This document shows, in pieces, positions 1 through 64,000 of a stretch of DNA of 64,000 bases. Every line of letters begins with the position of its first letter. Position 1 is the stretch's first letter. The translations under genes were made by a program, and so were the position numbers. The stretch comes from Nereocystis luetkeana (lineage: Eukaryota > Sar > Phaeophyceae > Laminariales > Laminariaceae), in NCBI GenBank assembly GCA_031213475.1, contig JARUPZ010000017.1:7642167-7706166 (forward strand), in the 5' to 3' direction. The notes under the pieces were generated by a model that had not been told where the DNA came from, ran no database searches, and was given only the letters and a program-made list of their open reading frames with translations.

Positions 1-39
1 AAAACAGTATGGTGTGCCGGACTGCCGAAAGAAGTACAG
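1..39 (+). pseudogene. 3' end of exon b of WW-domain gene, block copy A
   Basis: The first 39 bases match the end of exon b of the intact-looking WW gene at 53.8 kb: both end in a peptide like GVPDCRKKY and break at the same AG/GTAGAT splice donor. The rest of the gene lies left of the window. The next exon of this copy lies at 4325, beyond an LTR element that sits in the intervening intron. The assignment rests on alignment by eye to 53,825-53,866. The function is unknown; WW domains bind proline-rich peptides. Confidence 0.6.
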
Positions 40-196
40 GTAGATATGAGTGGCGAGCATGAAGACCTGGACTAACGAGGGAAAAAAAAGGGGTTATATT
101 TGAGGCGTGTGGTAGCGGCGGAGTGCTTATTGGTTCGTTAGGTAGACACATAATGTGATTGCACCTGAAGAACCGTGCAAGTATTTGGAGGGGTGT

Positions 197-607
197 TGTT
201 TGTGGTATGCGGTAGCTTGACACGGGTCTGCGGATATTGGGGTTTCATATATGTTGTGGGGTTTCGTATTGTGTATCGGGGCATTGTTTAGTATGCCTCG
301 TGGATGGAGGGATGGAGCTGCTCCTCCGGGAGCAGTCGATGATGTTAACGATACGGCCCAGGCTTTGATGTTGATGATACCGCCTGTCTATATGTGAGTG
401 GTGCAGCCGGTGACTGTCTTGGTGCGGCTTTCCTTCTGTATGTGGTTTATGTGGCTGGGTCTCTGACGGAAAGGTATTGACCCACCTGGTGTGTGTTGTG
501 TTTGGCTTATTGTAATTATTAGTATTTTATTTGCTCCTCCTCAACGATCATGGTGTAGACCACGCGTGTATCACGTGGACGCGTCCGACAGCTCCTGTGA
601 TCAAACA
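197..607 (+). repeat. Left long terminal repeat
   Basis: This 411-base direct repeat partners 3860-4270. Its ends are TGTTTG and CAAACA. It should carry promoter and polyadenylation signals in this class of element, but I cannot place them. No primer-binding site that I recognise follows at 608. Confidence 0.75.
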
Positions 608-1023
608 CGATATCGTGACTCCGGGCCCGGAGGACGCTGAAGGGTTCTATTGTGTTAGAGGAGAGCACCTACTACTGGTGGAAGGGCGTCTGTGGTGGTA
701 TGGCGCAAATAATGGAGGAGCTTCTTGGTATGGAGGCGCAGCAGGAACGACGGTATGGAGGTGACGCGTGGTTGCAGCACCAGCACTATGACTTTCGCGG
801 ACAACAGGAGCAACCCTGGGGTGGAGACCAGAGTTATCAGCAGCAGCATCATTGGCGGCAGTATGGAGGCCGAGGGCAGCAACAGCCTCAGCCTCAACAG
901 CAGTAACGATTGGGTGGAGGCCAGAGTTATCATCATCATCAGCAGCAGCAGCAGCAGCAGTAATGGCGGCAGCCACATGCTGCTTCGGAGTGGTGCACTG
1001 GGGCGGCTGGTAACACCGATCGC

Positions 1024-2010
1024 GTGTGGTGTCAGCCTGAGTCCCCTCTGCCTGCAGCAGCGTCGATGTGCCGATCCTACATGTTGATGTGCGCACGGTG
1101 TGGCGCCCGAAGGCATAGGGATGTGATTCGCCAGGCACCCAACAGTGTGTGCGACGACTTCAGCTTTCATGGTCGCATGGCCAGGCAGTGTATCACTGCC
1201 GTCTACGCGCTGAACTACTCTAGTATGCCGCAGCCTGGAACGCCGGCGCCCCAGCAGCCCCGGGTGGAGCCGGCGGCCACGAGCTCGGCAACGAGCTACT
1301 CAACCGATGTGGTGTGGAGTTGCCGACGCGAGCCTCCACCGAACGAGCTCTGTGATGCTGAAGAGCCGCGTGTAACGTCTGTGCTGCAGCAGGATTACCT
1401 TGAGGTGGTGGACCTTGGTGTTGCTTTGTCCGACATGGTGGAGCTTGGTCTTGCTTTGTCCGACGTGATGGATCTCGGTGATGCTAAGCCTGAGGAGGTG
1501 GAGCTTGTTGTTGCTTTGTCCGACGTGGTGGATCTCGGTGATGCTAAGCCTGAGGTGGTGGAGCTTGGTGTTGCCGTGCCCGAGGTGGTGGAGCTTGGTC
1601 TTGCTGTGTCCGAGGTGGAGCTTGGTGTTGCTGTGTCCGAAGTGCTGGAGCTCGGTGATGCTGAGCCTGAGGTCGTGAAGCTTGGTGTTACTGTGTCCGA
1701 GGTGGTGGGCTTTGGTTATGCTGAGCCTGAGGTGGTGGAGCTTGTTGTTGATGTGTCCGACGTGCGCAACTCCGGTCAGAAGGGGGGGTCAACGTACCCC
1801 TTCGACCGGGTAAAACTCATATGGGCGAGGCTGGCACCGAGTGGCTGGGAATACGGATCTGGCTCGGTTTGTGGGGGGGTGGTGGCGGATGGGGAGACGG
1901 GGATTACGAGGGGGCGGGGACTAGCAGCGGCAGCAGCAGCGGCAAGCGAGATTTCCCGTTCGACCCTGGGAAACAGGCATGTAATATTTTTCCAGTGTCG
2001 CCCACTTTAG
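1024..2010 (+). CDS. Retroelement internal frame with decapeptide repeats
   Basis: This is the longest open frame inside the LTR element, about 328 codons. Residues near 15-60 hold four spaced cysteines in a C-x2-C...C...C pattern, beginning CARCGARR, which faintly resembles a CW-type zinc finger. A proline-rich linker follows. Residues of about 127-247 are roughly twelve copies of a ten-residue repeat of the type [SP][DE]VVELG[VD]A[VK]. The tail is glycine- and alanine-rich. Upstream (650-1000) the same region is glutamine-rich. None of this matches gag or pol that I know. It may be cargo or captured host sequence. The start codon is uncertain. Confidence 0.4.
   Translation: MWCQPESPLPAAASMCRSYMLMCARCGARRHRDVIRQAPNSVCDDFSFHGRMARQCITAVYALNYSSMPQPGTPAPQQPRVEPAATSSATSYSTDVVWSCRREPPPNELCDAEEPRVTSVLQQDYLEVVDLGVALSDMVELGLALSDVMDLGDAKPEEVELVVALSDVVDLGDAKPEVVELGVAVPEVVELGLAVSEVELGVAVSEVLELGDAEPEVVKLGVTVSEVVGFGYAEPEVVELVVDVSDVRNSGQKGGSTYPFDRVKLIWARLAPSGWEYGSGSVCGGVVADGETGITRGRGLAAAAAAASEISRSTLGNRHVIFFQCRPL
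1402..1764 (+). repeat. 30-base tandem repeat (decapeptide-coding)
   Basis: About twelve imperfect 30-base units built on a GTGGTGGAGCTTGGTG core alternate between two third-position variants. The unit length keeps frame throughout. It lies inside the LTR element. Confidence 0.8.
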
Positions 2011-2019
2011 GTTTGATGG

Positions 2020-3690
2020 GCTGGATCTTTTTTGTTTGTTAGTTTTAGTTTGTCCTTTTCTGTGCTTTCTTTGTAATTGGCTGGTATGTTCTCAAATGAA
2101 GTGTGCAATAGTACGGAAGGCGTGGTGTACCTGATACCTGGTATGTCTTATATGACAGAAACATTTACATTTCCACCGCAGCTGCTGTTCACGTACTCGT
2201 ATATTAGCCAGAGGGTATGAGGGAACCGTACCACGTCTGCTACCTGATTCCATACTACTGCTGTGTCTACCCAGGACGCGAGTTGCAGTGGCAAAACGGA
2301 CGTACCTGCGTTGCCAATTACCCACTTGAATATGAGGAAGACCAACTATGAATTGAAATCGGTATTGACGTTGTCTTGTCATTATTGATAAGGGGTTTGA
2401 TGGCATGATTCTACTCGCAGACGTAGTGCATAATGGTGTGATTCGTAATCTGACGAGTAACCACGGTTTTTGGCACGAACTGTATTGATTTCTGACGCTG
2501 ACCCACCCGATATTGCCCACTGCACCCTGCGGCTTTGCGAGATGTAGTACATGTCGCGGTAGCATGGAGCCGCGGCGGAAGACAAGTAAGTGTCGCATCC
2601 GTATTGTAGGGAGCAGGAGACGGAGGTTGAGAGGTGGGGTTGTGGGGTGTTTGGACGTGAGTTTGATTCTTGTGATTCTATGGTTGAGGTATTTTGGAGT
2701 CGTAATGACATCACAACATTTTGATGGTGAGTGTTTTGTCGTCTACCGAGCAGGGGGGGCATGTGAGCTGTACTCGGTAACACGATGAAGCCTTTCTGTC
2801 GCAGGTTGTGGAGGTCAGTTCGAGTGTAATAGTAGCTGTACTCGGTAACACGACGGAGACGTTCTATCGCAGATAGTGCAGTTCAGTCGGAGTGAGCTCC
2901 TAAGTAGTTGCGGACCATGCACGCAAGGGTACTGACCGGAGGTCTGTCTCTGGTGGAGTGATGTTTTGTGCGCGGATGTCTGTTCATCGCTTTCCTCTAC
3001 TGGATGAAGATGTCTAAGGAATGTGTTTAACGGGGAGTCTGGGATCAACACGTACGGTCGGCAGAGCAGCATGCGGGTTTTCTCATCAAACCGTTGCCCA
3101 CTTAGATGTTTCGTTTTGGGCTTGACTTTGTGATGAATTTGTGGTGATTTATTTCGTTCATTTCTTGGTTTCGGATATTTTGGGGTATTATTGGGTGATG
3201 AGAACGGAGAAGAGTGACAATTTTGGAATTGGATAAAGCATTGGGATGTACTCATGCATTGAGTAATGTTAATACGCCAATAGGGTATGCCGATGGTCTG
3301 GATGAATCGTGCCGTACCCGTTGGCTATTGATTAAGTATGCACAACGTACAGGGGACCCAATATTATTAGTATCCAGAGTACTCTTGAATTTAGATGCAG
3401 TATGTTGTTGACTTTTGCATACTCCCGGAGTTAGAACCTACTAATAACAGGGGGGCTATTATAGTTCGATTTGAGACGTCCTACATCAGAGACGTTCTGT
3501 TGTTCTGCCCTTCGAGAGTGCAAAACAGTGGGGCCGATGCTATCGGGCGGCACGATATCTTTGTGAGGGCGGTGTTATTGATTTTTTTTGAAGGTTTCAC
3601 CAACATACTGACGTTTGTTGGATTTTTTCCCTTCTCATAGTTCATGTCTTGATATATTTGAGGAGGTCTCAACTGGAACCGAGAGTGAGA
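2020..3690. other. LTR element interior, no recognised gene
   Basis: The stretch has short open frames on both strands but no domain I recognise. Two near-identical segments ending CTGTACTCGGTAACACGA, followed by AGTTCGAGT-like or AGTCGGAGT-like sequence (about 2769-2890), form a short internal duplication. Everything here lies between the two LTRs. Confidence 0.5.
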
Positions 3691-3701
3691 GATTTGGTAT
3701 C

Positions 3702-3822
3702 GGGATTGCCGTTTTACATTGGCGATTCTGAAGGGTGGATTTTGGGATTGCCGTTTTACCATGGCAACGATGAAGGATGGAACTTGGGGCTGCCGTTTTA
3801 CCTGGCAATTGGTGAAACGATA
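3702..3822 (+). repeat. 42-base tandem repeat, three units
   Basis: Units start at 3702, 3744 and 3786. Each encodes a 14-residue repeat of the form GLPFYxGDxEGWxL in one continuous frame. The array ends just before the G-rich tract and the right LTR, so it would be the last coding part of the retroelement. Confidence 0.8.
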
Positions 3823-3850
3823 TTCGAGACCTATCATATCGAGCGCCGAA

Positions 3851-3859
3851 TAGGGGGGC
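3851..3859 (+). promoter_or_regulatory. Candidate polypurine tract
   Basis: TAGGGGGGC sits immediately upstream of the right LTR, the position used to prime plus-strand DNA in LTR elements. It is short and ends in C, so it is only a candidate. Confidence 0.45.
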
Positions 3860-4270
3860 TGTTTGTGGTATGCGGTAGCTTGACACGGGTCTGCGGATAT
3901 TGGGGGTTTCATATGTTGTGGGGTTTCGTATTATGTATCGGGGCATTGTTTAGTATGCCTTATCGATGGAGAGATGGAACTGCTCCTCCGGGAGCAGTCG
4001 ATGATGTTAATGATACGGCCCAGGCTTTGATGTTAATGATACTGCCTGTCTATATGTGAGTGGTGCAGCCGGTGACATGTCTTGGTGCGGCTTACCTCCT
4101 GTGTGTGATTCATGTGGTGGGGTCTCTGACGGAAAGGTATTGACCCACCTGGTGTGTGTTGTGTTTGGCTTATTGAAATTATTAGTATTTTATTTGCTCT
4201 TCCTCAACGATCATGGTGTAGACCACGCGTGTGTCACGTGCACGCGTCCGACAGCTCCTGTGATCAAACA
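3860..4270 (+). repeat. Right long terminal repeat
   Basis: It partners 197-607, with the same TGTTTG...CAAACA ends and about 95% identity by eye. TGT follows it, matching TGT before the left copy. Confidence 0.75.
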
Positions 4271-4324
4271 TGTGCCTTTTGTAAGGTCAAGCCGTGGTAT
4301 TTGTGAAGGCGCTGCTCGCCCGAG

Positions 4325-4480
4325 GAAGTATGAATATACCTCAGCGTACACTTTCAACACTATGCATTTAGGCCGTGCGACGCAGAGAGTTGAACTTTTC
4401 AAGTCCGGGCACTTATTTTGTCACTGGGATCCAAGATTGAGAAGTAAAACCCCGTGCCGAAAGATCCGATGAAAATGTTA
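4325..4480 (+). pseudogene. Exon c remnant of WW gene, block copy A
   Basis: The segment aligns with exon c of the WW gene at 54,018-54,237: it starts after an AG acceptor, has an RKY-type start and a shared HWDP motif. It resumes on the far side of the LTR element. The copy is decayed; the coding role is inferred from the paralogue. Confidence 0.5.
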
Positions 4481-6920
4481 TGAAGCCGATTATCTGCTAG
4501 TTGCGTCGCCCTTGATATTGTGTACAAGAAGTGTTTGCTTGAAGGATCGCTAACCAGTTATAAGATATCTACACGTGGGAAGCTTAGACAAAGAAGGTGC
4601 CGAAATGATTTGGAGGTGGGTTTCGCATTAACGAGTGAGAACCCCTGGTGCACGTATCCGTTAATCAGGTCGCACGTGTATCTGTTGTAGATGAAAATTC
4701 GATTGTTTTTTAAAGGGGAGAGCTCTTCAAGCCAGGAACGGTCGACAATTTAAGTACTCCCTGGACTAAAGGGTGCCGATTCGTTGGGGACGGAATGCAG
4801 GTTTGGTGGAGGAGGTGGGGGGAGGGTAAGCTGTCATTGTAGCTGCTAGGGAAAATTCGGAAAGAGCCCTGTGTCTCTTTGAAGAGATGTGGTAGAGGTG
4901 GCACCGAAACGTCTGAGAAAATCACTGGTGATGTGTAAACAAACATCGGATTAGAAAGCGCTCTCATGGGGCCACAGTAAAGACAAGACTGAACCCATCG
5001 CCTATGAGGCGAGACGAAGATATTATTTGGGAAAAGAGGAGGGAGAAGGTTATTGACGTGGGCGTAGGCGGGAAAAAAATACGTACACGCTACAGGTATG
5101 TATGCGCACTTTGCGTGTTGCCGCACTAACAGACAGTCGTCCCTATGACTACATTCCTTGACATTTGTAGTGGCAAGCTACAGTAGATTCCCATCGCCTT
5201 CGTTGACGTCCCGAGCGAAGACAGTTGAAGATGCAACACCTAGAACAGCGAGGATGGACCTGCCTCTGAACGTGTATGCTCCCTGCATCCGCGAAAATTT
5301 TAAGCAAACGCATACATCTTGCGGCGATGCTTTGAGTTCGGGAACCCCCTTTCGAGTATCGATTGATTGTACTTCCAGAATGGTTCGCCGTTGTTGAGAA
5401 TCTGGCGATTCTTAGTCTGGCTAACTGGCCAGCACACCAGGTATTAACCACGAAAAGCAGAGTTCAGAACGAGCAGACGGCCATTACAATGGACCGTCCG
5501 GTACATCTGCTCGTGGCACTCGCTTTGCACGTTATCAGCCAAGAAGAAGCGTGTTGGCCAATCTTGATCGCTCGCCTTATATTCGACGATTGACCACATG
5601 CATATACTCCGTGAGTGGTTCTCCTCTATATACCACAACATTTTCTCCCCGCAATCGCAACTGCTGTTTTGCAGTCGCTTGATCCCATCTCTTTATCTCA
5701 TGTCACAACGGTCCAGCCTCAGCAGGCATCGTTCAAACAGGTTGTGAGCATCACACTACACAACAACTTGGTACTGAGTTTGCGACATATCTCTGCAACG
5801 GATTATCGCAGTTCAGGAAAGCCGTGGAACTCCCGTGAGAGATACTGTCAGCACGGACTCGACGGTACAACATGGACTAGTACAATTCACTAATCAGGGG
5901 CGTCGAGGGAATAACACAATTTTCACGCCGTTTCGCACAACCCATATATATACGTGTGAAGCTCTTGGACACGTGTGTTTGCAGCCCCTAGGTTGTGGTT
6001 CGAGCAGATGATGTTGCATGCAAGATCAATTGTCGTCACGGACGTTGTATTGGCCTTGCAGCGGAACTGTTCAATGCGAGGACCCTGACTGATGCTGTCG
6101 ATATAATAGTTACATGTCTAACTTCCGTAGGCCCATCAATGGTCGACCAAGGATCTGCCGCGGTTTCTGCCCGGCTTTTCATATAACAGAATAATTCCAA
6201 GGGTAGAACAACACGGGCGTAACCTTGGCCTTGACGACATACCGCCAACAGAGCATACGTAGTCAGAACTCACACTTCGCGAAACCACGTAAGAACCAAC
6301 AGCTTACATCGATACCTCACACTAACATCCTACATCAACAACGACGCCCCCAATACAGGCGCTTACAATGATACCTCATACCAACATCATACGTCATACA
6401 ACGACATCCCCAGTACATAGCCCACGTACACGCCGGTCCAAACACAAACGAACGGGTTTTCAAGGCTCGTTGTAACTCGGAGCGTAGTAGGCAAGCAGTT
6501 AGCTCCCTGAGTAAACGTATAGCACTCAGCATATCTTAGAATAGGTCACTCGCCGCTACATTTGTTCTGGCCCCGACGTAGAGAGCCCCAACCGTGACAG
6601 TGCTTAAAATAAAATCGAGGAATGCTCCGTTGATTTCTCGACGTTTCCTGACTCTGCTAGGCTCGGAACGCAGACGGCAACCTATTCCCCCTAGCGATTT
6701 ATCGCGTCTCCTCCGCCAGGGAGTAGCCAGGGAGTAGATATTGTACCATAACCGGCGTCTGAATGGACGTCAGCACTCACCACTCATACCCCAAGATAAT
6801 ACGCAGAAGTCCCACGCCATGCGGTTTGAACGGAAGTAAGTGTACCACACCACACAATTCCTTGGAATTTCTCTGTCGCACGGATAGAGGCCTTGAAGAC
6901 GCGCATAATCTCTACAATAG

Positions 6921-7351
6921 TTGACTAAACGGTATGCCAGAAACACCAAACATCTATCCGGCCACCACGGACAGTGGTGGTCACAAGCTTTCACGCGGGC
7001 AAGCACACTGACATCGCAAGACAACAATACGAAAAATACTGGGGACTCCACACGACCGAGATTCCCACGGACCCGTCGCAAGTCTCCGCAACCGTTTTTC
7101 AATCTATTGTGAATCCTTTTAAACCCAGCCGCAACACAGTTACCCCTAAACAACACATTACGACTACCGCCAGCTACGAGAACCCAACCATTGACGTGAT
7201 TAACAAGGGCCATGGAACCGGCAATCAAATAAAACTGTTGTTTTTTATGCCTCCTCGCTTGCGCGCAGCTATTTTAGTGTTTGATCACAACTTTTGCGGG
7301 GCAATGCTCATTGCTTCGTGGCACTATCGCCGCGCCGCTTCACACACATAA
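6921..7351 (+). pseudogene. Block protein delta-2, copy A
   Basis: A plus-strand frame here is conserved with 24,881-25,180 (copy B) and 58,760-59,015 (copy C). Shared positions include an AEQSRQQF-like helix in B and C, a KQxISTT stretch and a GNQIKL-like stretch. No domain is recognised. Conservation of one frame across three diverged copies argues that it once coded for protein. This copy is decayed. Confidence 0.4.
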
Positions 7352-9906
7352 ACCCAAACCTCGTGACTGTGCCTGAAGACAACTGATCACTGTCCTAATG
7401 TACGTACACATGCTCAAGCCGTCTCCATAGTTCTGCGCGTCGCCAATGCAGCCAATTCACTTTGCCGACAAAGGCCCACTACTCAAACGCTCACCAATTT
7501 TCGTGTATAGGGATGCCACTGGCTCGCTGAGGAGACCGATCAAACGAAACATCAGCCCATCGTAACGTTTCAACTTGTTGAATAATGGTGGTAACGTCGA
7601 TCACAATGCTAGCTGCTCAAGCCTCGGTGCTGCATAATTCTTCATCGGGTGCACCATGCTTTGTCGTTTGTTCTTTCGCCTTCCTCAACATCTCATACAA
7701 AGTAGCACCGAACGCTCGACGACACCCTACCTCCATACAAACATGACAAGATCGGGCAGATGCCTCTTTGGACCCTAATCACGGATGGTGAAACACCCAT
7801 ATACGCTACGCCGGAAAATACTTAAGATGACCACGGTATACTTGATATGAGACACACCACACAATGGTCCTTCGTAGAAGCGCGCACAACGAAGCCACAC
7901 GTTGCGCACAAACCCAAAACCGAGGCACACTCAGTAAGTTAGAGGGTGCCTCCGTCGCGTCGGTGTAAGAGCCTCTGCCTCTCGGCAACGACACATACCG
8001 TAACTGGTCTCGAGTGTGCCCGCAGTGCACACGGGAGACACCAACTACGACACATACTTCACATATCGACGAAAAGTGTCACCAATGGCGATACGTCAAA
8101 CCCGTCGCGCCCTCCCTCTCTCATTAATGATTGTGACGAAAACATTATATTCTCTACAGTCGTACTACTGTTTTCAAACATGATGTGCGACCAACGTTGC
8201 CTCACGATCCAACCTCGTTTAATGCAAGAAGAGGCTCTTCGTCGATCACGTCGTATCCGACAAACTATTTCAATATCAACGAGGAATCAAGCACACAAGC
8301 ACACGCTATGAAGATCCGCTGTGGACCTCATCTACGCCAACTAAAAGCCAAATAACAGAAAGTAAGCTTCGAAATCGCCTCCAATGACTTCTATTCTCCC
8401 CAATGCCAGTGGGCAGCACAAAACCGTACCAGTCCAAACTACTTGCCGGAAAACGCTTCATCGCAAGCAACATCGCCCTAGGAATCCGTACACGGCTGAA
8501 ATAGCTGTTCTGACTTGTTTGGTATTTTTACCCTCCCCATACAAAGCAGTGACCCCAGTAAAATGTCCTACCCCTCCCCTCCCCTGCCCTCCTCCAGCCC
8601 AGCGTGCATATATATTATGCTTCCACAAAATCTCCCAACCATGAACAGAAACAAACGTTAACCAAGAAATTAACTCCCCACGAGAATTTCACAGGACAAC
8701 CGCGCCATCTGCTTGAAATCTTTACAGGATTTCGAGGTGCTTTCTGATAAGTCGAGCAACACGTCGAAGTGCTCAACTGATTTCTCCAGTCACCGAAAAC
8801 TGGTTTTCAACATAAATATCATACGTAGCTGACGGTCCGCCCGCCGCCGGATCGAAGGTTTCTGATACGGTTTTGGATGGCACAGATTCCCGGTCAAATT
8901 CTGAGCAGTTTCGAATGGTGGACAATGTGTAAAAAGCCTCTGTCGTTCGCTTGTATGGCGTAATCAGACATACCGCTAGGCGAGCGACTCTCTCATAGGA
9001 CGCCCTTCCATTGTTCATAGTAAAAGAGCAAGATGACGTCGTTACCGTGGTCGTAAATACCGAAAGCGGAAAAGGAGCTCAGAACTTATTTCGATACGGC
9101 GGTAGCTAGGTGGACAAACTCGATCGACGTCGGGTGCAAGGTCAAAAATGTTTACTTACAGCTAGAGCCCTGCTGTTATTTTCTCCATTTCTACATAGGG
9201 ACATAGGACGACACATGACGCCACGGGGGTGGTTTAAAATTGATGGAAATACATGTCATTATATACGTAAAAGAATGAAAAGGCATGATATGGACGTCGG
9301 AGACGTGTCGTTCAGGTGGTGGATGTGCCTACGCGACCGCACATAAATGTTTTCTCAGCGAGTATTTGCGTCGGTCATAAGAGTATCCACCCGAAACAGA
9401 ATAAAACACGTATGTCCTTGCTTCCGTGAAGTATGTGACATGAATAATACCATGAATTAATCACGGGACCACGGCGAGATTTAGGTTGAGAACGTTACCG
9501 AATTTTATAGAACATATTCGGGTCTTGTTCCGCGTTCTACGAGGGGCAGTTTGCAGGGAACTACTCATATATCATCCTAGGAGTAAACACGTTGTGGCTC
9601 GTTATTATTTGCAGATGTTCATTAACGTGGCGACGACGAGAAATTGTCACACCGCTGATGAAAACCCTGATAGACACACACGCACCCCCCGCCTCCGATC
9701 ACCAATAAATCCCAGACTACGTGGAACAACCCCAACGGGGGGTTCTGACATGCAGCCCATCTCAGTATCCGTCATTATCCCGAAGAAGCCAGAGAAGAGC
9801 GGAAATATATCTTCGGACGAGAGTGATGCGGGTCTCAAGGAGAGGAGCAAGGACAAGGTATATCACAGCGTTGGGATGGCTACAGCCTCACACGCCTCAC
9901 ATAGTA

Positions 9907-10260
9907 TCAATGCCGTGTATCCACCCGGAACACAAACGACGGCACAAAAATGACGTATCCACCAAGTCTACAGGGTTTAAGCAAGTTATCATAGTTCATT
10001 TTCCTGGAACATGGATGATACTCGTAATAACACACCCGCACCAGATTCGTGATACTGTTATACCAGTACGGGTTTCCACTGTTGTTGTCGTCGTCGATGT
10101 ACTGTACCCATGCCCCGGCGACGGATCCAGCGTTGGGTTGGAATTGGGCTGTCCGTGCGATATTTGGATTCGCGCCGGGTGGCAGACCTTGATGGGAATG
10201 TTTGTAGTACCGGATCTCTTGTGAGATCGTGTGGCGCCTGGACATACGACATTGCCGCAA
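9907..10260 (-). pseudogene. Minus-strand WW-domain gene, block copy A
   Basis: On the minus strand the frame contains WVQYIDDD, then SGNPYWYNSITNL, the first two thirds of a WW domain (W...GxxYWYN..T). A possible splice donor follows directly, as in the WW genes at 31.7 and 51.5 kb, so the domain's last strand would lie in the next exon. Copy C has the same minus-strand arrangement at 59.49-59.6 kb, where a cleaner GTGAGC donor follows and TVWNVP lies downstream. The gene is decayed. Its role is unknown beyond likely binding of proline motifs. Confidence 0.5.
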
Positions 10261-10484
10261 GCGGACATCAGGGAGCGTCCACGACAGATTTTCTCAATAT
10301 GAGTCGTTCTTGTGGCGAACGAGGTTTTTTTTTCTGCGCATCGCTTAGGAGCCAGTTGTTGGTTTTACGGGACATCATTGAATTGAGCTTGTATTGCACC
10401 GTTTAAACAAGCGTCTTTCGACCTGGATACAACTTATGGCGGATACTGTTTAGGGGACGCTCCGTTGCCGAGGTAAAAGCAGAT

Positions 10485-10685
10485 ATGAAAACGAAAACTT
10501 TGAGCAAAACAAAAATCGGCATTGGTGCTCTGACGGTAGGCATGTATTTATGGACAATATTGACCGAGACAATCATACCGTCCGCTACAACTTCTTCTCG
10601 CCTCCAGAGTTCAGGTTTCAATACCATTGCACCGTCCAATAGGTCGAAGAGGCAACACGCCAGTTCAGGTAACCGCAAGAACTAG
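10485..10685 (+). pseudogene. Block protein theta, copy A
   Basis: The plus-strand frame shares its reading with copy C (60,245-60,415). Common positions include GAL, TIxTE, SATT, a SGF and RSKRQHA. The shared frame and higher amino-acid than nucleotide agreement support past coding. There is no recognised domain; the basic RSKRQHA tail could be a nuclear signal. It is decayed. Confidence 0.4.
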
Positions 10686-11330
10686 ACGCTCTTCGGCCCG
10701 ATTGAGGTACACCCTTGACGGCTCGTTCCATATTGGCAATACTCGAGACGTGTGCACACACAGGGACGATCCTATCATATGACATGCCCCGACTAAAGCA
10801 GAAGTTACATCCAGAGTTTACATCATGCACGTGTGCTTTTTCAGGGGTCGATGCCCTGTTCTCTCTCACCAGCATCTGGCTCCGAACTGGTCGAGTCCGT
10901 CGCAGGTGCTGTCGACATGGTTTCCCTCTGGAAGCTCCCCCCCTTTAAACCTCGCCTTATGACCCAGAGACGGCACAGGAAGCGCGTAGCAACAATGGAG
11001 GCACCAGAGTGGAACGCATTAAAAAAATGTGTCGGCTCATCCTTTGGCAGGGAAACTTAACGATGGGGTTGCTGAGTGCCTGTGTCGCCATACGCTGGTA
11101 GAAAGCAGTGCCCATGTTCCGCAAACGTCGGCAACTCAGATACACAGCGTTTCCAGAACACGCGTGATACTAAGCGTTGTACCCAGTGGTTGGGTCTTAC
11201 GGGGGGGGGCATTGTGATTGCAACTGAAGTGGCAAAAACGTGCTGTCAATACGATATCTCCCATGATACAACTGACGAGCATCCCAGGTACTGAAATCTT
11301 ACAATGGACTACGACTACTACGGGGGATCA

Positions 11331-11435
11331 TATTGCGGGGGGCCAAAGTTAATAGCACCAAATATTGTTAGTGAAAATTGTTAAATATATCGGTTTTTAT
11401 CTGTACCATAGGTTCCATCAACTATGGCCCCCCTC
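11331..11435 (+). mobile_element. MITE family 1, first unit of a tandem pair
   Basis: The ends resemble the family termini TTACGGGGGACCATAG and its complement, here diverged. The core AATATTGTTAGTGAAAATTG is shared with other copies. It is followed directly by a second unit in the same orientation. Confidence 0.6.
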
Positions 11436-11533
11436 AATAATAAATAAGACCAAATATAGTTAGTGAAATACGACAAATAAATATAAAGGTTTTTGTGGGT
11501 ACCATAGGTCCTATATACTATGGTTCCCCGTAA
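11436..11533 (+). mobile_element. MITE family 1, second unit of the pair
   Basis: It shares the family core and has a clear right end (CTATGGTTCCCCGTAA). The left end is missing or fused to the preceding unit. Confidence 0.6.
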
Positions 11534-11982
11534 AACTACTGTCGATTTTCCACGGGATACTAAAAACACCATGTAGCCGACTGTCTGGCTTTCATCTGGT
11601 TGGCGGGGAATGACGTAAAACCCCAACACCGCAGTGTCACACGTCATGGGCTGCGTTGCGCCTTCATCGCCGTCTGTTCTGAAGAGTGTGGTGCATGGTG
11701 TCGTAGGGGAACATTCGGATAAAATGCGGTACCACTCTTATGATCCACGTCATGCATATATCGATATAACGTTCTACTGCATGCTTTATTGACCAGGACG
11801 CCATTTATTTAGTTATGATGAACTTTAGCTACCTGTATCCTATCGACGGGTATTTGTTTCAAGATGTATTAATCGACGACATGCATACGAGGCTCTCCCG
11901 TTCAATGTGATCGTGTGACGTGGTGGCTTGTGTCCGAACATCTCGTAGCCCGGTATATGTTAAACATGCCCTTTATCGTTGG

Positions 11983-12065
11983 TCTAGGGCCGCCGTCCCC
12001 TTTTGGGTGGAAAATACTTCAATTTTGATTGGTTTGTCGCCAAAACGGGACTGCAGTGCTATAAG
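11983..12065 (+). mobile_element. MITE family 3 (TTTTGGGG hairpin)
   Basis: About 30 bases at each end are inverted copies with consensus TAGGACTGCAGTCCCGTTTT and GGGGACAAA. Related copies lie at 44,096-44,172 (inverted) and 50,066-50,151. A compact hairpin-forming, non-coding element. Confidence 0.55.
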
Positions 12066-12281
12066 GGTGAAGATGGAAACGAAAGACGGTTTACTGCAGT
12101 CGTTGCGTACATCGATTAGTACTAAGTGGCCAAGTGTCAATCTCGCCTTTTCAATGCCATGCTAAGACCTTTGCGTTGACCAGGACTTGCACCGTCAGAC
12201 TTCCACCGACAGCAGTGACAGTAGTTGATATTTAAGCTGCTAAGCCCTTTTCTTTGTTTCGTGTGAGTGATACACTCAGCT

Positions 12282-12568
12282 CAAAACCGATTGTTTTTTA
12301 TATTTAGTACTCCCACCAAAATGTAAGAGTAAACATTCAGGAACTTGTTTACTTCCTGGTTGTGGTCAACCAAAATTATGTGTATTCTTCTCGCCATATC
12401 AGAACGTATGTGAAGCTTGAATTTCAATTTTGACCGATAAGGTGTCGGAACAAAAGACGAACACCGTAGCGAAACAGCCATTATTCGTCGAAGTTTCATC
12501 GAAACCATCAACAACTCACCATGGTTTTGGAGTTGTGGCCTCTCTTGTAAAGTCGCTATTGTAAACAT
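12282..12568 (-). CDS. Possible minus-strand coding segment
   Basis: An open minus-strand frame of 95 codons is rich in basic and hydrophobic residues (FKLHIRSDMARR, VYSYILVGVLN). No domain is recognised, and no clear splice site supports either end. It may be chance. Confidence 0.2.
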
Positions 12569-12599
12569 TCTTGTGGGTGCCCACTACAATCGATGTTTG

Positions 12600-13140
12600 T
12601 TGTACAATCGTATTCAATGAGTCGTACGTGGGGGGCGTCTGGTGACCTCCCTATCGTACTCGTATCAGGTACCCAGTATCGGCGAGCCACCTTAATCATA
12701 TATTGACACACCATGGAATATAGTGCGCGAGAGTTTCACGGACCGGAGCCGGCCACGAGTTGAACACCAGGGGCATATACCGCGTTGAAGAGAACGTATA
12801 CAGTCGATAATATTGCATGAGGTGCCCGCCCTCTTCAGCCCTCGTTTATTCGATGGTCGCACTGGCTTCGCCGGACGCTATGTCTCCATATTATATACAC
12901 CTACAGCACTATGACATTATATAAGTTTTACGAGATAAATATTTGATGCACACAACACCAAACTTCGACCATTTATTTGAGTTCCGCTAAGGTTACAAGT
13001 ATAAGCTACTACTGTAGCAGTGCTCTACACTCGCTGTAGCTATGCTGGTTCTAACGAGACGGTCTCCTCACGAATAACGATGTTTCACGCTTCTCAAGGG
13101 CCCACAAGTATCGCCTGACTGCTGGAATGTGAGAGCTACT
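12600..13140. other. No gene seen
   Basis: The stretch is AT-rich with short frames only and no repeat shared with the rest of the window. Confidence 0.5.
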
Positions 13141-13180
13141 ACTTTGTGTTGTAGCACTTGTTTTCCGGTCGCCAGTAGTA

Positions 13181-13435
13181 GTGAACAGAGTGAAACTCAT
13201 CCGCATTGTGTACACTGCGTGCGTAAAATGCCATCGCGAAGCTGCGCCCACTAAACCCAAACCATATACTGCGCCAAACATCGACCTATCGGTTTCGACA
13301 GCAGTATTTATGTCACAGCCCGTTGTCTCCGAACCCCCCCCACCCTCAAACCCCCTGGAATACGATGAAGACTTGCAGAAATGTGATGACAATATTCTGA
13401 AAATAGCGTGGACAGTAGCTATCGTTCCCGCGAAG
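13181..13435 (+). CDS. Candidate exon with proline-rich stretch
   Basis: The 85-codon open frame ends in phase 0 at a good splice donor (CGAAG/GTAAGC). It has two cysteines in CVKC, a KPKP run and SEPPPPSNP, followed by an acidic helix. There is no ATG at the left edge, so an upstream exon is likely but not located. The downstream exon is also not found. The function is unknown. Confidence 0.35.
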
Positions 13436-13869
13436 GTAAGCCAGGTCGTGAAGACCACGAATCGAGGCTACGAAGTTAGGCACATTTCGTCGATTCGGAT
13501 GAATGAAAAAACATATATATACATATCGAGGGGCGATAAACAGAGAAGAAAACAAGCTATTAAAGACACAGACTTCGTTCTGGGTTCCAAGTTCTGCTGA
13601 GAACAATACCGGCAAGTGTTTCGCACAAAATATCGCGCCCATGACGTCAAGTCGCAGCAGAAAAGGGCCCCAGACGTGCCACATTCGTTCAAAGTTTGGG
13701 TTCACCTGACTGCGGAAGTTTTTCGTATAATATACTTAATACATCAATTCCAAAAATCGTCTCCAAACGTTGTATTGCGAGGTTTAGCTAACGGGAAACC
13801 AAGGTCCTTCTAATAATTAATGGTGCTCCCCTGTCCGAACAAGGATCTAGTTCCACACAAAAGTCGAAC

Positions 13870-15560
13870 GTGGCGTGTAGGTAGCTTTATTACGGGGGGG
13901 TGGCAACATTGACATTGCCTTGGAAGCTATTGAAAGCATTGCTCTCACGGAATCTCGGGAAGGATGGTGTGAGTTTGTTCTTCATTAAAATATGACAAAA
14001 CAAACGTACAGCCGCCATGTACATGTTATGTTGTTGTTGTTGTTGCTATCTTTGAGCGGTAGGATCCAGTTAAGTTTCGACTGTATCAAATGAGGTAGTA
14101 CAACCGTAGTAACACACGCTACTACTCCTATAGTATCTACTCGTTCGTGAAGTAGAGGATGGCAACTCGGCAGCGAATTCATGAGCGGTACTTACTTGTG
14201 TACCACGTACCAGGTACCTGAATAATTATTATTAATACTCAAAACAATATCAGTATATAATTTATGACAGCATACATGCGTTCGTGTTGCTATGTGGGAG
14301 TGAAACAATTAACCTAAAATCTTTGTTGTCGTCGTGGTTGCTGGTGGCACAGTTAATATGTGCTCTGTGTATTTCGGTTACACCCCAACTAACTGCTCTT
14401 TGGCACGCAGTAAACGCTACTGGAACGCAGCTCACGTGGGAGGTCGGCAACACACACTCCGTACTCCTCTCTGCACTCAGTGACGCTCGAGAAATGGAGA
14501 TAGTTTCAGAAGAAACGGAGTAAGGGCGAACGTTGAGTTTTCGTTGCCTGCGGTTCGATCGATGTTCGTTCCTTGCACAAGTATGGGCTACTATACGGGG
14601 AAACACTGGATCGTGGTATTCCACCATTATATAATATACTGGTGGGCTATTTTGTCATGATTGTATCCATGTTGGCTACCCATTGTTCCAATGCCCACGG
14701 TCATGCAGCGGCAGGAGCAGCCCATATCCCAATGACTGCAACTGTTTTATACGCATCATGCTAAAACATATATTTAACACTAATTCAAATAAGCAACCGG
14801 TAGCTGATGAGATATCAAATCAATACGTTGAGATGCGGAGGTCGGGAAGATTCTCCACGACAGGGAAGTAGACGACAAGTTCCGCCTTAAGCTCAAGCAG
14901 AAGCTCGGGGGTCACGAATTTGAAACCAAGTAACCCCTTTCAACTCCACTGCGTGCGCATCAACGTATAACGAGATGGTGCGAGGGCAGATCACACGCGC
15001 AGCCTTATACATCAGTATTACGGCTGTACTCCTGCTGCATGTGGATATGAAAGCGTGGGGAAGCATGAAAAACCACGCATCAGAGCCGGTTGAAAGAACG
15101 TCAACTTTTCAAAACACCCAACTCCATGATCTAGGAACGAAGACATCTCTAATAATACCATTATTAATACCGCACACTATCTAGAAGGTGGGCGTACAGC
15201 GCATCATATCTGTAAATAAATGGCTTGTATTACAGAGCGGATCACATGCTGCTGGTAAAAAAAGCGATACGAAACAGTGAAAAAGGCACAAAGCTTCTGT
15301 GGGGCACACGCAACACAATGAACTTTCACGCACCGAACAAAATTCAGGGCGTGCGTGTGTGTGCCGTACAGCAGTGCTGCAGTACAGCAAGACTTCTAAA
15401 TACGAATACGCCATAACTTACAATACGCACCAACAGTGCTTCACAACGCCCAAGGACTCCATAGCTCACATTTTCCTTCCCACTGTGGCTGTCCTCTACT
15501 ACCGCAGAAGCGCCCCAAGAATGGAAGATTGCGTGCGTCTTACGTATTCCTAATTTTTCC
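13870..15560. other. Mostly non-coding, weak frames only
   Basis: Short frames occur on both strands. The best (14,284-14,523, plus) starts with a hydrophobic stretch like a signal peptide but has no supporting signals. A TACCAGGTA palindrome lies at 14,208. Confidence 0.4.
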
Positions 15561-15767
15561 CCCTTCTATTCTTCACTTGAAATTTCCCTCTACCCCCTCC
15601 TTCCTCGAATAAAAATATACCGGGTACCTGGTATACTGGTACAAGTTTGCTTTATCCAGTCTGGTAAGAAACGCTCCTCTCGTCGATGTGCGCGTGTGCC
15701 GGCCGGCGCTCTTTCGAGAAGAAAAGAGGTGTTATGCGCCTTTCTTTGGTGATCGGTTTGACGGAGC

Positions 15768-15935
15768 TTGACTGTGGTCCACTGCGAGGGAGGTGAATGT
15801 CTGTTCGTGATAGTGGACAAAAAAGCAGTAAACGACGAGTCCGTCGAAAGCAGTGTCAATAGACTGCCGGATGGCAAGAGAATATACGAAGGTCTCCGAC
15901 GCAAAAATGACACTTTCATGACTGATTACGCTTGA
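15768..15935 (+). CDS. Candidate exon, charged protein
   Basis: The plus-strand open frame has coding-like third positions. It reads CEGGECLFVIVDKKAV at the start and ends in MTDYA then a stop. It lies directly before the better-supported exon at 15,947. The two frames differ, so either an intron joins an earlier point of this frame to that exon or this is a separate gene end. I cannot choose between them. Confidence 0.35.
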   Translation: MTVVHCEGGECLFVIVDKKAVNDESVESSVNRLPDGKRIYEGLRRKNDTFMTDYA

Positions 15936-15946
15936 GCTAGCTGTAG

Positions 15947-16143
15947 GACAATTCTGCTCCATACAAGCTTCCTAAATTAATCTTCCGTCGTAAATTTAGA
16001 GTCCAAGTTCGTTCTCTGGAACCGTACCTTGACACGGCGAGATGCGTCAACATCGCGTTGTTTCTCGCGCCCCCTGCAAAACTAAAGCGCAGGATGAAGG
16101 CGTTTGAACATGAGTTTGGTGCGTGCTCTATGCCCAACTACAA
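15947..16143 (+). CDS. Candidate internal exon of an unknown gene
   Basis: The exon is bounded by a GCTGTAG acceptor and an AA/GTAAGTG donor and stays open for its whole 197 bases, starting in phase 0 and ending in phase 2. The protein is basic: YKLPKLIFRRKF, then VRSLEPYLDTARC, then KRRMKAFEHEFG. Codon use favours G/C at third positions, unlike the flanks. No domain is recognised, and the partner exons are not located. It is one of the more convincing isolated exons in the window. Confidence 0.5.
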
Positions 16144-16540
16144 GTAAGTGAATAAGTTAATACATCCGCTTTGCATCCACATATCATAATATTTTAACGT
16201 TTAGAGTAGTAATTTAACCACAAAGGAGAACGTTGGACGGACGCGAACAATCCATCTCCGCTGGATAATTGTTGTTCCCGTTTGTCCAGGAGGATCAACA
16301 CCACTTATCCAGCAGTTAATTGCTGGTTGCGGAAGGAACTTCATACACGATTATTTTAACGAATGCATCTATCCACATTGTACAAGTTATACAGCGTTGC
16401 GCTTCTATTTTGTTGCCGAGGACCATCGTGGTCTAAACGTCGGCCTAAATCACGGTATCATGTATGTATGCGAATACTGCATGACGCAATAGAAAAACCA
16501 ATGTAAAAAGGTTGATCATTCGACTTTCACAAGTAAGTAA

Positions 16541-16587
16541 GTGTGGTCCCAAAGTAAGTAAGTAGTGATGTACCAATAGGACCACAC
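16541..16587. repeat. Small hairpin
   Basis: GTGTGGTCC at 16,541 and GGACCACAC at 16,579 are perfect inverted repeats. The loop contains GTAAGTAAGTAG. Confidence 0.6.
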
Positions 16588-16599
16588 GGACAGTTGTGC

Positions 16600-17850
16600 T
16601 TCACCTGGAAAGTGTTATTATGCAGCGAAGTACAATAATATTGTTACTCGTAGTTGATTAGTGGAAGGGGTGCGCGTTTGAAAGATGATTAATGTTGACA
16701 AAAAAACAAAATGTACTCTGTACTGTCGATGATAAACAAGGAGTAACGAAGACAACAATACGCTCGCCGTTTTGTTTCCAGCGATGTCCCGAGAAAAGTG
16801 TAAAACCCGCTCTCGGTGTGGTTTCGATAAAAAAACGGCTTTCAGTAAGAATCAAATGTTTTTTTTTTTGGACAAAAACTCCCACACATTAATTAGGATT
16901 CCAGATCATTCTAGTCGGGGTAAAAATAATAATGTACGTTCGACAGTATATATAGTGATATATATACAAGTTTTCCCTTCGGAGTGGCATGTATGAGCGT
17001 AGCGTGTAAGAAGACTCTTCTTGCCGAAAAAATACGTATTTATTTGGTGGGTTGGTTTGAACTATTCCACCCAGTGCAGTTGTATGTGCTGCAATTGGGG
17101 CAATAGTTCAAATGTACACCTGATAAGAAACAAGGATGTATGAGTATAAGGAAAATACTAGTGGAACATGCAGATGAGGGTGACGCAAGAGAGCAGTTCT
17201 AATGACCGAAAAAGCAGGTAGTAGTTATGTATTACAGCTGTTATGAGATATGAAGGCGACATGAGCGTGATATGCAACTTCGACAGTAAGCACTTGCTCA
17301 ACGAATCCCAGCGCCAGTCGACACATGTCCTGCGACACCAAACGGTTCGACAACGAGCGAAACCTTTGGCGGACGCCCAAACCAACTACGACAGAAATTC
17401 CTCAAGAAAAAATGTCTTCAACGTAGCGTAGCAGTGGGCCCGGGGCCGGCGTCAAACGCAAAGAAGTCGAAGCGACGGGAGTAAGTAGTAAGAAAAAATC
17501 CCTCGCAAACGCGAATGTCGCTATTAACAACGGAATCAGTACCCTGGCAAACACCCAAGGTTGATTGAAAAAAACAGGAAAAGTCAGTTAAACCTTGGGA
17601 CTCGCCAAGGCACTACTAGCGTGATGGAGGCGACGCAAAAGCTGACACTCTTCTTAGGTGAAGAAACCCCCAACGAAAAAAAATGAACCAGTCCGCTCCC
17701 CACGCTTGAACTCAAAGTACCCGCTGACAGACTACTTGCAAGTACACGCACAACGCATGTTTGCTGAAAGTATTGAAATATTATAGACGCAGGCGTACGC
17801 TGCAACGAAACGCCCGCGAACACCTCTATAATATTCGGACCCCAGGTGCA
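16600..17850. other. No gene seen
   Basis: The stretch is AT-rich with short frames on both strands, none with splice or composition support. At 17,116 a segment CACCTGATAAGAAACAAGG resembles part of the repeated peptide-coding segment at 28.9 and 30.5 kb. Confidence 0.4.
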
Positions 17851-17990
17851 GACCAAAGGCAGATCAACTGTGTATGGTGCTGTACCGGAAGATCATGATA
17901 GACACGAGAACAGACTCTTAAAGTACGAAGATCTCTTCCGAGTCCGAACCGAGGAGATCGACCGACACAGCCTTCCCGCTTGGCGGTGCT

Positions 17991-20053
17991 TTACTCCAGT
18001 TCCACCCGAGCCCATTCGCCGAACTTCGCGTGGCGTTCGCCCTGAACTTTCTCGTCGTGGGCGACGAAGAGCTTCCTGGAGTGCTTGGAGCCCGAGAAGT
18101 GCAGGGGGAGCTTGCACAGGCCGACCAAGATGCCGTTGTCCTTGATAGTTCTTTTGCAGTAGACACAATCCTTACAGAACTGCAAACATAGATTATATAC
18201 AACAAACCGACAGCACAAAGGAGACATGTAAGACGTGTTGAATACAAACATTTTACTTGGTATGAGTTTTGTTGACGAAGACTTTGAAAAGGGCAAATGC
18301 CAAAATCAGTTATACCTGATATCAGATCCGTTTGAGCCAAAATCAGGTGTAGACTAAAACCAAGCATAAAACGCGCGCCACGAGCGGTGTTCTGTCCATG
18401 AAAGTCGTGTAAAAAAAGAAGCGTTCCATTTATGGCCTCCAAAATCCAAGTCGTTTAGTTTTCTTCAGGGTGTAGATACCTCGGGCTTCACTTGGACCTG
18501 CAGAGAGTCACTCTTAATAGGCTTCGTTTGTTCTGCGACGGCGGGGGCGCCAAGAAGAGTATTTATTTACCGTTGACAGCTTAAATCTTCTTGACCGTCC
18601 TCGCGGAACTGCCAGCTCGGCACGAAATTATCTTGCCGTACCAAACATGAGACAAGCTCGACGCGGGGTGGTGGTGTAGATAAAGATCATGGTGATGTAT
18701 GGACCGCTGTGACCATAGAAAACAACAAAGCAGCGGCAGAAGGACACAACAACTATTCAATAACTGAAGCACGTCGCACATTCCAAAGAAGAAGAAAGCG
18801 AAACCAGCATACGCATGCACATTGTATGCAAATTTATTTATGTAAAAACGTACTTTGACGTACAATGTGTACGTGCGAGTACAACAGAGTTTATACGTTG
18901 CGTAATGCAGAAGAATTTCAACAGAGAGAGGGCAGACGCATACGGAGAGAAACAACAGTGTACATATGTGGCCCCTCTGATTGGTTCAAAGTTGGCCAAA
19001 ATCAGTTGAAAGCTACAGAGAGTATAAAAAAAACTGGTATAAGTTGGCCTTTTCTAGCCAAAATCAGTTACGGTGTCAGCCTGGCCAATAGCAGCGCTCC
19101 TGGGGTGTGTTTTGTACCTGTTTTTATACTGTATCTGATTTTGGATGAAAAGCGGCCAGATAATATACCTGATTTTGGCAAAAACACCTTTAAAAACAGT
19201 TTCGAAAATACGCGTTGGCGTGCGCTGTACAGGGAGAAAGCACTAAATTAAAGGTAAATAGGAATGAGATGCGATGAATGATGTTGGCAAACCCTTACGT
19301 CTTTTTTCGCGGCAGACACGGCGACGGCCGAGCCGGCAGCAGCAAATAGACAAATCAGAAAAATGGGAACGAAGCCTAAAATGAGAACCAGGCCGTATCT
19401 CCAGAACCATGTGGTGTATCAGATAACCAAAATGATCCTCCGAAACCCCTTGGCCAGCCCTGTGAGAGGAGCTCGTCAGAACGGTCATGCTCCATCTCGT
19501 GCCTTCGGGTGGGCGCAAAAAGCGATATACGCTGGCTCTATTGTGATTTCTCTAGATGCTGGCTACCGCGGCGATGCCGAGGACTTCCAGCCTGAGCGAC
19601 AGCTAATTCGAAGGCTGCTGTACAGCCCCACAGCACTGTCAACTTTTTTTCTTGGAGTTGTACACAATTGGTTTGCTTTCTAAAAAAAAACGTCCGTTCC
19701 CATTTTTTGGTTCGTTCCCATTTTTCCGTTTTGTCTGCTGCATAAAACATGGAAACGTGTTAGTGCACTCAACCCCTGTCTGTTATCGTGTCGGAATAAC
19801 AACAGCAGCAGCAGCGGCGGTAGGCAACTGTCTCGGTGTGGAAAGAAACGCAGGCTGTAAACAACAACGGCAGCTGTTCGGAAAAAAAAGTTGGTTATAG
19901 TGTGCAAAACAAAAACGACGGCATCAGCAGCGCATATACAAATGGCAGTACGCGTACTATACCCCTGTCTCGGTGTGAGCTCGTATCAAGAAAAAAAAGA
20001 TGGGCATTTGTTTTTGGTCATACGTACTGCTGCAATACCTGGGATGTATTTGT

Positions 20054-20085
<32 letters not shown>

Positions 20086-20328
20086 GCAGCAGCCGCGGCG
20101 GTATACATAGATAGGTAGCACACAACAATACCACCAACAACAACAGCAACAGAGAAGAACAGAACCCAACTCACCGCCACCACCTGCTGTCTCGAGCGTG
20201 AAGGACACGGTGCGGACGTCGATAGGCCTGGCGCATAATTCACAGTCTTTGGGCCACTTCAAGATTTTCCCGCTGCCGGGGCAGGTGTCGTGGTCGCCGG
20301 TCGCAAAATCGACCTTGCCTCCAAAGCT
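17991..20328 (-). CDS. Multi-exon gene, cysteine-rich protein with membrane segment
   Basis: At least three minus-strand exons are supported. Exon 20,328-20,175 reads VDFATGDHDTC, PGSGKILKWPK, CELCARPI and ends in phase 1 at GTGAGT. Exon 19,459-19,299 starts in the matching phase after CTCACAG, encodes a strong membrane helix (YGLVLILGFVPIFLICLF) and ends in phase 0 at GTAAGG. It contains one in-frame TGA before the helix. The last exon, 18,179-17,991, follows TTTGCAG, reads CKDCVYCKRTIKDNG and ends in TAA after GEWARVELE. Codons are G/C-ending, unlike the surroundings. The H-x2-C-x12-C-x2-C spacing before a membrane helix recalls the end of a RING-CH (MARCH-type ubiquitin ligase) finger, but the first half is not seen. 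Further exons (perhaps 18.6-18.7 kb) are likely. Confidence 0.5.
18995..19179. mobile_element. Inverted-repeat element (GCCAAAATCAG ends)
   Basis: GCCAAAATCAG and CTGATTTTGGC bound a 185-base AT-rich segment. A third copy of the motif lies inside, and two more lie at 18,298-18,350. It probably sits in an intron of the minus-strand gene. A TA-type duplication is not evident. Confidence 0.45.
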
Positions 20329-20399
20329 CTGTCTCCATCATATGGCTGGGAGATGCAGCGGTTGCACTTTACAGTGGGATTGAGCACTGACTTGGACAG

Positions 20400-20735
20400 G
20401 TGGGTTCTGTTCGAGATGGGCTTCCAAGATCCGCCAGAAGAGGGCGAGGCAGAGGTGTATTGAAGGCAGAACCTTTAATATCGGCAGCTGCAGGAAAAAG
20501 TGCAGTCCACTCTGTAGAAGCAGCACCACCAGGAGCAGGCGATGCCATCTACCAGGCAGGAGCAGCACTAGCGGGAGGAGCACCCGGTACCAACAGAAGC
20601 AGCGAAAGAAAAAGCAGCACTACTAGCAGGAGCGGCACCAGAAGGAGCGGCACCATCACGAGCGGCACGAGCAGGAGCAACGCCAGCAGGAGGCCAACTG
20701 GCCAAGCGGTTTACGAAGAGGCAGCACCAGCGTGA
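20400..20735 (+). other. Low-complexity frame, GCAGGAGCGGCACC-like repeats
   Basis: The tract is built from degenerate repeats of AGCAGGAGCGGCACC type. It is open for long runs in more than one plus frame, encoding alanine-rich, serine/arginine-rich or glutamine-rich stretches. The 111-codon frame might be real, but repeats of this type stay open by composition alone. Confidence 0.25.
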
Positions 20736-20844
20736 CGCCCGTCATATATATATATGCTGTCTACATGTATGTGTCCGCGTCGTAGTCCAGTGTTGAAACT
20801 ATTCCGGAACAAAAAAGAAAAATAATCGGTCTACTATCGTATGT

Positions 20845-21060
20845 ATGCCGTCTTATAGCCGGTCTCTTCGGGCCAAAGCAGCTGAGATCAACGGCAGTCC
20901 TGTTGAATCTGTTCCCGAAAAGTCCCTCCACTCGCGAATAGTACAAAGCTCTCGCGAATCAGGGCTGACGATCTTGCGAAATGCCACCGAAACGCCCCCA
21001 CGGCGACCGACCAGAGAAAACGAAATTATTATAGTTTTGTTTATTTATGTAGGTAGGTGC
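20845..21060. other. Coding-like segment, strand unresolved
   Basis: Both strands are open with plausible codon use. The plus frame starts at an ATG (MPSYSRSLRAKAAEING). The minus frame reads VSVAFRKIVSPDSREL and REWRDFSGTDSTG. It could be a 5' exon of the minus-strand gene or a short plus gene. There are no decisive splice sites. Confidence 0.3.
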
Positions 21061-21235
21061 GTACCATCATCACTCAAGTCAGCTATGCAACTGATGGGCA
21101 ACCTCGTGTTTATTTCTTTGCGTCCATTTATATGATTGTTTGCCAAACTTAGACTCACCCACCTATTTTTTTCTTCTATTTCAACTTCTGTCTCTTTCCA
21201 CACGAACCGTTGCGTATTCTGCCCGATGAGACATT

Positions 21236-21461
21236 ATGAACGAGCAGTCCGCGCGGTCGGAGTATCACACACAGCTCGCAAACGTGAGTCTTGACGGAGT
21301 GCTCGATATCACAACTCTTGTATTTTTTTCAATATGCCATGCACGCATTTTTTATGACGCTAATCGTACAAATTTTCCAGATGTACATTGTGTGGCCTTA
21401 TCAGAAGAATCGAATGATACCCGGTACAGTACTACAGCAGCAGTATTTTGTATTTACATAG
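21236..21461 (+). CDS. Small two-exon gene
   Basis: Exon 1 (21,236-21,283) is MNEQSARSEYHTQLAN and ends in phase 0 at GTGAGT. A 97-base intron ends TTTTCCAG. Exon 2 starts at 21,381 with MYIVWPYQKNRMIPG and runs to a stop at 21,459, or leaves by a GTACAG donor at 21,424 into a later exon. The upstream stretch is pyrimidine-rich. About 42 residues, unrecognised. It lies head-on to the minus-strand gene, so the interval near 21.1-21.2 kb may hold a shared promoter. Confidence 0.45.
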
Positions 21462-22724
21462 TATACATTAATATCATCGCGTGTACCTTACAGCTTAATT
21501 AACTTGTTGGAGGCTTCGTCTACCCTCAGCGATATTGTAAACAAGCCGTGCTTACACCTGGCGTCCCTTCTCCCCTCCGCTGCATGCTCTCGTTTGTATC
21601 GCCCAGAGGGTTGAGCATTTCCGCCTGCTTGTCGATACCATCTAAAAGTGTTGAGCATTCTCACCGCTTGCCGATTTCATCTCATAAAGTTGCTTACTCA
21701 CGCTCTCAAGCTTCCGTCAATTATTTATTTATGGGGGAAAAAACCACTACCACAAAATTTTAAAAGTGTACACTCGGGGAGATTCGGACCCACAAAGCCG
21801 TTATTTAGTAGGCCCTGCGACCACCTTGCAAGCCGCGGGGGACGTTGTTGTGTAAATGAGGTGGGTGTAACCTCCCTCGGGAACCTTTCAAGGTGCACGC
21901 GCATCGGTTATGTGTACCATACAAGCCATTGCGCTGAAAGAAGCTCTCGGCGACTATTCGAAGTACGGTACGAAGGTTTCCATTTTTCTGGCCGACGCTT
22001 AATTTTTTTCGCTGACTCAGCTCGTCAGTTCCCAACCTCCCCATTCTGATAGGATCTAGATGCAGTGTCCACCTTTTGTCCATACACACACAGCACATAG
22101 AGGGGGGTGCACGTAGCGGACTTGGAGTACATGCTGAACATCGACTCTTTGTGCCACTCCAGCGAGCAGCCTACGAAATTTTTGCAGCAGGTCTACTCCT
22201 GTTGTTGTCATACCACGAGTAATTTCCCCCTGCACCTTGGCTCGTGGAAGTCGGAACTTCGTCTGGTGGTAAGGATTCAGCTCCTTCATGTAGCCAACGT
22301 CCCGACCATGACTGTTCGCAAAAACAACTTGTATGTCTTATCGAGTTTACTCTTGCTTACAAGGATGTTGGTCAATATTTCGTTGGCTTGTGTGAGACAT
22401 CTGGAGCGTGTATTCCACAGGCACGCAACTGCGAAGTGCGCACAAGAGCGCACACAACAAGCCGCTGCGTGTAGGGACACTGTTTGTGCTGCCGCCACCT
22501 GTGTACCGGACCCCATCGATTTGTCATTCGTGAAGTGAGGTGATTACATCACTGAGTCGTTCTATGCAGTCACCCTTAGAAGAAAGAAGAAAACGCATAT
22601 TTTGCAGATCGAAAGCCAATCCGAATAACCGACCTCGAAGCGCTATTTATTCGAAACATACATAAAAAATAAACACTGAAACAGGCGAAATGTCCCGTCA
22701 ATCCCAAATAGTTTATCCAAACTG

Positions 22725-23158
22725 TACGCACACGATGCCTACGGTTGTAGCACGCGTAACGGCCTTGAGGTTCGGATGAGGTGATGAGTGTGTCGAGGCT
22801 TTGTATCTGTGAAGAGAGACGGCTGAGGAGGCACCGAAATGCCTGTGAAGGTCACTCGTGAACGAAAACATAAACATCGGTTGGAAAAAGCGCTCTTGTG
22901 CCCAATGTGGAGAGAAGACCAACATGAGAGAGCAAGAGGAGAAAAGACGAAGAGAAGAAAGGTGGGCAGGAGACAAGGGAAGTATTTATCGTGGGCGTGG
23001 GCCTGGTATGACCATCTGCACTGTACGTGCTGTTGTACTGGCCGACACTCCGTCCTATGATAACATTCCTTGGTGTGTACTTCGTATGGTGGCAAGCTTA
23101 AGTAGATTATTTGCACTTTTTTTGCCAATCTCCCGACAAAGAGGACTTGGGCATGCAA
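22725..23158 (-). pseudogene. Beta-segment protein, copy B
   Basis: The minus-strand frame is shared with A (5126-4840), C (56.76-56.42 kb) and D (near 35.92 kb). All four contain an IFTDxSVPPLPxLF-like string, and B and C continue ETKPRHTHH-like. Retention of the same string at four loci suggests past coding, although conserved non-coding sequence is possible. No domain is known. Confidence 0.35.
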
Positions 23159-24540
23159 CGTGCCAAACAGCGAGAAAGAAACTACTACCGCACTTGGCGT
23201 CTCGCCATATATTCCAACAGAATCAGCTAAAAGAGCTATATCAAGTGGAGACTTTGCGTTCAGAGAGTTATATTCGTCATCTATCTGCTAGATTTTGCAC
23301 TCGAATTGCTTGCCTTGTCGGGACGTTGGTATGTATGTCAACAACGGGGAAATGACCAGCACACCAAGTATTAAGCACAGCGTATAAGCTTCAGAACGGG
23401 CACTCAGTCAATACAATAGAATGCCGGGTGTATCCATCTGTACCGGGTACATGATACGAAGATAATCCGGGAACAGGTTTGCCCCATCATGATCGGTCAT
23501 CCTCGATAAGTACGACATTTGACCGCGATCGGTAGAGGCTTGGCCATTGGTATTTCACCATATATATATTATACCCGAATATTTGTTTCACGTCATCACA
23601 TGTATGTATGGTCGTTGCAGTCGCTTGATGTGACCTCTGTTTCTCGTGTCGAAGCGGCAAAGCCTCATCAAACCTTATTTCAAACAGGTTACGAGCAACG
23701 CGCTACATAACAACGTGGCAATAAGTTTGCGAACTATTCATGTAAATGAGTATCGCAGGTTGATACATCCAAGGAAATTTGGCTGGACACATGATCAGTA
23801 ACGACTCTGCGGCGAAATATCGACAGGGAATAATCCCATCAAGGCCACTCGGGAGGTACTACTTGTTCGACTATGTTTGATACAACCTACCAGGGTGTGT
23901 AGGTGTGGACCTCTTCGACATATGTTCGGCAGTCCTAACATGGTGGTGCAGGCAGATGTTTGATAAAATATTAATCCTGGTCTCGGAGGTGCCAATGACT
24001 CTGAGGCGAAACAACGGTTCAATGTGATGACCTAATGCTGCAATTGTACAAGTTTTATGTTTTATATTCTTGTGTCATACCCGCTTTGACCCAACGCCTG
24101 TTAGTGTTACTACCAAGCCGTTCATGTATAAGCTCGGTCGCAAAGGCTGTATCACACCGGAAATAAACAAAAAAGGACACGGCTTCGAGTACACAACCAG
24201 AAGAACACACGTAGGAAATTGTTACACCTCAGGAATCCTCACAGCAACCAAGAGAGTACAACGGTTCCTCATGTATATATACATAATACAACCCATGACG
24301 ACATGCCTATGACAAAACGAAAATTCACGTAGATCATATAACAAAGCAAGGGTGCTTCACGCTCCACTCTACCTTGCTAGTAGAACAAAGTTGGCTTCTT
24401 GAGTACAATATATAATACAGTAGATAACTTGTGTACAAGATATCACTTCCGGCTAAACTTCCTCGCCCCGACGTAGATACCCACAAATCTTGACGGTGGA
24501 AATAAATGCACAGAGACGTGTCCCGTTGGTTTAACGCCGG

Positions 24541-24870
24541 ATGTTGAGTCTGCAAGGCTCGGCAAACACACAGCAGGCTTTCGCTCCTGACGATTTGCTC
24601 ACGTCAGGCATGGAAATGGATGTTAGCGCTTCACCTGAAAACATATCCATAACCCAATATAGTTCACAAAAGCCCCCCGCCGTACGGTTTGGCGCACGGT
24701 GTACAACACGATACTATGATACCTTAAAAATCATCTGTAGCACGGATAGATGCTTTGGAGACGATAACTTCCTTCACGAAGGTTGGTCAAACGGCAGGCC
24801 AGAAGAATCAAGCACCTCTCCGGCTACCACGAAGAATAACGGTCGTGTGTATGGACGCGGGCTGAGATAG
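24541..24870 (+). pseudogene. Delta-1 block protein, copy B (longest frame)
   Basis: The 109-codon frame shares most residues with copy C (58,402-58,590 and beyond). Common strings are QAFAPD, MDVSAS, ENISI, QYSS, CTT, DTLK, ICSTD and WSNGRPE. Copy A keeps a more diverged version near 6.76-6.97 kb. The conserved frame is good evidence that this was a protein. The function is unknown; the product is polar and lacks a membrane segment. Confidence 0.45.
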
Positions 24871-27187
24871 CACATCGATATTGAGAGATATCAATTCGTA
24901 CATACTAGATATTTTACACGGCACAGGTTCGCACGGACCCATCGCCGAACAGTCTCGGGAACAGTTTCGCAAGCTATTATTGTCATTATGTTCAAAACCA
25001 GTCCCGAAACAGATGATCAGCACCACTCATTTCAACTCCCGCCAGTCGCACATGAGAACTACCCTCATTATCAACACTGGAGTGGTTAAGAAGGGCCGTG
25101 AAATCAGCAACCAAATACCGTAGGTGATCAAGATCATCCCTGACATGATAAGCGCCGCCGTTGTGGTGTTATATCACGATTATTAGCTGAAGGACGATGC
25201 TCAGCCCTTAACCGCACAATCGCCGCTGTGCTCCAACCACACCAACTGAACACCATGAAGCACGTTGTCACTTTCTGACTATACCTACACACGTCCACGC
25301 CGCCTCGACAGTGAGGAGCACATAAACTCCACCACAATCACTCCGCCAACGTTTACTCTTCCCCCGAACGAACGCTTCGGTCAGAACCCGTTCAGAGAAA
25401 TAGTCCACACGAAACATCAAGACATGGAAATATTACCGTTCAAGAAATGGCCGTGAGATCGATCAACAAGCGATCTTCTCAAGCCTGGGTGCTGTAAACA
25501 CGTCATCGGTTACACCGTGGCTTTTCTTCTAATTCCCCTCTTCTTGATGAATGTCCCGAACAAAGTATCATTGACAGGTCGTAAACGCATTCTATCCATA
25601 TAGATATGACACGCTCGTGCAATTGCCCCTTTTTAGCACAGGTAGTGAACTCCACCCATATGCGCCACGCCGGCGGCACTCAACAAAACCACAGCACTCT
25701 CTACAGGACACCACACTAACGGGGCCTCATCTAAAGGCTGACGACAAAGACACACGCTGCGCACAGACGAGAAACCTAGGGAGAAGGAGTATGTCAGAGG
25801 GGGGCTCCATCGCGTGCGCGAAATAGTGTAAATCTCTCAGAAAACTCTCATGCAAGAACTGTCCTTGGGGGGACCTTGCAACGCACACGTCACGCGCCAA
25901 CTTCAACCTCTCACCCGAACGTCGACGAAACAAACGTCGCATCAATGGCTATACACTACGTGAAACTCCCGCGCCTCGCCTCTCTAAAGATCTTGACGAA
26001 CTATAATATTTACTACTGTCTTATAATTTTATACAACATGAAGTGCAACGAACGTTGCTGCAAGAATTTCGCCTCGTCGTGTCAAGCTAGAGACTCCTCG
26101 TCGTTCTCGTCGCATCCGACAAAATATTTCAACTGCACACAACAAGCAAGCACCCTAGCACACTCCATGAAGATCCGCTGTTGACCATATCTATGCCATG
26201 CATATACGAGCGAAAGAAACCGAAAGCGTCATATTGCGGTCCATCAATGTGTTTGCGCCTCCCCCCATCGTCCACGGGAAACAGAAGCCCTACAGGTCAA
26301 AACGGTTGTCGAAATATCCTTCCTCCTAGGAAGAGTCGCCCTGGAATTCTGAACAATACTCAAATGTTTGGTCTAAAACGTGTGCCCAATTCGGCCAGCC
26401 CAAATAAAGTGGCTAGCTCCATACAATATCCCACCCCACTCCTGCCCTTCTCCAACCGAGCGTACGTATGCTTCCACAAAGCCTCCTCACCACGAACATA
26501 AACGCTTGTCTCAAAATTCCTCTTCTAGATGGTTGCACAGGGCGACCGCGTCGACTGTCCTAAAACATTTATTTTAGATTCAACGCGTTTCTTTACATCC
26601 AGCAACGCGTCGGAGTCTTCAACTAGTTTCCTCTAGTCATCAGAAACTTGTTTTGGATCTGGCATACCTTGCTGAGGGTCCGTCCGTCATCGGATGAGCC
26701 CTCTATCATGTGATCGTGGATGCCACTGTGCTGACGCTTGGCATACCTTGCCGTTCTTCTCCTTAAGATCTTCGTCGCTCTCTTGCTCCCCTCCGAAGGA
26801 AATAGCTGATTCTCATGTTTCCCCTCTTCTCCAGGTGGGCGACGGATGCTGAAATGGGCTGCATGTTAACACCCATCGCTGGGGGTGTACCACGTAGTCT
26901 GGGGTTTGTAGATAAGTGGAGGGGGGGGGGCGCGTGGCGTCTACTGCGCTTACCATCAGCGGTCGGGTAGATGCTCGAGTTCGCTACGCTACGGACCATT
27001 TCCGGTCAATAAAAAGCGCCAAACGTGTTGACGCCATTGATGACCATGTTTACTTCTCTGCCAATGGCCATGAGTATAACGCGGAACAACAACAGACCCG
27101 CTGATTGCCCTTATGATTCGGTTGCGTTTCAACACAATTTAAGCTCGTGGTCTCGTGATGTTTACATGTCATTTTCCATGTCACATT

Positions 27188-27524
27188 GTCCCGGTGATTC
27201 AAGTGGTTAACCTCGAATTCTAATTGTTTGAGTCCTGGGTTCGAGCCCCAGGTGGGTTGGACATTGACTTTATTTGCAAAAATAAAAGTAAAAAAGGATC
27301 CAATTGTTGAGAGCGCCTTGCAGCGTGGGTAGGCACAATTCGATGCGAGTCGACGAGGAAAGAAAAAGATGAAATCTTCTCGCGATAAAAACGAAGGCAC
27401 GTACCTTAGCGGGAAGGGGGGAGAAGAGCCTGCTATGTGACCCCGAATCTGAGTTACGAGTTGGAATTAGAGAAAGAAGAAGATGTGCGAAAATAATGAA
27501 TGTGATGAGCAAAAATAAAAAAAT
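27188..27524 (+). mobile_element. tRNA-derived SINE
   Basis: The head has an A-box-like TTCAAGTGGTTAACC and a B-box GGGTTCGAGCCCC inside a perfect T-arm stem, both as in RNA polymerase III promoters of tRNAs. A 250-base body follows, then an A-rich tail. A close copy lies at 39,998-40,352 and a reversed 3' part at 40,440-40,600. Confidence 0.8.
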
Positions 27525-28009
27525 GTCCACGGAAGGCGGGGAATATGGGTTTCCTTCGGTCCCGGGTGACTGCCTAAGAAGACTCGCTAGGTGAACCTTT
27601 TTCAGAAGTAAACGCTTTGCGGTCACAAAACCACGGCGCGAAGAGACCTCTCTGTAGATTGTTATGCCGAGTAGACAATGCAATGCCCCCGTATTGGAGA
27701 TGTCACAGACATGATATATATACACAATTGACTGTAAGATGCGCTGAAAGAGACAGAACTCGAAATGGAACAAGGAAAGCGCATTGAATCGAAAAATCAC
27801 AAGACGGACACATACATACATGCGTACGACGAGTAGGTTTAGCAGGTTTGGGAGAAGGGATTTTTAGGAATGTGTTTTACTTGAAAAATGTGTAGCTTAG
27901 TCTGCACTTCGGAATCGTCGTACGCAACTGAGAACTTTCCTTGGTCGATGCAAACTCGGCGCGGCCGCGTTTATGGCGAGTTTTGGCCCGTTTTGGCCGC
28001 GGTTTGGGG

Positions 28010-28032
28010 TGAGGGTTAGGGTTAGGGTTATA
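28010..28032 (+). repeat. Interstitial TTAGGG repeats
   Basis: Three consecutive TTAGGG-phase units (GGGTTAGGGTTAGGGTTA) lie within a G-rich tract. This is the common eukaryotic telomere repeat at an internal position, left by an old fusion, break repair or repeat seeding. Confidence 0.6.
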
Positions 28033-28145
28033 GAGTCAGGGGTGGGGTTGGGTCTTCGCCCTTACCTTGATCCCAACAGGAACCAAAACACCCGAACAGC
28101 CTACCAACCTAAAGATACCTTTTCCCAGATTGTTAAAGGTCCTCC

Positions 28146-28230
28146 GTACGACTTGAGCACAAAAAATCTAAACATTTAAGTTTTCGTGTGCACCGTAGGT
28201 CCTAAAATACTGCGATGGTCCCGCGTAATA
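28146..28230 (+). mobile_element. MITE family 1, first unit of second tandem pair
   Basis: The right half and right end (GGTCCCGCGTAA) match the family. The left end is truncated. It is joined head-to-tail to the next unit, like the pair at 11.3 kb. Confidence 0.5.
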
Positions 28231-28335
28231 TTACGGGAGGGTATATATAGTAAATAGGACCAAGTATTGTTCGCAACAGTCGGGGAAACAGACGTTTGGG
28301 TGTGCCGCAGGTCCTATTTACTCTGAACCACCGTA
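28231..28335 (+). mobile_element. MITE family 1, second unit of the pair
   Basis: It begins TTACGGGAGGG and ends CCACCGTAA, with the shared GGACCAAGTATTGTT core. It is diverged from the younger copies at 44.5 and 46.8 kb. Confidence 0.5.
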
Positions 28336-28379
28336 ATAGGTTGTTTACAATTCTGAGATGGTGCGGAGTTGTTCTCGGT

Positions 28380-28530
28380 TTCTATTTTCGTCTGTTTACC
28401 TCCGATGCCCTTGTTGAAATATCCGGCTCTTCAGGGCAGCCTGAGTGTTTGATTTTTGAATCCGGAATTCAGATGGCAATCCCTCCAGGAACCACGAAAA
28501 CAGCGGTCTCATCAGGCTGTTTCCTACCAG
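28380..28530 (+). CDS. Possible exon
   Basis: The open frame reads SDALVEISGSSGQPECLIF and MAIPPGTTKTAV with coding-like composition and meets a GTATGA donor in the TACCAGGTA motif at 28,525. The frame stays open to 28,688. No domain is recognised and there is no start. Confidence 0.25.
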
Positions 28531-28808
28531 GTATGAGGTTCGTATTTCGAGCTTCAGATTGTGACCCGATCACATATGTTTCAAGAAATATGTTAAGTTG
28601 GCAAATCGAAGCCTTTTTCCATTCCGAAAACAAAAAGTGTATGGTGCGATCCGATACTCGGGCAAACGCCGAGACCCATTGTTGTTGATGTGGTCCGGCG
28701 CCTCGAAGAGACGCGCTGAGGCGCTGCACCGCGCGTAGGATCCGAGCGAACCAGCCAACGCCGACTGGCGACGAAGAGACGTGCCGAGTGCGATAGGATC
28801 AACCTGTG

Positions 28809-29003
28809 CTAGTATTCTGTAACGTGACAATGCGAACACGGAACATGGACTGTTTCAGATGACCGTAGAGTAATGGAACTCAAGTGGCCCTTACATTCCC
28901 GGACATCATGGTACCTCCGGTTTACTGTATATAGTACAGGACACCTGATTAGAAACAAGGATCTGAGCTCGGCTTGGGTTTCCTTTTTTAATTTATTTTC
29001 CAC
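28809..29003 (-). pseudogene. FLIRCPVLY-type repeated segment, reversed copy
   Basis: The minus-strand frame contains FLIRCPVLYTVN. The same string in the same frame (FLIRCPVLYLAN) recurs on the plus strand at 30,482. The nucleotide match extends about 60 bases on an inverted axis. It suggests a duplicated gene fragment or coding repeat of unknown family. Confidence 0.35.
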
Positions 29004-29179
29004 GCATTTTTCCTAATGATCCTGTTTCATATATTCCCCGGACAGAAATGGAGCGGTTTTTAATTTTGGCTTTGAAAAGGTGTTCAGGCATATATATATA
29101 TATTAATAATGCCGGTATTCACGGTGTGCCCGTCACTGGTCAGGCATGCGCACGTCCGGCATCCGATGTCTCCAGCGTT

Positions 29180-30397
29180 TACTCTTGCTGAGGGGCACTG
29201 GCCCCGATGAAACTTGTTCCGCAACGGAGTTAGAACGTTTCCGCTTACGCCCCTTCCCCTCCCGGCAATGGCGTCAGGAATCTCTTCCCCGCCTTGACCC
29301 TCTACCTCGCCGTCACTGCTATCGCTAAAGCTGCCCTCTCCGAGATCACTATCGTCGTCACCATCTACTTCGCTCCCACCCGATTCCTTCCTCCCTTCCT
29401 CTTCGATTTTCCTCTTCCCCTCTTTGCCGGCGACTTCCCCATCCCCACGTTTAGGCTACCACTGCTGTTGTCCTCTTCCAAACCACTTCCTTCGATGTCA
29501 CTACCCTCCCCCTCGCCCCGCTCTCCTTTCTCCTCTCCTCGTCGTAATTCTCCCCTTCGTCGCTGTCCCCCTTGCCACAACGAGTGCCACCGCCGCCGTC
29601 GATGTCCTCCTTGTTCAAACCCTGTGGTGCCGCCAATAGCTCACGTTGAAGCATTTTCAAAAGCGCACTAGACTTCTCAGGCAGAACCACCGCACCTTCT
29701 GCCGCGGCCTCGTCAACAGCAATGTACTTCCTGAGGAGAGACTTCATACTGAGTGTATCACCGGTTCGCTCGATTTGTTCACTGTAGTCGTAGTTCAAGT
29801 GGATCTGGGTCTGTGCCCGTCGCGTGATGAAGCCCTCCACCCAACCTAATCCGCGACCCAGCGTGATGTGCCTTTTGATGAGTGATAAATGAAGCGCCGG
29901 AGGAGCTGAGCGGAGTCGTAGTTCTAGCGGGTCCGGCCTTGTGCCCGTTGCGTGGTGAAACCCTTAACCCATCCTAATCCGCGGCCCAGCATGTTGTACC
30001 CCTTCATGAGTGACGAATCAAGCGCCGGAGGAGCCGAGCGGGAGAGGGCATAACCCGGTGGGAGTTCCAGGGGCAGTGTTGTAGCACCAGCGTCTAGGTC
30101 ATCCTCGTCTTCAAGCATAGCTAAGCCGTCCGATCGACGAACTCGTCCGGTGTCAGAACTCTCCGTTTCCTCCTCGCCGTCCTTGTCTCTCGGGAAACAC
30201 ATTTGGGAACATGATTCGGCAAAAAAATAAGATTCAACAAAACCTTCTCCGAGTACAGTACATACAAGTACACTGCTGTACGGGGCTGGGATTGAAAATG
30301 TGATTGTCCCTGAAGAGCTGAATGATGTTACTCGCCACCACCAGGGGCAGGCAGCAGGGTGACCCGGAGGCATCGGGGCTTCGCCTGAGGGAGGCAA
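29180..30397 (-). pseudogene. Decayed Tudor-like small-barrel gene with tandem module
   Basis: On the minus strand a module with LGRGLGWVKGFTTQRAQ (near 29.98 kb) is followed by a second, GWVEGFITRRAQ, leading to LNYDYSEQ and TLSMKSLLRKY, then VDEAAAEGAVVLPEK. The pattern GWxxGxxxxxx...NYxVxYxDG recalls Tudor/chromo-like small barrels of nuclear proteins. A long acidic and basic low-complexity tail follows (EEDNSSGS, SDSSDGE, GRKRKRSNS), typical of nuclear factors. The module duplication has a 128-base offset, not a multiple of three, and the tail reads through different frames, so as it stands this is a broken gene. The family call is from memory and tentative. Confidence 0.4.
29805..30043. 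repeat. Tandem duplication, 128-base offset
   Basis: GCGCCGGAGGAGCTGAGCGG (29,892) and its near-identical partner (30,020) mark two units of about 110-128 bases. They underlie the two Tudor-like modules. Confidence 0.7.
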
Positions 30398-30481
30398 TGG
30401 GCGTTGCTTGTTTTGCGGTGGAGGCCCAGCCTCGCGTCTTGCGTTTTCCGTGGATAATCGCGGCCCGCCTTTCTGATTATC

Positions 30482-30664
30482 TTGTTTCTTATACGGTGTC
30501 CTGTACTGTACCTCGCGAACAGTTACGGAGGAGGTGATGAGAGAGAAAACCGTACAGAGCGCGGCGGTTTGTTTGGTACATACGGTCGGCTAAAATGGCA
30601 GGAACCCACGCGGGGTTCAATATACCAGGCACCAACGAATAGAATGTGTACTACATTGCCGTAA
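30482..30664 (+). pseudogene. FLIRCPVLY-type repeated segment, forward copy
   Basis: It shares a peptide string and flanking nucleotides with the reversed copy at 28,809-29,003. Downstream frames are short. Confidence 0.35.
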
Positions 30665-30728
30665 TGGTGATGCCCATCTCTTCGGTACAGTCAGATAATA
30701 AAAGGAAAAATGAGCAAGCACTAGGAAA

Positions 30729-31460
30729 GTGTACTGCAGAGGTAGTTTACCCCTTGAAATTGGAAAGCGAAAACTGCCTTATGTTTTCTCTGTGCCATTC
30801 GCATACGTGCGCACAATACTGATTCCAATACGACAAACAAGTTATCGCACCCTGCGACAAACGTTCGTAGCTTTTGATGACACCAAATATCATCGCCTCA
30901 CCACTACGGTAGAGTATGCATTGGAGTCGCCCCGTCAACCATTTTTGTCCGCGCTGATCGTTACGTGCCCTGTACTCGGGACACAGCGCATCGCACTCGA
31001 AAGAGGTTTCGCTACTTCAAACAAAGGAAACTGGATAAGTTCAGCGCCGCATAGGTCTGGGTGAAGGCCTTCGACGGCGCGGTTTCAGTTGCTGGTGCGG
31101 CGTTGTCGCCCTGCAGTGCACACGTCGATACGTGTTAAAAATTTCACGTAGTATCGTTCATTAAGGCTCGAAGCGGTTCTCCATTTGTGACCTCGATAGT
31201 TCGAACCAAAGTCGGATTTGCGTTCTGCCTGTGTGTGTGCTTCGACCGAGCATGACACCAAGAAGTATGCGACGTTCAATATACATTCCAAGTACCGGCA
31301 TCGCAGGACCAGGATTTCTGAGTTATGTGCCACCCACCGTTTTTGGCGGCGCGTGCAGAATAATTGCGACACCGCATCGTACTACAGCGGATGTGATAGC
31401 CCGCGCTATGCCGATCGGAATCGAGATTTCAAGGGGTTGTACTTGAAATTGTCACACGTT
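30729..31460 (+). other. Coding-like frames upstream of WW gene copy
   Basis: Two plus frames look coding-like. One is at 30,729-31,064 (VPFAYVRTILIPIRQTSYRT). The other is at 31,231-31,446 (IYIPSTGIAGPGFLSYVPP). They may be remnants of upstream exons of the WW gene copy at 31.7 kb. No splice sites settle this. Confidence 0.25.
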
Positions 31461-31700
31461 TGATACTCAGGCTATGGGCTTCTGTGTCGGGTCGTTTGCT
31501 TGCTTCACGATGTGTATCAACGTTGTCAGTCGTGTTGCCCAAAGCGTATGTCCTCGTCACCAAGTGAAGCACCCCCACAAAGAAAAAATACGGTTGCACA
31601 CACGACACGCAGTATCCGTGTCAATCGCACACCTTGCCACGGGCACACCTTGCCGTCGACTGCCGTGTCGACGCCCTGTAATCCCCGCGCGTTTTCAGTC

Positions 31701-32240
31701 ATGATCAGGCGAAACAGAAACACTGAAAACGTGGTATATTCTGATCTTGAACGCAAGGGTTTGGAAGCTCGCCCAACTCCTAACGACCGCCAGTCCTTCG
31801 AAAATGTTTACGATCCTCGACAGATTGCATGGCAACAGTACACCCGCTCAAACACTGGGGCGAAGTACTGGTACAACACGCGTTAAAATGAGGTGAGAAA
31901 TTCCTCCATGCATGTGTCGACGGACGACGCCCGGAACGACACAGATTCACGCATAGGTTAACCCTCTGTACCTGATACAAACACCCGTGTGTTCGATTCC
32001 CCTCCAACTACGCTCCGAACTACAGACCTCTTGGATCGACCCCTCGATCACGGAAGAAAAACAGCTACCGCCTCCAGAAACCGATAAAAAACTGAGGAGA
32101 AAGAAGAAAAGAAGGAACAGGACCAGTGGTTCAAGATGGACGATCCCAAAGAAGGCAATAGGTCTTGTACAACGAGATAACCAGAAAGACTCAGGATGAC
32201 AGGCCCGAGTGCATTTCGTATGAAAAAAAGGTAACGGAAA
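31701..32240 (+). pseudogene. WW-domain gene, second locus (decayed)
   Basis: The first part reads IAWQQYTRS, NTGAKYWYN, then meets a GTGAGA donor near 31,897. After a TACTACAG-type acceptor near 32,024 the frame gives TSWIDPS, completing a WW domain (W to W plus P) across the intron. A lysine/glutamate-rich linker and a second, degenerate WW-like unit beginning EQDQWFKMDD follow. Gene structure and linker match the gene at 51.5-54.2 kb. This copy carries several interruptions. WW domains bind proline-containing ligands; the partner is unknown. Confidence 0.55.
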
Positions 32241-32834
32241 GGTTGTTCCGGTTGTTGTGAGGTTTTAAAGATGCTGCGGCGGACGCATCAGGGTCTGTCA
32301 CGATTGGTTCCGGATTAGGTATCAACACGTGGGCTCTGTGGTGTGCACCGTGAGTGAATTTGGTTTCTTTTGTCGTCGAAGTTTTTTCAGATGGTGGGGA
32401 GAGGGGGGAAGTAGGGGCACTCCAACGCTCTACAAGGGTTGACCGGAGTTTCGGAACGTGCTGCTGAACGGCCGGCGCTCGGCTCGTGACACACGGTCTC
32501 GGCGTCGTGTACAGGGGCGTCTCTGTTCCGGAGCAACACCAACAATGTGGCGTGACGTGGAGTGTCCACATAATCCAGCGGCTGCTAGACTAATGACGCA
32601 GATATGCCTCGAACTAGCCTCGTCTACCATCCTCTTGTTTGGGAAGCCAATACGTATTTTTTCAGAACCCGTTGCAAGGATGGCACATGACGTGGGGCGC
32701 AGGCCACTCAGTTTTGATCACCAAACGGAGGTGTATGGGCGGATCTAAAAATAGGTGTGGTCGATTGTGTTTGGATGAAGAACGCGAGATTTTAGGAAAG
32801 GCAATACGTACGTGTTGAGTTCATTTAATTGCAG

Positions 32835-33381
32835 AGAACGTCTGTCTGGCAACCCACGCTTTGCAAAGAGACCGGTGGGCTACTGTGGCTTCTCGTGTCC
32901 GGGGAGACACAGTGTGCGAGATCGCGATGTATGGCAGAAGTACTGCTCAATCGGAGTGTGCGGTCGGTGTAGGCTGTATGGGGGAAACCGTTTACCACAC
33001 ATATTGCATAGCACTATCGCTGTATGGGTTTGTATTCGATAGAGAGGACGTAGACCAGTACCACCTGTAAGTTACGCTGGAGCAGGGACGAGGTAAACGG
33101 ACAGCCATGGAAATTTCCGTGCTGTGGACTCATTTCGACATCTTTCGAGACGGCTTCAGGGTGAACGGCGAGAGATTGGGATGCGTCGATACGCCTCTGC
33201 CCGGTTCTTACGAACGTGTTTATTTTTGATGCTGAAAACATTTCGAATATCGTCCGGATGTCGCGCATTTTCATGCATGTTGAACGTTCTAGGTGCTCTC
33301 AGCGTATGGTTGCCTACGATTTACACTATTATCCTCTACGCATACATACGTTGTACGTTGTTTGGTCAAATGTTGCAGTAG
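32835..33381 (+). CDS. Candidate two-exon gene
   Basis: Exon 32,835-33,066 lies between a TTTAATTGCAG acceptor and a perfect GTAAGT donor. It is open throughout with coding-like codons, including RDRWATVASRVRGD and GETVYHTYCIALSLYGF, and ends in DREDVDQYH. Using an acceptor at 33,104 (38-base intron) the phases join to a 92-codon frame ending at 33,381 with a hydrophobic tail (LGALSVWLPTIYTIIL). That second part is also open in other frames, so it is less sure. An upstream exon is needed. Family unknown. Confidence 0.45.
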
Positions 33382-33663
33382 AGGGTAATAGTGAAATATT
33401 GTTTTTGTATCTTGTATCGCGGTGTTCGCGGGTAATAGCCTTGTCTTCGTTCCCGTGATGTCGGTGATCTCACGCTATCGCGACGTCAGAGGTAGGTAGA
33501 GTCGAAGTCGATGGCGCCACAGCAAGCCCGTGCTACTGCTCGCGTAAACTGCATAGTTGCATGAAAGAGTTCACTTTTCGGGCCCTAGGCTCTGCTCTAG
33601 TCCCGATTATGTTCTCCGCTTGAGAGTCTAAGTCGCTTGCCAGGGCACTACGCACGAACCTAG

Positions 33664-33933
33664 TCAACCCCGATTATCTCTGACGCCGTTGGCGAGGTGA
33701 ACCCACTAGAGTATGTACACACGGAATTGCGTCGTAAGGAGACCCGTCAACGGACAATAATCGGTGTTCCGATTCGAAACAACTATTCGTCGACAATCGG
33801 AGAGAACGCTGTACACCACTCCAATGGGGGATATAACGCCTGTCAGGTCTCCGGTGACGACATCAAACGGGGGATTCTTTCAAGGGGAAAATGTTTTTTC
33901 ATGGATATATACTACGAACAGGTCATTCGGTAG
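33664..33933 (+). CDS. Possible exon or short gene end
   Basis: The open frame has coding-like composition: ISDAVGEVNPLEYVHTEL, then RRKETRQRTIIG and a CxVSGDDIKRG stretch, with a stop after YYEQVIR. No start codon or acceptor is certain. Confidence 0.3.
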   Translation, partial: STPIISDAVGEVNPLEYVHTELRRKETRQRTIIGVPIRNNYSSTIGENAVHHSNGGYNACQVSGDDIKRGILSRGKCFFMDIYYEQVIR

Positions 33934-34078
33934 AAACCGGGGCAAGGCGGAAGGACGTGAACAAGACTCTTCTCTGTGTTTGGTATGGCCCTTCGAGTCA
34001 CTCACCTCTTGAATATAGTTTGGGTGCTGCGTCCAACGAAGAAAGAAAGACCGTTTGGTTGAGATGTTTAAAACGTCA

Positions 34079-34165
34079 CGGCGACATAGTGTAACTGGTA
34101 CGATGTCGAAACCTGTTGGAAGGTTTGGCTGGATCCATTGGGGGTTCTCGTACCCATTTCGCCGT
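34079..34165 (+). tRNA. tRNA-like sequence (probable pseudogene or SINE head)
   Basis: Complementary ends (CGGCGA / TCGCCG), an A-box-like TAGTGTAACTGGTA, a possible anticodon stem (AAACC/GGTTT) and a T-arm-like GGTTCTCGTACCC occur in tRNA order. The anticodon loop comes out at six or eight bases instead of seven, and the T-loop lacks TTCRA. No A-tail follows. It is more likely a tRNA relic than a working gene. Confidence 0.3.
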
Positions 34166-34338
34166 ACAGGGGAGTGCTACTGAAGGATGTATATTGCTAA
34201 AGCCAGGTGTTCCCTTTACATGTTGTAATCGATGAGTACGTCTTCTGTCGCCCTCTTCGAGTTACGATTTCTGTCCGGCTCCTGGCTGTGACCGTCTAAA
34301 TTAATTAGATATTGATTACCTTGTTTCGGGTAGACAGG

Positions 34339-34578
34339 CGTTCTACGATAGAGGTTCACCTAAATTTTCTTGAGGCTCCTCATTTATGGTGCTCCATATC
34401 TTGCCCCCAAACTGACTTCAGCAAAAATCATAATGCATTGCGGCGAATAATCTCATGGCCCAAGTATACAAAACGTTCTTTTTCGAAATCAATATTGACA
34501 TCCCGACGATTTAGGGTCAGGGAACCCCGTTATTTAGAAATCGTTTTAGCGGAAATGTGCTATCTCTATCGTAGAACG
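34339..34578 (+). mobile_element. MITE family 2
   Basis: The 240-base element has perfect 15-base inverted ends, CGTTCTACGATAGAG and CTCTATCGTAGAACG. A related copy lies in reverse orientation 222 bases downstream and another at 60,811. No coding capacity is evident. Confidence 0.75.
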
Positions 34579-34799
34579 GGTCTTGATTGTAAATATTGAT
34601 TATCATTTAGGTTCGTTGTTAATTGTGTACCCTGTCGGACGAGTACAAGGATGAAACTATAATATCAGCGAGCTCTGCATCAAAGGCAGATAGTTACTTT
34701 ATTTTCAGATTCAGATGTTAATCCTACTGAGGTTAACAATTATGAGTGCTGTCCACCGGGTGGGATTCTAACCATTATTATCAAGATTCTAATCGAACG

Positions 34800-35046
34800 C
34801 GTGCTACGATACAGGTAGCACATTTCGGTTAAAAGTGTTCTTAACAACGGGGTTCCTTAATCCAACATCGTCGGAATGTCAATATTATTGCTTCCAAAAA
34901 TGTTGTTGTTTTTTGTATTCTTGGGCAATGGGAATATTCTTCGGGATGGGTATTGTTTTTTTTATTAAGTCAGATTTCGTGTGAGGTATGGAACTCTTCA
35001 TGTGAGGAGCCTCAGAAAAATTAGGGAGAACCTCTATCGTAGAACG
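34800..35046 (-). mobile_element. MITE family 2, inverted copy
   Basis: The ends (CGTGCTACGATACAG and CTCTATCGTAGAACG) and interior match the reverse complement of 34,339-34,578. The two copies form a long imperfect inverted repeat. Confidence 0.75.
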
Positions 35047-35399
35047 CCTCACCGGCGCGTAACAAGGAGGATTCTCGCGATGAACTCTCGATCTGCTAGA
35101 TTTTTCAAGAAGAGGAGGTTCAGCGTCCGGCAACCTAGTTAGCAATCACATCTTGAATTGTTGCAGGCGAACACGATTATGCAATGACCCAGTCCGCGTC
35201 ACAACGAAGCCCATCTTGTATTGGTTCGTTTTCTTCAAAACCTGCTCATGCCCACCTCGTTTCGTACCATGCAAATATTTTTCTTTTGCAGTAGTTTGTA
35301 AAATAAATGTGAAAGATCGCATGTATGTACCCTACAATCTCCCCAGCCTAGTATATTGGCAAACTCCATTCTTAGCTAAATACCTGGTAGTTGTTCTAA

Positions 35400-35502
35400 T
35401 ACGGGGGACCATAGTTAACAAGACCTATGGTAAACATAAAAACCTATATGTTATCATTTTTTTCTGACAATATTTGGTCCTGTTAACTATGGCCCCCCGT
35501 AA
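35400..35502 (-). mobile_element. MITE family 1
   Basis: ACGGGGGACCATAGTTAA at the left mirrors TTAACTATGGCCCCCCGT at the right. The core is in the orientation of the copy at 44.55 kb. The flanking TA is not clean. Confidence 0.7.
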
Positions 35503-35849
35503 GAGTCCATCCGGTTAAATGTTGCCATCGTGTGACCTCCACCTTTTCTAGCTCAATGCTACGAGGTACAGGTCGAAATATAATTGGCAAAAACCGTGGG
35601 GTTGAGAGGAGCTCAAATCCGATGTCAATTTTGTTCGGGAAAATTAGTTACTTTTCAACCGAAAATATAAAAGAGAAAACACGTAATATTGCTTGTGTTT
35701 CTTCCCTGTATGTATGCGGTAAACTGTAGTATCTACCTGGTAAGTATAATTTGTGTCATCATCAGCATCTATCTGGACCAGGTTGCTGCGCATTTCGAGG
35801 GGGAGACGGTTGTTCTTGTGGCTGCGAATCATTTGAAGGAAGGCTCATA

Positions 35850-36120
35850 ACCTCGACGGTCATGACCTGAAGGAATAATGCCTTTTGAGGCTCTGTTTTC
35901 TATGAGAAGAGTTGCAGAGGCGGCACCGAAGTGTCTGTGAAGATCACTTGTGATGAAGAAAGAAGATGGTTTGAAATTGGCGCTTAATTGGCCCTTATAG
36001 AAGGAATCTTGATCTCAGAGATCAAGAGGAGAAGAGGAAAGGAGAAGAAGAGAGGAAAGGAAAGGAATGCAAAGAAGAGGAAATGGAAGAGAGGAGATGA
36101 GGAAAGGAGAAGAAGAGAGT
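35850..36120. repeat. Block fragment D (beta segment only)
   Basis: GGCACCGAAGTGTCTGTGAA and flanking sequence match the beta segments at 4.89, 22.83 and 56.44 kb. Neighbouring block segments are not found, so this is a lone fragment. A purine-rich GGAGAAGAAGAG tract follows. Confidence 0.55.
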
Positions 36121-36199
36121 GAGCAAGGTGGGGCATGCCATCACCTGATCACGAGACAATGCCCATGCTACGGGCAGGTTTATTCTACAGCAGCCCGTC

Positions 36200-37140
36200 A
36201 AGCTTCCGTGAACCGTTCCTAGCAACGTCTTTGCAACGTTTTATGTAGCGTACTCGTAACGTTCTATGGAAAGTTATCTGCTACCTATTATTTTGGTAGA
36301 CTAGCTACCCTGCGTTACGATCAGTATGATAGATAAGTTGAATACAGTGCGTCGGCAAGAAAGAAGAAACTCAAGTTTCGCCGCATATTATCGTATTTCT
36401 CCGCATTTTTTATCATAAGATACTCTTAGTAACCTCGTGTGAAGTGACTGCACATCACAATAGATATGGATGTCAACGTCCATATATAATGTTATATGCT
36501 GACATCATTTCTGTCCGCAGGCGGAACACGTTTCGAGAACAACCCACCAGCTACTCTGCCGCGCTTAGCCTGGCACCCCGAGGACGCCCAGCCCTCTCCA
36601 CTGTCTGCTGTTTGTGCACGTGTTTCTTCTAGTGTGTGTTTGTCTGTTTATGTGTGCACAGCAGTAGTAGTGTGACTCCTCTGTGTGTGCCGCTGTGAAA
36701 TGTTAACCGGCCGTATCTCGCTCAAAAAACAAAGTTGGCACAAAACATATGATCAACATCCATGGATGCAGGCCCAAATCGCCCGAATCCGTTGAGTTTT
36801 CGGGATCGTATGGTGCAATTGTGTGCAACTAAAACGAAACATGTTTCGCCCCTCATGTAAGATTTTCTGTGTGTGTTTTCTTTGCCAAAACTCGACAAAA
36901 AAAGAAGAAAACAAATACCCGTGGCATGAACCTGCTCCACGAGATATAAAAAAAAAAAAAAAATGGTCTGAAAAAAAAAGGACCCCCACCTTCGTTCATA
37001 TAGAACCCATATACGTTATTATTACCCAAACATACACTGATTTGCGAATATCTCGACCAATAAATATAAACTGATCGATACGACGGGTTACTCCTGCCTG
37101 AAACAGAGAATTTAAACGGTCCATTCCACGACACCAAGGT
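36200..37140. other. No gene seen
   Basis: Short frames only. An A-rich tract near 36,950 leaves long but meaningless frames. Repeated AACGT words lie near 36,208-36,260. Confidence 0.4.
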
Positions 37141-37169
37141 ATCCTTCTTTAGTCCAAGAGAAACAATGC

Positions 37170-37480
37170 TCTACAAACATGGTGAAATGAGGGCTTGGTA
37201 GGTGGTCCGCGTGCCTATCAAAATCATTTTCGTGGGTTCAAGTCTCACTGTCCGCTGTGTGAGTACATGTTCGTAGGGACTTTTTCTTGCCCAAACAATT
37301 GATTAGCGGAGAAGCGCGAGGGCGTGAGCTAGCTACATTCATTCAATGAAAATCGACGAGCGTTGGGAATCCTGAACCCTATGCGCGACAAGAAGTAGAA
37401 GCACGTACCGGGTGGGAGAAGGGACGACACCGGTGACCACGGCTTGTCCAGAAGATCGCTGAGGGAAAAACCTCCTACGA
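37170..37480 (+). mobile_element. Diverged tRNA-derived SINE
   Basis: A T-arm/B-box-like GTGGGTTCAAGTCTCAC follows a GGTAGGTGG segment. The body keeps GCACGTACCGGGTGGGAGAA, like the SINE bodies at 27.4 and 40.2 kb. The head differs, so it may be a second subfamily. Confidence 0.5.
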
Positions 37481-37517
37481 GTTAGGCTGGAAAGTAAGAG
37501 TAATGAATGGGTAAAAA

Positions 37518-37665
<148 letters not shown>

Positions 37666-38416
37666 AATGGACTATACTAAGAAAACGCTTGGCTAGGTAA
37701 CCGAACGGATATTGACCCCTAAAACTCAGTAGGCACGTAATAATTCGAAGCACAATCACATTTGACGTCGGAAGCAGCACAGGGGTTCGAATATTACTTC
37801 GATTGTTTATTATAGGAGTGCTCGAACATACATGCGTCCATATTCACATGCACATTCACGATGTATTGAAACGAAGCGGATATGCCATCATCGTACAACC
37901 GTTTACGGTACCGACGGCCCAAGAAACCCGCCGTTCAGACAGACAGGGGGAAAATAATTACAGGGATTACCCTAAAGAAGTGGGTAGTCGATGAGGCGTT
38001 TACCCCTTCCTTCAGGTGAAGGTGTCGTACTATGATCTCAAAATTGAATTTCAGATATATATCGGTAGTGCTCTTCTTACAGGAATGAATGCGATTCCTT
38101 CCCCTCCCGCGACCCCCCCCGGCTGATTGTCTGCAACCCTCGAGCTCCATACCCATGGTCATTTCTAAGCCTACCATGGCATATATATGCTCTTTTCAGC
38201 GCGTATTCTGTTGGGTGATTTGCGTAGGTAGGTATTAAAGTAGCATTGTGCGACGAATACCCCACCCTCGGGTCTCCGAGACACATTGTCGCATTTTCTT
38301 GTCTCATGCATGGACTTTTTTTGAGGCACGGGAATTAGGGTCCTTGGATTCACAGATTCAAACCGTCCGCTACTAGCCTTGATTAAAACGAGTAATAAAG
38401 TGATACGGATTCCCAG

Positions 38417-38927
38417 ATACACACCGGTGCTGCATATCAAACCATTATCGCCGTGATAATCTGCCTCCTCTGCTCGTTCTGGAGCGCCACGCCGCAAGGT
38501 GCATGGCGGCTTTACAAAATCATCACTTTCGTTGTCGGCCCTACCGTGGTCGTACCGTCGTACCCGTCTACGACTTCGAGCGTACATAAGTACATGCACT
38601 GCAGGCACCACAGCCACCCTCTGTCGTACGCGTGTGTTTTACGAATCATATACTAGTTTCGAATTGTTTCAGGTAACAGAACAAAATCAAAACGGACGAA
38701 ACACAACATCTTGCTCCTTGTGCACTTCGCACGGCGGGAGTTATTATGTCGGAACTTACGTTATCAGGGCACGCTCCGGCCCGGTGCTATACAAGTCTGA
38801 CTATGTACCCACTGTACGAGGCAAGGGCGGCCTACCCGAGCTCTCGACGCAGCCCGACAACGAAGCACATGCCTCAGTGTTTTTTGTGTTTCGTCACACG
38901 GACTCCATCAACGAACGGGTTAGTTAG
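38417..38927 (+). CDS. Candidate two-exon gene with membrane segment
   Basis: Exon a (38,417-38,581) follows an ATTCCCAG acceptor and encodes AAYQTIIAVIICLLCSFW, a membrane-type helix, then TFVVGPTVVVPSYPSTTSS. It ends in phase 0 at a GTACAT donor. Exon b (38,673-38,927) follows GAATTGTTTCAG in phase 0, reads SCSLCTSHGGSYYVGTY and ARSGPVLYKSDY, and stops after INERVS. Third positions are G/C-rich in both, unlike the surroundings. The first exon is missing. The protein is not recognised. A 148-codon frame on the opposite strand (38,171-38,617) is the main rival. Confidence 0.5.
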
Positions 38928-38964
38928 GCGCTCTCACACTGGTGATTGCTTTATTTCGCGCACG

Positions 38965-39144
38965 ATGTCAACATTAGGATTTCTCCCTTCTTGCCTAGCT
39001 GGCGCGCTTCCGTGCGTAGCAGCTCTTGAACTTTATCTCCGCCGGCAATCGGCGGAGAGAACCTTTGCGATGGAATCGCCGATTTTCTACACCCCCTCGT
39101 CGCCTCTTAGTAGGTCTTCCGGAACTTTCCTCCAAGAATACTAG
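38965..39144 (+). CDS. Possible short gene
   Basis: The frame from an ATG reads MSTLGFLPSCLAGALPCVAA, then RRQSAERTF. The first 20 residues resemble a signal peptide. It lies just after the gene at 38.4-38.9 kb and could be its untranslated end. Confidence 0.2.
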   Translation: MSTLGFLPSCLAGALPCVAALELYLRRQSAERTFAMESPIFYTPSSPLSRSSGTFLQEY

Positions 39145-39354
39145 GTCAGAAACAGCGGGCGGTCTGATTGTTTGTTTTTGTTTCGTTTCGTTCGGAACCA
39201 GCCAATTTTACATACTCCAAGACATGTCTTTAGGTTCGCGCAAATATCCGGAGAATCGACGGCATAGGACTGATACTTACGTAAATCAACTTTATCGCCA
39301 AAGGTTGATATCATGCTCGAACTAAGAAATTACCAAGGCTTATCTCGGTATTTC

Positions 39355-39705
39355 GGCGGGACGGTAACGGCGGTAACGGCGGGACGGGATGGGACCGTAA
39401 ACCCGCCGTCAAAATGGTCCCGCCGTCCCGTTCCGGCCCGTCCCGCCGACAAATTGCCTGACCGTCGTCACAGACCGTCCCGACCCGCCGATAAAATCTC
39501 TCCCGTTGAAAACTACCATCCCGTACCGCCGTGACATCGAACAATTACCGTCCCGTCCCCCCTTGACCATGAACAATTACCGTCCCGTCCCGCCGTGCAA
39601 TTACCGTCCCGTCCCGCCGTGACACCGAACAATTATCATCCCGCCCCGCCGTGAAACCGAAAAATTACCGTCCCGTCCCCCCGATAAAATCTCTCCCGCG
39701 AAATT
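39355..39705. repeat. CCCGTCCCG minisatellite, first array
   Basis: Irregular 28-35 base units hold ACCGTCCCGTCCCGCCGTGA-like cores separated by AACAATT. The first 50 bases run in the opposite orientation (GGCGGGACGGTAACGG), so the array folds back on itself near 39,400. Confidence 0.85.
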
Positions 39706-39997
39706 ATGGCCTCCAGCGGACATAACATGCCTCTTCCCCTGCAAGATACATTCATTCATTCGTGGTCGTCTGTTCCCATCCTTTCCCACCACGAATAACG
39801 AATAAAATAAAATAAAATCGAGTTGAACTAAAAATTAGTACCAGGTAGTAATTTCTACAAAACAACGAGGTAGTACCTGTGGTACATGTTATCATAAAAT
39901 TATACCAGGTACGCAACTCCCATATACTACTCTGAATGAAATACGTATAGAACACAGTAGTAGTAGTAGTAGTAGGAGTAAATAGTTGTACAGGCCG

Positions 39998-40352
39998 GTC
40001 GCCCCGGTGGTTCAAGTGGTTAACCTCGAATGCTACTTATGTTTGAGTCCTGGGTTCGAGCCCCAGGTGGGTCGGGCATTTGACTTTATTTGCACAAAAA
40101 AAAGAAAAAATGAAAAATGATTCAAATTTTGAGAGCGCCTTGCAGCGCGGGTAGACACAATTCGATGCGAGTCGACGAGGGAAAAAAAGGCTGAAATCTT
40201 CTCACGATAAAAATGAAGGCACGTACCGTAGCGGGAAGGGGGGAGAAGAGCCTGCTATGTGACCCCGGATCTGAGTTACGAGTTGGAAGGAGAGAGAGAA
40301 GAAGGTGGGCGAAGAAAAGAAATGTTGTGAGCAAAAAAAAAAAAAAAAAAAA
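39998..40352 (+). mobile_element. tRNA-derived SINE, near full length
   Basis: GGTTCAAGTGGTTAACC (A box) and GGGTTCGAGCCCC (B box) are intact, with a perfect six-base T-arm stem CCTGGG/CCCAGG. The body is as at 27.2 kb and a 20-base A tail closes it at 40,352. This looks like the youngest SINE here. Confidence 0.85.
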
Positions 40353-40439
40353 GTAAGCAGCTTGCGAAATTGAAAATTGAGTGTATCAAGTACTACTACT
40401 ATTAGATAATTAATAACCAGTCGAAATCACAGCTGAATC

Positions 40440-40600
40440 GTTTTATTTTATTTTTATTTTTTTGCTCGTCCCATTCATTATCTTCGCACATCTTTTTCTC
40501 TCTCTACTTCCAACTCCTAACTCAGATCCGGGGTCACATAGCAAGCTCTTCTACCCTCTTCCCGCTACGGTACATGCCATCATTTTTATCATGATGACTG
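40440..40600 (-). mobile_element. SINE 3' fragment, reversed
   Basis: The reverse complement matches the last 160 bases of the neighbouring SINE (CGGGAAG..., TGCTATGTGACCCCGGATCT, AGTTGGAA). Its T-rich tail faces the A tail of the first copy, giving a tail-to-tail inverted pair. Confidence 0.75.
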
Positions 40601-40864
40601 CATACACTTACTTTTCGTTTTTTCATCACTTTAATCTTGGATAATATGAATTTGCTCCGTACCACCTTTAGTTTTTTTTTTTAAGACAAAAGGTGCTGGC
40701 GTTGATGATCAGCAGCTATTAATAGTTAATACCAGCTTGGCTGCTGAATGGCTGGACTTTATTTTTAGATGTTGAAATTAAAGTAAGTACTGCCCCAACA
40801 AGCAGTAGTAGCCGCAAGCTCGCCTCTACACACGAATAGAACAGAGATCACTCAACTCACGGCC

Positions 40865-40873
40865 TCACCACCA

Positions 40874-40911
<38 letters not shown>

Positions 40912-40922
40912 TGGCGAGGCCC
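40865..40922. repeat. TA-repeat palindrome
   Basis: A run of about 19 TA units is closed by CCAG on the left and CTGG on the right, with GCCTC/GAGGC further out. The whole is a near-perfect cruciform-capable palindrome. Confidence 0.85.
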
Positions 40923-40929
40923 AAAACGA

Positions 40930-41510
40930 TGTCAGGTGACCTATCATCAAGAGAGACGCAAAACGTGCGCTGTCAACGATGTTGGGCCGAATGTTCCACA
41001 CTAAACCTAGTAGTTTGTGTGGTCAGGCAAAGCATGTATGAATGTATGTATGTACCACAAGGCAAACTTGCTGTCTGTCAAGGGGTTTAAATAAATGCTG
41101 TCTCCTAGCATCAATCTTCGGTATGACCGGTCCGGACGCCATGGATGCCTATCTCACGGGCGGGGGGTCGATCGATCAGCAGCGAGCGGCACTAGAATGA
41201 CCTCTGCCGCCGCCACCACCTCCAACTTCCTCCACAATCACCAGTAACACAGCGCAAGCTCAACAATCATCAGAACAGCCACCACCATGAATGAGCTGGC
41301 ACCGCAACAAGAGTACTTGGGGTAGGAGGGGTGGGAAGAAATCAGAAAAAAACGTCGCCCGTGTAGTGGTAGCACTTCTCGGAGCTTGTGGGTTAGGGTC
41401 GAGAAGAGAAGAACGGCGCCTGCGTCGGGCCGGCTCCCTTCGCGCAATCAGCAGTGCGGGAAAGTCTTCACACACAACCGCGCCGAGACCTTGCAGCAAT
41501 AAAACGAAAT
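40930..41510. other. No gene seen
   Basis: Frames on both strands are short and low-complexity (CACCACCTCC-type runs near 41,210). No splice support. Confidence 0.4.
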
Positions 41511-41517
41511 GTATATT

Positions 41518-41935
41518 TATCGTCCCGTTCAGGCGAGGGAAACAATTTACCGTCCCGTCCCGTCCCGTCGGAGAAAAAACAATTTACCTTCCCGTCCCGC
41601 CGTGAGGAAAAAAAATACTGTTCCGTCCCGACGCGGGAAAAAAAGGTTTACCGTCCCGTCCCGCCGAGGGAATAAATATTTACCGTCCATTCCCGCCGAG
41701 GAAAAATATAAATAGCTTCGCGTCCCGCCGGAGAAAAAACAAATTACCGTTCCGTCCCGTCGTGAAAATATGTCCCGTTGACTTTTACCGTCCCGTCCTG
41801 TCGAGAAATTGTGCACCCGCCGTCCCGTCCCGCCAACGTTTTATCTCTTCATTTTACCGTCCCGTCCCGTCCCGTTGTCATTTTGTTTCCCGCCAAAAGA
41901 GGAAATTATGTCCCGTCCCGTCCCGCCACGATTCT
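41518..41935 (+). repeat. CCCGTCCCG minisatellite, second array
   Basis: About twelve irregular units of ATTTACCGTCCCGTCCCGCC type are separated by GAGGAAAAAA-like spacers. It has the same core as the array 2 kb upstream and reads in one orientation. Long open frames here come from the repeat and are not called as genes. Confidence 0.85.
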
Positions 41936-42413
41936 CAGTCACTGTGATAAGCCTTGGAAATTACGAGGCAACACCCGTACGTTTACCGCATAAGCGTCCA
42001 AATGACCACAATTAATTGTGTGAAGGCAGGCCCTGATTTAATCGCGCACGTGGTTTTTGATCCCCCGTCAAGCCTATTTGTCGTTTTCAGGTGTTCATGC
42101 TTGTTGTGCGTATCGCCGGACATTTTGGATGTCTAAAGACACGAAAATCCCAAACAATACATACAAACAAAATATCTGGCGAACAAATAAATGTATTAAA
42201 ACGGAACACATAAAAAGCTTTAGGGTTTGCAGGGGCTCGTAGGATACGTGTTGCGAGTTTTGGGGGTCTACCTCCGCATCACACTATGGACATAAGAATT
42301 GGGCTTGCACCTGATCGTATAGAGCAACGTTGTAAACTAATCTCCCCAAAATGTCAGAACATGGAAACAGTAGGACCAGAGTAGCAAAATATTTCTCCCC
42401 AACAATGAAATTG

Positions 42414-42653
42414 TTAGTGTGCTACTGTATACAGTGAACGGCAGCCGTTTCCATAGATTCGTTGCGAATCGACCTTTTCATGGGCGTTTCCCACCACAGC
42501 GGTTTTGTTCGAACTGTTCAAACCAAGTTTCGCGCAGGATGTTTCCCCCATATATATTAGGGTGGCTAACCACACACAACCAATATTGTATTGCATTCCT
42601 TCGTAGTCCTCTACGATGTGTGGACAAGGCAATTCAACCAACGCAGCGTACAC
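42414..42653 (-). CDS. Possible minus-strand gene end
   Basis: The 79-codon minus frame has coding-like codons: ALVELPCPHIVEDYEG, then MGETSCAKLGLNSSN and GNAHEKVDSQ. It stops after SLYTVAH. A 110-codon plus frame (42,419-42,751) overlaps and cannot be excluded. No domain is recognised. Confidence 0.3.
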   Translation of the reverse strand: MYAALVELPCPHIVEDYEGMQYNIGCVWLATLIYMGETSCAKLGLNSSNKTAVVGNAHEKVDSQRIYGNGCRSLYTVAH

Positions 42654-42759
42654 GAGAAGCTGAGTATTGGCGCCAGATAGACGGGGAGAGAGTTGCGAAG
42701 GTCCTACTAAATACCGGTAGCGTACATCCGGGAAGGCAGATCTCGTGGTGATTATGTTA

Positions 42760-44090
42760 CAGCGTTCAAGCTGGCCTAAACGTAGCCTACCTTGCCCTGG
42801 ATCTCTGATAGCTGGATGTCACCCCCACTGATCAGATGGAGAAAGTACGCCTCTGCAAATCTTCCACCACACACCCTAGCTAGGCGATATATGCGATAGT
42901 GGCTATAAATATGCATCAAACCACCGTAAAATAGCGATGGTGGTATCTCTGCGGTTTGCCCTTCCCTGAACCAGCATATATATATATATATATATATTAT
43001 ATGAAACAATCGATACAATAATACAGCAAGAAGAACGTTCAACATCCTGGCGACAAGGTGCATTATTAAAACGAAGGCAAAAGGGGGCTGTGTCCCCTTG
43101 CACAACAAGACAGGTTGTCGACTGTGAATTCGTGAAGTAGTAGGAGCACAACAAGGGGCTCCGATGGGCAGCGCTCGGGGTCGAGTTCATGGCCCAGGAT
43201 CATGTATAGGGTGGGGGAGTAGGACGGACCCCGTGACAGCCGAAATATTTTCTACGGTCTCGAACAGAAACAACTATATTTCGCAAAACCTCGTTTTTCG
43301 GGTATTGTATGTATGCGTCTACTTGCAAGTACGACAGTGATGTGTGCAAACAACTACATGGCCGCATGACCATGTGTATGGTTCTGTGCTGCCGCTGATG
43401 GATGGTGTCCGTACATCAATTTAAGATTTATGGCTAATAATCAGAAGAAAAAAAACATTTTTCTCCTGCTGGGAGTGCCAGCATACGTAAAATTTATTGC
43501 GTAATTAAGAGTGGCACTGCTTTTGTAATATTGGCACGCGGGTTGGTGGTGCGCCTACCGCTTCATTTCACTGCATGGAGCGACACCCTAAAACACAAAC
43601 ATATTAATATGCTGCATTACAGATGTCAGGGTGTCCATTCGTTCGGTATTTGGTGGAGTAAGTGAGTTGTCGGTCAGCCCATTATCTCTGGCACTTCCAC
43701 CTGCCCAAATTACAACGGGAGTTTACCAGCAGTACTACTTACTGCTGTAACAGTTGCCACCGTCTCATACTAGAAACACCCAAACGAAAAACTTAGCATT
43801 TTTACGCCGGTTTCTGGTCATAGGTGTACAGTAGAGTCAATCAAGCTGATACACACCCTTGCTCACAGAAGGAGTATTGAATACGCCGGTGTTCGGACTG
43901 CATATTGGCGACCCATACTACTAGTTAGTGCAACAATGCTGATATGTTTTTAAGAGTACGGAACAACGTTTAGTATTTGACTATTGCACCATATTTCCTG
44001 CTCTATTAGGGCGGTGGTGTGGCCGGGTTAGATCAGGGTCATTGGGAAAGGAAAATATACGTTGACATCAATTTGCAGCCGATGAGCAAC
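42760..44090. other. No gene seen
   Basis: Short frames only. A TA run lies at 42,965-42,990. Confidence 0.4.
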
Positions 44091-44095
44091 ATACC

Positions 44096-44172
44096 GCTTA
44101 AGACTGCAGTCTCGGCTAGGGGGCAAACCTATCAAATTACGAGTATTTCGTCCTAAACACGGGACTGAAGTA
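44096..44172 (-). mobile_element. MITE family 3, inverted
   Basis: AAGACTGCAGTCTCGGCTAG at the left mirrors GTGTTTAGGACG...-like ends. Same hairpin family as 11,983 and 50,066, strongly diverged. Confidence 0.5.
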
Positions 44173-44339
44173 CTACCCCAAGGGATGGGAGCGGGCCTGT
44201 TAATGCACATGATTATGACGAACATTGACGGCTCCTGGGAGGCACGACATGATGAGGCTAAACACAAGCAGTGAAATGTGTACGTTGGTAATGATGTGTG
44301 ATCCACAGTAGTAGTATTATAGTAGTCCTGCTGCTGTTA

Positions 44340-44342
44340 TTA

Positions 44343-44383
<41 letters not shown>

Positions 44384-44451
44384 ATTGTAATAGTAGTAGT
44401 GGTAGTAGTAGTAGTAGTAGTAGGAGTGGGAGTAGGAGTAGTAGTAGGAGC

Positions 44452-44521
<70 letters not shown>

Positions 44522-44671
44522 AGTGTAATAAAAGTAGTAGTAGTAGTAGTATTACGGGGGACCATAGTTATTAGGACCTATGTTCTACATAAAAACCTAC
44601 ATATTTAACAATTTTTACTAACAATATTTGGTCCTATTAACTATGGTCCCCCGTAATAGCAGTCGTAGTAG

Positions 44672-44715
<44 letters not shown>

Positions 44716-44753
44716 ACAGTAGTAGTAGTAGTAGTAGCAGTAGTGACAACAGC

Positions 44754-44796
<43 letters not shown>

Positions 44797-44797
44797 A

Positions 44798-44838
<41 letters not shown>

Positions 44839-44909
44839 ATTGTAATAGTAGTAGTGGTAGTAGTAGTAGTAGTAGTAGTAGGAGTGGGAGTAGGAGTAGT
44901 AGTAGGAGC

Positions 44910-44940
<31 letters not shown>

Positions 44941-44995
44941 AGTGTAATAGAAGTAGTAGTAGTAGTAGCAGTCGTAGTAGGAGTAGTAGTAGTAG

Positions 44996-45034
<39 letters not shown>

Positions 45035-45121
45035 GAGTAGTAGTAGTAGTAAGAGTAGTAGTAGTAGTAGTAGCAGTAGTAACAGCAGCAGTACTAGTAG
45101 TAGTAGTAGTAGTAGTATTAA

Positions 45122-45169
<48 letters not shown>

Positions 45170-45170
45170 C

Positions 45171-45210
<40 letters not shown>

Positions 45211-45211
45211 A

Positions 45212-45247
<36 letters not shown>

Positions 45248-45290
45248 AAGTAGTAGTAATTGTAATAATAGTAGTGGTAGTAGAGTTAAT
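44340..45290. repeat. TAG trinucleotide array with higher-order duplication
   Basis: The array is nearly 1 kb of TAG units with scattered variants. A variant string (ATTGTAATAGTAGTAGTGGT, later GGAGTGGGAGTAGGAG and AAGTGTAATA) occurs in the same order at about 44,383-44,545 and 44,838-44,965, so a segment of the array was duplicated. Long valine, serine or leucine frames across it are composition artefacts. Confidence 0.9.
44552..44656 (+). mobile_element. MITE family 1, best copy, with TA target duplication
   Basis: The element is exactly 105 bases, TTACGGGGGACCATAG to CTATGGTCCCCCGTAA, and is flanked by TA on both sides. The duplicated array segment at 44,946-44,985 shows the uninterrupted site, confirming the boundaries and the duplication. 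TA duplication fits Tc1/mariner-type or similar transposases acting in trans. Confidence 0.85.
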
Positions 45291-45760
45291 AGGAGACCAT
45301 GCATCACCATCACACTGACAGGAAGGTATGCATAGTGGAGGGCTCTCTCTAACCTTTCCCTCTCTCTCTTGCTTTGTCTATCCGGTGATTGTGGTCCTCG
45401 CGGCGACAAGACGACGGCCTAGGGGACTGCGTTGGATATCTTCGCTCGACCACCCGCGCTCGTCTTGATATCCCGTGATTTCCCCCTATCGTGAGGTAGC
45501 CGAGCGGTTCGTTTCTGTGCGCGTCAATACTTCCCTGGGTGTTTAGTTCAGTCCCCGCGCTATCTTCAAGTGTCGGGGTGTCTGCCCTTTTGTATTCACA
45601 ATAATGCGTAAGGTTTGGCGTCTCCCACACGCGATGGTTGACATAGTCGCGTTTAGCGCCGAACACGGGGTGAGTTTGTGGCGTCTGGCTTGACATAACT
45701 AGTGATGTACACGAAATATATTTTGATGTCGGATGGTGGTGTAGTTAGGGATTTTTAACA

Positions 45761-46093
45761 TTGATGTGGCTTCTCGATAATGTCCAATGTTGGCCCAGAA
45801 GGTCTAAGCGGAGCGTAGGGAGCGACATCAAAATGTCGAAACGCGACGGTGTTCTCGGAGATGTTTGTTTCCGTGTGTACCGTTCTCTGCTCTTACAGCA
45901 AGTCGGACTTGCCCAGTCAGTTGCATTTGAACATTTCCAAGGTTAGGGAGCACACTAGGAGGATAGATCGAACACTTCTTCGTTCGGGGGAACATTCTTT
46001 CCACCTCATCATGGCGAACGCAAGGAAGGGGGTTCGACAAGCGGCTTGGGACCGTCGACGGTCCTCAAACGCGGACTTCTATGGTGGTTTCTA
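45761..46093 (+). CDS. Possible gene, two frames
   Basis: The first frame starts at an ATG and reads SDIKMSKRDGVLGDV and FRVYRSLLLQQVGLAQ up to 45,940, ending FEHFQ. A coding-like second frame, offset by one base, continues with REHTRRIDRTLLRSGEH and ARKGVRQAAWDRRRSS to a stop at 46,092. The switch near 45,940 coincides with a weak GTTAGG donor, but no acceptor gives a sensible intron. Either a host gene with one frame break or two chance frames. Confidence 0.3.
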
Positions 46094-46372
46094 ACAACTA
46101 GGTTCAAACCTCTACGGCGTGAGGGTACAGTAGATGACATCACATTTCGCTTCAGGGGGAAAACAGACTTAATATATGTACTGAGTGCTGGTCGTTCGAT
46201 TAGAAAGTGCTGTTGTATCGGTTCATCGTCGTGGGTTAAAGTTACTCCCTTGCACTCTGTCTAGTCCTACCACTATCGACATCAAATCAGTTTTAAGATA
46301 TTCGTGGCCCTCGTCATGAGTCCCCATCGCACTTTTGGTTAATCAAGTGTAATACTACGAGTCTCGTACATC

Positions 46373-46576
46373 ATGTGTGTTGTCTCTAGACCATACACAG
46401 GAGTAGCGCGTTCACATACACGCACTATCAACATCAAAACTGCAGACAACAGGGCGTCACACCCACGATCCCAAGACGTCCGAAGTTTCGTCGAAGAAGG
46501 GTCAACGACGGCTGAAGAAGAAATGGTTAGGAAACATCTTAACCACGACCCTTCCGTATTGCACGGTACTCGGTGA
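46373..46576 (+). CDS. Possible small protein, 67 residues
   Basis: A complete ATG-to-stop frame is polar and charged: RSHTRTINIKTADNRAS, SFVEEGSTTAEEEMVRKH. It is plausible by composition only. Confidence 0.3.
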   Translation: MCVVSRPYTGVARSHTRTINIKTADNRASHPRSQDVRSFVEEGSTTAEEEMVRKHLNHDPSVLHGTR

Positions 46577-46839
46577 TAATCGCCAGTTACTCTGGCAAGC
46601 ATTCGTCGCTGCCCGTTTCGCGAAGTGTCTTGTTAATTTGTTCGCATTCTTAATAAGAAGAGTACCAAATAAATGTCGATCTCACCCTACGTAGATTGAT
46701 CGGCAAGCATTCATTTTTGTCCGACCATTTTCTTGACGTTCCTGGTATAATACGCCAGCCAACGTTTGATCCTGCTTCTGATCGCTAAGACTGTTCACAA
46801 CATTCCACGTACGTGTGTTAGTTCGTGATATATATACTA

Positions 46840-46944
46840 TTACGGGGGACAATAGTTGGTAGGACCAAATATTGTGGGTAAAAATATCTAAATATATAGG
46901 TTTTTGTGTATATCGTGGCTCCTTTTAACTATGGTTCCCCGTAA
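46840..46944 (+). mobile_element. MITE family 1
   Basis: 105 bases from TTACGGGGGACAATAG to CTATGGTTCCCCGTAA, flanked by TA (46,838-46,839 and 46,945-46,946). Same length and target as the copy in the TAG array. Confidence 0.8.
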
Positions 46945-46949
46945 TATCG

Positions 46950-47690
46950 GCAACGAACGTAGAAAGGAGATATCGCTCACAGAGGAAACTTACAAGAATA
47001 TCCTTTCATCAGCAGAGGTAGGTACAGATTGAATGACCACAAACAACTCGTACTGGTTCTAGTTTCAAAGACTGGAAGGCTGTAGATACAATTGACCACG
47101 AAATTTTGGACAATGTGGACCAGGACAAAATGCACAACAATGAGCGTGGAACGCGGTGTAGTATGAGTGAGGTATCTCCTGCACGAGCTAGATGCGGGGT
47201 AGCGATCACATCATGTTTGTGCGTTCTACATATATAACTCCACTACGACTACTGAGTACCACTTGAGCAAGGATTGCGGTGCATCGCGTAAAGGTCTTGC
47301 AGATAGAGCAGTTCGCGGTGTGACAGTGGAATAACACGTCTTGTACTCCTGGAACGCCTACCTCAAGTAAGTGCGGCAGTGGTGTACTATCGAGCATAGA
47401 TGGCAGCGCGTTGCTCCATAGTCACCAAATCTGCGGGTAGTTGCGGCCGTTGTGAAAGAGGGTGGAATAATTGATATACTTTCGTAACCAACTATTTTTG
47501 CAAAGCAAAGCCAGCGTCCGGGAACCATACTTGCGGCATGTTAGGGCTGCTCCAACGGAATCTCCAGGAACAGGGGGACTGTGCGTTGCGGACTATCCCC
47601 CTAACGTCAACCTGAGGAATCCGGCCAACGTTTCCAGGAAGGTTTGACCGCGGCTCCCTTCTGATAATTCACACCTTATTTTTCGCTGCC
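46950..47690. other. No gene seen
   Basis: A plus-strand string FKDWKAVDTIDHEILDNVD (near 47,066) looks coding-like but is short and unsupported. Nothing else stands out. Confidence 0.35.
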
Positions 47691-47702
47691 ACGATCCCAC
47701 AG

Positions 47703-47875
47703 ACAGAACAGCCACGCCGACCCTGCGACTCTCTCAGGCTACGCAAGACACGCCAACATCGACTAGGCCTACGCCGAAAGGAAAGCAAGTATTCATCCGC
47801 TTCCCGCAACTGTTCGAAGAAGCCAGGCCAACACTCGACAGAACGGAAGGAGAAACTCTGTTCGCAATTCTCTAG
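47703..47875 (+). CDS. Candidate last exon
   Basis: After a GATCCCACAG acceptor the frame is open for 57 codons with coding-like composition. It has a threonine/proline-rich start (SQATQDTPTSTRPTPKG), then KQVFIRFPQLFEEARP and a stop after GETLFAIL. Earlier exons are not located. Not recognised. Confidence 0.4.
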
Positions 47876-48099
47876 GAGATAGCAAGGTGAGCCGGCCGGC
47901 CCTTAAACGTTGCAGTGATAGGCGAAGACGTGCGAATAATAATAAAGTAGGCCACCCGCACGTACAACAGACGAATGTTTTCTCGTTTGGCTCCGAGAAA
48001 GTATTTCTCCGGGTCTGGTATGCCGTTCGCAACGCTAGCGAGTAAACATACAAATATTAACATTTTTGTTTTTCACAATTAATTATCCAGTGCATAAGT

Positions 48100-48300
48100 A
48101 TGTCTGCTTCTCGTGTACAAGCAAATATCAACAATGGCACAGACACATTTATTACAGTACGTACACTGCTCGCGTCCCAGTCAGTGCAGACGGCCAATGA
48201 AACAGCCAATCTGATGAGCGCCTCCAGGCTGAACGCGGACACTGTCGATTTCGATAATGGTTCCGCGCTTTTCTTAAATGTCTGGAGCTACCAGCGATGA
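48100..48300 (+). CDS. Possible small protein, 66 residues
   Basis: A complete frame starts MSASRVQANINNGTDTF and ends FLNVWSYQR, rich in N, S and T with G/C-ending codons in its second half. It may be a short gene or a single exon. A palindromic TATATA lies just after the stop. Confidence 0.35.
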   Translation: MSASRVQANINNGTDTFITVRTLLASQSVQTANETANLMSASRLNADTVDFDNGSALFLNVWSYQR

Positions 48301-48456
48301 TTGCATATATATGCTGGCAAGATTACATAAATGATTCTAGAGCAATCCGATATCGTACGGTACGTGTCAAGTTCTCTCGTTTGTACCGATTTTGATTACG
48401 AGACGCTGGAGCTTCCGGTCTTTTGGTGGGGGGGGGGGTTGGGTTGAAAGCCAGCT

Positions 48457-48936
48457 ATGTACGCCTACGGTCCGTACATTGCCTTCGCACACGCAGACGG
48501 AATGCTTCGCGTTCGCTACAACAATCCTCGTTCTGTCACTCGGTACGCACGATTTTCCCACCATAAGATAGGTGAACCATACTTGCTCGGGCCCCTCACC
48601 GTTTCCGACTGTTTTGTTTTTTATTGGTTTCGCTTGTGTTTTTACAGGTAAGGTGAACCCCATTTGTGTTTCTACGGATCCCAACTAGGGTCGAACAGCC
48701 GAACCAAACTCGGTCGCCCAAAAATGACCGTGTTTTCCGCCCTGATCTCGGGCTCCAATACAAGTGGTGTAATAAATACGAGACCAGGACAAAGGACTGA
48801 TATTGATAGTCGTCCTTGCCGCCACGGCTTTGTCGACCTATCTATGGGCGTTGAGATCCATACGTCTCTGTTGTGGTGTGCAGTCACTACGCACAAAAAA
48901 ATACGGGTTTACCAGAAGCTTAGAATGTTCGGGTAA
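48457..48936 (+). CDS. Possible two-exon coding region
   Basis: The first frame reads AYGPYIAFAHADGMLRVRY and TRYARFSHHKI, where a GTGAAC donor could end it. A TTTTTACAG acceptor at 48,649 leads to a second segment with MTVFSALISGSNTSG and DLSMGVEIHTSLLW. The junction phases are not settled. Confidence 0.25.
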
Positions 48937-48944
48937 GTAAGTGC

Positions 48945-50060
48945 AACATACGGATGGCTTACTTACGAGTCTGTCTTACTCGTAATACGGTATGTATGTC
49001 GTATATCACTGGATGACAATGAGTGTCGATGCTGATAAAGTTGTTCAAATATTAGTGGGAGGCTGTGTAGAGCACCACAGGAAACAGTACGGAGTACGGA
49101 ATCATACACCTGCCCGTAGCATGCGCACTGCCCCGGATAATGTGGAAAAGACCGGCCTGGCCTAGATCCCTCCTCTCTACTGCTCTCCAGTCCCCTCCTC
49201 TCCTCTACACCCCACTTCTCCCCTCTCTTTTCCTCTTGATTTCTGAGCTCAAAATTCTCTCTTTCTACAAAGGCCACATAAACGCCTACGTCCTATTTCA
49301 AACCGCCTTTCTATGTGTGTTTTTCTCACAAGGTATATATCAGACAATTCGGTGCAACCTCGGTGAATAGCATCACTTCTCACAGAGACAGAGCCTCGAC
49401 ACAAACAAACTTCCTTTTTTCGAACTGGAGCTTGATGCTAGATAGTCCAAAACTGGTTGTTTGAACGCCTCCTCGTTGCATTTATTTCAAGGTGAAGGGG
49501 TTGTGATGTCTGCGGCAGGTAACGGGCGGTAAAATGGGACTTTGTTCGGGAAACCAAGAACATATTCAAACAATTTCCTAAGAAGGTTTATTATTACCAA
49601 TTTTTAGTACGTAGTTTGTTTTGTACCATGTATATATTTTCCAGCAACGTCGGCGTTTTATCTGGTATTTCACTCCTTTATAGCCGTACACGGTATACTA
49701 CCCCTAGTGTACCGAACGTATGGAATGGGGGAAGTACCACTGTAAGGTAGTAGCGTGTGTCTTGTAGTGGTTATTACTGCTAGCATCTGTACGTTCGAAA
49801 TATTCGATTGGCAGCTACTTGGCATAATTCTTGAAATTGTTTTGATATTTTGTACAGAAAAAAAATACCGTAGTGTGAGTAATGCAGGTGGATGCTTCAA
49901 TCACTGTGAGGTAGAAGCACACTCTGCTGTACATACTAAAATGGCAACCGCTCAGCAGCTATACCACGTGCAGTACATATACTTGTGTACCTGGTAACGA
50001 ATATTTTCGGCACCTACATTGGTTAACTTTTCATCCTAAAATTAACGCTTCCGGCATTGT
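48945..50060. other. No gene seen
   Basis: A small perfect hairpin (GTAAGTAAG / CTTACTTAC) lies near 48,935. A pyrimidine-rich CTCCTCTCC tract lies at 49,170-49,230. A TACCTGGTA palindrome is at 49,988. Confidence 0.4.
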
Positions 50061-50065
50061 TTCTC

Positions 50066-50151
50066 CTTAGAACCGCAGCCCCGTTTTGGGGACAAACCAC
50101 TCAGACTATTATAAGGGATTTGCCCCCAAAACACGAGTGCGGTCCTAAACG
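50066..50151 (+). mobile_element. MITE family 3
   Basis: TTAGAACCGCAG...CCGTTTTGGGGACAAA and its mirror TTTGCCCCCAAAACACG...CCTAA bound an 86-base hairpin-forming element related to 11,983 and 44,096. Confidence 0.6.
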
Positions 50152-50319
50152 GGTTAACAGTATCAGGTTGATCACTACCAATGACTTGCTCTCCATTGTA
50201 ATGTTGGATTTCTCCCATGTACTCACTCGGTACAGACCAGGCACTACGACCGATCGATGCCGTATCACACATCTTGCAACGCAAACACCACCTACTAGTT
50301 CTGCTTTCAGGGTGTCGGG

Positions 50320-50664
50320 GTGATCGGTACCAAAGACTTATTTATATGGAAATACTGGTTTCTTCCATGTACTCACCTGGTACTTATCAGACACTACTAC
50401 TGCTGCTGCTGGATCCCACATCTTGACACGCAAACGCCCGACGATACTGGAGAAAGAAATCGCACATCATTGATAACGAATGAAAACATTTTCAAGCTCT
50501 CATTTGGCCTCTTCATTGTGCACCGCTTGCACACCATACCCCCCGTGGCACACAGGGCAGACTCCGAGCGGCTTACCTCCAAACACAGAGCAATCGAATT
50601 TCACCAAATGGCGCGTTTCAACCGGCAACCGCTTTGGGTCAAGCATCAAGATCGATTCGGCCGG
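50320..50664 (+). CDS. Candidate exon with first half of a WW domain
   Basis: The frame ends in PLWVKHQDRFGRFYW, the W...D..GRxYW half of a WW domain, directly at a GTGAGA splice donor. The other half would lie in a later exon, not located. Upstream the frame is cysteine-rich and of uncertain start. It may be an upstream exon of the WW gene at 51.5 kb or a separate family member. Confidence 0.35.
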
Positions 50665-51502
50665 TTCTATTGGTGAGACCTACGTAACCAGAAGCGTGTG
50701 CGCACATCACGACCAACACAAAATGCTCATTGTTGTGCTACGGTACCTAATCAAAAACAGACCATCGCAGGTTAAAGGCTACCGTTTTTTTTAAGAGGAG
50801 GTGGGATATATCGATGCTGGCCGTGATATATCGTGCGTTTATATGAATAATAGGTGTTGGGTTTTTCGTTTTTCCGAGCTCAAACAATACCAAAATATAT
50901 GAATCGTTTTTTGAAGGGTTTTTCACCAACTGTTAACTGGCAATTTTTGAGGACTGACGGTAGTCATGATACGTTTTCGACTAGCATATACATACTCTGT
51001 GATGTGAAAGTACATGCAGAACAGTCTTGTATATATCGAAATCGAACTGTGAGCGCATGCTACGCTCCGACATCTCTGGGGGTCCTTTTTTTTTAAGGGC
51101 CTCCAAATCGCCATACGCTGGCGTGAAAAACATTGGATGATTTGCTCGACGGACAATCCCAAAACCCAAGTACAGGTAGGTATATTGCGAACCCCACGGC
51201 AACGAAAACACAGTATCAAAATGGTTTCGGGTCGAGGGCTCAAATCCGTCAACGTTTGTTAGATCTTAGCAAGCGCTACCTCAATCGTGGCACGCGGCTA
51301 CGGAGATCGAACAAAACAAGAACAATCGGAGCCGGGAAATAACTGTGTGCTAACCTACCGTTTGTCGGTATGTTTGTCTGTCTGTCGGTCGCGTAGGTTT
51401 GCTTAGGTTGGCGCTACTTTAATTCTCAACAATGTACTATTCGTCCTCCCCTATCGAAATAAGTGTTCCATCAAGTGGGATAGGAAGACGGACACTCTGG
51501 GC

Positions 51503-54237
51503 ATGACCAATCGTAGGTGCTCCAGACGGTTACCTCATGCTGCGACCTTCAAAGCTAATACCTGTCAACATTCCAATTTCACGTTATCATTGACGCAGCC
51601 CCACAATAAATCTACTCGTGAAAACACCATTCACCAAAAGGACCGACCACGATGTGACTTAACTTACTTCATCCCGCGAACTTGGGATGATTCCAGGCGC
51701 AATATCGTTACCTCCCAGGAAATATGGGACAGCGGAACACTTGTCGGGGGGGCGGGGGTCTGCACCTGCCCACAACCGTTTATTATAGCAGACTTAAACC
51801 GGCATCCATCAGGACTGCCAGACGGCGTTTATTCGCCGGTCAATCAGCCGGTCCGTGCGCACTGTAGTGTAGGACGGCCGGTGCTTATGGGCTTGCCGCT
51901 CCTGCTCGGAGTGGGTGGGCATCCGAACATCGTCCAACCCATCGGTTCGTTAGCAAGCTGGGAGGTGATTTCGGAGGCATGGGAGTTTCACTTCGACAAC
52001 GCCACCAGAAAGAAATACTGGTACAATATTCTCACAAAGAAGGTGAGTTGTTGGACGATGCGCGCGCTGAAGGACAGCGCCTAGTCTATGTCCAAAATGT
52101 ATATGTCGTCTGTTGACTGCAAGAGAATGAACTCGAGATTTGCCAACTGTTCGTAGCACGAGAGGAGCAGAGGTGCGTGTTGCGGCGTGTAAAGCCTTTT
52201 CGAGTTGTGATATATCACTCCCCTGCACCGGTACCCAATGATCTTCCCCTCTCGCCGGGCGTCCTGTATCACCCCAGGTAGGACGCTGAGAAAAACAACG
52301 AGGTGGAACCTGCTAAACGCTCCCATGTGAATGCTTAAAGTATATCAAATGGTACTGCAACAATATTGCGTAGCTCGTTACTCTTTCGATTTCGTGCCCG
52401 TCGGTCATTACTATGTTCTTGACCAACCGTAGGGTGGAATGCGACCTCGAGCCCTGGTCGCAAGACAGTAGTTGGGATTCATTAGCGAGCAAGGCCACCA
52501 GTCACAGGCTTCGGGTCGCACGGATATTGTCCGGGGTGACGACATTCTTGGCAATCACAAGGAATGGCTTAGTTCGACGGAACACTCTATCAATACATGC
52601 AGTCAGCAGATTTTGTTAGCTTGAATTCAGACGTTTGAACGATATTGCCCTCGCAATCACGCAAGGGCCCGCGCCCGGTTATGGAGGCTCTTTATACGGT
52701 CGCTCGAGACGTTGAACAATATTGCCCTCGTAATCACGCAAGGGCCCGTGCCCGGTAATGAACGTTCTCTATAAGGTTCCTCACCGACCGAAATTGATAT
52801 GGTGTCCTGACGCCGGCAAGGGTACAATTAACCACGACTTAGGCTAACTGGTTTGACTAGAAGAAGTGGTAGATCAACTATAAAGGGGCAACCGCTGGAG
52901 ATCGCTGTAGTATCCGTTTTGGCTTGACGTGCACATATATATATATATATATATATTTATTGATCTGCGTCAAAAGCTTGTCCATCGGAATTCACGTCGC
53001 GTATCGTATAGGTCAGGTGTGTGGGGGGGGGGCGATACAGGTTCAGGTTTAGAGCTGCGATGATCATTCATAGTTGGATAAGATGTTTGCCAGTCCCTGT
53101 GCGCGGGGATATCACTGTAGACAGTTGATTGTACAGTAGCAAGGGATAGTCTTACCAAACCTAAAAGGAGTTTTAAGACTGTGAAAGTAGGGCCCTGTCG
53201 GTTCTTAATCTAATGTTCTACGTACACATACAGAAAATGAGAGTTCGGCGGTTCTAGTGTAATGTGGGGGCATTATACTTTTATTATTATAGAGTTTAGC
53301 CCGAATTCGAGGCTCCCACGTCACCTCAAGGTATAACGCGGAATTCAACAGGGACACATCTGTGAATACGACTGCTGCACGCATTTCGTGCGTGTGCCTA
53401 CGTACGTATTATGCCCAACAATACATAGCATACTCGTGAGCGGCTAGGGTTTGTAGAGCGCCTAGACACGAGGGGCGCCGTGGTGGTTCATAAACGTGTT
53501 TCTCGAAAGTGACACCTCGATCGCACGACGCTTCTGTGCCGTTCATGATGATCCCGGTATTTGACGGCAACGGGGATGCCGCTAATCATTGATCGCCGTT
53601 GTGCACTAGAATGACGCGCCCCCCCCCGGTTCCGCCCACCCCCATCCTTTCGATCCGCCCCCAACCCAGAGCACGTGGGATAACCCCAAGGACAAGACCA
53701 AGAAGCGACCCCCGCCGCCACCGACCACACCACCCCCTCCGATGTCTGAAACGAGGGAACAGGAGCAGTGGTATAAAGTTGAGGACGGCAAAGGAGGGAA
53801 AATTTGGATGAACGAGGAAACGGGAGAGCAACAGAAAGGCGTACCCGACTGCCGTAAGAAGTACAGGTAGATACAAGGGGCGAGTATGGAGACTCGAAGT
53901 AGCCAAGACCCGAAAGAGGCTACAAATATGGGAATTGTACCTGAAGGAGCGTGTACGTATTTGGAGGGGTAAGGTTTTGTAAAGACGCGGTATAACTGAC
54001 GGTGCCCCTCGCCTCAGGAAATACCCACGTCACACTCTATACTTGCAACAACATAAATGCAGGCCGATGTACGGCAGACGTTACCCTTTTCGGGGCCGAC
54101 TGAACTATCGTCACTGGGATCCTCAATTTCAAAGCTATCGTAAATACCATGCAATTCTTATTATGGCGTTGTTATCCGGTATGTGCGTGGGCCGTGGGAT
54201 TATGGATCATGGGGCGCATCTTGCAAGGTTCGTCTAA
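51503..54237 (+). CDS. WW-domain protein, three exons, apparently intact
   Basis: Exons 51,503-52,042, 53,670-53,866 and 54,018-54,237 join in matching phases (0, then 2) with GTGAGT/CCCAG and GTAGAT/CTCAG sites, giving about 318 residues. A canonical WW domain spans the first intron: AWEFHFDNATRKKYWYN, then KK/STWDNP, with 22 residues between the two tryptophans. A polyproline linker (RPPPPPTTPPPP) follows, then a second WW-like unit (EQWYKVEDGKGGKIW) lacking its second tryptophan. The C-terminus has an arginine-rich part, HWDP and a hydrophobic AILIMALLSGMCVG stretch. Decayed relatives lie at 1, 4.3 and 31.7 kb. The frame is open upstream to 51,407, so the start is uncertain. The polyproline could bind its own WW domain. 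Not a family I can name. Confidence 0.6.
52630..52783 (+). repeat. 77-base direct repeat in intron 1
   Basis: Two tandem units start GACGTT, share AATCACGCAAGGGCCCG and end with a TCTxTAxxxGxTC-like tail. They are about 85% identical by eye. Confidence 0.8.
52930..52960. repeat. TA dinucleotide run
   Basis: About 13 TA units inside the first intron of the WW gene. Confidence 0.9.
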
Positions 54238-54616
54238 CCGGTTGCCGGATCCCCTGATGTGACACGTTGAAACAAACCGAAGTGACTGATTGACGTAGGT
54301 GCGTTTTTTCTCGTGCACGAGTCAGAAACATTAGCGCACGCGATTGCGCATCAGTTCGCAAGTATGTGCCTCCTATACGAAACGTCGATGTTGAAGTGAG
54401 GCACAGAGCTCCACAAGCCAGGAAGGGTCGAAACTGTAGTCCTCCTTCTGTATAGTAAACGAGGACGCCGATTTGTTGGGGGGTTTTTTTTCGACTTTAG
54501 TCGGAGGGGTGGGGGGGGGGCGGCAAATTTTTCGTTTGAACTAGGAGGCATACGTTGTTCGACATATATATCTCTGGTTTCTCTAGGAGCGGTACCAACG
54601 TAATCCTCGATGACTA

Positions 54617-55016
54617 TTAATAGTGCCCTTGCCACTTTCGAAGATCAGTCACGATGAATGGTTGTAAGGATTTTTGTAGGCGTGATCGCAGAGTAGCCAT
54701 ACGTGTCGGTGGTAATGTCAACACGATTCGCGAAAAATGTATTGTGAAAGAAAACGCGACTGATTCGCCGTTTATACTTGCGGATGTCGTTGCTGCGGCG
54801 GATGAGGTTTGCGCCTCTGTTTGTGGGTTATGGGTCAAACAACGAAGGACAGTGTACCATTCAGCATGTTTCGAGCAATATCGCATGGTCCCATCTGTCT
54901 GTTTTGCTCGTTGTGAAACCGTTTTCGACCGATGCAGGCTCAGCCTTTGTGCAAGCGAAACAAATTCACGAACATCGGCGTTATTGCCGGTGACGTCCAC
55001 TCAGATTCAACGTTAG
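54617..55016. other. Overlapping long frames, strand unresolved
   Basis: A plus frame of 120 codons (54,654-55,016; RVGGNVNTIREKC, LADVVAAADEVC) and a minus frame of 127 codons (55,000-54,617; SLAQRLSLHRSKTVSQ) overlap almost completely, both from ATG. Only one, if either, is likely real. It is absent from copy A at the equivalent place. Confidence 0.25.
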
Positions 55017-55509
55017 AGTTGCAGGAGTAAACGGAGAGTGTCGTGGGTGTTTGTTAGCGAGCTGTCCTCACGGGACTGTGATGTCCGCACGTGATTGTGA
55101 CGACGATGTGCTAGTCTAAAGTCTTCACCTACAGTCTAAAGATCAACTTAAGTAGTTCGTGTGACTTGTGAGGATATTAGTGTTTAAAACGCAACTCAGT
55201 AGTCCGCCTGGTGTTCGTGTTGTGAGAGTATGTAGGGCGGCTTGACTCGGCGCGAAACTGTCGCGACAGGCTGATAAGACGCCTGTACTGAAATACATTA
55301 ATTTAGAGTATAATTGTCTTCCACCCTAACCTGAATTCAGAAATACGTATCTCCTCCATGATCTAGTGATGCATAGCCGCCACCATTCGCTAGAAGCTAT
55401 GCATGGTGTTGAAGAGTAGGGTTATCCGGGCTAAACGTTGAAGAACACGAGGGGGGAACATTAGTGTGAACGATGCGGGTGTTACCTTCCTCGGAGGATT
55501 TTGCAAGGC

Positions 55510-56243
55510 TCACACACAGCGGCTGGGTTTACCATACAATCCATTGTGCTTAAGAAAGCTCCCGGCGACTACTCGAAGTACGGTACGAAGGCTTCCTCTT
55601 CTCTGGCCATGCAGGCTTTCGCTGACTTTGCTCTTCAATGTCCAACCGCCCCAGTATGATAGGATCCAAGATACATTGAACACCTTTTGTCCATACATAC
55701 CCAGCACATAGGGGTGTGTGTACGTGTCGGACTTGGAGTACAGTCTGAACATCGACTGTTTGAGCCCCTCCAGCAAGCAGCCTACGAAATATTTGCAGGA
55801 GGTCTCTCCTGTTCTCATCCCACGAGTCATTTCCTCCTGCAACATAGCTCGTGGAAGTCGGACCTTCGTCTTGTCGTAAGGATTCAGCTCCTTTATGTAG
55901 CCAACGTCCGGACCATGACTGTTCACGACAACATCCTGTACGTCTTAACGAATTTACTCTGCTTACTTAACGAATTTACTCTGCTTACACGGATGTTGGT
56001 CAATAGTTTGTCGGTTTGTGGGAGACATCCGGAGCGTGTATTCCACTGGCACGCAACTGCCAAGTACGCACAAGAGAGCACACAAGCCACTGCGGGTGGG
56101 GACACTGTTGGTATTCCCGCCGCCGGCGTATCGGACTCCATCTGGTTGTCTTGGTATATCGAGGTGATTACACCACACAGTCGTTCTACGCATTCGCTTT
56201 TTAAAAAACTCTGAAAACGCATTATTTGCAGATCGACGGCCAA
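55510..56243 (-). pseudogene. Alpha-segment protein, copy C
   Basis: A minus-strand frame of 138 codons (55,926-55,510) contains SCKYFVGCLLEGLKQSMF, YSKSDTYTHPYVL and MYGQKVF. Copy B keeps NFVGCSLEWHKESMFSMYSK and YGQKVD in the same frame. An upstream frame (56,243-55,923) is likewise shared. Frame conservation supports past coding. A 22-base direct duplication (CTTAACGAATTTACTCTGCT-type) is present only in copy C near 55,955. Unknown family. Confidence 0.45.
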
Positions 56244-56770
56244 TCAATCCGTGATACCGACCCTTGAAGCGCATTAGAAACTTACAAAAACATAGAAACA
56301 GGTAAAGCTCCCGTCAATCGGAAATTCTCTGTCAAAACTTTACGTACACTATCACTATGGTTGTAGCATGGATAATGGTCTTGAGAGTATGCTAGGGTGA
56401 TGTGTGTGTCGAGGCTTTGTCTCTGAGAAGAGGGATGGCAGAGGTAGCACCGAAATCCCTATAAAGATCAATCGTGAACGATACAATCAAAAACGGTTTG
56501 AAAAGGTGCGCCCATATGGCCAATCAATGTGGAGAGAAGACTGATATAAGAGAGCAATAGGAGACGAGACGAAGAGAAGAAACGTGGGCAGGAGACGAGG
56601 GAAGTAGTTATCGTGGGCGTGGGCCTGACATGATCATCTGCACTGTATGTGCTGTTGTACTGGCCGACAGTCTGTCCTATGAAAACAATCCTTGGTATGT
56701 ACTTTGTATGGTGGCAAGCTTCAGTAGATGCCCCGCACTATTATTGCCGATCTCTCGACAAAGAGTCACC

Positions 56771-56999
56771 CCACGGTAGGGATTGCATTGTTTGGGCCAA
56801 AGGTTCCTGACCAATTGAGTTCCTTACGTGAGGATCAACCAGTTAGGAAGAAAAACATTAGAATATATTCGTGATAGGGCTAGCACATACAAGTGCTGGG
56901 TGGGTGGCACGAACCAATTTCTTGCAAGTACTGTATCCGGTGAGATATTGAGCTCCTAATGGGAGGGGCTCAGCATCGTCTGGGTCACCCCTACTGTGG
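56771..56999 (+). mobile_element. Short inverted-repeat insertion in block copy C
   Basis: CCACGGTAGGGAT and ATCCCTAC...-type ends (CCCCTACTGTGG at the right) bound 229 bases absent from copy B, where CAAAGAG continues directly to the matching CATGCAACGTG. CAAAG-like words flank both sides as a possible duplication. A non-autonomous DNA element, younger than the block copies. Confidence 0.5.
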
Positions 57000-57459
57000 A
57001 ATGGCTCCAAAGGGGAGTTGAACATGCAATGTGTCGAACAGCGAAAGGGAAATAACTACCGCACTTGGTGTCCACCCATTTATGCTCACATATTCAGCTA
57101 ATAGCTTTATTTTGCGGCGAGACTTTGCGTTCGTAGACTTCTATTCGTCATCTATCTATCTGCTACCTTTTTTTATTTAAGTTGCTTGCTTTGTCCGGAA
57201 ATTGGTATTTCAACAACGGGGGAATAAACCAGCACACCACGTACTAGCCACGAACTAATTGTAGACTGCAGAAAGGGCCCGCGGTCACTACACCAATTGA
57301 ACGTCGGGTGTATTCACCTGTAGCGCGGTCATGGTACGAAGATATTGTGGCAATGGGTTCGCCCCGTTATGGTCGCTAAATATTTATTCGACGTTCTACA
57401 GCGATCGGTACATACTCGGTCATTGATATTTCACCATATACCCAAATATTGTTTTGACG

Positions 57460-57700
57460 TCATCGCATGTATGTGTGGGTGTTGCAGTCGCCTGATGTCA
57501 CCCCTGCATCTCTTGTCGAAGCGGCAAAGCCTCGACAAACATTATTCCAACAGTTTACGAGCATCGCACCACATAACAAAGCCACTGGATTTGCGAACTA
57601 TACATGTAAATATATGAGTACCGCAGGTTGGTATATCCAAGTAGTTTTAATTGGACATATGATCGGTATCGACTCTGCGGCGAAATATCGCCAGTGAACG
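57460..57700 (+). pseudogene. Gamma-segment protein, copy C
   Basis: The plus frame reads VLQSPDVTPASLVEAAKPRQ then TLFQQF. Copies A (5.66 kb) and B (23.6 kb) show LQSLD and QTLFQT-like or QASFKQ-like equivalents in the same frame. Decayed; no domain known. Confidence 0.4.
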
Positions 57701-59489
57701 ATCATATCAAGGGCATTCAGGAGGGACTACTATCCTTACTCTGTTTGATACAATCTATGTTCGTGTGAACCTCTTCGACATGTGTTTCTGCAGTCGTCCC
57801 CAGATTGTTGTCCGGGCAGATGTTTGATGACATACTAATAATTCTCAACTCGGAGGTGCCAATGACCGTGCGGCGACACGGTCCAATGCGATGACCTGAT
57901 GGTGCAAATGTACGAGTTGCATGTTATTTATCCTTACGCCATACACGTTTCGACGCAAGGCCTGTCGGGGTGACTTCCAAGCAGTTCATGTCAAATCTTG
58001 GTCGCAACGATTGTACCACAGCACCGAAAACAACAAAACAGACATGAGCTTCAAGAACACCAGCAGAAAAACAGGCGTAGGAAATGTGACACCTCACGAA
58101 ACCTGATAACAACGAAGAGACTACGACGGCACCCCATGTATACACAACCTACAACGGCACGCACTTGACAAAACGCACATTGACGTTGGTCATGATACAA
58201 ACTAAGGGTACATCAAGCTCCACTCTATCTTGCTATTAGAGCACAAAGTTGACTTCTTGAGCACAATATATAATACAGTAGTTAGCTTGTGTACAAGATA
58301 TCACTTCCGGCTAAACTTCCTCGCCCCAACGTAGATGCCCCCAAATCTTGACGGTGGTAATTCACGCACGGAGAAACGCCCCGTTGGTTTAACGCCGGAC
58401 GTTGAGTTTGCAAGGCTCGGAAAACACACGGCAGGCTTTTGCTCCTGACCATCTGCTCGCGTCAGGCACGGGAATGGATGTTAGCGCTTCATCTGAAAAC
58501 ATCTCCATACCCCAATATAGTTCGCGAAAGCCTCCCGCCTTACTGTTTGGCCGGCGTTGTACCACACCATACAGTGATACCTTGAAATAAATCTGTAGCA
58601 CGGATGGACGCATTGCAGACGAGCATATCTTCCACAAAAGTTGGTCAAACGGTAGGCCAGAAGCATTAAGTCCTTCTCTGGCTACCACAAAGATTAACGG
58701 TCATTTGTATGCACGCCGGCTAAGACAGAACACCGATATTGAGATATATCAATACGGAAACACTAGAGATTCTAGACGTCAAAATTTTCAACGGACCCTT
58801 CGCTGAACAGTCCCGCCAACAGTTTCACAAACTTTTGTTAACCTGTTTTTAAACCAGTAGGGAAACAGGTTATCAGCACAACCCATTTCAACTGCCGCCA
58901 GCCGAACACAATAACTAATCTCGTACCCGAGGGCCGAGAAATCGGCAACAAAATAAAGCTGGTGATCAAGATCCTTGATGAGGGCAGCCTTCGCTTTGCG
59001 GTGTTAGATTTCGAATAGAGGAAGAACGATGCCTAATCCCTGACGTCACAATCACCGCCGTGCTCCAAACAGACCAACTCTACACTCCTGGCTGTGCCTT
59101 TAAACACATAGTAACCTTTTTGTCTTTCCCGGCCTTTTTCCACGTGCCGGTTGACGAACGCAGTCACCAAATCATCCTGCTATGATCAGTGTATAGTTTA
59201 AAGGGCGTTCTATAAGAGAGTTGCCAGCCTAGTGGCATCTTTGATACCGCCATGCCAACGATCACCAGAGGCGGTTCAAGCGAAACGATCGGTCCGAAGC
59301 TGCCTTCGAATAGTCTGGGAATATCATCAACGTCTCCTATCCACCCGAAATACTAACGACGGCACAAATGTGTCGCTCGCACGAGGTCTACCGGGTTTCC
59401 ACGAGTGATCATAGTCTTGTTTCCCGGAACATTCCAGACAGTAATGGCCGGTCAAGCCTGAGTTATGCAGACACACCCCGAGCTCACCA

Positions 59490-59735
59490 GATTTGTTATC
59501 CTGTTATGTCAGTACGGGTTTCCACTGTTGTTGTCGTCGATGTACTGTACCCATAACCCGGTGATCGATCCAGTATTTGGGTGGAATCGCGCTGTCCGTG
59601 CGACGTTCGGATCCGCACGGGTCGACAGACCTTGCAGAGAAGGTTTCCACTACCTACCGAGTTTCTTCTGATAATATATCTTGTGGCGCCTGGATGTAGC
59701 ACAATATGGCAAGAGCACAGCAGGAGGGCGTTCAC
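59490..59735 (-). pseudogene. Minus-strand WW-domain gene, block copy C
   Basis: The minus strand encodes WVQYIDDNNSGNPY, then ITNL directly at a GTGAGC donor. TVWNVP lies about 60 bases further on, consistent with a WW domain split by a short intron. It aligns with 9,907-10,260. The intron position in the WW domain matches the plus-strand WW genes, so they probably share ancestry. Decayed. Confidence 0.45.
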
Positions 59736-59935
59736 GATATGTGTGCTCAGTGTAATTCGCTATTGGGGCGATGTGAGGGATACGCTTCACAGCGCACCGC
59801 TTAGCAGCGTGTTTGTGGTTTAACGGGACGAAATCGATTTGTGATGTATTTGGCACCGTCCAACCTAGCGTATTTCGGAGTGGATACATCGTTTTCCCCA
59901 GTGTTGTTGTTGTTCTCACATTAACTCACCATAAA

Positions 59936-60163
59936 ATGCAGTTCGTGGTCGCAGGACAGGCTCCAATAATACCTCTGGAGTGGAAGAAACACCTCGGTAG
60001 TGAAACAGAGGCAAAACACAAAACAAGCATACGCACTCCACCACTACTAGTGACTGCGGACACCAGGGAAGCAAAAGGGAGACTATTAATAGCAGACAAA
60101 AGCCTGAAAAAGAAGATGAAGCGAAACAAAAAACAAAACAAAACGAACAACAGAAGCAGGTAG
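59936..60163 (+). CDS. Possible small basic protein, 75 residues
   Basis: An ATG-to-stop frame reads MQFVVAGQAPIIPLEWKK, then TREAKGRLLIADKSLKKK and a lysine/asparagine-rich tail. The end abuts a GTAGGT that could be a donor. The segment is absent from block copy A, so it may be an insertion. The basic tail suggests nucleic-acid binding or a nuclear signal; no family is recognised. Confidence 0.35.
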   Translation: MQFVVAGQAPIIPLEWKKHLGSETEAKHKTSIRTPPLLVTADTREAKGRLLIADKSLKKKMKRNKKQNKTNNRSR

Positions 60164-60810
60164 GTAGGAAAACAAAAAATGTAAGATTTGGTGAGTATCC
60201 GTCGCTGTGAATGTAACAACAAACAGGACCACATGCTAAAAACAAATCAAAAGGCAACTTTGGCGCTCTTTTGATAGGCATATATTCATGAACAATATCG
60301 ACCGAAATCATTTGAACGTCCGCCACAACAAATAATTGTCACCCACAGATTTCTGGTTTTGATACTACGGCACCATTACATCGGTCCAAGCGGCAACACG
60401 CGGAGCCAGATGTAAAGAAGGACTACACGTCCTTCAGTTGTGTTCAGGGATGCTACCGACGATCCGCTGCATATGGGCAATACGCGACAAGTACAAGTGT
60501 GTAGACGATCATCTCAAAGCCCGACTATACCGGCGGTCACATGTAGAGCGTACACCACGCACACGTGCACGTATAGTAGTCGACGTGCTTCATGCTCTCA
60601 CCAGCATCTATCTGGCTCCGAACAGGTCGTGGCCCTAAACCCGCGGGCCCATCACGGGTGCTGTTGACATGGTTTCTCTTTGAACGCTGCCTATTATACA
60701 GGATACCTCTCGTTCGAACCTTGTCCGGCGACCCAGGTACAGCACGGGAAACGAACGGCAGCAACGGAGACACCGGAGAAGACCGTAAGTAATAACGGTG
60801 TGGTTCGAGG

Positions 60811-61061
60811 CGCTTTATGATAGAGGTACACTCCAAAATTTTCAGAGACTCCTTACTCCTCACTTGAGGGTCTCCATACCTCACCCGAAAACTGACTACA
60901 GCGAAATTCAAATTGCGTCACGATGAATAACCTCATGGCCCCAATATACGAACACGTCATTTTTCGAAACAAGGCTTGGCATTGCGACGGTTTTGGATTA
61001 AGAAGCCCCCTCATTCTGAATACGTTTCAGCTGAAATGTGCTACATCTATCGTAAAAAGCG
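60811..61061 (+). mobile_element. MITE family 2
   Basis: The ends CGCTTTATGATAGAG and CTATCGTAAAAAGCG and the interior match 34,339-34,578. It sits at the right edge of block copy C. Confidence 0.65.
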
Positions 61062-61069
61062 TCGTTTCA

Positions 61070-61940
61070 TATGTTGGCCGGGAAACTTGAACGGTGGGGG
61101 TACCGGGTGCTCGTCTTATGATAAGCTGGCAAAACGGAGTTTCATTGCTACTTTGATAGTCGTTGACCGCTGCTATATAGTCGACAAGTAAGGAGGTTGG
61201 CTGGTATTGCAGTGGCCATATATAATATATACTGTCATTCATTATCGTACAGAGGGCCTATACCATAAACGCAGAAAGTGGACGTCGGTTAGAAATATGT
61301 GTATGGCTTCGAGGCTCAAACACGCACGACGTTGCGACGGTCAACGATGGATTCCCAAGCGTTCATGGACAAGGTTGGAGCTTCTGACGGGTACAATGGA
61401 ACACTGAAGTGCTTACAGCCCTGGTCATATCGAATGGTCCGGATCTACTCCGGGGTATATCATTGTTTCGACGGAAAGGGTTTGGTGGCTCGTCCGCTGC
61501 GGTGAAATACCCCTACATGGAGCACTTACACCGTGGAAGCCGATTATGGTGACCCCACACACGTCGTTCGATTCGCTGCCATACATTGATCCCCAAGATA
61601 TTCACCAACACTCCTGTATGTACTTGTAAGCACAGAGAAGCTAGGATCGGAATCTACAGATTATACCGAGGCACACCTGGTAGTGCGCACTGTAAATCAT
61701 GGGTAAATACCTTCAGTATGCCTCCGGGACCGGTAGCATAGGTGTATGGATTATGTCTGAAGTAACATTATTGGAATTTATACGGGGTCATGAGTCCGTA
61801 GCCGAAGATTTAACAGTGGTTGCGGCCAAACGTTTAATAGGGGTATCCCCTGTTTTCCTTTCGGCTGAGTACTAGGGCCCTTCACTGTTTTGTTTTGTAA
61901 TTGCACGGATTGCACACACAAAGAAAGGGTCTTTCTTTGT
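61070..61940. other. No gene seen
   Basis: A plus-strand string AFMDKVGASDGYNG (near 61,355) looks coding-like but is short. Nothing else is supported. Confidence 0.35.
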
Positions 61941-62028
61941 TTTCAGCTCATTCTACGTTTTCTCAACATCAGATTTCACCTTCTGAGCAAACCAATCAAT
62001 CAGCAGTGTGGCCTGGGAACCCCACACC

Positions 62029-62517
62029 ATGTCGTCGTCTTCTCTTCCATTGACGTTTCTCGTACAAGTTCAACCAACAACGGTGACTGAGTTTGCTTCA
62101 AAGGTCGACTGCTGTGCATTGACCTGCCATTGCCCATCGGATCTAGACATACCCATCGGCTACGAGCTAGTGCACACGCCATTGGCCGACCGCAATGCTC
62201 AACTATCCTTTTGTATTTCGGTCGTTTTATGTTTCTCGCCCGAGGCACACCCCAGAACTGTCGACATCATCAGACAACAAGCTAATAATACTATCAACGT
62301 TGTTAGAACCCCGCCTAGCAGCAGAAGAAGTCGCCGCGGGCCACACCACGCGCATGTCGCAAGTCTGCGTAGGGCCGTGGCTACGGTAGTGCCTGGTATA
62401 GATTTTTCGGAGTCTTCTGCCCGTCATATATATATATATCAACATCACTTCTTCATTTTCTGCTGTGCTGTTGCGTATGGGTATTTCTGCGGTGTGTCTT
62501 GCGCGCCACGAAAATAA
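62029..62517 (+). CDS. Plausible single-exon gene, 162 residues
   Basis: The frame starts in good context (CACACCATGTCG) and is open to 62,517. It reads MSSSSLPLTFLVQVQPTT, DCCALTCHCPSDLDIP and GYELVHTPLADRNAQ, then an RRSRRG-type basic stretch. The last 40 codons run through a TATATA tract and are hydrophobic, so the true end may be at an earlier splice site (GTATAG near 62,396). Codons favour G/C endings. An acceptor (TTTGTTTTCAG, 61,946) upstream suggests a 5' exon. Not recognised. Confidence 0.45.
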   Translation: MSSSSLPLTFLVQVQPTTVTEFASKVDCCALTCHCPSDLDIPIGYELVHTPLADRNAQLSFCISVVLCFSPEAHPRTVDIIRQQANNTINVVRTPPSSRRSRRGPHHAHVASLRRAVATVVPGIDFSESSARHIYIYQHHFFIFCCAVAYGYFCGVSCAPRK

Positions 62518-62519
62518 GT

Positions 62520-63250
62520 ACGAGGCCATCTTGATGTCTTGCTAGTAGGATGGTCACGATGCTCATATATATTTGGACTTGAAGGGGCGGGGCCGATCCT
62601 CCCACAGATCACGCACCTTTTTTTTTGTTCACGTTTTTCTCTAAAACTATTTTTTGTATCGTTTATATATCAACCCGGATACCACCGACGACAAACAGCA
62701 CGTGAGTGGTGCAGGGCGCGTGCCAGCCGGTTATGACGCTATACACGCCTGCCACCCAACCGCCGGGCAAGAAGATACATCACGCGGGTGCTAGGGTATG
62801 CCCGCTGTGTATTCCTGTGGCTTCCAAGAACAATATTCCTAGAACAATATCATATTTACAAGGCGCTTCGCTCCGCGGGCGGCGTACGTTGCCCTCTACG
62901 CTCGCTCAGGAAGAAAAAGCACATCGGATTACGCGAAGCGGACAGAAGGTCGATGATTGAACATATTTTTTTATGATTGTTGTAGTTGCAACTTGGCGAC
63001 TTGATACTGCCAAGAGTCACATGCCGTACGTACATACCCCAGATAGGGTACTGATTTTCTTCTTCCGATATGCTGTATGATATGTACCTGGTATGTACGC
63101 ACGTGCGAGAAAGCACAGCACGGCACAGCAGCAGCACCGCAAAAACAATGAAAACGAAACCGAAAATTTTGGAAAGAGAAAAAAATTCCCATCCCCTCTC
63201 ATGTAATAATTGTCTGCCCCTGGAACACCTTGCACCAGTCAAAGAAGAAA
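62520..63250. other. Intergenic, weak frames
   Basis: Short frames on both strands. A TACCTGGTA palindrome lies at 63,085. It probably contains the promoter of the next gene. Confidence 0.35.
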
Positions 63251-63262
63251 TGAAATAAAAAA

Positions 63263-64000
63263 ATGAACAGCAGAGCTTCTCTCTCAGCCTCGTACGCCGC
63301 CCGCCCCTCTGTCGACCACCTCGCCACCGATTGGGGCCGGGTAAAGCTTTCCTCCCTCTCTGTCACAGTGATCCCCGTTGCCTGCCCCGCGTGAAGCCCG
63401 GTGCTCACCGTGACCCTCGTTCGCCAGCTCGACGATGTCGGTGGCCAGACGGGTGTTCGTCTATTTGGTGGAGTTCAGGGTGGTCGCAAAAATAAGCACC
63501 GCTTGAATGTAAGCTTCCAACCCCGAACGACCTTTATGGACTCGTACATACTAAGCCTATTTTTTTAGATGATGGCAAGGCAGAGCCCATTCGTGCTTCC
63601 CTTGTGTCTCGAGGCACACACGACGCCTAGCCACGAAAACCGCGACCGCGCTCCTTGCAACCCCTCCTCTACCCGCCAGCATCCGCCGACACCCGCGACG
63701 GCGCTGGGCTCGCCAGCGTCGCCGTGTTTCGACTACTCACACGCACACGAAACGGAAGAAAAAAGAAAGAAAAAAGAATTGAAAGTGCAAAAGAAATTTC
63801 AATCAGCCGGTGAAAAGAAGGGAAAGAGAGCCTCCCAAACCGAGAAAAAAACGAAAAAAAACAAAATCGACGTTTTCTTTTTCCGAGTTATTTTTTATAT
63901 TGTTTCGGGAAAAAAGTGTGGCACGAGAAGCAAGCACTCAAAGAAAGCAAAGAACGCGAAGAAAGCAAGGATCGTAGAAGCGACAAAAAATCGTGGGAGA
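63263..64000 (+). CDS. Multi-exon gene, runs off the window
   Basis: Exon 1 (63,263-63,340) starts at ATG, MNSRASLSASYAARPSVDH, and ends in phase 0 at GTAAAG. Exon 2 (63,428-63,508) follows TTCGCCAG and reads LDDVGGQTGVRLFGG and GRKNKHRLN, ending in phase 0 at GTAAGC. After TTTTTTTAG (63,568) a phase-0 frame stays open to the window edge. It is proline-rich at first, then strongly lysine-rich (KRKKKELKVQKKF). A later acceptor (63,580) would instead give a short end, AEPIRASLVSRGTHDA, then a stop, which has better codon use. I cannot decide between them. Unrecognised protein. Confidence 0.45.

Follow-up and report, generated by a model that had tools for sequence, protein, structure and literature searches.

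A repeated multi-kilobase block in Nereocystis luetkeana is very probably the non-coding spacer of a local array of small WW-domain genes

The DNA under study was a window of 64,000 nucleotides from Nereocystis luetkeana (contig JARUPZ010000017.1, here C17, positions 7642167-7706166), which was compared with itself, with 172 kb of upstream DNA added to give the array context, and with the genome (465 Mb in 1987 contigs). Identity between diverged copies of the repeated sequence peaked at short sites, three of which, upstream of the spacer, were found to be the exons of one gene. One intact gene, C, lay wholly within the window at 50608-53870 (+), with GT-AG introns and no internal stop. Its exon a (50608..50673, +) reads MARFNRQPLWVKHQDRFGRFYW, the final codon being split by the GT donor; exon b (51697..52042, +) ends in YWYNILTKK, followed by the donor GTGAGT; and exon c (53670..53870, +) supplies the second half of a WW domain, a proline-rich linker, a WW-like module and the stop. 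Copy A, for which an intact three-exon model was also obtained, starts ~3.0 kb upstream of the window and enters it with the 3′ end of exon c (1..43, +; TAG stop at 41-43).

In 6 of the 12 gene copies examined (A, U6, U1, U2, U3, and C), all three exons were open and flanked by GT or GC donors and AG acceptors, giving complete models. Copies U4, U5, and D were broken or degenerate, two outlying copies were modelled in part, and a copy at 7.431 Mb was covered in part. The gene encodes 195 to 213 amino acids with one clear WW domain, two weaker WW-like modules and a proline-rich linker. Exon a opens with an ATG, and its last residues, GRFYW, abut a GT donor; exon b extends as far as KYWYNTITKE, where the donor is GC or GT; and exon c begins with STWKDP, continues through the linker and a WW-like module, and ends in CRKKYR and a stop. 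A splice donor in place of this stop was considered and dropped, as the outlying copies stop close to the same place.

One intron splits the first module, and the intron between exons b and c splits the middle WW domain. In copy A, exon b alone scored 27.5 bits against the WW profile, and exons b and c spliced in silico scored 45.5 bits, covering profile positions 4-31 of 31. The middle module exceeded the curated PF00397 cut-off of 26.9 in A (45.5), in C (38), and in the database protein P0002 (47.5 bits), and it carries the WW pattern W...YW.N..T...W..P. In the Pfam profile search, the first and third modules fell below the PF00397 cut-off; one WW stretch was found in A and in C, and a second stretch in P0002 appeared only at a loose limit. 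The array protein thus resembles PF00397 proteins in its middle module, whereas its other two modules are WW-like by eye, apart from that weak second stretch. Exon c of C alone gave weak, sub-threshold matches to SH3_4 (13.9 bits) and GW (13.2 bits) and no WW match. A structure model of P0002 showed three strands at residues 67-89 with a pLDDT of 63-86 in blocks of ten; it was poor outside the middle domain, with a whole-model mean of 49.2. No catalytic domain was found in the protein.

Database records bore on the predicted splicing. P0002, a homologous record of 173 amino acids from a contig of 1767 bases, continues through exons a, b, and c in a single frame. It shares 65 identical residues with P0007; the stretch spans precisely the interval between the predicted a/b and b/c junctions, and P0007 diverges after the latter. 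With P0003 it shares 40 identical residues, starting exactly at exon c (STWDDP). Such limits are the pattern expected from splicing, and P0002 would appear to derive from a transcript and P0007 and P0003 from unspliced DNA.

Constraint on the protein was observed between copies. Seven pairs among A, U1, C, and the two outlying copies had dN/dS values of 0.29 to 0.47, and in none of these pairs did any of the 500 bootstraps reach or exceed 1 (saturated-dS replicates were entered as 0); for U1 and the 7.875-Mb copy the ratio was 0.517/1.515, and comparisons of C with either outlying copy were saturated. Exons were 0.69-0.88 identical to those of A, introns 0.58-0.70, and the spacer 0.62-0.72; in U1, exon b (0.69) was no better conserved than the spacer (0.72). 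In the outlying copies, at 7.875 and 7.910 Mb, similarity to the array was limited to exons b and c, interspersed repeats, and one inverted 125-bp match to intron sequence, and no extended stretch of intron or spacer aligned. Not every outlying copy has lost intron similarity, since the 7.431-Mb copy matched through exon b and the b-c intron at 60%. As a scan of the whole unit for codon periodicity gave no excess, the case for the gene rests on homology, splicing, and dN/dS.

A truncated paralogue in inverted orientation was found beyond the spacer in all four examined units in which that end was located (A, U1, U4, and C). These four copies, the only ones in the examined sequence, are designated A′, U1′, U4′, and C′, and each lies at the far end of its spacer. 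Exon b′ of A′ (10042..10236, −) scored 74.7 bits with the family exon-b profile, which had been trained in part on its U1 homologue, and 8.9 bits (E 2.2) with Pfam WW. Exon a′ of A′ (10869..10935, approximate ends, −) no longer has an intact frame, because of a 16-base gap in its alignment with U1′ and U4′. In C′, exon b′ (59512..59649, −) adjoins an in-frame stop, and exon a′ (approximately 60600..60700, −), placed by alignment and translation, contains in-frame stops and gave no match with the exon-a profile. Exon c was without a profile match of at least 8 bits in all four primed copies. The position shared by the four suggests that the ancestral unit probably already comprised gene, spacer, and inverted truncated copy.

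The array extends over ~480 kb of C17 and holds at least 16 copies of the gene, so that the three copies of the original prediction were too few. Exon b as the query gave 12 genome matches (all 25 candidates scored) and exon c gave 13 (150 of 1443 candidates scored), all at C17:7.431-7.913 Mb; within the candidates scored, 25 of 25 exon matches were therefore paralogues at one locus (C17:7.43-7.91 Mb). One of the exon-b matches is a truncated inverted paralogue; the remaining matches merged by place to 15 copies, and copy D brought the count to 16. Copy D (31707..32233, +) is degenerate, with family profile scores of 23.7, 17.3, and 14.7 bits, an exon b-like part at 31710-31880 and exon c-like pieces in two frames at 32088-32233. 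Outside the 16 counted, an exon-c-like stretch on the + strand near C17 7.870 Mb (15.5 and 20.1 bits) is perhaps another diverged gene copy. Recent tandem copies comprised three at ~99% identity with a period of ~12.45 kb and a pair at 97-99% with a period of 14 kb, while older copies were ~60-70% identical. Orientation changes at ~7.60 Mb, gene copies on its left running opposite to those on its right (a copy at 7.875 Mb is the one exception), and intact and decayed copies stand side by side, the primed copies being truncated. A satellite-like array repeating every 426 bases, with identity of up to 99.6%, was also noted at C17 ~7.559-7.562 Mb (window-relative −83032 to −79844).

Within the window, the original prediction had described a multi-segment block in three copies, at ~4.7, 21.85, and 54.4 kb, that differ by internal losses and insertions. 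Self-comparison of the window confirmed three related blocks in one direction (~4.3-11.1, 21.8-27.2, and 54-61 kb), and the losses and insertions were seen in the alignments, along with local inversions. The spacers themselves, to which no strand was assigned, were delimited as copy A at 4285..9900 (non-coding, and 62-72% identical to other units where aligned), copy B at 21837..27186, and copy C at 53979..59500, which carries insertions relative to A, for example at 54520-56410. In copy B, gene exons were sought with the family profiles and none was detected. Blocks B and C were the closest pair, at 78% identity between B 21837-23143 and C 55453-56765 and 75% between B 23137-25253 and C 57008-59085, whereas ~30-40% of aligned sites differed between A and either B or C (A 4869-8883 matched B 22799-26726 at 60%). 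Further segments of A aligned with C at 4286-4826 (C 53979-54520), 5223-7381 (C 57016-59106), 9901-10431 (C 59321-59888), and 10450-11032 (C 60187-60801), and A 9433-9871 matched B 27186-26734 in reverse orientation. E-values of the block alignments ranged from 1e-29 to 0. The boundaries proposed for the block did not hold, as the duplicated unit in the recent duplicates exceeds it, at ~12.5 and 14 kb, and includes the upstream gene.

Several insertions were observed in and around the spacers. An LTR-retroelement-like insertion in the copy A spacer (189..4270, no strand assigned) is bounded by direct repeats at 189-607 and 3852-4270 that are 94% identical; it is shared with U6 and absent from the aligned units U1, U4, U5, and C. 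Its 348-amino-acid open frame (964-2007) holds 30-base tandem repeats at 1402-1764 and had no Pfam match. The right edge of the copy B spacer adjoins a tRNA-derived SINE (27190..27524, +), which is outside the block and has a high genome copy number. This SINE, of ~335 bp, occurs again at 40000-40345 and gave 1927 first-look candidates, of which the 40 scored were 92-100% identical. The only tRNA call in the window, a tRNA-Ser at 40000-40075, was taken as the head of this SINE, and a SINE-related inverted pair at 40202-40594 matches its own reverse complement at ~78%. A foldback element at 34319-35067 matches its own reverse complement at 67%, and related DNA is inserted in block C at 60807-61063. 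No clear target-site duplications were seen by eye for the LTR-like element, the SINE, or the foldback insertion. A dispersed repeat, corresponding to query positions 933-1129 of window segment 21850-25253, lies on many contigs (40 of 96 candidates scored). The sequence at 35887..36207 (no strand assigned), which had been read as a fragment of the block, is a member of this repeat, which is also found in the spacers. A long TAG trinucleotide array of ~310 units at 44343-45283 opens spurious ORFs on both strands.

The block had been taken to contain frames conserved on both strands. In the tblastx comparison of B and C, all six frames were about equal (e.g., 64-69% over ~200 codons at 24.38-24.98 kb), and 61 stops interrupted a B frame of 1621 codons. 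The count of codon-periodic windows was 46; 20 local shuffles averaged 48.4. On these three grounds (equal frames, stop density, and periodicity), the block was rejected as coding DNA, and the protein frames originally named are not genes. The window contains 211 stop-free frames of at least 85 amino acids, of which 84 (104-214 amino acids) were searched against Pfam at E 0.01 with no convincing domain; the single weak matches, one ORF each, to Pentapeptide_4 (E 0.0028) and Circovir2_Orf4 (E 0.0062) were taken as chance. Among five further frames, 51407-52081 matched WW at 19.5 bits, under the cut-off because the frame holds only part of the domain. Rfam gave no match in the window at gathering scores.

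The block is most probably (about 0.88) a non-coding intergenic spacer from an array of WW genes in tandem and inverted copies, carried along by their duplication. Of the two alternatives originally offered, an old segmental duplication of a gene cluster was supported, with the correction that the genes lie at the block edges and the block itself is spacer. The other, an undescribed mobile or virus-like element, considered here as three insertions of a large element that is either non-autonomous or undescribed, now appears highly improbable. Several similar multi-kilobase copies with internal losses and differing insertions are what such an element might leave; it would, however, be expected at scattered places in the genome, and the block segments searched were confined to C17:7.52-7.70 Mb. 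Segment 5223-8883 gave 15 genome matches (9 of 9 candidates scored), all at 7.52-7.67 Mb; segment 9480-11109 gave six (6 of 6 scored), all at 7.52-7.70 Mb; and segment 21850-25253, outside the dispersed repeat, matched only 7.53-7.70 Mb (40 of 96 scored). The copies are moreover tandem or inverted with fixed periods, their ends differ, and the absence of a hallmark transposase, polymerase, or capsid noted in the original prediction held at E 0.01 in the 84 ORFs searched with Pfam. An assembly artefact, in the form of uncollapsed haplotypes or misjoined repeats, is scarcely more probable. The ~99% identity of some copies would fit it, but most aligned copy pairs are 20-40% divergent and contain different insertions, a state that duplicated haplotypes cannot give rise to. 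Only the copies at 97-99% could be affected.

Somewhat less improbable, though still unlikely, is a reading in which the spacer forms a long gene, or is transcribed as a conserved non-coding RNA, with short exons at ~5.64-5.71, 6.87-6.93, and 7.9-8.3 kb. Local identity peaks in some copies have exon-like AG...GT flanks, and some windows show a synonymous excess. The highest such score (z 6.2) was at 5007-5066, which overlaps purine-rich DNA of the dispersed repeat and was taken, without proof, as a composition effect. Periodic windows were not above the shuffles, and the six frames were nearly equal. In A, U1, C, and also the 7.875- and 7.910-Mb copies, a stop codon closes the protein before the spacer begins, and the last two keep exons b and c and not the spacer (10 kb of each examined). 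Extra exons within the spacer were accordingly unsupported overall by periodicity, the outlying copies, and the synonymous-excess scan.

Under the preferred reading of the block as duplicated spacer, the ancestral unit was probably a small three-exon WW gene followed by a spacer of at most ~10 kb and then an inverted truncated gene copy. This unit would have spread locally by repeated tandem and inverted duplication, through unequal exchange or replication-based duplication, with the spacer copied together with the gene and old copies decaying. The spacers would later have been altered by the LTR-like element, SINEs, foldback-related DNA, and the dispersed repeat, which would explain why a single block with internal losses and insertions was perceived. 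WW modules bind proline-rich or phosphorylated partners, and the domain content suggests that the product is most likely a small adaptor, whose own proline-rich linker may act as a ligand within or between molecules.

Birth-and-death tandem gene arrays are known, for example, from plant resistance-gene and olfactory-receptor clusters. The C17 array resembles them in its local tandem and inverted copies of all ages, its 97-99% identical duplicates, and its intact copies beside broken ones; it differs in that the family encodes a small protein and shows no overall excess of amino acid changes (dN/dS < 0.5). WW exons also occur in local groups on C4, C7, C23, C11, C6, and C28 (150 of 206 candidates scored), but these clusters are absent among the listed matches to the C17 exon-b and exon-c queries. 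The region C4:0.43-1.65 Mb is another local array, with WW exons of equal or similar score, and a local array of light-harvesting exons was noted at C31:3.29-4.02 Mb, with 68 light-harvesting protein matches in the genome. No named protein matching the C17 family was found; apart from the array itself, the matches were to unnamed protein records (in one search, among the 7984 candidates sharing most words), and no title in the open-licence literature pointed to a paper on it. A local gene array is of a known kind, and the WW family itself seems to be undescribed.

It is conceivable, at rather long odds, that these genes form an undescribed, fast-turning family of small WW adaptors kept together in a single inverted array and repeatedly amplified there under selection for copy number or for recognition of partners, as in mating or defence, with the inverted paralogue perhaps exerting antisense or palindromic control. 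The present reading removes a candidate "undescribed large element" by accounting for it as duplicated spacer. With short exons and a WW domain split by an intron, the family may escape gene prediction, and arrays of this sort offer a way to follow gene clusters as they expand, invert, and decay.
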